Origin: Deuterostichococcus epilithicus
Taxonomy: Eukaryota > Chlorophyta > Trebouxiophyceae > Prasiolales > Stichococcaceae
Assembly (NCBI GenBank): GCA_033439295.1
Contig: JAVTLE010000011.1
Coordinates: 496,082-560,081, forward strand
Length of the DNA stretch: 64,000 nucleotides
Direction of reading: 5' to 3'
Shown one piece after another: positions 1 to 64,000 of this stretch. The notes under the pieces are model-generated. The model was not told the origin of the DNA. It searched no databases and saw nothing but the letters and a program-made list of their open reading frames with translations. The translations under genes and the position numbers were made by a program. Position 1 is the first letter of the stretch, and the number at the start of each line of letters is the position of its first letter.

Positions 1-483
1 TGGCGCACCAAAGTGGTTCGCCTGCTGTGCTGGCGCCTCTTCCTAACGTTTCATTCGCCTTCTCCAGTTCACATGTTTCAAAACATCCTGCCGCCAGCTG
101 TTTCGCTGGCGGCCGTCCTCGATCATCGATGGCATGACCTCGATATCCATTGCCGCCGAAGGTTGCCAACCTTGCAGGTGTCGTTATGTTTGTATTGAAG
201 CTCGTGTCAAAACCGTCTTCGAAACACGATCCTGCTACACATCGCCAGCAGCGCACAACAACTTAAATCAAGCACACGTGGTGCAGCATAGCGGTGGCTT
301 ATTGCTGTGTTGCGCAGCTCGTAAGATCGAACATGAGCTTCCTGCTGAGCAAAAGCTCAGCCTTTTGCCAGGGGTTCGCTGAGGTTGACCTTGAACTGTG
401 GCTGACCCGATGCACAACATGGCCTTCAGTCAGCAGACTCTGGCGCTGCACCTTGCCGCTGGGATGTCGTGCTTGCCAGCAGC
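1..483. other. Flank downstream of ferritin, no gene seen
   Basis: This is the 3' side of the minus-strand ferritin gene. Only short, low-quality open frames are visible on both strands and none resembles a known family. It probably holds the ferritin 3' UTR and intergenic sequence. Confidence 0.5.
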
Positions 484-3318
484 CTAGTCCGCTGTGCGCA
501 GGTAGTTGTCAAACTGCGAGCAGGGGGTTCCACAATGAAGCGGTGAACCTTGCATGCGAGGGACCACCGGTCCCTGCGTAGCTGTGCACCTCACCAGGAG
601 GCGCCTTCGTGCAGCTTTGCAGCAGGCAATCTGCGCAGCGCTCGACAGTGAAGACGCAACAAGCTGCGACACGATCTGAAGCCGGCGCTGCTTGTCGGGA
701 GCCCATAAGAAGAGGAGGAGGCGGCATGGCGCCGGAATGAGGCATCCTCCGCACCTCGAAGACGCCAAGGCCCTGGCCCACGCGGCGCAGCTGCGAGACG
801 TACACCGCCGCTTCCTTGACCGCCTTGGTCTGCTCCTCCAGCAGGTGGGCCTCTGCGCCCATGCCAGGGTTGTCAGTCCAGGGGTCGAGGAACGAATAAG
901 AGGGCACATCAATGCCCTTTCACCGCGTTGATGTGCTGCTCGCGACTCTGCGTACTGCCGTCCGGGATTTAGGATCGAAGGGTCAATGGTATGCCATACG
1001 ACCACGTCTGCTGCTTCAGCAGCTCTGCGCCATGCCAACGCCCAGGTCTAGATGGGGCCACATTTTCAGCAGATATATATTGTTACTGCATGACCTCAAC
1101 TGACTGAGCAAGGCGTTCTGTGCCACCAGGCACATGTAGCTGCGCCTCTGCGTAGTCGTGCCAGGGTGTTGAGGTCAGGGGTTTTTCCAGGCCGGATGTG
1201 GGCACAAGTAACGTCGTTTCTGCTCCGCCAGCAGCTGCATCTCTATCTGCGCCATGCTACGACGTCCACTCGTCCGGACTATGCGGCAAGCGGGCAAGGC
1301 ATGTGCGGATGACCGAAAGCCGGCTACAATTAGAGGTACATGTTTTGTTGAGCTGGCAGTGCGCGCCAATGCCCCAGACACCACGTAATTTCACGACATA
1401 AATTTGGACATGTGTGCAGCGGAGGGCTCTGCCGGTGCTTTGGACAGGACAGCTTTCTCAGCTCCGGCAAGGCGGCCAAACGCATCAGACGGCCAAGCTT
1501 GCAAGACGCCACAGCCGTATGCACCATCTGCAGGCCATCAGACAAGCAGGTCCGGCGGCTGACCGCCACACAATTCGACATGCCAAACACAGAAGTGCTG
1601 AATGCAGGGTTTCGGAGCTGCAGTAGGCGCACACCAATGAAGTCCGCCATTTCCGGGTCGTCGTGCTTGTCGGCAACATCGTGCAGCAGGCGCAGCTTCT
1701 GGAAGCTGAGTTTCTCCAGCGACAGCGCCAGCTCCATCATGTACAGCGCGTCCCCCTTCTCCTCGTGCATAAACCTGCTTGAGGTTGGTGACTCAGCGTC
1801 GAATTGAATATGACAACGAATCGTACATGGCAACACCAGCAGAGCTTCCTTCTTGCTGTGTATCTGCGGCGGGTTTGCATTGCTGCCGGTCCAGAATGCC
1901 TCCAAAATCGACTGGCGTATATGTCCTGGGGACCGCCATTGCCGCTGCCGGCGCAGCCAGGCGATGCACATGTAAGGCGCAGCCAAATCGAGGACGCCAC
2001 TGGCAGGGCTCTGTGCTGGCGGCATGGTCTCTGCGACTTTGTAGCCAAGCTCCACAAACATGATGCCTGGTCGCACTGCCGCCGTCAAAATTGTGAAATC
2101 ATGCAGAATGGACTAGCAGAACCGCACTCCATCTCTGGCGCTGCCAGCGTGTGCAGCTGTACACGGCCGCCGCGCTTGTTCTGCTCGCAGCACACATAAG
2201 CTTCACTACCGTTGCATTGCGTCCACGGGGTAGGGCGCATCTGACGACTCAAAAGCCGCAGAAGCATGACCAGCCAGCCAACCGGATGTCAGAGCATCCT
2301 ACAGATGCCGCGCTGCGCGCACCTTGTGAACCACGCACCTTGTCGCACCTTGTGTGCGAACAGCTTGGTGAGCACCAACGCTGTCGCACTGCTTGCTGTA
2401 AACCTGGCCAATCACAATGCATCCACTGTGCATCCCAGCCAACATCACCTGGAATTGCAGCAGCACGTGGGCATGGCCGCGCTCCGAGTCGCCCTCCTGC
2501 TTGAGCCAACGCGCCAGGCCCGGCAGGCCGATGTTGCCGCGGTCCGCAAACGCGTGCAGCGCCATGTACGCGTAGCTGATGTTCAGCTCCACGCTGCACA
2601 GTAGGCATACCTGGTGTCAGCATTAAGATGGTCGACGGGTAGAGCCAACACTCAGATCGTCAAAGTCCACAGGCAGGTGTGCAGACATGCAGACAGGACA
2701 GCAGCAGGAGGGGCACTGGGCCGGCTGCGCATGACAGGAAAGTTTTGCAGAGTGCATCAAGCATCATTCTCCAACAGTGGATCCGTTGCCAGGTCCGCAG
2801 GCGCTGTTTCCGACCGGGGCAGTGGCAGCGGAATGCCAAGGACACAGAGGTTTGAACCCCCAAGAGCAAGCAGGCAGGTGTCCTGCTCACTTGATCTGCT
2901 CGTTGACGGCCGCCTCGCACTCCTCGTGATAGTCCAGCCGCGCGTAAGATTGGCTTGACGGCGCTTTCGCCACCTGCACCAGCTCCGGTTTCACCTGGCG
3001 CAGCAATTGTGCAGGATTTCCAAATGCAGTGCTGCTGGAGAGCCTCGGCCATCGGACCCAAGACATGGGTACGCTTGCTGGCATGCTTCGATGCAGGAAA
3101 GGAGCATGCTTTGTCAACGTGTCAGCGTCTCCAAAAACTGCAGCGGTGCCAGGAGGCTTACCTCCTGCATCGAATATGAGCTTTGCTGTGGCGCCGGCCG
3201 AGGGGATCAGGTCGCTGGCGGACACCGGCTTCGACGGCTGTGTCATCGCCGCCCGGATGAGCATCTTGCGGGCGTGCATTTGGGGGCGCACACAACTACG
3301 GAAGCACAAGGTCATCAC
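484..3318 (-). CDS. FER: Plastid ferritin (multi-exon)
   Basis: Ferritin forms a 24-subunit shell that oxidises Fe(II) and stores Fe(III); algal and plant forms act in the plastid. Read on the minus strand, exons are about 3318-3165 (transit peptide, then [10 protein letters not shown]), about 3030-2891 ([12 protein letters not shown] ... EAAVNEQI), 2593-2449 ([19 protein letters not shown] ... [13 protein letters not shown]), a weaker exon about 2049-1970 ([12 protein letters not shown]), 1774-1635 ([18 protein letters not shown] ... ADF), 852-755 ([27 protein letters not shown]) and 513-484 (FDNYLRTAD, stop TAG). The codons N and E join exactly across the introns 2891/2593 and 1635/852. The ferroxidase pattern is largely kept: E in NVEL, E and H in SERGHA, E in EEKGDAL. 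The usual EE before RGHA is SE. The phase between exons 1 and 2 does not close cleanly, so a small exon may be missing. It is divergent from kinase 1. Confidence 0.9.
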
Positions 3319-3956
3319 ATGACAGGTCGGTGGTCAGGCTCGGGAGTGAATCTGGCATGGGCAGTGCGATGCACGGTGTTCAAATTGCGGCAATATGCGT
3401 GTCACAGCACAACGTGCATGCACAGTAACTGGCCTGCTTTATTTGCACAGTTCTACTCACACGCTGGGCATCGGCGGCCGGCTCGGGGTCAAACGCTGCA
3501 GCTGCATGGCGTCAATTGTTATGTTGATTTGCAAATATTTCTATCCGGCCGAGCGTATCATATTTTCGTGTTATAAATCTATTTGAGAAATCTGGCGGAA
3601 GAATTGGCGCAGGGTTTGCTTCCCCGGCAGCTGAAGTCAGCAGCACGGAACAGTAATTTTCTGGCTCGTCTTTGCCGACCGGCGCACGGTGATATTTGAG
3701 CTGAAGTCCCGACACAGGTCTCTCGCCGCTGCCCTGTTGATGAGACGTGCAGCCTGGAGTGCATGATGGAGGCTGCATCTTTCCCGATCTACTCCGCTTC
3801 GTAACAGCAATAAGGCAACATGAGTATCGCACACAGGCCTGCTGCAGCCAACCTGCCAATCTGTCTGGCTGAAAAGGCGTGCTGCGTTGCTTGTGCACCC
3901 TTTCCAACCTCTTGGTCTAACTGGAATCAGGAGAAGCCTTCTGACCTGCAGGCGCC
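3319..3956. promoter_or_regulatory. Divergent intergenic region, ferritin / kinase 1
   Basis: The first ATG of ferritin (minus) and the signal-peptide ATG of kinase 1 (plus) face away from each other across about 640 bp, so both promoters should lie here. An AT-rich patch at 3527-3590 contains TATAAAT at 3572-3578, the most TATA-like sequence in the interval. Which gene it serves cannot be told. I did not recognise an iron-response element. Confidence 0.4.
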
Positions 3957-6900
3957 ATGCCAGTCGGCAAATCGCACACGGCCTCACGGATTGCACTGCG
4001 AGCAGTCTTTGCTGGCATTACCGTCCTGCTGTCGGCCTGCTGCACAGCGCTGCCCGCGCAGCCACAGTGGCAGCGGCAGTGGCGGCACAATCAGTGCGAC
4101 ATTGCAGCCTCGAAGGCTGAGGAGCTTGATGCTCTGCACGACCTGGCAGGAGAGGCATCCAGCCCCACGGCGAAGCCAGCAGCAGGGCCTGGACCAGCAG
4201 ATGTAGCGAGCACGAGCAGCGACGCTCTAGGCCGACTTGCAGGTATGACTTCTCAGCGCTGCAACCTGCTGCATCAATGCTGCATATGCACATTGATCAC
4301 CATCCGAAAAGGCGTCGGAAGTGGGCTATCAGCAGTGAAGCATCAGCTGACAAAAGTGGGCTAGCAGAAGCTCTGTTGAAAGTGAAGCAGCCAACGCAGC
4401 TCGGCCACGCCACCAGTGTTCAATAAGACGCTCCCTAGAAAAGATTTGCCGGAAAGAAATTTGGTTGCCCCCCTGAACAGGACCCTCGAACATTCCCGTC
4501 ACGGCAATCCTTCAGCCGGGCGAGCTTGGGCCCCGCCAGATGTTTCCGTCTACTCGCAGCCGTTACAGGGTAGTGGGCCGCCAGATGGCGGGCGATGTGT
4601 CGCCGCAGTTGGCGTCTGCGCTGCGGCACGCCTTCAGCACTTTTCACAGCCTGCTGCAGCTGCACACGCAGGCGCGCCTGTGACTTAATTGCTGTCGTAG
4701 TCTGCAGTGCCGGCTGCCACAGCAGACCTTGCCGCCAATGAAGGATCTACTGTACAGATGGATGACGGAGCTGGTGACGGTTGGTGACAGCATCTGGCAC
4801 ACACAGGCTGATTTTCCGCTGCGCCATGTCGCTGCCTGCACCTCGTGCGTGCAATCAGGCAGCGGGAGCGAAAACATTGAGCAAAATTGAGCTGATCCCC
4901 AGGTGCAAGTGTGTCCGGCGGCCCCGGCGCCTGTGCGACTCGGTCCGCTGCAGAAGTACCCAGCAGCAGCAACAGCGGCGCCAATGTGCCAAGTTACCTG
5001 GGACGACAGGAGTGCCACAACATCCGCCAGTTTCTCGGGTGAGAACCCGCAAATTATCGACCTAAATGCGAGGACTGCGACAGGCAGCAGCCTTTCGGGA
5101 ATAGCCAAGGAGGTCATCTTACCAGCGCCCGCCAGCAATATATTTCAAACCGCCGAAATGTGAGATTCGCAAACATGCCTCCTTGAGGCATCTGCAGATG
5201 TTCGCTTCTGTAGCACCACCAAACATTTGGCGGCCTACTTTCAGTCTTGGCAGCCCCCTGCTGCACTTTTCTCCAGTGGCGCCACGAAGCCGAGTCTGAG
5301 CTGTGGTTTGCGGTGTCCGCACACAGACCATGGCAGGATCGGTTCTGGCAACGGCAGCATCGGCACAGAGACGGAACAGGAGGACTTTGCAGCGGTTGTC
5401 GTGGTGGCCACGACATATGTCACGACCAGCTCAGTGTCGGTGCCCAATGCGCAGGCATGCACAGCACAGCCCGCCCAATGCTGCCACTCTGATGAGCTCC
5501 ATTCATGTATCCACAACATCGCTTACACAGCTGCCAGTTTCGGCATGCACGCTGCCATGCAATTCTTCTGTCACGATCGCGCGCCTCAGAACCTGCAACC
5601 ATCCATACAGGCGGAAACTGGCTGCAATACACCCGTTTGTCTTGCTGCTGTCCACAGCCGAAGTGGGGCGAGATGCTGTCGTCGTTCCTGCCCCGCGCAA
5701 TGGACGCCCAGGCCTTCAACGTACGCCCCTCTGCCACTGTAGGATGTGCGCACTCCAAGCTACTCTGTTGCGCATTCTAGGCTTGTGCATCTATGGTGGC
5801 ACCAGGCCAAACGGCAACGCAGCTCATGGCCAGCGTGCCAAAGCCGGTTGTGCGCCCATGAGCTCAGGTGCCGCTGGCCCCATCCCGTCCAAGCAGTTGC
5901 AGGGGGGGGAGGGGGCTGCCTTTGACATATCTGTTTTCCATTTCTGTGTTGTACTTGTGCAGGTGGAGTTCCTGCCAGAGTACCGGCAGCTGCTGCCCAA
6001 TGCCGTGAGCATGTACATGCGGCTGCCACCGTCGCACACCAGGAGGAGCCAGAGCGACTTTGTCGTCGATGTGCAGGTGACGGGGCTGCGCCAACAGTGC
6101 CAAAGCAGCCGCATCCGTCCCTGCTATTACATGAGCGAATCTTGCAAGTCATGACTTGCAGCTTGATTGAATTCGATTCTGCAGGTGTCTGTTGCCAGGT
6201 CCTTGCGGCAGGTGTGCTAGCTGTGTCTCCCCAAGTAGCTGCCTGACTGGCCCCGCTTCCGAGTCGCTGGCCTGAAGAGAGGTTCGCAATCGATGCCACA
6301 GGTTGCAGGAGCTGACCCTGATGCCATCGCCGCCAGCATGCGGACGCAGACAGCATTGCAGGTGGAGGCTGTCCATAGACTTGCAACGCAAGCTTCAGCC
6401 GACACACGCATGTCCCAGAGCTACGAAGCCGTAACAAGCGGTCGTTGCTATCGTCTGGCAGGCCGGGCTGCTGCAGTGAGCCTTGTGCATGACCCGCCGC
6501 TGGTCAAGAGCACTTGGACCGCGATGACTGCAGGCGGCGGTGTGCGCGGCCACCCCGGAGATGATGGCTGTACTGCCGGTGGAAGTGCTGCCAGATGCAA
6601 GAAGCGGCACAGGCGCCGCCATGCGCTTCCATGTCAGCACCAGCCACGAGCCGAACTCGTTCTCTGCCCAGGTGCGCACAGCTGCGACTTTTGGGAAAAG
6701 ACCGCTGCTGAAGCCATTGTGTTCGGGGCCAGACAGGAAACCGAGGGTGAATGGGCTTGCTCAAACAAGAGTCCCAAAATCAAACATGACACCGCGCCGG
6801 TGACGGCTGCAGCCAGCTGCAGCTGGCCCTTTACGCCCTTGCAACTGCCAACGATTGGTGCGCCCCCGGTGCAAAACTCCAATGCCTGATAGGCAAAGAT

Positions 6901-9900
6901 AAAGACAAAGGCTTTGGTGCTTCGTGTGCGCAGGATCTTGAAGCTGCGCTGGCGGCAGCGCTGCCAGCCGCGGCCGCAATCAGGAGCTTGTGCGGCATCG
7001 TCACTGTCGCTTCTGTACGATATGCGCCAGAGCTATACCCTTTCCGGCAGGTCTGGCCCTCACTTAATTTACCGTTCTTCTCGAAGCTCGGTCCCCCTGG
7101 CAGCGCTCCCATCTACTGAATGCCACCTCCACCATCATCACGCGGATGTGGGAACTGCACAGCCATATGGGCCAGTCTGCTTGCAACAACATACCAAACT
7201 CTAGCGGCTCGTACTGGGCAGTGCCGCTGACGGAAGGCTTGAGCACACACTGTCCGCGGGGTTTTCCGTGATTGTATATTGCTGACGGCGATCTCAGCTG
7301 CAGCAAACCAACACTCCTGTCGGTCTGCTGCCTGCTCGCAGTGGCCGCAGCTGCAGCGGGATGGGTTCGCAAGCCGCCGCCTGACAGACGTCCAGCCGCT
7401 ACCGCCGCCGCCGAACGGCCCGAGCAGGCGCAAGCTCACCACGGCCACCGCCCTGTCTGGAATCCTCACACTGGTCCTGAGTGAGCTCATTTGCCAGCAG
7501 CCTCCTCAGCCGCGCATGCGACTTCCGTTCATTTCGAGGCCACCAACCGCAGACCCCACGCCTCGCCTCGAATGCTGCTTGCGAGAGCTGCTCATCGGCT
7601 GAAGCATGGCTGCCGAAATCACAGTCCAGTGGTGTCGGCGCTTCAGCAGGCGCTTCGATGGGCAGTATGCAAGGCTGGGGCGGCAAAGAGCATGAAACCG
7701 CATGTGGCACGCAAGACCCGAAAGCGGCAGCTGGGCAAGGCTGGAGGAAGCACAACAGCTTGCAGACAGCTGCACGCCGCAGGGGTTTCAATGGCCGCCA
7801 TGACGCCAGTGTAGCTTATCCTCCCGGAGATCATGTCCTCCTGTGCTGGAGCCCACATCCTATGTAATGTTGCACACAGTGCTCGTCCCGAGGAGGCGGT
7901 GGCGTGCTGGTCAAGCCGCCGGCCTCAGCAGTGATGCCGAGTTGCCCCCAGGTCCGGCATCATCACACAAATCAGTTGCGAGCGTCTCAGCAGTCATGCT
8001 TGGTTACACGGCAATGCTTACGAGCTGCACCCAGGTCCGGCATTATCACACATCCCGGCTGCGAGCGTCTCAGCAGTCATGCTTGGTTACATGGCAATGC
8101 CGGCGATCTAATGATTTCAACACCATGCCACCCGACCCAACATATATCACGGGGCTTTTGTGACGATGCTGCGTATTGCTGCCTGACGGAGGTGGCCAGT
8201 TAACATTCAAGGAACCCGAGGGAGGGATCAGGGTGGTGAGGCAAGAAACTGGCTCATCAACCTGCCGGAGCAGCGGCGCAGTTTGGTTACCCAGCAGCTG
8301 TCTCGATCCTGAGTGCAGAGCTCGAGGCCTTCGACCGGAAGCTTCAGGGATGGGCATTGCGGCCGCACGACATCACCATCTGCACCAAGGAAGACGGCAG
8401 CGACTGGCTCATTGGCGAGGGCGCCTATGGCAAGGTGTGACCGCAATGCTGTGATTCCACGCCATCATGCCCGAGGAAAGGGCTGACGAGGACACCTCCT
8501 TCATGCAGCAGAGCTGCCATTTCGATATGCCGTTAGGTTGCCGCAGAGTAGGGATGTTGCTCCGCTATCCCGCCGCAGCAGCACTGACGATTGCCACTTA
8601 GCGGTGCATCAGCGCGGCCGACTGTGCGATGCCTCTTGGCTCTGTCAGCAGGCCGTCCAGCAGCACCACAGCCGCTCAGGCGCCCACGGAGACAGCGCCC
8701 TCAAGCTTCGAGGCTGCCTGGTTCACCACCTGAGCGGTGCGCAGGTGTTCAAGGCGATGCGCGGCGGCGTGCAGGACGTCGCCGTCAAGCAGCTGTGTGT
8801 GCACGGGCAGCACGACATGGACAGGTTCATTGAGGTACGCTGTCCCTCACGATCCTACTCGCCCCTTACAGCCGTGTCATATGCGCGCTTGTTGCTGACG
8901 CCCTCTGGCGCCACGGCACGCACGGCTCCTCCCTGCATGGTGCAATGGGAGCCCAGAGAGGGGTCGGCGGCCTGCAATGGAAAGTGCTTCGGACCAGGGA
9001 CGATCCTTGGGCTGTTTCCCTGGAGACGCTGAGCTCCCCCACATGGCTTGACTTCACTCGCTGTTGATCAGTATTGACACTGCAACTAGACTCCATGATT
9101 TGGACCACCTGCCTCCATGTTGGCGGCACAGGAGGTGGGCATCCTGAAGGGGCTCAACTACGACCGCAACATCGTGCAGTTCTACGGCGCCTGCTTGCAG
9201 CCTGGGCGCGACCCCATGCTCGTCTGCGAGTACATGGAAGGTTTAGTGCCTCCTTTTTATTAAACATTCCCCATGCGCTCATTTGCTGCACAGGCAGGCT
9301 GCCCAATACGGTGTCCGTGAAGACCACGACACCCAGAATGCGCCTGGCGGCAGCTGCCGGCAGGTGCTCTGCTGGCTGGCGGTGATGGCGGCCCTGTCAG
9401 AGGCTGACAAACATAATCCTCGCGACAGGGCAGCCAAAGCCGCTTCAAAACACTGAGTCGATTCCTCCGCCAAAATGCAGGCGGCGACCTGTGCAGCGCG
9501 CTGCAGAAAGACCCCGAGCTTGGCTGGTACATAAAGGGGCACCGGATCGCGCTGGACATCGTACGAGGGCTCTACTTCCTGCACTCAAAGGACGTGCGCA
9601 CCCCCCCCCCACCTTTCCCCTTCCGCGGCAAACAAACAGCCGCTAATGCTGCCTGCTGCTCAGCGACAGCTTCATTGGGCTTGACCCTGCCCCAGCAGGC
9701 GACATCATCGACGTGATTAGACAACGTCGTGCTCATCTGGCTGCCAAGCACCACAGGCGATGGCCTTTCCACTGTCAGCGTTGCTTCGACCGAGTGCCAG
9801 ACACACAGGAAGCTGCAGGTATGTGCCCCACGCCGCAGGTGCTGCACAGCGACCTGAAGTCCAAGAACGTACTGCTGAATAGCAGTCACGAGTGTGCCAA

Positions 9901-12900
9901 GGTGAATCGGCCGCGATTCTTCTGTGCTACTGCAAGCGCAAAGGCTGATGCATGCAAGCAGGACTTTCGACTCGGTGTCATGCACTTGCTGCTGTGGTCG
10001 ATGTACGCACTGCCCGGAACCAGAGTAGCGGCTCCTCCCTGGAGGCGCCTTAGCTCTGGCTACACAATGGGACTTGCACAAGCAGCAGACGCGGTGCAGC
10101 AGCACAACGGCAGGTTGCTGACTGCTTGGCGCTGAGCGATGAGCGCAGATCTGCGACGTGGGACTGTCGCGGGTGCTCGAGGACCGGGGCCGCCAGTCCA
10201 ATGTCATGGCATGTGCGTTTTGCGGGATCCTCCTATGCGAAAATAGGTTGCTACTGGCTGCCATGTGTCAGAGATCTGGGGGCAACTTCGAATGTGACGG
10301 CCTGAGCAGCCGCCGCCAACAGGTCTTAATCGACTTCCATTGCTGTACGGACATCCCATTGTAGTGCCCGGCGGCACCAATCCAGGTCACCCGCATCCTC
10401 ACAACAGAGCTGCTGTGCGGGACGCCGCCGTCCAACTAATGAGGCGGTTTTGAGAATTTTTGATAAGGTATTCACACGTGGAACGATGTTTTGTTGTAGG
10501 GACCTTTGCCTCTGCCGCACCTGAGCAACTGTTGGGCGAGGAGCTGACACTCAAGGCCGGTGAGACTGACGTCCAGCCGCATCTGCTTGGGTGTTGTTTG
10601 ATCATCATGTGCCGCAGGGGCCCGGCACCACGAACCACAAAACATTAGTGTTGGTAACCCGTTCGAACCATCCTGATCGATCCAAATCATCAGCATACAC
10701 TGACTCGCACCTCTGGCGTGCTCTGGCAGACATATTTTCACTGGGTGTGGTTCTCCAAGAGGTAAGTGCGAGATCAGGACAGCTGTCATTGCAGTGCAGA
10801 TTGTCTGGCCGCAGCGTTTTCGATGGTTGATACCTGCCGCCTGTGCGTGGTTCCCAAACCACTTGCTGAGACATCGCCCTGCCACCGGCAGGCGCCCAGC
10901 TGCGCTGATCCTAGCTACCATCGCACCTGAAGGCAGAGGATGAACCAGGATGAGCCACAGCCTGTGCTGCGCTTACAATGGCACATCTGCCCACTCGCTG
11001 CAGATCGTGACGCAGACAGTGGCGGTGCGGCGAGGGACGCTGTGCGAGCCGCAGGTGCCACGCGATTGCCCCGCCGACGTGCTGAAGCTCATCAGGGAGT
11101 GCATGGCGCTCGTCGCCGAGGACCGCCCCGACACCAAGGTACGTGCTGCGGCGGCCGGCGGGTCAGCCTGGCGACTGCAATTTCGGACTTTCAAACTGTC
11201 AATTTTAAATTGTGACAATTTCGAGCCCTCAGTGTGCACGTGCTTCAAGAGCTTGATGGCATGCTTTGAGAGAGGTTGCGGCGCTTTTGGCTGCTGTCGG
11301 CAGTCTCTGTGCCCGCAGAGCTCGTTGCCAAAACACCGTGTGGCCCTGGTTTGCAGATCATCCGTTGCAGAGTGTGGTCTGATGTGACTTCTTCAGAGGC
11401 GTGACTTCTTTCTTTTGACGCATGCAGGAGGTGTTCGACCGGCTCAATGCGTCGTGCGAGGCACACCTCCTCGATTCAGGCGCGCCGCAGGAGCTGGCGG
11501 CCGACGACGGCGACTCGGCGACGCAGCGTCGCGAGACGATCGAGGCCATCGCTCGCGAGTCTGGCGCGCTCCCCGGTGTCTGCAGTCCCGATGGCGTCGT
11601 CCAGCCGGCCACGCCACCACAGCCAGGTGCGTTGCTGTTGCAGGAAAGATGCTTCGATTCTGCAAATGTGCAACTGGATGGCGAGACGGCATGCACATGG
11701 TTGCGATTCGTGAGTCACGTTTCATTGAGCCTGCAGAAGCGCCGCCGCCAAGGGACACCAGGCACAGGGACCGGACCACCAGCCACAGGGGCCTCTTCAG
11801 CCTCGCCAGCAGCGAGGAAAGCCCGCCGGCGCATCCGAGCTCATCCGGACAGCAGCGGTCTTTGACGCAGCCGGCGCAGCACGACTTCACAGGCCAAGGG
11901 CGCCGCACGCAGGTGGGGCTCGAACGAGGTGTGCTGGCGCACTGTGTTGCCGCACCGATGATTGCGCCGAAGGCTGGCCGGCAGTCAAACACAGCATAGC
12001 GGCCCCTTCAGGACGGCGCCAGGCAGAAGGCTCACGGACTGTGCGTGCATAAGATGACCCAGATCCTTACCAGCAGTGCAAGCACCATGGATGGTTTGTC
12101 ATTTCAAGCTCCTCATGTGCCTGCCTGCAGCTGGCGCCAGAGCTGTGGCGCGACCTGCTGGTATTGCGGCGGCGCACCTTCGATGCGCCCCGCCCTCATG
12201 GCCCAGAGCTGCCACCGGAGGCGCTGCCAGCCCTGCAGCGGGCTTTCACCTGGCCACCCAAGTGCGCCATGACCTCACTTTGCGCCGCACTGTGCGTGTT
12301 CCCGAGCTTTCTTGTGGAGCGGTGGAACATGCTGTGATGTCAGACGAGAGTGTCCTGCTCGGCCGAGGTCTGCAAGCTCGGCCGCCACCACAGGAATTGG
12401 TGACTGCCATTCACTGCTTCTGCCCACAGGGCAGACTGCCAGCCTGCAGCACTTTAGCAGCTGCCTTCAACTAGCTGCCATGCCCTGGCCCGCCCTGCCC
12501 TACCCTGAGTCTGCATCAGCTACTGCAGCGTCAAAGGATCTGCCTCATGCAAACCCAGGCACCGCCAGCCGAAGCCTAAAAGCAAGGCGGAGCGCCGCAG
12601 CCAATCCGCGGAAGCCCTGGCGGAGGCTGCAGCCTGTGCGCGCTTCTACAGCCCGCAACATAGTGGAGGGTCAGACGGCCGCGGCATGCAGGGTGAGACT
12701 CGGCGGTCTGGCAGCGGCAGTGGCGCCGTGCGGGAGTCGCTGGAGAGCGGCTGCTCGATGCTGGTTGCGGGGCTGCATAGTGTGCACGATACTTTCAGCG
12801 GCCGTGCGGAGCGGAGCGGCGGCAGCAGCGGCATCTTGGCTAGACTGCGAGGCCCATCGCCGCTGCCCCACAGCTGGCGGCCAGGGGCCAGGCAGAAGCC

Positions 12901-13264
12901 GGCAACAGCTGAGGCGGCCGTGCCGGCGCCAGCAGCGGCATTGGCGGCGGCCGAGGTGGCCGCATTATTCGACATCGCCAAGGCACGAGGCCGTACGGCG
13001 AGTGGCAGGCCGCAGCAGGCCGGCAGCAGCGCTGATGACGACGCCGGGCCCAGCAAGCGCCACGGCAGTGCCAGCCAGCCTGCCGCCATCCGTTCAAAGC
13101 CGCAGACCGCCTCTCTGTCACGCCCCTTTGCTAAAGTGGCAGAGAACAGGCGTTCTGAGGGCAGTGGTGCCGGCGGCGCACCAGACAAGGCAGCGGCGCA
13201 GCCAGCGGCGAACCAGAGCCCGCCGCCAAATCCTTTCCAGGACTGGGCTGGTGGCTGGCAGTAG
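3957..13264 (+). CDS. Receptor-like TKL kinase 1 (complete)
   Basis: Predicted single-pass plasma-membrane kinase with extracellular N-terminus; ligand unknown. Exon 1 (3957-4241) gives a signal peptide (MPVGKSHTASRIALRAVFAG, hydrophobic core, then A-x-P). Ectodomain modules shared with the other kinases: about 4485-4690 (AILQPGELGP, then SPQLASALRHAFSTF), about 5335-5450 (DFAAVVVVATTYVT), 5963-6076 (VEFLPEYRQLLPNAVSMYMR), about 6304-6420, 6535-6680 and 6934-7050 (DLEAALAAALPA). A weak membrane segment lies about 7400-7477 (TALSGILTLVL). Kinase exons: up to 8434 (IGEGAYGK), 8745-8834 (VQDVAVKQL), 9132-9240 (NIVQFYGAC), 9481-9593 (GGDLCSAL), 9839-9901 (VLHSDLKSKNVLL), 10149-10212 (CDVGLSR), 10500-10559 (TFASAAPEQ), 10730-10760, 11004-11138, 11428-11626. 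The tail is Ala/Ser/Gly-rich, with the last exon about 12545-13264 ending NPFQDWAGGWQ and TAG. Catalytic Lys and Asp are kept; HRD is HSD and DFG is DVG. Confidence 0.82.
7947..8100. repeat. Tandem direct repeat, 83-bp period
   Basis: Two near-identical copies start with CCCAGGTCCGGCAT and end with CAGTCATGCTTGGTTACA..GGCAATGC. They begin at 7947 and 8030. They lie between the membrane exon and the first kinase exon of kinase 1, in what is probably intron. No coding role is evident. Confidence 0.85.
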
Positions 13265-14712
13265 CAACAGCAGGCAGAGAGCGAAACAGCCCCTTCTCGC
13301 TTCCAGATGTCGTGGCTTATCATCCGACTACATACAGCGCAGCAACTGGTGCCATGTGCTAGCCATCTGGCGAGGACCGTCCAGGTGGCCTAGATAGCGG
13401 GGACCAAGCAGCTGCAACCTGTATTTTAGTGCGCTAATGACCTGATACGGCAAGGCACTCCAATCAGGGATTGGCGTCTCTGGCTTGCGCCACTGCTAGC
13501 AGAAAAGGCCTGCCAGGCTTCCTCTTGTTTGTTTTCAGCTGCTTCCGTCTGAAGCAGAGGTCAGATTGCTTGCTGATATATATACTACTGGGATCTGCCA
13601 CCAATCCCATCGGACACAGCATTGGTTGATGCTTGGTTTGACGATGCTGTGACCTTGTGTCTGGGCGGCGTGCCTTTTGTGTAATTTAGCGGTTGCGAAG
13701 CCGCATGGACGATTTGCCTAATGTTTTTGGTAAAGGGCATGTAATGATGCGGCGGCTGCCGGCGTGCCTTGCCGGCGGTGTGCTGACACTCACTACAGCA
13801 CAATGCTATCTACTGAATTGTCCTCGCTCGTCACGTCCCGCTCTTTGACCATGCTCTATACGAGCGAATGCACCAGAGCTCTCTCGGCCGCTCGGTGGGT
13901 CTGACAGGAACAGACAGACACGTTCAAGGTTGACGAGGAAAATTTCTTTTCATGTGAAAGAAAGCGACGATGGTGTCAGAGTTGGACCGAGATTTCACAG
14001 GTGCAAAAAAAAAGGTGCGACCGTCATCCCGCAGAGTTGCATGACGCTGTCGGTTCTGGTTCTCGGATATGCAGTGCAGGACGTCGAGGCGAGGGGCGGT
14101 TGCAGCCGCGGAGGTGATTGCGGCGCAGCCCTCTGCTATATGCCTGCTGTACAGCGTTGCCGGCGGATGCATATTTGCAGCGACAGCAGCAGCAGCAGCA
14201 GCAGCACAGCCAGCTAGGCGCGCCAACAGCCCAGAACACGGCTGGCTGGCTGGAGGCTTGATGCTGTGAGCAAATTTGGCAAGAAAGGCAGGGAGCCGAT
14301 CCATCATACTAACGAAGACAGCAGGAGACGGAGTTGCTCGACCAGCCCACCCATGGCGGCAGCGTGCAGCGTGCAAGTAACAAGCCAACTCTTGCACCAA
14401 AAGGTGTTATCAGGAACCCGAACACCGTTGTCATAGGTAGGTTCCACGCATCGCTGGCTGTGGCTGTTCTGTTAGATTCGAAAATCCGAAACCCTTGCGG
14501 CCTCTCAGACGAGGATTCATTGTGCCCTCTGCGCTAACTACGCTGATCATGTACTGCGCTGACTGACAGCAAACACTGCACTGTTGCAGCCCAACAGATG
14601 GCGCCCGTTTTGAGAAATGGTGGGTTTGCCACATTCGTGCAAAATTCGGTGCAATGGCCGACATGCGGAGCCACAATACCACTTCGCGCTGGACAGAAAA
14701 GAAATTTGGTTT
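13265..14712. other. Intergenic, 3' flank of kinase 1
   Basis: No supported gene. The first part should be the kinase 1 3' UTR. A short AGC microsatellite lies near 14184-14210. Open frames here are short and resemble nothing I know. Confidence 0.5.
13680..13684 (+). terminator. Candidate polyadenylation signal TGTAA (kinase 1)
   Basis: TGTAA is the usual poly(A) signal of chlorophyte green algae. This copy lies about 416 bp after the kinase 1 stop codon on the same strand, a plausible 3' UTR length. A pentamer also occurs by chance, so the call rests on position alone. Confidence 0.3.
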
Positions 14713-14783
14713 TGAACCAAGAGGGAATCGAACCCACGACATACGCTTGGAAGGCGGATATGTTACCACTACACCATTGGTCC
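14713..14783 (-). tRNA. trnG-UCC: tRNA-Gly (anticodon UCC)
   Basis: On the minus strand the 71-nt cloverleaf has a 7-bp acceptor stem (GGACCAA with TTGGTTC, including one G-U), a D loop AGTGGTA, an anticodon loop CTTCCAA reading UCC, and a T loop TTCGATT. The discriminator base is A and no CCA is encoded, as expected for a nuclear gene. One mismatch is seen in the anticodon stem and one in the T stem, so it could be somewhat degenerate. No intron is visible. Confidence 0.85.
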
Positions 14784-16611
14784 GCAGCTTCAGGCAAGTT
14801 AGTGATTCTTAGACGATGCAGGCACAATATATTGCCAAAATTTCCGCCAAGTGAGGAATGAACGCAGACGAGGGTTCGTACTAGTTGCTCATAGTGCGCA
14901 CCTTTGCCTAGTTCCGGCTTCATGCAGCCAACAATGAAAACAATCAACAGCCCATCCAGCACACCTGGCGAGGTCGATGAGGCTGCGCGTGCAGTTGCCA
15001 AGCGCCAGCAGCAGCCTCGCTGTTCACCCCATTACCAAGCATCAGGCGATCACGCCTAGTCGGTAAAGGAAATGCAGTGCTTCTGTGTGAAGTGACGACG
15101 CTGCGGTCTAGCAGCAGAAGCATTGAGTCGGGCTACCGCCTGCGCATTCCCCCGCTGCAGATTTACCCTGCCAGCACGATTCGACTGCAAGGAGTGCGTG
15201 ACGGCAAGGCAAGCCGCACTGGCGCGGCGACGGCGTTGGTCGTGGCTGCAAACTGCTCGCCGCGGATGAGGAGGTACTGTTGGCTGGTTCAGTCGTGGTT
15301 CCTGGCGCCCCGTTCCTATCCTGCCCGGCTCAGTGGGCTTGCCCTGACTCAGGGCCCCTGAGTGATGCTGTCAGCAACAGGCGCTGCGGGTCATGGCCTG
15401 CAATGACACTTCGCAGGTCAGTCAGGCTGCACAGGCTCCTCTCGCTCCGGAAATCCCGCCCGCAAAGTTTGGCACAATCTTATCATCAGCTGTTGTCCGT
15501 CTGGAAGTGGGTCAGCTATAACACGAGGAGCACATCAGCACTTTTAACTTAGAAGTTTTAAGTGACCATAAGAAACTATCCTGCAAACTTTGGTCACCAT
15601 GTCACCATCACGCAGCCGTGAAACAGTTTTCCTATTATTTGAAGTGTGCAATGTCATTCTGTTGCCAAGATCGTGCGCGACAGTTCCGCCACTGGGATGA
15701 ACGGGCGCCGAGCTCGAGCATGCACTGTTACGGATAGTACCACCATAAAGTGGTGGTACTATCACCGACCCTGCAACTAAGGAAACGAGAACCAAAGCGC
15801 GAGCTGGGTGGAATGCACGCAGGCGCGGTCGGCCAAGCAGCATGCCCACAACAAGAAAAGGCACCTGAATGAAGGGTCAGGCTGACAGGAAGTGTCCCAG
15901 GTGCGCTAGACGGTGGCTGCAGGGGTCAGTGTCATTAACAGACCGCCTGTTACAGACGAGACCTAAAGCGAGACGTATTGGACAAGGCAATCTGCTATGC
16001 ACCTAACGGCCCCCCCTGAAAAGTATATTTGATTATTGAAATTTGGTGGCTTGCAGTTGTTCGAGAGAAAACGTCTGAAGTTCTTCGCCCCTTTGCATGC
16101 TCCTGGCTTGACAATATGCGTGGTTCTGGCGATGAGATGCTTTGTGCTAAGCTGGCTTTCGTGACAAGCAATGGTTCACACCCGGACCATAAAAGCCACG
16201 CGACAGCACTAAACTGTTTCAGCTCATTAAATCAACTGTCGTGGCTGACAAGGCTGCACGACTACTTGTCGACCTCATGCCGACCGTCCTCTCTGGCATA
16301 ATAGCAGCAGAAGCGCACAACAGCTCAAGGCTGAGCGCAAAGTCACCTCTTCTCGCGAGCAGGTCGATTGTCAAGCAAGCGATGGGCCTTCCGTCCCAGC
16401 CTTGTATGTCTTAGTACACTCATGATTCATTGATGCGGCAGTGTCAATCACTGCCACATCGAATCAACAATGGTTCAATGAGGCTAGGCGGCGAGCAACT
16501 GCCCTGGCCACTGAGAGCCAGCAGCACCGTCCAGCGGCGGGGAGCTGGCGACAGCAGGGATGCCTGCCGCGCGAAGCCTCTCTGCTCTGTTCAGGCGCCT
16601 TGAGAGGATCT
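14784..16611. other. Intergenic between tRNA-Gly and SufB 3' end
   Basis: No supported gene. Open frames at 15077-15361 and 16029-16301 have no recognisable motifs, no good splice context and unlikely composition. The interval holds the perfect hairpin at 15733-15763 and should include the SufB 3' UTR at its right end. Confidence 0.45.
15733..15763. repeat. Perfect inverted repeat, 13-bp arms
   Basis: The arms GATAGTACCACCA and TGGTGGTACTATC flank a 5-base loop TAAAG. It sits in a gene-free stretch. It could be the core of a miniature inverted-repeat element, a DNA or RNA hairpin, or a replication slip. No target-site duplication or transposase is visible. Confidence 0.8.
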
Positions 16612-19600
16612 TCATCCCACAGAGCCCTCGAGCTTGAGGGACATTAGTGATTGCACCTGCGGGCGGAAGCACGAGCCACATCGCTTCGAGGTAGCTGGCG
16701 TGATCATGTGCAGTCGCGAGCCAAGGCGGCTGACCGACACATTCACAGTAGGTGCACCAGGCATCTGTACATTGCCAGGCAGGCTGACAGGATGGCCACA
16801 ACAGCCACACGCGCACGAGCCTGGGGCGTCCTGCAGATGCATTGTGATGCGTTAAGATGAAAAAGCACCCACCTCCTGTGCAAACTCCATGGGCAGCTCC
16901 TGGAAGACCTCCGCGCAGAAGCCTGCAGCATGGAAGCATCCGCACGTATCCCTACCGCAGCCAATGTGTGGACGCCTCCAATTTCATTCACTTGCTCAAC
17001 AGACCAGCTGTTGCCACACAAAAGATGGGTCAAAGTATGTATGTGCTTGCTTGACCTTGATAATGAGCCGGCCCAGCATGCTTAGGGGCAGCAAAAGTGC
17101 TGCACAGGATGCCCTGCAGACTGCGCAGTTGCGCGGCTCTCTGTGCACAGGCTGCCCGCGGAAAAGTGCAACCACTGCGAGCGCGCGAGGGGAGCCGTCC
17201 AGGCATGCCACGCACCCGAGATGATCATGGCGACGGCTTCCTCCATGGCGATGCCGCGCTGCTGGAAGTAGAACAGCTGGTCCTCCCCGATCTTGGAGGT
17301 GCTGGCCTCGTGCTCCACTCGCGCACTCGGGTGCCGAACCTGCGCCGGGACATCAGGAAGGGTTTTGAAGTTTTAAGTTCCCTGAGCCACAAGTTCCCGC
17401 GACGCTCCTGTGGGCAGCCTGCCACCCCTCTTGATGGTGTTGATGCAGCGGCTGCCGATAGACTGCATCTAGGTGGCCTGTACGAGGTGCATCGCAGCCG
17501 AGACGCCGCACACGAGTGCTGTCAGCTGGTCCTCCTGGCCTTGGAGCAGTGGCCCGGTGGCGCCGCTTCGCCTCCCGGCCTGACTCGCGGCCCGAAGGGC
17601 AGCAAGCGCGTCTGCGCGCCATGGAAGAGTTGACGCGCGCCTGGAGGCTTGCCCGCAAGATAGGATGGTGGAGCTGAGACGGGCGCCCACCTGGATGTAT
17701 GGGTAGGTGTTGGCGGCCGCGCCGTCGCCTATCAACATGCTGTCACACTGAGAGTAATTGCGGGCGCCAGAGGCAGTCGGGGCGACCTGCACGACAGGTG
17801 TACAAGCCTCAGAAGGCCGCCATGAGCAAGCCCACACATGCACTTTGCAGAGCGCCACTTGGGGCGCCTGTTGAATTGGCTGGCACGCAAAGGCATGGAT
17901 GTGCATGCGTCAGGGCTGTCGCAAGTTTGGCGGGGGATTTGGGGCAAGAGATTGGGCGCGAATGCCGACAGCGTTGCCAATGCGGCAGGGAGCGCACCGA
18001 GACGAGGCCGCGGTAGGCGTTGCGGCTCTTGCCGGCAGAGATGCCCTTGGACACAATGCGTGAGCGCGTGTTCTTGCCGATGTGCACCATCTTGGTTCCT
18101 GCCGGCAATGAGGGGAAGGGGTTAGGGATTGTGGCAGCAGAAAGTGGATGTCGCGAGCTCTGCTGTGGAAACTGAGATGGATTATTAGTGCGGCCGTTGG
18201 AACCACCGGGTCAGCGCTGGGAGTGCAGGCCCAGGCCGCGCCCTCAGGCCGCCCTGCGCTCTGGCGGCGCGACGGCAGCAGTGAGGCGGCGCAGGAGCGG
18301 CACGCAGGCACCTGCCAGTTGGCCAGGAAGCACAGCCCGCAGTCCAGAGCCGAGCAGTGGTCAGAGGCGCGGCGGAGCAGTGAGCGCACCTGTGTCGGCC
18401 TGCTGCGCGTTGTTGGTGAGTGCCACCGAGTAGAACTCGCCGACGCTGTTGTCGCCCTTGAGGATGCACGACGGGTACTTCCACGTGATGGCGCTGCCCG
18501 TCTCCACCTGGTGGAGACCAGCACTTGCGGTGAGACGCCACCTTCTGCTGTGACAGAAGAGCCGCGCTCTGCAGCAAGCGCTACGAAGCGCGCGTCTCCA
18601 GATTGCACGACGAGGTCTAGCGGCAAGAACATTTTACCGCAGCCACATGCAGAGGTCGTGCACAGAGGCTTGGGGTCCGATGGCTCGCTGGAAGGCGGTG
18701 ATGTCAAGTGAGGCGCAAGGCTTGCCTGCGTCCAGGAGACCTTGGAGTTGTCGCCGTGGCACAGCGCACGCTTGGTGACGAAGTTGTAGATGCCGCCCTT
18801 GCCCTCCTCATCGCCCGCATACCTGCAGCCACCAGCGAAGGTGTGCTGCGAGCAATCATGGGCAGTAGGCATCGTCGCTCGGACTTCCTGCTGCCGCCCT
18901 GTGCACACCAGTCGGCCTCTGCCTGTGCAGCGCACGACTCCGGCTCCCCATGCGCGCTTTGGCCGAGTGCTGCCGCGGCGCGCCGGCAGGGCGGCACCGC
19001 AGGGGCCGGTAACACCGCGCCGGCGGCCTGGACTGTCAGGTGGCGGCCCGAGTGTCGGCTGCCCGGCAGTCCGTCCTGCTGCCGGAGGGCGCCAGCTTCC
19101 AGCCCGGAGGCTGCCACCAGGCCCTCGGGCCGCCTTTCAAGGGACCTTTATGTTTACAACAAAGCCACTCTCTGGGACAACGCACCAGTTCTGCACGGTG
19201 GAGTACTTGATCTCGGAGCCGCGCGCCGCAGACAGCTCCACCACCGCCGCGTGCAGCGTGTTCTTGTCGAAGGCGGGCGCCGTGCAGCCCTCCAGGTATG
19301 ACACGTAGCTGTCCTCGTCGGCGACGATAAGCGTGCGCTCGAACTGCGGAGGGGGGGTGGGGGTGGGGTGGGGGTGTGGGGGTGACACGGCAGCTGGTGA
19401 GTGGGGGCGCAGGCAGCCAACATGCGCGCCTGCAGGCAGGCTGCGGCTCACCGGCGGCCGGCTGCAGGCCGCATGCATGCAGCCAGCTTGATATCACCAG
19501 GTGGTCTTGTGTGACAGGTCGAACCTGACGCTTGCTTTGCGGCAGCGCACCATAGGGCCGTCCCCACCAGTTCACGGATTGTGTTGATACTCTTTGCAAG

Positions 19601-22159
19601 AGGAGCAGGGTGACACCTCATCGCACAGCAACAGGGCCGCTGTGCAACAGCCGGCCGGGGTGGACAAGGGAGGCCCCGCAGTACTACACCTGGCCCGACT
19701 CCTGTGCGTTGATGCGGAAGTAGGTGGACAGCTCCATGGGGCAGTTGACGCCCTTGGGGATGTACACGAAGGAGCCGTCCGAGAAGACCGCGCAATTCAG
19801 CGCCGCATAGTAGTTGTCCCCCGGCGGCACCTGCAACGGAATGCAAGAAGTGGCTGAGAGAAGGCGGATGACCGCATGTAAAGGTGGCAATCGTCATGCG
19901 ACAGGCACCAAAGTGCAGTGAGAGGCGGGGGATCGAAGCGAGAAAGCCTGCCCTAATGCACGAAGAGCGGCAAGACGGCGGACAGGTTGCGAGGGCCATG
20001 CAGGCCTGGCAGCAAGAAGACTTGCAGCGAGACGTATGTCGCACGAAGGGCCGAGAAGGTCTTCAAAGGGATCAGGAGACACACAGACCATTGTGACGGA
20101 ACGCGAGAAGGTCTTCAAAGGGATCAGGAGACACACAGACCATTGTGACGGAACGATAGCACTGTGATGTAACGCCGGAATAGGGCGGGATAGCTCACCA
20201 CGGAGCCCAGGTGCTTGCGCACGAGGTCTGGGTACTCCTTCACAGCCTCTGAGATGGAGCAGAAGATGACACCAGATTTGGACAGCTCCTCGCGGAAGGA
20301 GGTCAGAATGGACGCTGAGTCCCACACATAGTCCATTGCCACCGGCTTGACGTTGCCCAGCCGCTTCTGCAGGGACCACACAGCAGAAGCACATAAATGA
20401 AGAGTAGCGCCAAGAGCCAGTCCACAACGAGTCCACCGCCAGCGGCTTGGCATTGCCCAGGCGGTTCTGCCGGAAGTGGCAGGCGGGCGGGGGTTCAGCA
20501 GACGCATGCTCGTATGGATGACCTGTAACACGGTGTGGGTTGCGTGCAGTATCAGCAGCATTGCAAAAGCGTTCGACCTGCGGCAGCAACGCCGGCAAAG
20601 CACATGCAGTGCAACTGCAGTCGCAAGCACCGCTGCACGCGTCGCGTTCATGCCTACCGCTGCTGCTGCCACTGTTGCTGATGGGGAGCCCAAGCCGCCC
20701 GCACCTTTTACCGCAAGCGTTCTGGCCTTGCACGACGAAGACAGCATGGCTGTTTTTCAAAGGGAATGAGCGATTGGTACCTGCTCGCCGATGGGGATGC
20801 CCAGCTTGTTCCAGGCGTCCCGCATCTGGGGGTCGATGTCGTCCAGGGAGCCGACCTGCGGCTTCATCTTCGGCGCGCTGTGGTACCGCAGCGCCTGGTA
20901 GTCCGGCTTCTCGTACCTGGGCGGTGAAATAGGTTGTTTTAACGATGCAGGATACACACTTCTTCGGCACGCCGCGGTACAGCAGTCTCACACCTGAGAC
21001 GAAACAAAGTTTTGACAGGATGTGGAGTGTTAGCAGGGTACACACAAGCCTGGATACTATTGCACAAGTCTCTACCTGACAAGAACAACTTTGGACAGAG
21101 CATGAGCAGGACATCTTGTTCAGGAGGCTCGTGGCCACACGAGCTGGTATACTGCAGACCACCGAGTCGCACAGGCTGCAGCTCCTCTCATGAGCAGCCG
21201 GGCGACCGCACAGCTGCCGCGCAGGGGCCAGCAGCTGCCTGGTGTCTGTACAGCCCGGCTGCTTATAATGGAAGCACGAATGCAGAGCCTCACAGTGTCC
21301 TGCAACCCTCCTTCTGGTGTTCTGCCACCCATGGGAGGGCCTGCCCTGACAAAGCCGTCTGCGGCACAAGGACGGCCACCAGCTGACGCAGCCGCAGCGG
21401 GGATGCGGTGAACGCACAAGCAGGCGCCCACCTGTGGTCCGACCAGCCCGGCTTCTCCATGATCAGCAAGCCCGCCATCCAACACGACCACAAGCAGACT
21501 TTAGTTGCTGAAGACAAACCCCACCTGTTGTCCGACCACTCGGGCTCTTCCATGGTCAGCCAGCGGCGGTACGCCCGCAGCCGAAAGTCCAGAAGCCACT
21601 CTGGCTCGTCCTTCACGGCCGACAGCGCCCGCACGATGTCCTCGTTCAGGCCCAGGGGGAATTCATCATACTCCATTATGACGTGCCACCCGTGCTTGTA
21701 CTCCTTGTTCATCATGGAGCTCAGCTCCTGCGAGGGCGCAGGTTTGAGATGTGTTGGTCAGTCCGTGGCACCACTGGTCTGAGAGACGCCTGTAAGGTTG
21801 ATGTCATGTTCTCTGCAAGTCGCTCGCGCCTTGCGCCATGACAGAGGGGAACTGGCCCTCTGGCATTGAGGCTTGCCTGTGCCCTTAGCACGCCGGCACA
21901 CACACAGCAGCACGGTGGCGGACAACTGCCGGCCACAGGATGCCTCTTGGTCGGCCAGGGCCGCGAGCCGGAGGCGCACCCGCTTCTCGTCCGACATCGC
22001 GGGTGGCTCTGCGACCGCTGACGCTGACAGCGCGGGCGGCCCCCGCTCAGCTGCACTGCCCTCGCGCTGCGGGCTGAGGCTGCGGGACGTTGCTGGCATC
22101 GAGCCCGACTGCACGCGTCCCCGTAGCTGCGCGTCTCCCTGCGGCTGCGCCACCGCCAT
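16612..22159 (-). CDS. SUFB: SufB, Fe-S cluster scaffold subunit (plastid SUF system)
   Basis: SufB is the scaffold component of the SufBCD complex that assembles Fe-S clusters in the plastid. Minus-strand exons: probable transit-peptide exon from 22159 (weak), 21727-21525 ([25 protein letters not shown]), 20916-20781 ([19 protein letters not shown]), 20369-20199 ([20 protein letters not shown]), 19830-19690 ([20 protein letters not shown]), 19343-19186 ([19 protein letters not shown]), 18822-18726 ([15 protein letters not shown]), 18507-18390 ([20 protein letters not shown]), 18098-17998 ([19 protein letters not shown]), 17786-17691 ([20 protein letters not shown]), 17339-17216 ([20 protein letters not shown]), 16922-16873 ([14 protein letters not shown]), 16656-16612 ([17 protein letters not shown]). 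The whole conserved core is present in order, so the gene looks intact. The intron after 18726 uses a GC donor (GCAAGC). Several introns hold local duplications. Confidence 0.93.
20052..20155. repeat. 52-bp tandem duplication in a SufB intron
   Basis: Two essentially identical 52-bp units starting CGAGAAGGTCTTCAAAGGG lie end to end at 20052-20103 and 20104-20155. They sit in the SufB intron between exon ends 20199 and 19830. High identity suggests a recent slip or unequal exchange. Confidence 0.92.
20331..20470. repeat. Duplicated 5' edge of a SufB exon (100-bp offset)
   Basis: The 40 bases at 20331-20370 are the start of the SufB exon encoding [15 protein letters not shown]. They recur at 20431-20470 in the upstream intron with 7 mismatches, and the copy would encode [15 protein letters not shown]. 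The copy lacks a matching downstream exon, so it is probably a dead duplicate. Confidence 0.85.
21429..21563. repeat. Duplicated 3' edge of a SufB exon with donor (93-bp offset)
   Basis: The end of the exon encoding [11 protein letters not shown] and its splice donor (21522-21563) recurs at 21429-21470 with 8 mismatches in 42 bases. The copy would read [11 protein letters not shown] and keeps a GT at the donor position, so it is a potential decoy donor. It lies in the downstream intron. Confidence 0.85.
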
Positions 22160-23873
22160 GGTGGCAACCTGCTCCCGCCCAGCGCGCCTGTGGGCCAACG
22201 ATGCATTCAAGTCATGCGGACGCTGAGGCAAGGGGCAGCACGCCGGATGCGCTGGGTGAAGTGACGAATGCGGATGACGCTGGGGCAGGAGCCACAGGCT
22301 CTACTACAGCGTGCTGCAGCCTGAGACTTTGCCTGCAAGTTTCAGAGGTCAAGCGGGGTTCAAGCTTGTCAAGCGGGCGAAACCATACGTAAATTTGGAG
22401 GAGCCACAGAGATTCAAGCTGCCAGGGGCGTCTGCGCTTCTTCGCAGCATTGCGAGTGCTGCAGAGGGCTGTCGTGCACCTTCGAGCCGGGTGTCTGCAG
22501 GGGACCTGCGTGCCGATGAAGACGCCGCTCCTACCACTGGTGCTGCACTGCGACGAGCCATCCCTGCTCACGCGGCTGCCGGCTGACCGCCCTGTCGCAG
22601 GCGCGCCCGTGAGGGCTGCCATCTGGGGTGACTTTCAGTCCAGGTGCACTGCGCTTGCGCCCCTCTCGAACAGTCTGACAGCTGCTGCTCACAACGATGC
22701 TAGTACAACCGCTCTTCTGTGCGCGCGGCCACTGATGTGGAAGCTGTGCAACGTGTATCTCTGCATGTTCGGTGCACTCGCTGCAATCTTCTGGCGGGAC
22801 CTCGAGCCCTCGAGCACTGATAATCCCAGGCTATCAGGGGTAATGTGCAGAAACTCAGCCGAGGACTGCCAGCTGGAATGACCTAAAGCCAGGTCAGCAG
22901 AAGCTCTGTAGAGCTGGCCTTCACAGCCGCTGCACCCCGTGATCGCACACTCCTGGCCTGCGTCGCCGGCGTCGTGTCGATGTCTGCGATCGTTGGTCTG
23001 CCTACGCTGGTCTCGTGACCGTTTCGCCGGCTCGGCAGCGCCTTGGGCCAGCAGCTCTGCTGAGCCATCCCTCCCGGAGCGCTTGCGCGGCATGCAGAGG
23101 TTCGACGGCGCAAGCGGCTCGCAGTGGACGCAGCAGCTCGAAGCTTCCGGCGCGTGCGACTGTTTAGCCGGAGGCGCAGGTGAGGAGTGCCCAACGAGGC
23201 TACAATCACCGGCTCTTTCCATGCTTATGTCGGAAGTGTTAGCACGCAGACCTGACGCCTTCGCTGCGCACCGAACTGCTGATCGCGGCATGCATATGCA
23301 ACATGAGCTCAAGCACAGCCGACATGCTGCTTCAGTGTACGCTGCGAGACAGTGACTCTGCCAGGCTCCCCCTTGACGCCCCACTCGCCCCTGTGCCGGC
23401 GCTTCTTTCCCACTGGCTGCCAGTTGTGCGATTGCTTGGAATACGCCAACGTAAAGGATCGTCAGACGTTGCGCAAAATCGCGCACCGCACTGCAGCCTG
23501 CACGCCCGGAAGTGCCGAACATGCTACACCACTCTTGCCAGGCGCAGGTGCCGTCCAGGGCCCGCAATACCGGCGCTACGATCAAGAGCAGTCCAGCGGT
23601 GCGAGATCTTTACTTCAGAGCCTGTCCTACTGCGTGCTGTGCGGCAAACTGCCGAAAAGCCCGCAGGCTGCCTGTAGGAAGATTGCAGAGAGGGGTCTGC
23701 GGCCGCGTGTGCTTGCCAATGCCGTGCGATGCATGCGGGTGTTGCTGGAGCCCAGACGAATGTCTATCAAGCGCGTGCGCATGTTGCCGCCTTGTCAACC
23801 GCCTGCGAGCTTGACTCGTAGACCTCAGCAGGAGACATCGAGGTCTCACAGCAGGCCTGTGCTCTGGGGCCGC
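22160..23873. other. Region between SufB and the winged-helix gene, no firm gene
   Basis: SufB and the winged-helix gene diverge from here, so promoters and 5' exons are expected. On the plus strand a stretch near 22345-22580 encodes KRAKPYVNLEEPQRFKLPG, and 23396-23480 encodes a Cys-rich segment (GCQLCDCLEYANVKD). Either could be an upstream exon of the regulator or an unrelated gene. I recognise neither. Confidence 0.3.
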
Positions 23874-26800
23874 AGGCGTCATGACCGGCCGGGCGAGCGA
23901 GATCACGGTGAGACTTCCAAGCCCTGTGGCCGCCTTGCAGCAGCCGGGACGCGCCGCTGTGTTGATGCCCTGCAGAAAACATATGTCTACTGTTCTGCGG
24001 CACGCCATGTCCCAGATACAAGACCACACCCTTGGCAGGCAGGGCAGCTTGCAAACACTTCGCAACACGATCCGTGGCGTTCGCGCCAGTAAGTGCACCC
24101 TTCAAGCACATCGCCCTCACCACATGACTCACCAGCGCCCCACTGCCGCAGGCCCTCGAGGTTGAAGCATATGCCAGCGTCCACGACATGATACACGCCG
24201 CCATCATCCAGCACGGGCCTCAAGCTACCCTGCGCGAGGTGGGAGTCCTACTCTGGTTGTTGCTGTTGCTCGGTTCCTGGCCGCCCATGGCTGCAAACCT
24301 CGTCCGTGCACTTGCAGCCTCATCGGCCCCGCGTTGCTCCGAGCGCTGCACGAGTGTAGAGCCGTCCATCAGGAAGCAACCTCCAACTCTCCTCTCCTCT
24401 CCGCCTCTACATCGCATGTGGTAGAGAGTACCTCTTCTCGAATGCGCAGATCTACCGAGCATGCGAGGAGCGGGGGCGAATCGCCTACAAGCGCTCAGGC
24501 GGTTCGCGCCTCATCACGCACAACGACCACTGGAAGAGCCAGATCCGGCACGCGCTGTACACCTGCACCCGCTTCAAGAGGTGCGCAATTTTCCCGCACG
24601 CTCTCTAGTCGGCAGGGCTTCTGCATTTGCGCGCCCGCCGCTGCGCACAGCTGCCGTGGCCTTCAGGCGGTCGTTGTCGTTGGTCGGAGGCGCCGCCACA
24701 CGCTTTGCTCTGCCCCAGCTGGCATGCTGGACGCTGTTGCATGGCGCCTTCGAAGCGTATCGACGAAGGTCCTGCTGGGCGGTGTACCACAGCGCCACAG
24801 ACCCTGCCTTGGTTTCCTGCTTGGACGGTGTACCACACTGGGCGGTGACCCTGCATTGTGCAGCAAGGCCCTACACATCCTTTGGCGGTCACGTCGCTGC
24901 TTCACAATGCTGCAGGGCGGGGCTGGGGGAGGACTACTGGGCCATCGCCGAGCCCTTCCATGCGGTTGTGCCCGCCATCTGCAAGGTACCGTCCATGCTG
25001 CTTTGCCACACCCAGCCCCCCTTCACTGCCAGCCTATTGCCCTGCGGTCAATCAAGATGGTTGTTTGACGGTTCACGGCTCCAGCCGCATGACCTGTGAA
25101 TCATTGGAGGTGACTCTATGTGCTGAAAGTGCGTCGTGGCGAGTTGCAGGTGCTCATCCGGCCGGACGAGGACCCGCGGGGGCCAGAGAGACCGGGGCCG
25201 ACGATGGTGCGCGTGGCGCCGCAGCGCGCTGCCGCCGGCGCTGCCTCCCGCCGCCCGCCGCGGCCCGCCGCTGTGGCGGGTGCCCAGGGCGCGAGGGCGC
25301 CCGCTCAACTGCGCGCCGCCGCCGCCGCCGCCCGCCNTGCGCAGCCGGCGTGCGGCGTCTGAGCGGCCGCACTACGAGAGCACCGTGAAGGGCAAGCGGT
25401 CCCGGTCAGTGCCACCTCATCCTGTCGCATTTCGTCGTCTTATGATTCCCCGTCCCCTGATGTTGGCTCGTGACTGCCCGCATCAGGGCGAGTGAGGGTC
25501 AACAGCTGCCTCCACCCAGCTTGCTTCACGGCACTGTCAGCGCTGTCAGCCTCTGCCACTTGCACGCCGGTTTGCCCGGCGGCACAGCCACAGGCACCGG
25601 GTCCTTGAATGCTGACAACACCTCGTGCGCACGCTCTGCCTCTGGCACGCAGCAATCCGACCACCACCACAAACCCTAGACTCTGAACCTGCCGCTCCAG
25701 GAGCGCTCGCCCGGCGGCGCGCTTCAGCAGCCCGGTGGCGCTGCCGCACGCGCGTCTGGTGGAGGATGTGGCGGAGGCCACCGCCAGCGAGATCCCCGCT
25801 ACTTCAGCCGGTGCAGTGCGCCATGCCGCGCTCTTCGGCCGCCGCAGGTGTGACCCCCTCCCTGCCCCCGCCCGGCTTGTGGACATGCAATCTCGTTACT
25901 TTATAGTTCGCCGACTGGCGACATGCTGCCTCCTCCCGGACTGCAGCGCTGCATGCCCAGCGGCCAGGGACAGCGGTAAGTCCACCTCTTCACTGCGGCA
26001 TGCATTGATTCGCTGCTGGCCACGCTCTGGCTGCTCTCTCTGCAACGGTCTGGGTGACCGGCAGTCTGGAAGGATGCCCGACCCGCTGCGCTGCTCGCCT
26101 CGTGCAGCGTGCCGGCGTCAGCGTTTCCTGCGCACGGCTCGGTGTACCTGCACAACCCGTACGAGGATGTGTCGGAGGGCGAGGACGAGACCAGCCACAC
26201 CGGCGCGCTGGGCGGCTTCCCGCCCTTTGCTGGCGGCAGTCCCCTGCAGGTCAGTGCAGATGGTGCATGCCGGTCCTATATTCCGCCTGGAGCGAGACTG
26301 CGGCATCGTCATACATTGGCCGATACACACATGCCTGATGGCCGAGGCCTATGGCTGTTGTGTTGTCTGCGGTATGGCAGACCCTGTGCCAGCCCCGTAA
26401 GTTGCTGCCTCATAATCCTTTGATCTCCCCACACTGCAGCGGCGCAGCGGCTACGCACTCCGCGGCCACGCGCAGCTGCCTCTGGCGACGGCGCGGCCCG
26501 GGGCGCGGCGGCGGCAGCGGCAACGCAGGTGCGCCAGCAGGGGCTGCACAGCGCTGCGGCAGCGGCACCGCCGCCGCCGCCGCAGCCGCGGCTGCCGGAC
26601 CATCTGCAGTTTGGCGGCGCCTCTGGAGCAGCGCACCCCGACGAGCTCACCTTCAACAGCACCATCAAGGGTCGCACGGCAGGTGGGTGGCGGGGCTGTG
26701 CCGTAGCGCGCCTGCTGCGGCTGCTACTGGGGCGCTGCGCTCGCTGCTCTCTGGCCTGCTCTGCGTGTGCTTGCTGATGCCATGAGCGGAAGCAGCCTCA

Positions 26801-27113
26801 CAGTGGTTCGTGTCTACCCATCCGGGTGTGGCAGCACCTTTGGGCCACGATCGGAAGGTTGCGTCTGAAACGAGATAGGACAGTGCTTTCCGGGCATCGT
26901 GCTGGCAGTTGGCAGTTCAAACTCCTGCCATCGAGGATCCCGCGCCTTGCTGCAACTCAAGCCAGACTCCGCCTTGCTTTCACCAGGTGGCGAGACGCTC
27001 AAAAGGGCGGGGTCTGCGGAAGCGGAGTCGCCGCCCAATGCACAACTGTACACCGCCCGCCTGCGCTCGGCGGCGCCGGCGGCGCAGCCGTCGGGCCTGG
27101 TGCTGACATCGGC

Positions 27114-27163
<50 letters not shown>

Positions 27164-29287
27164 TGCAGCAGCAGCAGGCCCGCGGCGGCCGCGCGGCAGT
27201 ACCGCCATTCCAGCGGGAGGCGTCTGAAGCACCGTACCACAGCGGCCAGGCAGGCTCGGCGGTGCAGCCCAGCGTCGACGCCTCAGAGGGGCCCATCAAA
27301 AAGCGGTTTAAGGTGTGCTGGGCTGATGTGCCAGGGTTTGACACCTGGGCTTATGACTTGCGACGCACTGGCAGTGGCAGCTGCGTCAAAAGAGTCGACA
27401 CACAGTCGCTGCAGGCCGTCTTCAAACGGCCAAGCAGGGCAGTGCTGCACCATCAGCGCACTGCCAACTCAGCATTTCTGTGGGTGCTGGTCGCATCCTG
27501 TGGCAGCCGCCGCATCGAACCATGACGCCCTGGCTTCCAGCCGCCACCGGAACCTCGACCAGCAGCCTCAGCCGTCGTCACCAGACATGGCTGCCCATTG
27601 CGCACAGGCCGCTGCGAAGGCGGCGGCGGCGGCGGACGCCGCGGCCCAGGAGGTGGATTCTGCTCGCGCCGACTCGACGACAGCGACCGGCACCAACACC
27701 ACTTGTGCGGCGCTGCTGGGGGCGGCGCTGCCGGACCGCCCGCAGCTGCGCGGCGGCAGTGGCGGCGGCGGCGCCGCGGCGGCCTCGGCTGCGGCGCCCG
27801 AGTGCGACTCGCCCTGCTCGGCGGAGCGGCGTGTCGTCGACGGCCCCGCGGCCGCGGCGCTCGCGCGCCGGAAAGGTGAGCGGCTGCCGGCGATCTGAGT
27901 CCAGGTCCACGCTTCCGCTGGGGGTAGCTGTAGGGGCTGGGCACATGGTGCTGCTTAAGCGACACTGCCAGGTTTACGCGGGACGCCTGTGCTGCTCTGC
28001 AGCACCGCTTCCATGCGGCCTGTTGCATTGTCGACTCAAATGAGGTGAGGCCATTATCACTCACGCTGCCCACCGAGCAGCGCCTGAGCCAAGCAGCTCC
28101 TGACTGGCGGTGGACAGCAGTAGCAGTGGACCAATGACGCTGCAGCCGCAATCGGAACAACCTAGAACAACCTGTGACAAGTAAATCTAATGGATAACGG
28201 AACCCTAAAATCCTAAAACACACACAAGTCTGACGTGTGTCGCCGCCCGCCTGCAGGCCTGCGCTCCCGGGCGCCAGACTTCGGCCGGCGCCCGCAGCAG
28301 CTGCCGCAGGGCCACGCTNGGACGGGAACGCCGGCGGCGGCGGCGGCAGAACCGCGGCCCCGCCCCGCGCTGCCGGGCGTGTCCGCGACGACGCCGGCCA
28401 CCACCGCCACCGCCACCGCCACGCCCTTCTCCTACGAAGCCTCTCAGGCGCGTGCATGCCCCGGAATCCCTATCCAAGAACCGTGAGTCCCAATTACACG
28501 AACCCTGTTGGCACCATGTGATGCAAGTGGGGTCCCAGGGACGCATCGCACACGGCTGGCGCTGTGTTGTGGGCGCCTCAGGCTGAACTGCTACCCTGTT
28601 CACCGCGACTGGCAAGCTGTCGTGCCCTGTGTGTTTCACAGGCTGCCGGTGCTGTGAGCTGGCCACCAGGCGGAAGCCCTCCTGCAGTGAACCTCCCCAA
28701 TGAAGATGTGAGCAGGCATACGGGGCTGAAACCCTGTTCCCTGGCTGCAGGCGGGCGCCTCCAGCGTCGTACAGCCGCAGCGGGACGGGCGTGCGCTGTT
28801 CGGCGGCCGGGAAATGCCGGGCGGCGGCGCGCCCCTGCGCCCGAGCCCCGCCGCCAGCTGCGCAGCCAGGCGCCTGTCGGCTGACGCAGGCCTTGCCCCC
28901 GCTTCCCGGCCGACACGCACGCGGGCAAGAAAGGCACAGCAGCTGCGCTGGTGGCGCCTGCATCACGGGCCACCGCAGCCGGCCCGCTGCGTGGGCAGAC
29001 CCTCCTTCCGGAGGCCCCCCTCCAGAACGCCGCCGCCGGCCGGCTGCGTCAGTCATTCCAGCCGTGGCCCCGGCGCAGCGGGTGCCGGCCCGTCGCTGGG
29101 CCACTGGGTCGTCGTCTGCATGCCGCATGGCTGGACATTTTTTGCTATGTCTCTCAGGGCGGCCTCTGCCGGCGAGCGCTTTGCCTCCCTGCCTGTGGGT
29201 GCGGGGTTGCGGGACGGCATTGGTGAGCAGCAGGTCGGCAGCGTAGTCCGCAAGGCGCGCGGAGCCTGTCCCTCCGGCTATCACTGA
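23874..29287 (+). CDS. Putative regulator with forkhead-like winged helix and polyQ
   Basis: Probable nuclear DNA-binding protein. Short exon 23874-23908 (MTGRASEIT) joins 24152-24238 (EAYASVHDMIHAAIIQHGPQ), about 24429-24580 (YLFSNAQIYRACEERG, then HWKSQIRHALYTCTRFKR) and about 24919-24986 (GEDYWAIAEPFHAVV). The order helix, helix, W-K-x-x-I-R-H, then Y-W matches the forkhead fold, where helix 3 reads W-x-N-S-I-R-H and the wing ends in YW or FW. The rest is low-complexity: from 25150 (VLIRPDEDPRG), 25361-25408 (HYESTVKGKRSR), about 25690-25850, about 26110-26249 (NPYEDVSEGEDETSH), about 26450-26682 (ELTFNSTIKGRTAG), about 26940-27312 with the polyQ tract, about 27500-27873, about 28256-28490 and a last part to 28884 or 29287. 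The phrase STxKG recurs in two exons. The N at 25337 coincides with a one-base frame change. The true start and end are uncertain. Forkhead proper is not typical of plants, so another winged-helix family is possible. Confidence 0.5.
27115..27177 (+). repeat. CAG microsatellite encoding polyglutamine
   Basis: Sixteen CAG codons, one CTG and four more CAG codons lie in frame in the winged-helix gene, flanked by Ala/Gly-rich protein. The run is pure enough to be length-variable between strains. Confidence 0.95.
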
Positions 29288-31049
29288 TGACGAACAGCCA
29301 CAGGGCAACCTAAAGCAGGGTGGAACAGGCCTGCATGCAAGTTTCGGCGTGGGGTGCGCTCCACCATGCCCCTAGCTGGCCTGGTTTCTGTCGTCGGGGG
29401 AACACAGATGGTCGTCCGAAGCTCCGGGTCTGAGGCTGGTCTGGTGTTGGTGCCCGCCCTCTGTCATTCGAGCGCTGCATGTGACCAAGCAGGCACCAAC
29501 AGCTAGACCGGGCACACATGCCAGGGACATGGTCATTCCATAGGGTTTTTACCTTGCCAGGTTTCTGGATGTAGATATTGTGACTTCTGGCATACGACCC
29601 CAGCATGGCCAGATACTCCGAGGCGTGTACCGCCGACGCCCCCAGCGCCGCGATCCGTAGGCCTTGGCTGGCAAGTGCAAGGCCCTGCGGCGCTGCGGGC
29701 TGCGCGGCATACTATCAATCACGTGACGACACTAAAAACAGGGGGATATGGTGAAATGAGTAACTTCACGAGCAGCTTCTCGCAGCCTCGCCTGCGCGGA
29801 TGCAGTTGGGAAAGGACGCCTTGCCAAGTCGTACCGTCAGCTGCTCAGTCGTCGCTACTGGTGGCACCTTGGGCTTCGAATGCACTGACCCACCCCCCTG
29901 CCTAATATACAGCGTCAGCGGCTGCACTACCACAGCGACTACTAATAATCCGATTTCCATAGTCGGGTGCATTCAATTGGATGCGGCACCGCGGCCGCGC
30001 TGATTCTCGCTCACTTCCTGACCATCACTGGTGCGCCTTGGCTGACACCTTCCGAACCTAGCATCGCGACATCTGTCTGGCCTTTTCAGCCGCCCAGCTC
30101 GGCCGCGCAACCTTTCTCTCCGAAGGTGCTGTCGACACGCTGTTATTGCTACTGGCGGTGGGGAAGCCTGTCGATTGCACAATCCGAGAACCACTACGGG
30201 GCCGGACGCAGCCGCGGTGCCGACGGACAGGCCCAAGTCGCCAATTGCGTCTTAGCGCCAGCTGCCGGCTGAGCAGCCGACGCTCACCCTGTCTGACTGC
30301 TCATTTGGCCGCAGCTGGGCCTCTATCGCGAATCAGCTGTCAGCTTGACCCCAGCGTCACTGCTGACGCCGGTATTCGTACACCCGGGGGAAGCAAGTGT
30401 GAGCGGGACGGAGCGTGTAACATTTGCCAGCAGTGTAACAGCCCAGGGGCACAGGACAGGGGCGGCCGAGTCGCATGCGGCGGGGGGCAGGGTGGCGGGC
30501 GTACGCAGCGCTGTGACCCTGTGGGTTAAAGGATGCACTTGCGAGGTACCTGCGGTAGCCCCCGCCACTTTTTGCCCGAGAAGTCGAGTCGGAACCGACG
30601 GCGGCAGCCGTCAGCGCATCGCCGGACGTGCAAAACGGCCGACGGCACAGGCCAGCTGCCGCTTGCTAGGTCCTCAGCGGCGCTGAACTCCGCTACGGCG
30701 CCTTTGACGCCTCGCAATAAAGCGCGGTTGCAGTGCCGTCGGGCGGAGCTCATGTGCCCCGCACGATCGGAAGCTCGTCCTGACCAATCTTCCCAATCCT
30801 GATCGTGCAGCAGGTTCGACAGCGTGTTGCTGTGCGTCTGGCCGCCGGCGGGTGCTGCTCGTGTACCTTTTGTGTGCGAATGCGGGCCATCACTCGATGC
30901 TGCTGACATGCTCGCAGGCCTCCCCCCACCACTGCTGCACCGCAGAGCACGGACCTGGTATGTACATCGCGCTTCACCGGTGGACTGAGCCGGGGCCGCT
31001 GCATCTGGCAAACGCGGCGCGGCCCCGAAGCCGCTGCCGTTGAGCCTCG
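29288..31049. other. Region upstream of kinase 2, mostly unassigned
   Basis: Apart from the possible minus-strand exon at 29570-29704, no gene is supported. Open frames on both strands from 30345 to 30690 and on the minus strand from 30526 are moderately long but have no recognisable motif. The kinase 2 promoter should lie at the right end. Confidence 0.35.
29570..29704 (-). CDS. Possible exon of an unrecognised minus-strand gene
   Basis: On the minus strand an open stretch between an AG acceptor near 29704 and a clean GT donor (GTAAAA) after AAG encodes GLRIAALGASAVHASEYLA, then MLGSYARSHNIYIQKPGK. The residue mix is more protein-like than surrounding shadow frames. I do not recognise the family and could not find convincing partner exons. 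A chance open frame is quite possible. Confidence 0.25.
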
Positions 31050-34000
31050 ATGATCGCGCGGCACGAGCGCAGCCCAGCATGGTGGCCACGGCCGCCGGCG
31101 CTGATGTGCATAGCGGCGGTCTACGTGCTGCTTTGCGGCTCGATGGCAGTGGCAGATGCAAGTGGTGGCGGCAGCAGCGCACCGTACTTGCCGGTGCCTG
31201 TCCATGTTGAGGCGCCGCTGCCTCCGGGGCCGCCGCCAGATGCACAGCGCCGCGGCTTGCGGCAATGGCAGGCTGCCTCATCGGCGGAGAAGCAGGCTTG
31301 GCGGTCAACGCTGTGGAAGCAGCCCGCATTAGAGCGGCGCTCGCCGCCGCCGGTGCCCAAAACCTGGCGCAGCATACTGCTGGCTCGCAAGCGTGGGTGG
31401 CGTGTGTCGCTGCGCGCGAGCGCATTTGTGGCGCCTACGGCACAGGCGCTGCCACCACCAGCGGACCAGCATCAGGACGCCGCTGCGCCGCCCGGCCATG
31501 GTCAGTCAGCCGCAGCCAACCTCACTGCCACAACGCTCGCGGCGCAGGCGCTGCCTGTCGCAGCCACGCAGCCCGACGCCGCCGCGGTCAGGCGGCTGGC
31601 GGCCGCCGTGGGGGTGCTGCCCTGCCCGACCGGCTCCACCGCCATCGGTCTCACCCAGATGCGATTTGTGGGCGCCCAGGCGGACCCCTCCGACCCGGCA
31701 TTGGTGTCGGCCCTTCGGAGCTGCGCCACTCAGCTGCTGGCCTTCAAAGGTTATGCCTCCGCGACGTCGGTTGGCGCTGTGACGCCGGCGGCAACGTTCA
31801 CCCTGACTGGCCCCAGCTGTGCGGGTGCGCACCATGTCGGCTGCTGCGCCCGTGGCTTTGAGCTCAGCCCTCGGCGTGCAGCTTGTGTGTGCTTTCGGAG
31901 GAGCAGCATTGCACAGAATGGTGCGTTCCGTATTGACGGCAATGCCTCTGCAGGCTCGGGTTGTGGGGGACAGTGCAACCGTGCAAATACATGATCCATC
32001 CTCAATAGTCGCCAATGGCATGTCCGCAGGGGCGCGGCGCAGCGACACAGGCGCCACACGGCGCCTGCTGCAGGGCGGGCCGCCCGGCGACGGGGGCTCG
32101 ACTGGCGGTGGGGGCCTCCCGCCGCCNTCGGGGCAGGCGTCCGCCGGCCGCCGCCGTCGCTGCCGCTCGCGCCGGGCCCGGCAGCGGCGCCGACGAACTT
32201 CTCACTTTTCAATGCGATCGACGCCAACATCACTTACTGCGCGACGTCCGCCAGCTCTGACCTGTCGGGGCTGCCGGAATACCTCGTCAATGCGCTTGTC
32301 GACGACTGCCTGGGCAATGCCGGCTACATGGTGCGCCGCACGTCCATGGCCCTGCAACCCTGCACGTTTTGCAGTGACGAGTGCCCTTATGCCCAGACTG
32401 CTGGTCCCGCCCTGCTGCGTCCTTTGCCCTGTTGCTGGGAGGCGTACGGCCTTCCTGCTGCACAAGGCGCCGCTCCTGCAAGCACGACTTCCCCTCCCAG
32501 CTCCTGAGCCTGCCGCTGTGAGCAGAGCTCAGGCGCTGCAGCTGATCCAGGGCCACCTTGAGTACCTTGAGTTTGCGTTACATTATCTATCCAAGTTTAC
32601 AAGCACCTGGCGTTTGCCGCAGTTCAAACTGCTTACGAATCAGAACGTCTTGCTGCCGGCGGCCGGACCGTTCGTGCTGGCGCAAGAAGCTACCGACTAC
32701 AAAGAGGCGCACGGCTACATCGCCACCATCGGGGTGAGCCACGGCCCCAGAAAGCCTCATGCCAGAACGCCTACTCCCCACTCTGCAGCTGCGCACAGCC
32801 GGCTGCCTGTACCTACTAGGACTTGCATTCGGGCACCCCAGCACGTGTTGTGATGCGCCATGGCAGTGTTGAGGCGTGCGCACACATCAGCGGAGCTGGA
32901 GTTCGACTCACAGTTGCTGACACGTGCACATGTGGCTGTGCTCGCAGCTCCAGGGCGGCCTGGCAGTGGCGCCGTCACTGGATCAGCAGACCGCGATGCT
33001 CAGCGTGCTTACCGACCAGCTGGCGTCCAGCCTCACGGGGCTGGCCACCCTGCAGTGGCTCAACCTCACGTACTGCCCGGCGACGAAGCAGAACGAGTTC
33101 CACGTGGGCATCACGTCCGTGGGCCCGCCGGATGCGCTCCTGCAGGTGCGCAATCTAGGGTTTAGGGTTTCTTTCAGCGCTCAGTTCAAAGCCTCGGGGG
33201 TTCACACCCTCTCACTGTGTTTCTTTTGCATCAACGAGGCATCCTGCTGCCACTGCTCGCCCTTCAGATTGTCAGCTGGCTGCACGCTGCTTGCCCTCCC
33301 ATCCTGCTGCCCCCGTTCCCTGAAACCCCGGTACTGGCGCCCTTGCAGAGGCTGCGCGCAGCGCCGGCCCGTATCGCCGAGGTTTGGCACATCGTGGATC
33401 TGGGCCTCAACTTCACTGGGCTGACGGTGACGGACGCGCCGCAACTGACGCTGGAGGGGCAGCTTGCGGCTCTGGGCGTCAACATCAGCACCGCCTCGGA
33501 CAGGTGTCCCTCGGAAGCTCCAGGATATCGAATGGGTATTGTCCTCAATCATTGTGTCGCCAGCGTGTGAGCTGCAAGGGTCGCAGCATTTCCACATGGC
33601 TGTGCAGCGCTTGCAATTCTCGCGACGGGTCCTGCGCAATGAGTACCATCAAGTTACAGCGGTCGTGGAGGCAGCGATGTGGCCGGAATTGGCGAGCTTG
33701 CGCCTGAGGTTCCTACTTGGCGGTTTTACTTGATGAAACTGCTGCTGTTGTGTACATGGCGCGGCCAGTAGCAGTTACGCAATCGCCGACTGACGCATGT
33801 GGAGTACCTACACTTAACTCTGACTTGTTGCTGCGTGGGGCATGCCACCGCCAGGCTGAAAGGACAGGACACGTCCAGGCCGGCAAGTGCATCAATGGTC
33901 AGGTTGACAACATGATTGTCGCGCCTGCAGTGGTGGCAGCCGCAAGCTGTCTGCGGGTGCCATCGTGGGCATTGTGGTCGGCGGCCTCGTCTTTGTGGCC

Positions 34001-37000
34001 ATCCTCGTCGGTGTCACAGGTACTGCAAGCCGCCTGTTTGTTTGATGCTCCGGAATGGAGTCTGTAGGCTCGGCATGTGCTTCGGTTCATGGGCAGCTCT
34101 CCGCTGCCTACGTGCTGAGGGCATGGCAAGTGGCGGGAATGAGCCCTGCTTACAGCGTCCATCTTGAGAGCTCCAGCACCCACACCCTTGAGGCTGCGTG
34201 CGCTCACAGAGCCCGGAACGTTGCCCACGTCGTGCCGTTGCCCTTACTGCAGTGGCGGCGCTGCTGTGGCGGCTCAGTCGGCGGCGCGCCAACGGCCGCT
34301 CGCCGCCCGCTCGCGCCCGGCGGCGCAGCGGCAGCCCCGCCGGCGGCGACGGCGGGGACAGGGACCCTCTCGACCCAGCAGTGCTGCAGATGGCTGAGGC
34401 ATGGGTTGGGTACACGCCTGTCGACAACCCGCTGCTGCGACCCGGCAGTGCTACGAACCGCAGCCGCATCGGCAGCGGTAAGCACCGCTCCGCTTCTGTG
34501 ACCCAGCCTCCTGCCGTCTGTGCTGCCTACTGCAGTCGCACAGGCTCGAACAGCCCCCCCNNCGGGGCGGGATCTTTGGCAGAGCGTGCACATGGCAGAT
34601 GGCAGCTGCGACGTGATGCGTCAAGCCAGCGCCTCGAGCTTAGGGGCGCCTGCGCCTGCTGGCTCACCAGAGTCGCTGCGACGAGTAGGGCCAGCCTGTG
34701 CAGCCACCGATGCCTGCAAACTCCCGCTCGCAGGCCCGGAATCTGCGCAATCAATCGCGGCACAGGCGACAATGGGGCGGACCGACCTGTTTGTCAGCGG
34801 CTGGGACATCAGCCCCGAGGACGTCCAGATTGCGCGCAGCTCTGAGGACGGCGAATCCGTCTGCCTCGGCTCCGGCCAGTTCGGCAAGGTGCGCTCCAGA
34901 CAGCATGAGAGTTCAGACGTTTGCAGCAATTTATTCACCGCAGAACCGGCCAAAGTCATGCTGCCTGGAGCGCACCTTGCCGAACTGTGGCCACAGCCGC
35001 AAACCGTTCAAGGTGTTGCTATTCACAGGTGTACAAGGCGCTACGGGCGGGGGTCCAGGATGTTGCCGTCAAGTTCCTGCACCGCGCCAACGCCGACGAC
35101 CTACAGAAGTTCATTGAGGTTTGACTTCAACATTGCAGCAATCCACCTGCAACATTTTCTGCAGCACTTGCCTGCGCATTCTGCTTGTAAGAGCGGGCAC
35201 GGCGCCGCTCGATCTCTATCCCCCTGGCTTGGCGCCACTGGGCTATGGGCTGGTGGTGGGCACTGTGGGGAGCACTTTTGGCTTGTGTCTTGGCATCTGG
35301 TTTCAGCGCCTCAACCAGCTACCCATTGCCACACGTCTGACGATCGCAGGAGGTCAGCATCCTCAAGAGCCTGAACTACGACAAGAATATCGTGCAGTTC
35401 TACGGTGCCTGCATGCGCCCCGGTCAGGACCTCATGCTCGTCACCGAGGTGCTGTCCGGTCCCCCCCCCCCTCCTCCTTTCACCCCTCTGCTGGCCGCAG
35501 CCCAGTCAGCAACAAAGGTTCTGTACCTGTGCGCTGCACAAGGCGCGGCGCTGAGGCAGTCGATTGCATTGCTGCTCCCGCCCCGCACTGCTCCTGCCCA
35601 CCTTCTGACAGCGAAGCCTTGCACGCCACATCCTGGCAACGCCCGCAACTTGCCCTGCAAATCCGATTATACCCATCTCAAGGTTGACCTGCCGTCCCAA
35701 CACCCCCTGTGCTGCGCAGTTCATGGCGGGCGGCGACCTACGGGGTGCGCTGGACAAGGACGCACGGCGGGACCTGGTGTGGGAGCGCAAGGGGCAGCAG
35801 GTGGCGCTGGACATAGCGCGCGGCCTCCACTTCCTGCACTCCCACGACGTGCGCTTTGCCTTTGAGCTCCTAGAACATAGACAGTGTCAACCTCCTGCAG
35901 ACCAGCCGCTGCAGCACAGCTGGCTGGCCCGGACCTCGCAGGCTTTTGATGGCTGTTCCTGCGGCGGCATCTGCAGCAAAGCCGCAGTCACCTCAGCGGC
36001 TGACGCCCTGAGTGGCCCTGCCCCACCCGCAGGTCATTCACTGCGACATCAAGACGTCCAACGTCCTGCTGAGCGAGGCGTGGGACACCGCCAAGATCGC
36101 CGACGTCGGTGTCGCGCAACTCCTCGGCAACTACAACCCCGACAACGTCGGCTGTGCGTTGTTGGCCCTCCTGCTGGCTGCCCCTAGCCTCGTTCGCAGC
36201 TCTCTGCCTGGGCCTCGTGGGCAGGCTTCAAGGATCCCAGGCATGTACGCTTACCAACACAATGCGGGTGCACTGTGCTGATGGGCGCGCCCGCGCCCGA
36301 CGCGTCTGGCGGCGCTCATCCCTGGTGCTCCGCTGCTGCAGGGACGTTCGCATATGCAGCTCCGGAGCTGCTGCTCGGGCACAGCTGCACCTCCAAGGTG
36401 CCCCCCCCCCGCCCCCATTGCTCTGCTCACAAGTCAAGTGCCTGCTGATACACCATGNCGCAGAAGGCTCGACAAGCANGCTTCCNACCGCACCCCGCCT
36501 GCTCTCACACCACGGCTTCTTCTCAGCGAGCAGCTCTCAGGCAGATCAGACCCGGCTTCGTGGCCCCATCGCAGGTGGACGTGTACTCCTTTGGCGTGGT
36601 GCTGTGGGAGATAGCCACAGGGCGGGTGCCCACGCGTGGGCGGTTGGCGGACCCAGAGGTCCCCGGCGACTGCCCCGCCGACATCCTCATGCTCATCCGA
36701 GAGTGCATGCAGGCGAGCACCGCGCCTCACTGCGGCGGTGCTTCGCTGCGCCGTGGCGGCGTCTGCCTGCTGTGCCGTAGCGCCTGCCGTTTTCTGTGTG
36801 ACAAAGCGGCCATGCCGCGCCGTGCACCTGGCTTCGCTGGCAGCCTGCAGCCGTCCCGGCACACACTCCGGAGTCTCGACCGGCGTCGTTCGATCGATTG
36901 ATCAGGCATTAGCAGTCGAGCATGAGACTACCCTATCCCGCAGGTGGTGCCAGAGGCGCGCCCCGACATGAAGCACTGCTTCGACCGCATCAAGGTGAGC

Positions 37001-40000
37001 GGCAGCAATGCCTTTCGGGTCCCTTCCCTCCCTGGCCGCACCGGGTACAGAGCGCAGTGCAGGCAGTCGATGCCTGGCCATCCTTGCCACTCGTGTCCAC
37101 TGCCCGGGATCGGGTCGGCCGAGCTGCTAGGGTCAGGCGCCTTCGAAAGCAGTGCAGAAGGGGGCACTGACCCAACGCCCGCTCGCGCCCTCACCTGCAG
37201 GCGGCGCTCTTCCGGCGCCGCACGCCCGACTCCCTGCGCTCCGTCAGCCATGTCGACACGCGCGACGTGCTGCCACAGGCCGGCTTCAAGCCGGCGACGC
37301 GGCTGCGCTCGGCCAGCGACTCTGGCGTCATCGCCGCCCCTGACGCCGGCTCAGGGCTCGCCGGTGCGCGCTGTACTCCTGCTGTGAGCCCGCACGTCAC
37401 AGCACCATCAGCTTTGTCGAAACGTTTGCAGAGAACCCCCTAGTTCCGTGGCTGAACATATCAGAGATCTGAAGCCACGGTAAGCCAGGCAGCGGCGGCA
37501 ACTCTCTGCATGCCGCCCCTGAGCGAGTGCGCTGCTCTGTGTCCCCATCTCGCAGACGGCGCCTCTGCTTGCCCCAGCTGCCGTGGAGACCCTGTTGTGA
37601 CCCCTCCAGCCCCTCTCCTCGTGCACACACGCTGCCCACTTCGCAATGCCAACCAGGCAATTGCGATGTTGAAACCGAACGCTCCGGCTCTGATCGTCTC
37701 GAGCTCCCAATGTCATGCAGGCCAGTTTCAGCGCAGCTCCACNCCGCTGCCGGCCGAAGTGGCGCCGNCCGACGTGACGCCTCGGGCGCCGCGCCGCAAC
37801 CTGCCGCCGCTGCCGCCGGTGAATCGCTTTGCGACGGGGTCGCTGCCGGCGGGCGTGCTACCCAGGCCGGTGCCTGGCACACCTCGCGCCCACATGGTGA
37901 GGCTGCAGCCCCGGGCGCACGACGGCTGCGCAGAGATGCGCCTGGCTGCCACCGCAACAACTCTGAGCTCCATCCTGGGATCTGGGCCAACATCGCCTTT
38001 TATGAAGCAGCCATCTGCCATTCTGCAATGTGTCGATTCGGGTGACAGGCGACGCGGCCTGCGCCCTCCTTTCCAAGCTATGTACGACCTTGCCTGCCCG
38101 ACATGGCTGCTCTGCCCTCGCAGCCCCTTCAGTGTGTTGAATGACACCAGCTGCACTGAAGCGTGTCTCATGTGGACACTTTCCTATGCCGCCGCAGGGC
38201 GTGCTGGTCGCTGAGCGGCGCAGGGCCTTTGAGCCCGAGCCGCTGCCGGCGGCGGCGACGGCGGCAGCCGCAGCCGTTGCTGCGGGCGGGAACCATCCTG
38301 CCGCTGGCTCCTNTNCGCTGCCGCGGCGCTACTNAGCTCCGGCCGCCGCGGCAGCCGCAGCCGCCGCGGCCGCCGATCCCCAGCTGCCTGGCACGACATC
38401 CGCCGCAGCGGCGCTCGCCGCGGCGCGGCCGCACAAGAAGTAGCCCTTTGCAGCCGCGGTCCCCGAGGATGCCATCAGTCCCGAGCAGCAGTCGTCAAAC
38501 CCCACGACGGCGGGCACGTCGGCATCGGCTAGCACGGGCACGACGGCGTCGACAGAAGCCCTGGCTGCGATCCAGACCGGCAGCAGCGCCGGCGCCGGCA
38601 GGGAGGCGGACCCACAGTCTGCCGCCAGCAGCAGCGCCGGCTCAGGCGGCGGCGGCGCGGCGGACGCGGCGGCGACCGCGGCCGCCGCTGCACTGAAGGC
38701 GGAGCCGCCAGCCAGTCTGCCTGCAGTGGCAGCGGCGGTGACCGCGATGCTGACGGCGGAGGGGTCAGAAGCCACTCAGGAGGAGGCCCTGGATCGCTGG
38801 CTGCAGGTGCGCAGGGTGGTTTCGTGAGCCAGCCGTGACTCATCCCTCGCGCTGCCTTCACAATTCTTACATGAATGCGTTGCAATTGATTTGTCCAAAC
38901 GTCTTTCAATTGCCCAAATGTATTGCATGCACTGCAATCACTGCAATGCTGAGTGCTGTAGAAAGTCGCAGCCGCTGAGGCAGAAGGGTGGACGCAGTTC
39001 CTTGTGCTCACTTCACCCTCTCCGCCTTGCTGTGCACAGAGTCCTACAGGCTTGGGAGCGGGAACTGCCGAAGGGCGCTTTGCCGTCCTGACCGTTTGAA
39101 TTGCAGACCCACCGCACCAGGAACGTGCTCTTGCTCGGTATCAACCCTCTGAAGCTGCCGCCGCACTGCCCCAGGGACCGCGCGCCGGCGGCGAGGCGGC
39201 GATTGAGCCGCGCGGCCTGGGCTCCCCGCAGCAGCGCTCGCTGGCGGGGCCCCGCCGCTGGCGCTCAGCCACGGAGGCAGAGCGGGAGTCGGCTGCGGCG
39301 CAGGCCGCGGCGTCGACCCAGGACCAGCTGCGATCTGTGTCGGCCTACGCGCTCAGCAGGTGCGCCCGCCCCCCACAAAACCTGGCCGTGCTGCAGCATG
39401 TGTGCCTCTGTCGGCGCTGCACTCGCCAGGATCCAAGGACCAGAGTGCGCATGTGCACGTGTCGGTGCCCCATCAGAGGCAGGCAAATCACACCATGCCC
39501 AGAGCATGTATTTCCGCATCACCCACGCACTCCACTGCAGCTACATGCGCCGGATTCGCTTGGGCCTTTACGTGCTGCATGCAGCAGTAGGCAGGCCAAT
39601 TTCATCCACCCCGTTTCAGTTGCATACGAGACTCTGTGTCAAAAGGATGTGACGACCCTATCGCAGGGCCCCAAGCGGGGCGGGCAGCTTCAGCGGGGCG
39701 GGTGGCCGGCGCGGCGGCGGCGGCCGGCGATGGCGCCGTCGCAAGTCGGTCTCGATTGGAGTGTCCTGGTCAGCAACCCGCTGATCGCGGACCTGTGGGG
39801 AGGCGACCTGTCTGCCGGCGGCCACGATGTCGCCGCCGGCGCCGCGGGGCTGGGCCCTCCGCCGCGGCCTGCCGATCGCATCTCCCAGCCCACCCGCAGC
39901 CTCGGCAGCATGTCCAGCAGCAGCGTGCCCGCCTGGAATGCAGGTGTGCGCACGCCCCTCTTCTGGCGCCCTTTGCATCTGCGTGGCCCATGCAGTCGGA

Positions 40001-41448
40001 CTCATTCCTGGCGCTTGCCCCGCCATGGCTGGCAACAAGATGTCATATCGATTGTGCGCGGCGTACTCACAGGGAGCACGGTCGGCTTCCTGCCCTGTAT
40101 CGCCCGTCCATGACGCTGCTGCCTCGTCTCACAGGGCCCCGGTCGATCAGCTTGCCGCCCGACGTGGGGGGGCATACCTTCGTCGCCCAGCGGGCCGGCT
40201 ATCCCGGGGGCGGCGGCAGCAGCGGCGGCCGGCGCCCTGCCGTGGGCGGCAGCAATGCCGCGCTGTCGCCAGCATACAGCCTCGCGGCCACGCCCAGGGA
40301 GGTGGACCACCGCACGGAGCACCACGCCGCAATCGTGGAGGTGAAGCCCCGCCGCCGCATGCTCCTGCAACTTCCCTGCCGCTGCTTCTCGTCACGTTGA
40401 ACCAAAGAAAGAAAGGAACTTCCCTGCTTCTCTCGTGTGTGACGAGGTCTGCAACACTGCGGCGGATTTTGTCGTCCCAGCTGGCTCGGCTGCTCATGGT
40501 GGCAGGTGAGCCCCTGTCACCGGTGTTCCGTCCCAGGTCGCGATTTTGCAGCGGCAGTCTACCCCATGAAGCATATTGCTGGGTGCCACATGCCAGCAGA
40601 CAAATCGACTGCCGCTGCAGGGGGTGGAGGCGGCGATAGCCCGCGCGCAAGCAGCGGCACTGGCATCCAGCCCGGCGCCGTTGGAGGCGGCGGCGCCATC
40701 ATTCGATGTCGGCACCGGGCCGCCGACGCCGTCGCCGGTGCGACGGCAGCAGGTCGCAGCCGCCGCCACGCAGCAGTCGCCTGAGCAGCGGGGCCTGTCA
40801 CCTGGAGACTCCTTCGCTCGTGCGCCACCGCGAGTCATGTCCGCGCCTAACGTCACCGAGATTCAGCCCGTGCAGCAGCTGACGCGGGCCACGGCCTCGA
40901 CGGCCGCCGTTGCGACGGGGCTGGGCGGCACGCCACGCAGCAGCACGGCGGCCGCGCCCCTGGAGGCTAGGCCGCAGCGGCGGCAGCAGTCGCTGGCCGG
41001 CCGCTTCCGCCGCTTCCGCACGCGCAGCTCGCAGCCGGCAGCCGCGACCGACGACGTGGCGGCTGGCGCCGGCAGCGCCCCCGAGCAAGGACGGCCGCAG
41101 CGGCTGGCGCTTGCGCTCGGGGCCCGCTTCCGCAGCGGGAGCAGCCCGCACCCTGGCGGCTTTTTGCCTGTGGCAGCAGTGGGGCACGACGCCACAGCGC
41201 CTGCAGGCGATGGAGCCGCGGGGCCGCCGCAGGCTGAGCCGGCCGCAGCGGCGGTTGACGACGCCGTGGCGGAAGCGGCAGCCGCGCTGCACAGGGCCGC
41301 GTCCGCCGAGGCAGCGGCGCCAGGGAGTGCAGCCAGGGAGCAGGACCCGCAGCAGCAGCCGTCAACGCCGCTGGACGGCCGTTTCCGCACTGCCGGCCAC
41401 TCCGAGAGTGGCTCGGATGGTGGACCACCACAATCACAAAGGCGGTAG
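31050..41448 (+). CDS. Receptor-like TKL kinase 2 (complete, long tail)
   Basis: Same architecture as kinase 1. One large first exon (31050 to about 31817) holds the signal peptide (MCIAAVYVLLCGSMAVADA) and three ectodomain modules (VGVLPCPTGS; PALVSALRSCATQLL; SATSVGAVTP). Further modules: about 31960-32328 (RRLLQGG, then FNAIDANITYCATS), about 32622-32732 (VLLPAAGPFVLAQEA), 32949-33145, about 33349-33503, and a membrane segment about 33929-34018 (GAIVGIVVGGLVFVAILVGV). Kinase exons: to 34888 (LGSGQFGK), 35029-35118 (VQDVAVKFL), 35350-35448, 35720-35848 (GGDLRGALDKD), 36033-36153 (VIHCDIKTSNVLL, IADVGVAQ), 36342-36397 (TFAYAAPELLLG), 36575-36712 (DVYSFGVVLWEIATG), 36944-36994 (PEARPDMKHCFDRIK). 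HRD is HCD; DFG is DVG. The intron after 36712 appears to start with GC. A very long Ala/Ser/Pro/Gly tail runs from 37201 to TAG at 41446-41448. N bases at 32127, 34561-34562, 36458-36486 and 37743-38334 make some joins unsure; a TAG lies in frame at 38441. Confidence 0.75.
33155..33170 (+). repeat. Short interstitial telomere-type repeat (TTTAGGG)
   Basis: TAGGGTTTAGGGTTT is just over two units of the plant-type telomere repeat. It lies in a kinase 2 intron, right after a splice donor (GTGCGC). Too short to prove a healed break; the same word is also the plant telo-box, a transcription-factor site. Confidence 0.75.
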
Positions 41449-43148
41449 CTGCAACATGGCAGCGGCTTTTCTGCGCCACGACCCGGCGTCCTGTCGAGTC
41501 ACAGCGGCACGAGCACTCTGGCCGACAATTGTGCGGCACGGCGCAGCGGCTGGAGGCCTTCGAAACTAGGCCTTCAGCAGCCGTAAGCGAGCCACTGGAA
41601 TATACATAGTTGAGCATGTTGGAGAGGCGCACGGCATTGTGGGCGGTGCTCGGGCGCGTGGGGAGCGAGGGGTAATGTAGGGGGATGCCTCACATTTTAG
41701 CTCATGCGGCGACTGCAGTGCATGATGGCGCTGTGCGCCGGAAAAGCCTGCAGCCGCAAGCGCAGGTCCAAATACCCACACATGATGCGCACAAGTTGCG
41801 CTGATGCCGCCGTCGGCATAATGACGCTCTGACCACCGTGCCGGCCGCCCTTCTATGGGCGCGCCCTTCTGGAGAGCCCGGCCGCATTTCATTTGTTGCT
41901 CGTGATTTCGTCATAATAATATTTGATTGCTTCACAAAATGTTGCATCCTCCTTTCGGCTGCAAGCACGCGTCAAAACGCCGAGTTTGGAGCGTGGGTTC
42001 ATTTATTGCGAATCGGCATGTTGAACGGCAATTCCGCTCGGAAGTGTACCATGCACGCTGGCCGCTGTTCAAATGACATTGTCTCATCCAATGACTCACT
42101 GCCTTTCGCGCACCAACACACTGCTTCCCTCCTTTGAAGTCATAGCCTAGAGCAGGCAATGCTGGTATCGCGAGTTCGGAATCACAGTCTGGTCTGCTAA
42201 GGAAGATTTTGTTCGCGCGCCACGTCACCCTCGCATAACTGTACTGCCCGTCAGCTGCCCCCAGAACTATTCCGTCATGGCCGCACAGAACCGCGCCACT
42301 CCCCGCTGCGCACCTGCCGACGCACGAAACATCCTAGCCCAGCGCTCATCGCAGCATCAGCGCAGCGCCACTACGTTGAGGTGGGCGGGCTGTCACATTA
42401 TCTCCTGATGTACCTCCTAAAATGGTGCTACAAGCCAGTTGCCCCCAGCATCCATCATGTCTTGAGAAGACAATGAATTCTAATACGCTGCAGCTCCTTT
42501 CAATGGATTTTCTATAAGAGAAAGCTCCCTTATCGCGGCCGGCCTGAGGTGCTTTCCGACTATATCTCCCGGTACAGTTTTCCTTTCAGCGCTGGGACCT
42601 GACCTTGCACCCTGAGAGTTGAGTTGCTGTGCTTGTCTCGAATTTCAGCCTCAAAGACAAGTCTCGGAACCGAGGAGCGCGGATGTTGCACGTCAGCGCT
42701 TGAGAAAGTGAACAACGGCGCTGCATTCGGCAAGGCTGCTGCTTGCATGCTGCCTTGTCATATTCAGTCAGAACCACATGCTGCCTTCTGTTATGGTCTT
42801 CCAAGTTAATCGTCGCCATCGCCTCACCCTGCCGTACTGCCGCCCACCACCACCACCTTCTCAGGCAGTCCAATCGCGACGGGCAGAATGTTGATGACGA
42901 GATGGCTGCTCGGACTCACGCTTACCCCAGAATGTCTATTAATCGCAGGTTGTTGGCGGTCATTCACACAGCACATCCCTGGCTCCACGAAAGACGGCGG
43001 CCGCGGCGCTGGCACATGCGAGAGCGGTGCCGAGCTGTTACTGACTGCCAATAAGGATTTCATTGGCCGCCCTCGACTACAGCTCGCCGCACCCAGTAAC
43101 GCAGCCGCCTCGAGCCAACGGCGGCGGGCAGGCCGGCAAGCAGCTGCA
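41449..43148. other. Intergenic between kinases 2 and 3
   Basis: No gene is supported. The frame after the kinase 2 TAG stays open for about 46 codons to a TAA near 41585. The rest is AT-richer than the genes and should contain the kinase 2 3' UTR and the kinase 3 promoter. I did not find a clear TATA box. Confidence 0.45.
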
Positions 43149-46100
43149 ATGGCGGCTGCGCCGGGGCATCGGGGGCAGGCGCCGCGGCCAAGCCTGGCAG
43201 CGCCAGCAGCCAGACCGCACAGGCTCCTGCCGCCGGCGGCGACACTGGTGCTCGTGACAGTGGGCCTGCTGCTGGCCGCAGGCCAGGCCCGCGGGACTTT
43301 GCTCACGCCCTTGCCACAGCAGGTGTGGCCAACAGGTGTCAGCAGCGGCGGCCGCCGCACGCTGCTTGGACGCATAACTTCATCACTGGAGCTTGAGCCT
43401 GCACCATCACCGGTCTCGTCTGACAGGACGGAGGGCTTCAGACTGGGCAGGGTCCCCGGCACAGGTGGGATTGCACCTGCCATGTGGGTGCAACAATGAT
43501 CCACTCGCACGCAGCTGCAGCTTCTGAGAAGTGCTGCAGCTGGCAATTGCAACTGGGGCGTCTCCATGCCGTCATGCTTGCCACAAGCAGCTGGCCACCC
43601 TGAGACGGCGCCACAGCTAGGGATTGCAGCCTGCAGCGTGTCCCAGTCGTGCCAAGCCATGGCACACCTGCTGACGACGTGGTGCCGCGGCAGGCCACAC
43701 GGACATAAGCAGCCTGGTGACAGAAGCTGAGCTGCCAGACGGTCGGGCAGTCCACCTGACAGACACATTCTACCGCGTCATCGGCCCAGAGGTGAGCGGC
43801 TGGTCGTGTGGTGCGCGAACGCTCCATGCCTGGGTGATCTGCTGAAGCGCCGCAGCATGTCTCTTGCACCAGTCGCCCTGCTGTTCAAAACCGTGGTGTT
43901 GTGCGCACGACAGCATCAACTGCCACTCATCTCGGTTCGTTCATTAATGTCGCCAGGGTACAACCACGACTGACACTGCACCACAGACGCTTCAGGAGTG
44001 TCAGCCATGCATGGCCGCCCGCAGGTGTTCCCACTCAACGAAGAGCTGCTCACGGACCTGCATCGCAGCATTAACTCGCTCTTCGGACTCTTCAACGTGG
44101 TGAGCGTTGTCGACGCTGCGCCCGCACGCTCAGCGCCGGTGACGCGGCTGGGGGCCGCACTGGCGCTCGAGCCGGCGCCTGCGCCGCGGTTGCGTGAGTC
44201 TGCCTGTCCAATGACACTCCTATTGCTTGCGGAGCGTCCAGTATCCTGTGCTGTGCCAGAACAGAAGGTCTCGCGTTTGCAGCAGCAGGGGCAGCACTGC
44301 AGCGACCATTGCCGGCTTCGGAGGCGTCTCGAGCAGACAAGCCTTTGCAAGCGCCTTGAACGTTGTTCCTCCTCCGCAGGCGCCGCGGCTGCGAACCGAA
44401 GGTTGCTGCAGGTTGGAGTCGAGTCGGTAGCCAACGACATCTCCAAACCCAGTCCGCCTGGCTCGCCCGGTGCGCCGCCGCCGCTGCAAGTCGGCCTGCC
44501 GCTGGTCAACAGCACCGAGGAGCAGCTCGACAGCGACTACGCTTCAGTGGTGCTGAACGTATCGTCCTACGTGACGCGGCAGTCCTTCTTCACGCGCCTC
44601 GCGCAGCAGGAGCTCGTCGCCCAGCACCTCACGCTGGAGAACAGCATGGCCGCCTTCGGCTACGAGGTGAACGCTGCGCAAAGCTAATCTTGCTACAGTC
44701 TAGGGTGTCCACGTATGAAACATAGCCGCGCCCCGCGCCGTATGTCGCAATCCCGGAGACAGACAAGTCCAGGCAACAAGTACATGTCCCAAAAATGCTT
44801 GTCGTGGAGGTGCGTGTTCACATGCGTGCCCTGCTGCTGCCAAGCGGCGCATTCGCATCACATCCGTGCACATCTGACCAAGTCGTCGAAACCTTGTTCA
44901 CAATATGCAACCGTGTGTGCACAGCCGCTCTAATAGTCAGAACTATATTATTAATGCACTGTAGTTTGATAGAAGGACCGCTGAGCGTAACAGGCCGAAA
45001 CATTCTGTGGCGTATCGCAACACAGCACACCTCAGAAGCGCAGCTGAGTTTAGCACGACGTTCCTGTTTTCGGTGGTGCAGGTGGAGTTTGTGCCTCAGG
45101 GGACGATTGTGCCAAGGGAGGGCATCGGTATGCTGTTGCGGCTGCCCGCGTCCATCAGCAACTACCCCCAGACCTTCTTTCAGGCGGTCTTCCAGGTGCC
45201 TCTGCAGCTGCGAGGGTTGCCATGTTTGCTTGGATACTTTGTCATTGACCCAGCGACAGTGAAGCTCTCGCCGCCTCTTGCTCAGAGACGAGACAGGCCC
45301 CGGCCCACTGTGTCAGCGCTCCCTACCGCTGATGTTGCGGCTCCTTGGCGGCTCACCCGCCGTCGCTCGCCTCATGCCTGCCGCCATTTGATTGTACTAA
45401 GGCTGCACACGGATGCCTGCTGCAGTTCAGCGGGAGTGGGGCGGTTCCGGTGGGCACGCCGGCGCAGTCGGCGCTCATGGCATATGTAGCAGATCAGGTG
45501 CCGGCGGCACTCGCCGTCAATGTCACCGACATCACAATCGCCGCTGGCGGTGCCACTGCCAATGTGACGCTGCTCTTCACTGTCAGCGCCACACTGTCGC
45601 AGTACAACGCCACGGTGCGCCGCCCTGGAAGCGCCGGCATGCATCGGGGTGTTGTGTAAAGTTTCAACACGATTGCGGGCTGCAGATTTTGGCTGCAGGT
45701 TTTGGCGGGTTTACCGCAAGCCTGCACACTTCGTCCTACAACCTCTCCTGATGCAAGGCGTCCACATCACCGCTGGCACTCGCGACACCCCTTCTGGGCC
45801 ACAAAACATGAAAGTGCATCGCAGGACCTGCGGCACGCACTTGCGCCGCATCTAGCAATCAACTTGGCGACTGTTGGCGTGCCGGGCACAGTAACACTGG
45901 TACTCACCCGCACCGGTGCCGATTTGGACCCTTTCATCGCGGTGCGCATCAAGCCTGCCGCCTGCAGAACCTTGCCTGAATACGAACGTGGCATCGCACT
46001 TTGAGGTGATTCGGCGAACCTGGTCGCAACTGAACCGGGACCAACACATCAGAGCCCAGAATCCCGACCCGGATGTCGCCAGCTCGGATGCTTGCAACCT

Positions 46101-49100
46101 GGCGCTCCCGCTGCTGCCGCAGCCCAAACCTCCGAGCCTGCTGTGCAGTGGGGTCTTAACACGTGGCGGCGCTTCCCTGCCTGTGCAGCTGAAGCAGGAG
46201 ATCGCTGCAGGCGCTGGCCAAACCATCCAGACCGTGCCGTGCGCGCCTCTATTTCCTCACTGTGCATGCTCTTCCCACTCCCTGCCTGCCTGCCTGCCTG
46301 CCCGCCCGCCTGCTTGCTGCGGGCATCTTCATAGTGACAGTTGGCATCTGATGGCCATGACACGACGATCGGTGCTGGCAGGCTTCCCGGGTACAAGGGA
46401 CCGGCAGCGGCGGCTGCGTCTGGCGGCAGCTCTGGCGTTTCTGGCACCGAAGTCGCGGGCGTCACCGTGGGCATTGTGACCGCCTGCGCGCTGCTTGCCA
46501 TCGCTGCAGGAGGTGCGCTACTGACGCTTGATCAAACAGAGCTGCACAGGTCCCATAGCTGGCTCAGGGCGCGCTGCAGCGCGTCACTGCCAGCGGTTGC
46601 CGAACGACGTTTCCAGATCGCTCTCCACCTTCTGAAATGCCGTCTCTGGAGTGGCTGCTGCGCTTTTCTGTCATGGGAACCGTCGATGCTTGGCTTCGAT
46701 GTGTGGTGTGAGGCAAGCAGCACGCCAAATCAATTTCCTGGTGCTTGCAGCCTTGCTCATCAGGCGACGACGAAGGCGAGCCGCAGCCGCTGCAATCCTC
46801 GTCGAGTCGGACAGCTGCAGCCCGAAAAGTGAGTCCGCCGTGTCATGACTGTGCGGCAACGGCGCCTCCGACGATCAGGTCGTTCGTGACTATCTGTCAG
46901 CACATACTCATGAGGCAAACGCAGAGAGACACGCTCAAGCACCACTGCCGGCCCTCCCAGTGGGACTGCCCTGCAAAATTACACTGTTCACTATCTGGGC
47001 CCAAGCTTTGGTGACCGTCCTGATGTGGTGTGCTCTCTCCCGTATGCTTGTCAATATGCTATAGGTCGGCACCTGCCCCTCCCCTCAAATGCTGAGTGCC
47101 ACCGCAGGCAAGCTGGCGGCCCCAGAGGTGCGTGACCAGAAGATGCAGGGCTGGGCCATCTCGCACGACCAGATCGAGATCTGCCGGCATGAAGACGGCT
47201 CCGAGTGGCTCCTAGGCGCAGGCGCGCCCTTCCATCTGCTGCGTGCATGCATCCGGCTGTCTTGCGCTGCAATTTCCTCGCTGCAAGAGCTCTGCCATCG
47301 TCGTGAGACACCAATTGCGGTTGGCGCTTGGGAGCACGAGAGGCAGATCGGTCAACTAATTGCACTTCGCTGCTGTTCCGCGCAGGCAGCTTCGGCAAGG
47401 TGTTCAAGGCACTGCGGGGCGGCGTGCAGGACGTCGCCGTCAAGCAACTGCTGCACGCCGGGGACGGTCAGCTGGAGCAGTTTGTGGAGGTGTGGGACTT
47501 ACTGCCCGCTTGGGTGCAGCCTGCAAACTCAACCGCTTGCGGCAGACCCTGGATGTTACAGAGCCGGCGGTTGTGGCCCTGGCCCCTTGCCCTGGCCTCT
47601 TGCTGCACGACATGCATCCCTGTGCTCTGCCGTTGCGGAACTGAATCAAGTGGCATTCGACCATGTACGATACAGCGGATGCATGGCTGAGCTCGCAGCA
47701 CGCACTGAATTTCGGTGCAATCCCGTGCAACCGCAGGAGGTGGGCATCCTCAAGAGCCTCAACTACGACCGCAACATTGTGCAGTTCTACGGCGCCTGCC
47801 TGCAGCCGGGGCGCGACCCGCTGCTGGTGTGCGAGTACATGGAGGTAAGTTCGACACGCTCGTCAAACGTGATATCAAGTCGGCACGCCCCCTTACGTCC
47901 GTGGGCGACACGCGTGCTACAAGAACCGAGGCAATGAGGTGTTACCTCGCTGTTAAGAGAGGGGCTCGTTCCCAATCAAACAACTTTGTTGTTTGGCCCA
48001 GGGCGGCGACCTGTGCTCCGCCATCCAGCAGGACGCGGAGGGGGCGCTGAAGTGGCACGCCAAGGGCCACCAGATCGCGCTGGACATCGCGCGCGGCCTC
48101 TACTTCCTGCACTCCCACGAGGTGTGCGCGGCGAGACCCGGCAAGACAGCGGTCGCAGACTCGAACCTGGTGCAGCTGGCAGCGCCGCGCAGCAGTCGGA
48201 CCTTGGCCCCCATCATTGCCGATCCTGCTCAGGGGAGGTGACGGGTTGTCCTCAGCTGCAGTCCGCAACCCCTGCCGCATCCTCGTACGCGTGCACATAC
48301 CTGTACGGGCAGGGAGACGGAGGAGGGGAGGAAGATCTCATGGAACAGTTGGCTGAAATGCTCAGCGCTCCTTGTGCAGGTCATGCACGGGGACCTGAAG
48401 ACACGCAACGTCCTTCTGAGCAAAAATCACTCAGCAAAGGTGACACTGGCAAGCCAGCAGCAGCACCTGGGCACCCTGAACCTGAAACCAGCGCAGAGTG
48501 AGCGGCAGTAGTGTCGACATCGCATTTTGCGCCGGTGCACTCAGCGTTGGCACCTGAACCTGCGCCGCTGCGGCCGTGCCCAAACGCCGGCACGGTCGCT
48601 CATCCAGTGAGCACACTGACGATTTCCGTTGCCCAGGTCGGTGACATGGGGCTGGCCCAGATAGTCGACCAAGCCAGCGACACTCCCAACGTCCCCGTAT
48701 GTGAGTCCACTGTCTCAAGCTTTGTATACGTGGCGCCACAGTGCACATGCAGCATATGAGCACACTCGCAGGGGCAAGACACTGCCAGATAGCAGCTCCT
48801 ACTGCTGCCCTGCCATCGTACCATGATGTGCCATTGTGCTGTCACAGGGACATTCGCATATGCAGCGCCCGAGATGCTGCTTGGTGACGTATGCACCCTG
48901 AAGAGCGACATCTTCTCGATGGGCATCGTCTTGCACGAGGTGTGCGCATGTCCTCGTAGTCATGAGATCATGCAACTCTCAGCAAGTCAACATCGTGTCG
49001 CCCTCCCTGCGGAACTTGTGAATGCCAGCCATTCTGACGCCCCGTGCTAGCGCTGCAGATCGTCACGGGCATCATGCCGGTGTCTCGAGGTGCGGCCGGC

Positions 49101-50521
49101 CGACTGCACCCGCACCATGCTCACACAATCAATGGGCCGTCCCCACCTGCATGGAGCGGGCTGTCGTGACGCTGCATGCCTGAATCGTGACAGAGGCTGG
49201 CCCCCGATCTGAACAACACGCCTTCTCTTCCAGGCAACCTGCCGCCGCCTGTGGTGCCGGACGATTGCCCACCGGACATTGTGGACCTCATCCACGACTG
49301 CACCGCGCTGAGTCCGGAAGCTCGCCCAACAGCCAAGCAGGTGCAGCTCCTGGACCCCCTGACGTGCGCAGCCTGGTGTGCTCCCGGGGGATGAGCAAGC
49401 CGGAGCCGCCTGGTGGAGTTGGCCTGACACTTGGCGGACTCGCTCGGGTGTCCATGTGATGGCTTTGCAAGGGTGCTGGCTCCCGTTGAGCAGCACTTGG
49501 CGGATGCCCTGCCAGTCAGGCTGTTTGCCCGGCCCAGTGTGTCGTGCAGGCACTGACACCGGACCCTCGTCTTCGTGTGCAGGTGTTCGACAGGCTGCGC
49601 GAGAGCTGCGAGCATCACATCCCCCGCTACATGATGGCCGCGGCAGCCGCCGCAGCAGCTGCGGCGGCACAGCACAAGGGCGCAAACAGCTCGCTGGTCG
49701 GAAGCGCCCTCAGCTCTGCGGGCTCATCCAACAACAGCAGGAACGGAGCGCCCGCTCTCCCGCTGAAGCCCGACACCATTGGCAAGCACTCCGCAAGCAG
49801 CATCGACATGCAGCTGACTGCCACCGGCGGCATGGTGGCCTGGCCCCAGCAGCGCTCCGGCGGCAGCCGGCAGCAGCGTGGGCAGCCGGCGAGCTCCGTG
49901 GCTGAACGCTCAGATCCGGAGCGCCGGCGCTCTGAGGAGGCCCAGCGACCAGTGGCGAGCGAGACCGGACACAGCAACGGCGGCGGCGAGGCGGCGGCCA
50001 ACATGCGGTCGTTGACGTGGCACAGCATGCCGTCGGCATTTGCCAACGGTGCCGTCATGCAGCAGCAAGCGAACTCGGGGGCAGCCGCAGCGACTCATGC
50101 CGGCGGAGCGCTGGATGCGCCGGCTGGCATCGGCGGTGCGCCAGAAGCACAGTGGCAGCCAACACACCAGCTGACGATTGATGACGGCATGTCTGTGGGG
50201 CCTAGCATCGAGTGGAACGCAGCAGAGGCTGCCAAGGCAGAGGCGGCAGTGACAGCTGAGGGATGCCAACCGGTGCAGGGTGTGCCTGCCTCACAGCATC
50301 AGCTGGCAGCGGCAGGGCCTGATGCAGCCTCCAGCGGCGACAGCGGCGACAGCAGCGACGGCAGTGCCGCAGCCGCAGCCATCGCCAGCGTCGAGCGGCT
50401 GGCGGCATTGGCAATCAGCCCCGCACCGGCGGTCGCAGCAGCTCCATCGCCGGTCTCGTCACGGCAGTCATCATTGCAGAGCACTCCATCGGGAGCAAAC
50501 TTTTACGAGCAATTCACCTGA
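43149..50521 (+). CDS. Receptor-like TKL kinase 3 (complete)
   Basis: Exon 1 (43149-43464) gives a signal peptide (LLPPAATLVLVTVGLLLAAG) and a GRRTLLG stretch. Ectodomain modules: about 43690-43792 (EAELPDGRAVHLTDTFYRV), about 44028-44098 (NEELLTDLHRSINSLFGLF), about 44380-44667 (NRRLLQVG, DYASVVLNVSSYVTRQSFF), about 45082-45196 (VEFVPQGTIVPREGIGMLLR), about 45424-45600, about 45822-45945 (LRHALAPHLA), and a membrane segment about 46440-46511 (VAGVTVGIVTACALLAIAAG). Kinase exons: 47107-47221 (QGWAISHDQIEICRHEDGS), 47386-47489 (SFGKVFKALRGG), 47737-47844, 48002-48121, 48380-48439 (VMHGDLKTRNVLL), 48637-48700 (GDMGLAQ), 48848-48939 (TFAYAAPEMLLG joined to DIFSMGIVLHE), 49059-49089, 49234-49340 (PEARPTAK), 49583-50521 ending TGA. 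HRD is HGD and DFG is DMG. The glycine-loop intron after 47221 seems to use a GC donor. The APE and DIF exons, separate in kinase 1, are one exon here. The tail is Ala/Gly/Ser-rich. Confidence 0.83.
46281..46320 (+). repeat. CTGC tetranucleotide microsatellite
   Basis: About five CTGC units with degenerate CCGC units follow a pyrimidine-rich run in an intron of kinase 3, between the last ectodomain exon and the membrane exon. It may simply be an extended polypyrimidine tract. Confidence 0.85.
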
Positions 50522-51683
50522 CGCGGCTACTCCAGCGCCGGGGGCCCAAAGGGCTTCAAGAAGCAACGAAGGGTGTGGTGCCAGGACTTGGCCTGAAACC
50601 ATTTGTGGGGTCCAGCGCAGGTTCAAACCCTTACGTGAAATCCATCCATGACTGCTTGCCGTCTTTAGCAACTCGGGAGCCCCCTGGGCTTCGTTTCGGA
50701 CAGATGCGAGCAGTAGGCATGCGGGGTCTGCAGACTAACGTGTTTGGCGAAACAGCGCAGCATATTTCTGCAAGGTAGTACATGATGACAGTAGCGGCAT
50801 CCCATTGGAACTTTCTGGATGCGCTTAACTCAGATTTGGTGGCAGCTATACAAGAGTTGTAGATTTGTTGTGCCACAACAGTGGTGTGCGGCGACACGGA
50901 GGGGTGGTAACCAGCCAGCGCTCTTCAGCGTGCTGTTCGTGCTGGAAATGCATTCCTTCTCTCGTTATTCGTTGCTTGGCCAGAAGACTGCGTAGGCAGG
51001 CATCACCGTGGCGACGAAAGGAGTGTAGCTCCGCGTGCAGCCTGTGTCAAAATATTTTGTGGCAAACCCTGGAATCCCATTAGAATCCTCAGACACTTCT
51101 GCATCTGATCGCCACTTGGCAATCCGACGTCATTCTTACCAAATAATCATAGTTGAAGTATTGTGGAGAAGAATGTTGCATTTCCGCCGGTCTTCTTAGG
51201 TTTCAGTGTTGTGCAGTAACGCATCGCGCCGCCATATTGATCGCGAGTTGTTGCAGGACGGCATACACGTCGAGTGATAATCCGCGGCGCGGCCATTGTT
51301 GAGCACTAACAGTACAAGACACGGCGACCCGGCTACGGGAGAGTGACCAAGTCGAAGTGCAGTGAAAGCGCAAAGAAACGGTCTCAGACCTGTGTCGGAT
51401 CGCTAACCGCTTTCAGCTCTGTTAGAAATCCGAATTCGGCTGAGACTGTCTGACAAGGCGACGAGTCCAGTTGCGTCAGCTCGCGCATCAGTTTGCAGAG
51501 TAGCGGAAGTGGGGTTTTCGCTGCAGAGCAACGAGCACAGGCTGGCGCCCCAGCGCCGCGGGTCTCTTGGCGTCAGTCGCTCACTGTACCGTCGTCGCTC
51601 ACCAGGAGCCGGCAAGGAAGCAGCTCCACGGCGGGCCGGCAGTGGCACCCTCGCGAAAACCCCTGCGATAGTCTCATATATAT
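50522..51683. other. Intergenic between kinases 3 and 4
   Basis: No gene is visible. The sequence is clearly AT-richer than the flanking genes. The left side should be the kinase 3 3' UTR and the right side the kinase 4 promoter and 5' UTR. Confidence 0.5.
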
Positions 51684-51685
51684 AT
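51676..51685 (+). promoter_or_regulatory. ATATATATAT at the kinase 4 start
   Basis: The run directly abuts and overlaps the first ATG of kinase 4. If it is a TATA box, transcription would begin inside the signal peptide, so either the run is not a promoter element or the true start codon is further downstream. The signal-peptide quality argues for the annotated start. Confidence 0.25.
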
Positions 51686-54600
51686 GGCAGCATGCGCCGG
51701 CAAGGCATTGCTGTTCGCATCGCTGTTGCTGCTGGCAGCATTGGCGGCGGCGGCGGCGGCGCCGCCAGCGCCGCTCATCCCTCCATCAGCCCAGGCTGGC
51801 TCGGCACCCGACCGGCTCGGGCGGCAAGTAGAGGCTGTTAGCCCCTCAAACCAGCGCGGACCTGTACTTCGGCTAGACGACGATGGCTCGTCCTCCAGGA
51901 GTTCGCGGCGGCGCAGGAATTTGGCTGCGGTGGCGCCGCCTCAGCCGCAATCAAGTACACCTCAGACACTGGAGCCACATCCACGCCGTTATGTTGTCAG
52001 TACTTCAGTCGACTGACACCCAGGGATGTGACTGTTGCCAGTGAGCGGCGGCCGAGGATCTTAATTCTGCTTTCCTCGCCGCAGTCTCGCCCGCCGCTGT
52101 GCCTGGCGTGATAGCATCGTCAATCCTACGGCCTGGAGAACTGCCAGACGGAGCCGGAGCTCCATTTCTGAGCATCACATACCGCGTTGGTACTTGCCTC
52201 CTTGGTGCACCCTCCAGTGTTTTTGTGGTGTGCTCGCTCACCCTGGTGGTTGGACTACTTGTAGTGTGAAGTTGTGGCCAGCGTCACGCCTCGGATTCAA
52301 AGTGACTCTCCTTGCGTGCATGCAGTTGGGGAGAACGTGCTGCCTGTGACCGACAGACTGGAGGATGCAATCCAGCGCTGCTTCGAAACCGTCTTCTCCC
52401 TCTTGAAGTTTGCGGTGAGCTTGCACGCGAGCCATGCGCCGGCGGATCCGCTGTAGTTCTGTGTGTTGCTCTTCACGTTGGTCCTGCCGGTCGTCAGCTG
52501 GCGGGGCCCCTTGCACCTGGCTTTTTCTCTGCCTCATGCCTTACTTGTGTTTGCTCTGTCTGAACATCAGGTGAGCACTACCATCGGCCCAGTCACCAGC
52601 CCAACAGTCACAATCGTGCCTGCAGCCATGCTCAATGGTGCGAGCCTTGAGTCAAAATTGACAAGCCTGAAGCCTGGCCTGCTCCCAGGGACGCAACGCT
52701 GTGGGCATGCACAGTGGAGTGGATCTGCTTTCGACTCTTGGCGAGTGTCAACACTCCAGTCCATGCCGATGTGGCACACTTGCTGGCGGTGATGATGCAG
52801 CAGGGTGCCAGGAACTGGCATGCCACATGCGCATCACACAGTGTCCGCTCACAATGTTAGCGTCGTGGCTCAACCCCAGCCATGCCGTGCTGTGCAGGCA
52901 ACACAACGGGCCGCAGACCGCCCCCCGGCGGCCGCAAGCTACTGCAGGGGGCGCTGAACACCAACCCCAGCCGGCGAAGCCGTTTCAATGCAGTCAATGT
53001 GCAAGTCACGGTGTATGTGACGCGCGACACCAGTTTCGAGGTTCTGGGCCAGAGGCTACAGGCGGGGCAGCTGCCGGCCCTGGAGCAGAGCATGAGCAAT
53101 TTCGGCTTCCTAGGGGTGAGCGCTGCTTGATGCATCCCTTCAACAACAGCTCCCTCAATCAGGCGCCGCCATGTAGAACGTGCTTGCACAGCTTGAGACA
53201 TCATGAAAAGCATCTGAGAGCGCTGCGCGCTCGCTTGCCTCCGCATCGGTGCATGCCACTGGGTGGCCAAGTGGGCAACCTGTGAGTCTTCGTGACCAGC
53301 CGCATGTTCGGCATGTGCTGCTGGCCAAATGCCACCGCCTTGAGGCACCTCTGCACCCTCCAGCAGCTGGCTCTTGGCTTTCTGCTCCTGCCCTTCAGAT
53401 CGAGCGGCTTGCATGCCGGAAGGCAGTCTGCGTGCCAACTACGAGCCGCGGAGCCTGTGGTCATCACAGGCTGCTGAAGCCCGTGCCTAACCCCTGCTTC
53501 GTGCACTGCAGACCGTGTTCCTACCACAGAATGCTGGATACCTACCGAATGGTGCAATCCTGACAGCGCGCCTGCCTCCAACCTATTTGGGTTTCGAGCC
53601 AACAGAATTTGACATTGTCATCAGGGTGCGGTTGCTTGGGGTATACAATGCTGAGGATGGAACTGCAGCGCAGCAGTGACCCACAGCTGTCGAATTGGAT
53701 GACACCAGGACACGGCCAATGAAGCAACCCGCCCTGCAGCTGCAAGGCTGCCGACTGCGCATCAGAGCTCCTCGTCGTGCACGTTGCCACACGACAGGTC
53801 CTCAGGCCACCCATTCTTGCTGCCCGTGCAGCTGGCCGGCACCAACGTGGCGCCCGCCACTGTGAAAGCGCTGACCGCAATAGAGGTCGTGGTGACAAAG
53901 GCATGTCCCGGCTACATACACGGGCAGCTCCTGAGCGTCGGCCGCACGGCGGATCTTTCGGAGGCCGTTGTCACGCTGTCGCTCACAAGCATCGCCGCCG
54001 ACGTCACCTCTCAGGTGGGGCGGCGCTGCTCCTTGTCCTGTACGCATTCCGCTACGCCGTGCTTGCGCCTGTTTGGTCACAGCTGATGGTGTGCGCATCG
54101 TGAAGCGCACTCGTGAGCTCCAAACATTAGCAACAGCTACCGGCGCCAGGTGCTCGATTCAGGTCCGAGCAGCTCGGCGGCCCCAACTTGCCGGTCGGTC
54201 ACAAACCCTACTTTGAGCCGCAGTGCCCCTCCTAACAGCCACGTCAACACCGCAGGCGTTCGGAAAGCGTTTACAGTCGGCTCTGCAGAAGCACCTGGAG
54301 GATGAGGACACAGCCGGCACGGCGACAGTGATCGTCACCTCTGTGCTAATACCGGCATATGTGGTGAGGCTGTTGTGGGGTCCTGGCAGCAGGACATTTC
54401 TGTGCACGAGGTCCTTCCGACCGCAAGCACGGCAGCGGGCCAATCTGGCTGGTGCCACTGGCGTATTTGCTCGTGCACTGGTGTCTGCCACTGCTTCCAG
54501 GCGCCACTGAATGCGTCGACGATTTGTCTACAGTTGATGCAACCTGAGAGCCAGTGTGCCCTGCGTGCTGAGTGCTTTCCCTCGTCTTGTGCGCAGTTCC

Positions 54601-57600
54601 CGCCTGGTACCGCCAACAAGACGGTATCATGGGTCGATCTGTGAGTGCCCCACCCGGTGGCACCCCGTGCGTGCCTGTGTTTGCCTTACTTCGCCGAAAT
54701 GCCTGGTGATGACAGGCACTGATGTGCTGCAACAGCAGTTCCACACATCCGCCGAGTTGTTCTTGCTGATCAGTTGCGGTCCTGCTCTGGCATCGTTGCA
54801 AGCCCGCAAAGACCTGATCGCCTCATTCCGACTTGTGAAAGGCATGGACACGTTCTCCTGCGGTCATGTGGTGCGGCTGCCACATTGATATGCAATTCAT
54901 TGCCGCAGGCCCGGGGCAGATCCGGACGGCAACACCGATGTCAGAATATCCGCCGGCGCACTTGCTGGCATCTCGGTTGGCATCTTGGTCGCCCTTGCTC
55001 TTGCTATCGCCGCCGCAGGCACGGTTGTGTTGCAAGAGTCCTTCCTCTCACTGCTGCTCTCCTGGCGCCCACCTCATGCACTTGCTGTGCACCCTGATAC
55101 AGTCTGGGGTGGTAACTAGGTTGCGGCGATTTGCCCGAATGTGAACACGTACAAAGGGGCACAAGCGTCACTATGGCTGCTCACAATCCTTGAATGAAGC
55201 GTGTGTGATCCTGCACTTTGCAGCTTGTATCATGCGGCGGCGGCGGCGGCTCAGACGCGCCCTGCAGCAGGGTGCGAATGCTTGGTGCACCTCTGCGATG
55301 AGCCTCACACGCCTGCCCAATGTCAGCATGGACGTCCTGCATGCTGGGACAATCGGAGGACACTTGCAGCTACATGCTCGTGCGCTGCCGGCCGACACCG
55401 CCCTCAACTTGGGCTGTGCTGCTGCATGCAGAGAGCAGCAAGGACGGCGGTGTTGGAGACTTCGACCAGCGGCTGCAGGGCTGGTTCCTGTCGCCCGAGC
55501 AGATCGAGATCTGCAAGCGTGCCGATGGCAGCGATTGGCTGCTGGGAAAGGGAGCATATGGGCGGGTAAGCCCCTTGAGCGTTTTCATCAAACACTGTGG
55601 CAACACCCTGCATAACCCACGAGGATGGGAGAACAATGCCAGATGGCAAGCCGCAAGCCCGCTGCACAGACGGAAATGCATCAGTGAGCCATGATGTGCA
55701 GCTGCCTCTCGGATGCGCTGTTGCAGTCAGGTCGCAGTCCTGGACGAGTAGCGTAGCACCGGCTGACTTCACGATATTCACACTGCCGCTCACCCGTTGC
55801 GCTGCCGACGGCCGGGCACAGGTGTACAAGGCGACTAGGGGCGGCGTACAGGACGTCGCCGTCAAGCAACTCATCCACAACGGCGACGGCCAATTGGCAC
55901 AGTTCGTTCAGGTCAGTGCACTCTTGGGTCCGGGCACCATTGGCAGCAACTGCACCAGTTGCGGTCCAGACCAGAGATTGCAGTTTCCAAGGTTTCAGCC
56001 TGTGCCGCCGCAAGCTGGGCGCTGCTGCTGGCTGTCGAAAATGAGCGGTGCCCCCAGCGGCCTGCAGCTGCTGCCGTCACCCGCTCGCTTGCAAGGGCAT
56101 GGGGAACCCAAGTTGCACTGCAACAAGCTGGACGATAGCGAGATCCATCACCTCCTGTTGCCAAGGAATCCAAATGACAACAGCGACATTGCTGGCTGAT
56201 CGTAGGAGGTGGGCATCCTGAAGGGCCTCAACTACGACCGCAACATCGTGCAGTTCTACGGCGCCTGCATCCAGGACAGCATGCAGCCCATGCTCGTGAC
56301 TGAATTCATGGAAGGCAGGTCCTTCCACCTTCCATGTTGATGCACGAATGTCAACCAAGAGTCCCGCCAGCGCAAATTCGGTTTAACTTACTGGTAGAGG
56401 TTGCTACAGCGGAAGGTTGGCCCTGCAGGGCTCATGCCCTCGCAACCAGCCTTGAACCAGCAGCTGTCCGGTTTGATGAACAGCTGTATCGGATTAGTTG
56501 GTGGCTACTAGGTGGCTGCCTGACCCGCAAGCGCAGATGTGTGGCAGCTTGCTCATGAGACGCACTAGAATTCATGACCAGCCTCGTCCATATGATGCGC
56601 TCAACACGACGAGGTTGGTCACAAAGCGTAACCGCCCTGCCGCCGCGGTGCTGGGGCGTCGAAGGACAGGGGTCCAAGGCCTCCTGCCCCTATGCCTGTG
56701 CCGGCAGCTCTGACGACGGCGTGAGGCATGATGCACATGCTGTTGCGCATCCCACAGGCGGCGACCTGTGCGCCGCGATCCTTGCCGACGACAGGGGAGA
56801 GCTGCTGTGGTACGGCGCCGGGCACCGCATCGCGCTGGACATCGCGCGCGGGCTCTTCTTCCTGCACTCTCACGAGGTCCGTCGCTCCTGCATGCGACAT
56901 CTGCGTGTGTAGCAGGATCCTCGAAGGCGGGCAGTTGCCTCCGGCATGGGCCGCACAGCCGTCCAGCTGCACACGTGCATTTCGAGCTGCACGCCTCCAA
57001 CGTCCAGCTCCAATTTGCGCATCTTTTGTGAGTGTCCTTATCGTGTACAAACAGGTGATGCACAGCGACCTGAAGACTCGCAACGTACTGCTGAACGGTG
57101 CGCTGCAAGCCAAGATCAGCGACGTGGGGCTGGCGCAGCTCATTGACGCGCATTCCGAGGACTCCAAAGTCCTCGCATGTGAGTGTCCACGCTTGATCCT
57201 GAATGAATGACCCAACGCTGCCGTCCACTCAGCAGCCCGCTGCAGTACGTGATCATTACCCTCCCGTCTTCGGCTGCTGCGTCGTTTAAAAGCAAAGTGC
57301 TGGCAGTCTGACACCTCAGTGAATGTAAATCGCAACATTGTGTGCGCTGATCGTTTGATCTTGTATGTTATCGCACACTGCGGCGGGCGCTCGGAAGAAT
57401 TGACTCGCATTGCGCGCCGTGCAGGGACCTTGAGCTATGCTGCGCCGGAGATGCTCATGGCTCAGGTTTGCAGCCTGAAGTCCGACGTCTACAGGTGTGC
57501 GCTTTGGTTGGTGCATGCACCGCAGCTGCTTGGCTTCACGTGCAGCCCCTGCATTCACGACGGGGAGCTCTGATGCCAACAACCCTGACGCTGAAGTCGT

Positions 57601-58944
57601 TTCCATCAAGGTTGATTCCTCGCCGCATTTTGAGGTCATACAGGGCAGACCGCATGAACAACGCAAGATGATCGCACCGGCAGAACGCATCAAAGCAGCA
57701 CGTGGGAAGCTGGGAAGCTGTCCCTGCGCCTGATTTGTAGATGTCTGACAGCGTCTGACCGGACTCTGGATTGTACTGTACTGCTGATCAGTCTCAGTCC
57801 GAGTCGTGGGACCAAAAAGGTGTACATCTGAACGGGTCCGTCTCCTGATACCTGCAGAGCCTGATCCGCTGCTGTGCTGTTTTGCCGCAGCTTTGGCGTG
57901 GTGCTGTGGGAGATTGCGACGGGCGTCACGCCGACAACGCGCGGGTCGCTGCCGCCGCCGCTGGTGCCGCAGCAGTGCCCCGCTGACATCTGGCAGCTCA
58001 TCCAGGAGTGCCTCACGGAAAAGCCTGAGGACCGCCCGACAGCCAAACAGGTGGGGGTCCTCGCTTTTCACTTGCATGCACGTGAAATGCTGGGGCTCCG
58101 CACGGCTGCGCTCGGAAAATAGGTGTATGGCGGCGAAGGCTCCAGCAGGTGCCCAGCAGCTTTTGCGAGAACGTCCTGCACAGCGCTGCGCGAATACGAT
58201 CAGGTTCCGCTGTATGCACCTATCACATGAATTGCTCCTTCATGCCACCGTGCCTTGTGCGCTTGCCGTGTGCAGTGCTTCGACCGGATGCTGGCGTCAT
58301 GCGCCGTGCATGGCCTCCTGAACAGCGTCGTCGGCTCCGCCTCCTTCGACAGTCTGCCCCGCGGCGAGCCAGTGTCCTCAGGGGCCGACAGCAGCAGCGG
58401 CAGCGGCCAGCGCAACAGTGCCGATCGCCGCCGCCGCACCGGCGGCGGGCAGGGGCGCAGCGCACAGGACCGCGACCAGCAGCCCGAGACCAGCATGTGG
58501 CCGCGGGGCGAGGGCGTCGCTGGCGGTGACGGCGGTTACCTGGGTACCAGGCCCCGCGGCGCATTTGTACGCTCCTGCCTAAGTGACAGCGCTCATTCGG
58601 ACGAGTCAGCCGTGACGGCGGCGGCCACCGCCGCCGCAGTCGCCGCTGCGCCACAGCAGGCTGCAAGGCCCCCCGCCGCGCCAAACCCATTCGCACATGA
58701 CGCCCACGAGGGCTGGAGCAGCGCGCCGGATGGGCCCAGCAGCTCAGCTGGAGCTGAGGACGCTGCATCTAGCTCGCTGCTGACATGCCAAGGCATCGAG
58801 GCGGGCGGCGAACAGCAGTCTGCAAACCCTTGGACTGAAGCGGTGTTGCCGTTCTGCGCTGCGCTGCCGCCCCAGCTGCCGAGCTGTGGCGAAGCCGAGC
58901 TGAGTGGTGCTGGGAGGGATGAACCGAACAACGAGTGTCATTGA
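51684..58944 (+). CDS. Receptor-like TKL kinase 4 (complete)
   Basis: Exon 1 (51684 to about 51990) has a textbook signal peptide (MAACAGKALLFASLLLLAAL). Ectodomain modules: about 52085-52190 (SSILRPGELPDGAGAPF), about 52323-52413 (DRLEDAIQRCFETVFSLL), about 52569-52690, about 52898-53116 (GRKLLQGALNT, VTVYVTRDTSFEVLGQRL), about 53513-53628 (TVFLPQNAGYLPNGAILTAR), about 53827-54015 (GRTADLSEAVVTL), about 54256-54363 (RLQSALQKHLEDED), about 54600-54641; membrane segment about 54950-55019 (GALAGISVGILVALALAIAA). Kinase exons: to 55565 (LLGKGAYGR), 55822-55911 (VYKATRGGVQDVAVKQL), 56206-56314, 56758-56876, 57055-57178 (VMHSDLKTRNVLL, ISDVGLAQ), 57424-57494 (TLSYAAPEMLM), 57891-58050 (FGVVLWEIATGV, PEDRPTAKQ), 58276-58944 ending TGA. 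HRD is HSD and DFG is DVG. The intron after 56314 starts with GC and lies inside a hairpin repeat also present in kinase 5. The tail is Ala/Ser/Gly-rich with a PNPF motif like kinase 1. Confidence 0.85.
56307..56344. repeat. Hairpin repeat, copy 1 (kinase 4 intron edge)
   Basis: Arms CATGGAAGG and CCTTCCATG enclose a short loop, followed by TTGATGCA. The left arm overlaps the end of the exon encoding FMEG and its GC donor. A closely matching copy lies at 63331-63368. Confidence 0.8.
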
Positions 58945-59572
58945 TGCAGCTGCCCGCAATGCAGCATCGCTGGTGTGTCTTGGCTTCGCGACTCACGGAA
59001 AATGGATCACTGACTGTTTATTGGGTCGCATTGTTTTGTTGCGAGTGGGAGTTGAGGTCGTCAATCGTTGTGCCGCACCAGATTCTTGCGCATCAATTCA
59101 CTACAGTTTTTGGGGTTGCGCAGATATCCTTCGGAGAGTTGTGGTTGCGTGATCGTGCTGATTCTGCTTGGTGAAATAGGAAATAAACAACGTAGATCCA
59201 ATACGCTGGTACTGGCTGGTACAGATCACCTTTTCTGAAAGAGCTTGCAGTTCCGTGGCTGAGTATATTGAAGTAGGGCATTCTTCGATCCACTTGTCTG
59301 CACCCTCCAGCTCGCGGACAGAATAAGAAGCTGATGATGACCACGCACGCGGCAAGTGACATAGTCACCTACTGATGACTCAGTGAGCTTGCTCTCACAG
59401 ACGTGAATGCTTCGGCACATATATGACTTTGAAGCTCGCTTAAGTTTGAGAAGTGGTGTTTTACGGTACCGGAATCCAGACGGGAGAAGCACTAGGCTTC
59501 TTGGTGCGTCTTTTTACTTTTGTCCTTCAGCCGGCATACACAGCACTCGCTCGCAAGGAATTCTAATCCAAA
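58945..59572. other. Intergenic between kinases 4 and 5
   Basis: No gene is visible. The left part should be the kinase 4 3' UTR and the right part the kinase 5 promoter. The spacing is short, as in a recent tandem duplication. Confidence 0.5.
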
Positions 59573-62500
59573 ATGCGGCGTGGGCTGTCTCCAGCCGCTG
59601 TTCTTGTCATTCTCGCGCACCAGCTTCTCCATTTCCAACGGGCAGCGGCGTCGAGGGGCGTACCGTGCAATGGTAGTGTACCAGCAGCCGTCAGCATCAG
59701 ATCGGCTACCACCAGCAGCGGCAGGGAGAAGGACCCATCGAGTTCGTCGACGACATTCCGCCGTCAAATGGCCCAAGCTTCCGCGCCATCTGGTGCCAGT
59801 GCGCCCGCCGCCGCAGCGCCACTGTATGTAACCGTTTGGCTTCCAGCACACTGGCGTCGGAGGGTCCCCAGTGCAATCCAGTGCTGCAAAGCTGCACAGT
59901 CTACGGTTGACAACTTTCAGCTGTCAGTGCCATGCATGTCAGCGTGTGGTGTGCTGCTCCCTGCCGCAGTCGTGGCCGCCGAAAGCATCGTGGCGGACAA
60001 GGTGCTGCGGCCAGGCGAGGTGCCGCCGGGATCCGGCGCGCTCTTCCTGCAGCTCACGTACAGAATAGGTGCGCACTGTACGGCGGTGCCTGCTGCGGCA
60101 ACCTTACCAACGTTAGCAGGCTGGGTGTCCGCTCGATCAACAAAGCCATGTAATGGCTGCAGCTGCGCAGTGCTGCTGCATGGCAGCATGCACGCCTGAC
60201 AGTGGGCTGCTGCGCTAAGTCCAAAGCTCTTCATGCCTGCCGCTGCAGTGGGGCCAGATCTGCTGCCGATCTCGCCGAGGCTGCTGCAGGCGCTCCAGCA
60301 GTCCTTTGACTCATTTTCTCCGTGTTCAACTTCGAGGCGAGTCTTGGCTGCGTTGGCGCGTGCCGTTATGTATGTTGCACAGTCAGCGGCCCCTTGGCAG
60401 CCCGGAAGCAGCAGCAGGCGCCATTCAATGATTCCTCTGTGCCACTGCGCCCAGGTCAATGTGACTATGCTCGAACCGGCAAAGAGCACTGCAGTCAAGA
60501 CAGTCCCGGCAGCTGCCCTGACATCACAAGGTACGAGCCAGCAGACCTGTAATTGCTCGTACGAGGCATGTTTTCGATCCTCGGACTGCAAGTTTGGCTG
60601 TGCACTGTGCGCTGCCGGCGCCGTGTTGCAGATGGAACCTGGTTCGCTAGCCTTGTACGCTCAAACCACGGGGCATCATGAGCATCATTTCCAGCTGTGC
60701 TGGGAGCAGTGGTACTATGGTGAGCTTGGGTGTTGCTCTGGCCATGTGCTTCGTGGTTGGCAGCCATAACCGTTCGGGGAAAGCAGATTGCGCAGCTGCA
60801 AGTCGCTTGCTGCTGCTGCGGCTGGAGCGCTTGCTCCTTGAACGCTGCGGTTGCGTCTTTCACAAATATACGGTTGCCGGCGTGCAGACGGCAGCACACA
60901 CGCGGCGCAGGGCGCCAGCTCGCGCCGCAGGCTGTAGCAGGGCGTGCTCAACACCAGGTCCGCGGCGCGCCGCGAGTTCCGGGCAATAGATGCCGTTGTT
61001 GGTGTGTACGTGACGCGGCAAACCGTTTTTGAGAGCCTCGGTCAGCGGCGCTAGAAGGAGCAGCTGCAGACGCTGGCCACCTTGATGCGCACTGTGGGCT
61101 ATCAGGTGAGCTGCTTCATCCAGAGCATGTTCATCATGTTGTTCAGCAAATTCACTTTGCCCGGCAGTCTCCAGGACGATTCCGAGCACCGAGCATTGCG
61201 GTCCAAGTCAGCATCCAATTGCAGATGGTGGGGACCTAAGTCACGCCGGCATGGTCGCGCAGCTGGCTGGCACTGGACGTGCTTCGTTCAACAGCTCTTC
61301 TTGTAGGCTGGCGGCACTGCTGCAACTTTAGGCTGGTTTGGAGACTGGTAGTTTCATCGCTGATGCTGGCCGCTGGCGCACATGCAGGCGAGGTTCATGC
61401 CGCAGAACTCTGGGCTCATCAACAACACCATCACCATCAATACGCGGCTGCCTCGATCCTTTCAGAACTTCCAATCAACGACGTTCATTGTCCTGGTTCA
61501 GGTGCGGCCATGATTATGTGCTAAGGTGTCGCTGCTGATGCAGCGACTCTTACGACAGCACCCTGAGCGTGCACAACATGCACTGACCTTTGCCAGCCAA
61601 CGCAAAACCGCTTCACAGTTTACGTGTCGCCCAGCACCTCGATCTCATCATCCACCATGCGGCTCAGCGCCAGCCCAGTGGCGGGTCATCGCAAGTGCTC
61701 CTGCTGGTATGAGCAAAGAACTGTTGGCACATCTGAATATAATGCTGAGGATGGGGCCATCCAAGCCGACATGCGGAGTCAGGGTACTCAGTCCATGCAA
61801 GCACGATTGCGGCGGTGCTACCGTCGCCCACACGACCTCACACACACTGCTGGTGCTCTGTTCGCAGTTGGCGGGGCGCAAAGCCGCACTGGAAACTGTG
61901 GAGGCGCAGACCGCGCTGGAAACCGTGCTGGCTGACAACACGCCGGCCTACACATACGGGACCCTGCTGGGCATAAATCGCACCGCGGACCTCTCTGCGG
62001 CGGTCGTGAGCATGATCCTCACCACGACGCACCCCAACGGCACCTTCACGCCGCAGGTCAGCGGTCCCTCCAGAGAGCGGCCGGGCGTGAGGCGAGGGCA
62101 CTAGCGCCGCCGATTTTCTGCTGCATTGTTGCCAGCATGACAGCAGCATACGCTTGTGGCCGTGCTACCCTTTTGTTGCTGCCGCCCCTGTGATTGCAGA
62201 TGGACATGGGAGCTGGTGCAGGCAGACAATAAGGATTTGCGCTCCAGCGCTTCGTCACCCCTGCTGAGTGAATCCGTCTGTGCCTCGCAGAATCTGACGG
62301 ACCTGCTGCAGCCCACCGCTGCAACACACCTGGCAGACACTGGCGTTGCAGGCAACGCCGCGGTCTTCGTGTCTTATGCGCAGTTTCCGCCCTTTGGGGT
62401 GAGTTGTGCGTGGCGCGCTCCCTTGTGCGTGTGATGATTTGACGGTCTGCAGGCATGCTGCATGCCGCCTTGCTACCGCCTTGGCAAGCCTCGCACAACC

Positions 62501-64000
62501 TAGGCAGGAGCGGTGGCAGGAACCATACCGCCTTGCTCCCGCAAGCCGAGCCTCAGCCAGGCAGCGTCGCACAGAGGTGCCCTTTGACCTGCTGATTCAG
62601 TGCATATGTTGTGTTTCATGCCTGCAGCGCTGAGACCTCACACTGCGTGTCATTCTCTGCGTGCAGGACCCAGCGGCCCTCGCAGCTCGTCCCGTCAGCT
62701 CAGTGCCGCTGTGAGTGCATGCACCGCAATGTGTCCTCGATTTTCCTGCACGCCCGATGGTCCCTCAGCTAGGCAGCGCCCGCAGGGGGTTTTATTCAAG
62801 CAGCTTCCCGAACTGCTTGACATAAGTGCCGTGCCGTGCCTGTCCGGTTTGGTCAGCAGATGCTCATGGAGTACGTGTCTTCTTTACAACGCACAAGCAA
62901 CCGGCAAGCAGCTTCTGTCTTCTCCAACTTTGATGGGTCCGATCTGTGGTGAAGGTTTCCGAATGCCATGCAGGCCTGATATAATTACGAGTGCAGTGGA
63001 GGGTGGTGGTGGCGGTCTGGGCCCTGGGGGCATTGCGGACGTTGCCATAGGCGCGCTGGCTGCCGTGGCGCTTGTCATCGGTGTTACAGGTGATCTGGGC
63101 GCAAACCTGCTGTCAGAGTGGGCAAAAAGTGGGTGACTGCTTCACAGCAGCCTTGGACACAGCTGTGCTGAAACACATGGCAGGCGCCATGACGACCCAC
63201 TGGTTGCTCCATCTTCGCTGCTGACGCCCTGGACTGCTCAGCAGGCTGCAACACCCATTGCTGATATTTCATGGTGGCTGTCCTCGCAGCTGTGCTCATC
63301 CATCGGCGGCGCCGCATAGCACAAGGCTTGATGGAAGGTTGGTTCCTTCCACCTTCCATGTTGATGCATTGAACCTCCTCACGGAAGTTGCACTGTGTTC
63401 TACTTGATGCCTGGCAACAGAAGGGGGGATGGTTGAAAGGGTAGATGCAATTAGATCCACCTGTCTGTGGCGGGTGCGGGACCTGCTTCTCAGCCGACTA
63501 CCCGTACCGACGCTGTGGCACCTCTGGCCTCGCTCGGAAGGGCGCGCCAGCTTCGCCAATGCTGCCGCCCACGTACACGATGCCGGCAAACATGCTGACA
63601 CGTCTTTGCGAGCCCCAGTCCAAAATCAGGTCGCTCAAGACGTGTATCTAAATGTCTGGCTGCAGGCAAGGGCGGGCACAAGCTGGGCGGGTTCGACCAG
63701 CAGCTGCAGGGCTGGTTCATCCCGCCAGAGGTCATTCAAATCTGCAAGCACGCCGACGGCCGCGAGTGGCTGCTCGGCGAGGGAGCGTACGGGCGGGTGA
63801 GGCTTTCCTAGCTACAGGAACGTGACGCGATGCGATGTTGAGGGCAACAGTCGACGCATCGTGCACTGGCCGCGAACGTCCTGTCAACAGTTCACAATAT
63901 TTACGAAGTCTCCCCGTCATGCGGCAGCCAAGGGTCAGGCGCCCCACCCGATAGTGTACCAGACCCTCAATGATTGCAGGCCCGGCGCACTGTTGGGCGC
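59573..64000 (+). CDS. Receptor-like TKL kinase 5 (partial, runs off window; possibly damaged)
   Basis: Exon 1 (59573-59822) gives a signal peptide (SPAAVLVILAHQLLHFQRAA). Modules: about 59971-60068 (VLRPGEVPPGSGALFLQLTY), about 60249-60330 (LPISPRLLQALQQSFDSF), about 60453-60530 (VNVTMLEPAKST), about 60885-61105 (VVGVYVTRQTVFESLGQR), about 61385-61500 (ARFMPQNSGLINNTITINTR), about 61868-62056 (INRTADLSAAVVSMIL), about 62290-62400; membrane segment about 63020-63090 (IADVAIGALAAVALVIGVTG). The first kinase exon ends at 63796 (LQGWFIPPEVIQICKHADGR, LLGEGAYGR) with a good GT donor; the rest lies beyond the window. Two TAG codons fall in the frame of the 60885-61105 module, at 60934 and 61053. 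The first may be intronic, since an AG acceptor follows it at once. The second, in GQRR-TAG-KEQLQ, aligns with Gln in kinase 4. The gene may therefore be decaying, or hold sequencing errors. The membrane and kinase exons look undamaged. Confidence 0.7.
63331..63368. repeat. Hairpin repeat, copy 2 (kinase 5 intron)
   Basis: Arms ATGGAAGGT and ACCTTCCAT, then GTTGATGCA, nearly identical to the copy at 56307-56344. It lies in intron or inter-module sequence between the membrane exon and the first kinase exon of kinase 5. Confidence 0.8.

What the first reader, a model, noticed from the sequence alone, without database searches (positions are those of the whole stretch)
3957..64000. Tandem family of five transmembrane kinases with a shared, unnamed modular ectodomain
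The five plus-strand kinases share the same ordered ectodomain modules: LRPGELP-type, LxxALxxSF-type, VTxYVTR-type, FLPQNxGxLxN-type, TADLSxAVV-type and a last DLxxAL-type. A membrane segment and a TKL kinase follow. I do not recognise the ectodomain. Its alternating helix-strand pattern recalls ferredoxin-like or SEA-like modules, which is inference. A lineage-expanded receptor-kinase cluster in an alga would be a candidate cell-surface sensing system.
Basis: partly seen in the sequence, partly recalled or inferred. Interest (0 to 1): 0.8.

Follow-up and report, generated by a model that had tools for sequence, protein, structure and literature searches.

The report
Green-alga receptor kinases with unnamed ectodomain
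A green alga carries a family of cell-surface-type kinases, many side by side, whose outer part matches no catalogued protein domain, so such algae may have their own set of surface receptors.

Summary
The finding largely holds, with corrections. A gene finder trained on this genome gives five plus-strand genes, each with an ectodomain of about 300 residues and a complete TKL-type kinase. A membrane segment is clear in g2-g6 but not in g1. Gene 5 runs past the window end; a sixth copy follows. Genes 1, 3, 4, 5 and 6 share the ectodomain strongly (leave-one-out 88-193 bits; best of 700 shuffled decoys 10.5). Gene 2 shares it only partly (49 bits). Pfam, NCBIfam and PDB sequences give no significant match to the shared unit. 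It was seen at 12 loci on four contigs, once as a tandem pair, each followed on the same strand by a kinase of one subfamily. Some loci were chosen by their kinase; searches with the ectodomain alone give 9 of 9. Related kinases elsewhere lack it. In one close paralogue pair dN/dS is 0.44 (ectodomain) and 0.17 (kinase). Secondary structure suggests two beta-alpha-beta-beta-alpha-beta halves; the fold is unproven. Best reading: an expanded receptor-kinase family with an undescribed ectodomain. Transcripts, ligand, function and occurrence in other algae are untested.

The parts
3957..13264 (+). g1: predicted leader, ectodomain exons 4481-7050, kinase exons 8319-11626, long tail. No clear membrane segment in this model; may be incomplete or decayed
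31050..41448 (+). g2: leader, divergent ectodomain (residues 198-412 align to the profile), membrane segment from residue 509, kinase exons 34734-36994, long tail
43149..50521 (+). g3: leader, ectodomain exons 43694-46238, membrane segment 46382-46828, kinase from 47108 into the last exon
45819..45950 (+). DLxxAL stretch of g3, missing from my spliced g3 model but matched by the L025 ectodomain
51684..58906 (+). g4: leader, ectodomain exons 52085-54640, membrane segment 54909-55271, kinase exons 55432-58050, tail (stop codon not placed)
59573..64000 (+). g5 (continues to about 66536, outside the window): ectodomain exons 59970-62405, membrane segment 62997-63337, first kinase exon 63666-63796
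53512..53625 (+). g4 example of the 114-bp phase-0 RLP exon; same length and phase in g1 (5963-6076), g3 (45082-45195), g5 (61388-61501), L024, L025, L026
52898..53115 (+). g4 exon with the RKLLQ loop between presumed beta2 and beta3 of the first half; g3 counterpart 44380-44666 (RRLLQ)
57055..57178 (+). g4 catalytic-loop exon: HSD instead of HRD, DVG instead of DFG

Best explanation
The cluster is part of an expanded family of single-pass receptor-type TKL kinases in a green alga. The outer part is an undescribed unit of about 300 residues, probably two beta-alpha-beta-beta-alpha-beta halves. Likely mechanism: the ectodomain binds a ligand or a cell-wall or surface partner, and this changes pairing or conformation across the membrane so that the kinase phosphorylates intracellular targets. 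Shown here by sequence: shared ectodomain, co-linearity with the kinase, complete kinase domains with a non-RD catalytic loop (HSD/HGD/HCD), conserved exon structure, and purifying selection on both parts of one pair with the ectodomain changing faster. Inferred: surface location, ligand sensing, dimerisation, kinase activity.
For: Ectodomain shared far beyond chance. Six kinases with VAVK Lys, alpha-C Glu, HxD Asp, Asn and DxG Asp invariant. By hydropathy, leader in 5 of 6 models and membrane segment in 5 of 6; N-glycosylation sequons in 12 of 14 outer units scanned. Genome searches with the ectodomain alone: matches at E<=0.3 fall at 9 loci (g1, g3, g4, g5, g6, L024, L025, L026, second C13 copy), and all 9 have a kinase of the subfamily next on the same strand. 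With g2, L028 and L029 (found by kinase or window) 12 of 12. 114-bp phase-0 exon in 7 of the 7 non-tandem models where the RLP exon was found (10 models looked at). g4 against L024: 8 of 8 ectodomain and 7 of 7 kinase exons found in order, dN/dS 0.438 and 0.173. The same kinase subfamily carries a ricin-B-like outer part in L027 (E 0.0015, below Pfam cut-off), as expected if the outer part is the variable sensor.
Against: No transcript, localisation or binding data. The gene finder was made here and does fuse neighbours: unforced, it joined the g4 kinase to the start of g5, and the L026, L029, L031 and L032 models begin with part of another gene. g1 has no clear membrane segment; the g5 model lacks GGDL and a clear leader; the g6 model lacks APE and the FLPQN exon; the g3 model misses an exon. 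g2 is only distantly similar. dN/dS below 1 shows no positive selection, and the lower dS of the kinase (0.22 vs 0.37) may reflect gene conversion. In the first leader exon of g4/L024 pN (0.22) exceeds pS (0.10). Non-RD/DVG kinases might have reduced activity.
Confidence: 0.75

Rival explanations
1. Ectodomain and kinase are neighbouring but separate genes that the gene finder fused.
For: No RNA evidence. The unforced run split g4, g5 and g6 between ectodomain and kinase and started g1 late; joining needed a high stop penalty and paralogue motif hints. The finder demonstrably fuses neighbours at other loci.
Against: 9 of 9 loci found by ectodomain-only searches, 12 of 12 in all, keep ectodomain then kinase on one strand, on four contigs and in both orientations. 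g2 and g3 came out as single genes without forcing; L025, L026 and L028 with a mild stop penalty. A membrane segment lies between the two in g2-g6 and, judged by eye, in L025, L026, L028 and L029. The exon between them (54909-55018) is 70% identical in g4 and L024.
Confidence: 0.1
2. The ectodomain is a very divergent member of a known alpha-beta module (SEA, ferredoxin-like or porter-type), so only the arrangement is new.
For: Alignment-averaged propensities suggest beta-alpha-beta-beta-alpha-beta in each half; AlphaFold of one second-half exon (3 sequences, mean pLDDT 62.5, pTM 0.38) gives helix 11-24 and strands 29-38, 45-53. Weak PDB hits to MacB only, best E 0.054 over 53 positions.
Against: Of 9 members 8 have no Pfam hit at E<=10 and one an irrelevant hit at 0.068. 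No GSxxx match at the presumed hairpin in 14 units scanned; 3 matches lie elsewhere, placed by eye. The two halves do not align significantly (hhalign E 0.064, probability 0.9%). The first-half exon gave only a helix at pLDDT 54.7.
Confidence: 0.4
3. These are mainly decaying or inactive tandem copies.
For: g1 lacks a clear membrane segment and has an 83-bp duplication between ectodomain and kinase exons; g5 and g6 models have gaps in the kinase; non-RD and DVG/DMG motifs.
Against: All six kinases keep the catalytic Lys, Glu, HxD Asp, Asn and DxG Asp; open frames over 19 to 24 exons each in the models; purifying selection on the g4/L024 pair.
Confidence: 0.1

Closest known systems
Land-plant receptor-like kinases (RLK/Pelle)
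   Same: Predicted leader, ectodomain, single membrane pass, TKL-type kinase, tandem clusters; the g4 kinase alone matches BRI1 in PDB best (E 2.4e-31).
   Different: Ectodomain matches no LRR, LysM or lectin family. The six-kinase profile scores CTR1 (3.6e-37) and BRI1 (1.4e-36) almost alike, so RLK/Pelle membership is unproven. Chlorophyte rows seen in a review table list 1 to about 4 RLKs per species (passages of PMC10868138).
Raf-like TKL kinases (CTR1 group)
   Same: Kinase profile matches CTR1 (3ppz) at 3.6e-37.
   Different: CTR1 is not, as I recall, an extracellular receptor. Here an ectodomain and membrane segment precede the kinase; HxD lacks Arg and DFG is DVG/DMG.
SEA / ferredoxin-like extracellular modules
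   Same: Strand-helix-strand-strand-helix-strand pattern suggested; next to the membrane.
   Different: No sequence match; no GSxxx motif at the presumed hairpin. Instead an R[RK]LL loop there in 6 of 10 core units.
Kinase-family changes reported in lichen-forming Trebouxiophyceae
   Same: Kinase families totalling 52 members in Asterochloris (passages of PMC6652019); kinase expansion in Coccomyxa viridis (passages of PMC10693582); Trebouxia gene families named LRR receptor-like, chitin elicitor receptor and cysteine-rich receptor-like kinases gain and lose genes (passages of PMC11523091).
   Different: The passages seen describe no such ectodomain; whether any of those kinases belong here is unknown. 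The Trebouxia families named receptor-like mean that receptor-type kinases in such algae are not unheard of. The species of this window is not known here.

Membership tests
Receptor kinase (general architecture) | N-terminal leader, ectodomain, one membrane segment, intracellular kinase | tested here: inconclusive
   Leader by hydropathy >=1.5 in g1, g2, g3, g4, g6, not g5; membrane segment in g2-g6, not g1; kinase in 6 of 6. Topology not measured.
RLK/Pelle | Kinase falls within the RLK/Pelle clade | tested here: inconclusive
   Only PDB scores compared: CTR1 and BRI1 nearly equal. The tree holds kinases of this genome only.
RLK/Pelle | Known plant ectodomain class (LRR, LysM, lectin, malectin) | tested here: not met
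   No match to such a family at E<=5 in six models. g2 has sub-cut-off hits near its membrane stretch (DUF456, E 0.0004, 21.1 bits against a cut-off of 29.4).
Active protein kinase | VAxK Lys, alpha-C Glu, HxD Asp, catalytic Asn, DxG Asp | tested here: met
   Invariant in the 6 aligned kinases. HxD is HSD/HCD/HGD and DxG is DVG/DMG; activity not testable.
SEA domain (PF01390) | Sequence match to the family | tested here: not met
   No match in 9 members at E<=10.
SEA domain (PF01390) | GSxxx self-cleavage site in the hairpin (recalled) | tested here: not met
   14 units scanned (L027 and L031 included): 3 matches, none at the presumed hairpin, judged by eye.
SEA / ferredoxin-like fold | Three-dimensional fold | not testable with these tools

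The most novel reading that the evidence does not exclude
A chlorophyte alga built its own expanded receptor-kinase system, separate from the land-plant receptor repertoire, around a new two-part ectodomain. Tandem duplication and swapping of outer parts (new unit, doubled unit, ricin-B-like unit) diversify it. The recurrent R[RK]LL loop between beta2 and beta3 could be cut by a site-1-type protease, giving a two-chain, force- or ligand-sensitive receptor analogous to SEA-domain receptors.
Probability: 0.25. Interest if true: 0.82.

Novelty: new variant of a known kind. Interest (0 to 1): 0.6.

Why it matters
Chlorophyte green algae are credited with only a few receptor-like kinases each (1 to about 4 in the table rows seen in PMC10868138), so how they sense neighbours, walls, symbionts or pathogens is largely open. 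A family with an uncatalogued, faster-changing outer part and a conserved kinase gives concrete candidates. It may also give content to the kinase expansions reported in lichen-forming algae, and the ectodomain profile makes a direct search of algal proteomes possible.

Tried and rejected
Training a gene finder from long open frames failed, since most are not convincingly coding. The first two self-trained versions collapsed or drifted to tiny exons; the version with stronger splice costs settled and recovers ferritin and SufB genes confirmed by Pfam. A search of viral contigs for an intronless relative could not run. hhalign of the two ectodomain halves was not significant. L031 (7.4 bits) and L027 (1.7 bits) are not counted as carrying the ectodomain; L030 and L032 gave no match. 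Two weak ectodomain matches away from kinases (C7:140172, E 0.39; C11:169497, E 1.0) look like chance and were not followed. Paper searches (SEA domain, RRLLQ, green alga; site-1 protease motifs) gave nothing usable. The site-1 protease motif, the SEA cleavage motif, the Chou-Fasman values and the term non-RD with its link to plant immune receptors are recalled, not from a call.
Full report
The window is part of contig C10 of a 46.8-Mb, 21-contig genome with many light-harvesting gene matches. A spliced LHC protein matches PDB antenna proteins: best a polyprotein-like chain, 9vfj_2 (LHCI-2, E 9.9e-163, organism not shown), then LHCII chains such as 6kac (E 7.3e-114; Chlamydomonas by recall) and land-plant LHCII. 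So it is an alga with green-type antennae; 'chlorophyte' is my inference and the species is unknown here. Because genes have many short exons, I trained a simple gene finder on the window, 200 kb of the same genome and three LHC loci. It settled at a median exon of 118 bp and intron of 211 bp. As a check it recovers ferritin and SufB genes on the minus strand of the window.

Five plus-strand kinase genes were modelled in the window and a sixth beyond its end: g1 3957-13264, g2 31050-41448, g3 43149-50521, g4 51684-58906, g5 59573 to about 66536, g6 about 67687-76582. The unforced run gave g2 and g3 as single genes, started g1 late, split g4, g5 and g6 between ectodomain and kinase, and joined the g4 kinase to the start of g5. 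A high stop penalty and hints from paralogue motifs were needed to get the final models, which is a weakness. In the splice check all junctions had GT or GC and AG except one acceptor of g1 that I had typed wrongly; I corrected it from the sequence. The later g5 and g6 models came from the finder under the same splice rules. Leaders and membrane segments were judged by hydropathy: leader in g1, g2, g3, g4, g6; membrane segment in g2-g6; none clear in g1.

All six kinases match Pfam PF07714 and PF00069 over nearly the whole profile. In the six-row alignment the VAVK lysine, alpha-C glutamate, HxD aspartate, asparagine and DxG aspartate are invariant. The catalytic loop is HSD, HCD or HGD and the DFG motif is DVG or DMG. 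Closest PDB kinases are of mixed type, among them EGFR, a Src-Abl ancestor, CTR1 and BRI1, so the place within TKL is open. In a tree of 14 kinases of this genome (g1 was not caught by the pattern and is missing; L026 and L031 are partial), L027, L030 and L032, in which the ectodomain was not found, group together (95/95), and g3-g6 with L024-L026 group at 94/95, just under the tool's star.

The ectodomain. Profiles built without the tested gene give g1 107, g3 151, g4 193, g5 166, g6 88 and g2 48.8 bits; 700 shuffled decoys reach 10.5 bits at most over all runs. None of 75 control proteins predicted from 16 other places matches at E<=10. g6 lacks the FLPQN exon in its model; g2 lacks several motifs. 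The DLxxAL stretch of g3 is missing from my model but lies at about 45819-45950. Pfam at E<=10 finds nothing in 8 of 9 members and one irrelevant hit (E 0.068) in the ninth. NCBIfam gives three scattered weak hits, one member each, best E 0.024. PDB gives only MacB, best E 0.054. g2 was not in that set; its own Pfam scan shows sub-cut-off hits, the best DUF456 (E 0.0004, 21.1 bits, cut-off 29.4), over its membrane-proximal and membrane stretch.

Genome-wide. With g4's ectodomain as query all 22 matches lie on C10, including a close minus-strand paralogue at C10:423990-426298 and one match at C10:597479. Queries with the L025 and L026 ectodomains add two places on C13. Matches at E<=0.3 in these three searches fall at nine loci: g1, g3, g4, g5, g6, L024, L025, L026 and C13:193341-195487. 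All nine have a kinase of the subfamily next on the same strand. Two matches elsewhere (E 0.39 and 1.0) were not followed. I fetched nine further places, L024-L032, chosen from kinase matches (L024 and L025 were also ectodomain matches). By profile five carry the ectodomain: L024, L025, L026, L028 (two tandem copies, 42.9 and 21.7 bits leave-one-out) and L029 (50.7 bits). Four do not: L027, L030, L031, L032. With g2 and the second C13 copy the total is 12 loci on four contigs, 12 of 12 followed by a kinase; for g2, L028 and L029 this is partly by construction. For the second C13 copy only match positions were seen. L027 has the same kinase behind a ricin-B-like outer part (E 0.0015, below Pfam's cut-off), which suggests exchange of outer parts.

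Exons. The exon with the RLP motif is 114 bp, phase 0, in g1, g3, g4, g5, L024, L025 and L026, and 105 and 102 bp, phase 0, in the two copies of L028; it was not found in g2 and g6, and L029 was not looked at. Two other pattern matches, one in a kinase exon of L026 and one in an L028 exon, were disregarded.

Selection. Between g4 and L024, 8 of 8 ectodomain and 7 of 7 kinase exons are found in order. Nei-Gojobori dN/dS is 0.438 over 298 ectodomain codons (dS 0.37) and 0.173 over 264 kinase codons (dS 0.22). Left out of these sums: two leader exons (61% and 50% identity; in the first pN exceeds pS), the membrane exon (70%), and two exons without a match. So both parts are coding sequence under constraint, the outer part changing faster. 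This is usual for receptors but not proof; the lower dS of the kinase may reflect gene conversion.

Fold. Alignment-averaged propensities (crude, recalled Chou-Fasman values) suggest beta-alpha-beta-beta-alpha-beta in each half. AlphaFold was usable only for single exons: the second-half exon gave a helix and two strands in the expected order (pLDDT 62.5, pTM 0.38); the first-half exon gave only helix (pLDDT 54.7, pTM 0.17). The two halves do not align significantly. The SEA- or ferredoxin-like reading is therefore plausible in pattern and untested in fold. A loop motif RRLLQ or RKLLQ (RRLLLQ in L026) sits between presumed beta2 and beta3 in g3, g4, L024, L025, L026 and L028b, not in g1, g5, g6 or L028a: 6 of 10 core units, two of them (g4, L024) close relatives. 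It resembles, from recall, site-1 protease sites; cleavage is speculation, and how common the motif is in other algal secreted proteins was not measured.

Literature. In searches of the held library no listed title or abstract start describes this ectodomain; no paper was read in full, so absence from print is not established. Passages seen: chlorophyte rows list few RLKs (PMC10868138); kinase families are expanded in Asterochloris (PMC6652019) and Coccomyxa viridis (PMC10693582); Trebouxia has changing families named as receptor-like kinases (PMC11523091). A Trebouxia chromosome-level paper has no mention of kinase or receptor in its main text (find in PMC12712428).

Verdict. A real, expanded family of receptor-type kinases with an uncatalogued ectodomain; new variant of a known kind. 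What it senses, and whether other algae share it, remains to be tested.

Noticed in passing
484-3279 (-): Nine-exon ferritin gene model (Pfam PF00210, E 6.2e-25).
   Followed up: partly
16612-22159 (-): SufB-type Fe-S assembly gene model (PF01458, E 1.8e-74); a perfect 52-bp tandem duplication lies within its span at 20052-20155.
   Followed up: partly
L001, window coordinate about -7853 to -2276 (+): NADPH-oxidase or ferric-reductase-like gene model (PF08022, E 1.9e-17) beside the ferritin gene: iron-related neighbours in a row.
   Followed up: partly
22516-29287 (+): Gene model with a weak forkhead match (E 0.00096, below cut-off; first part scanned only) and a 21-copy GCA repeat at 27114-27177.
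   Followed up: partly
7938-8100 (+): 83-bp tandem duplication between the ectodomain and kinase exons of g1, about where a membrane exon would be expected.
   Followed up: no
L027:883-8789: Same kinase subfamily with a cysteine-rich, ricin-B-like outer part.
   Followed up: partly
window coordinate 86002-91212 (+), beyond the window in L003/L004: Gene model that looks by eye like a PiT-type phosphate permease; not scanned.
   Followed up: no
14713-14783 (-): tRNA-Gly (tcc), the only Rfam match at gathering threshold in the window.
   Followed up: yes
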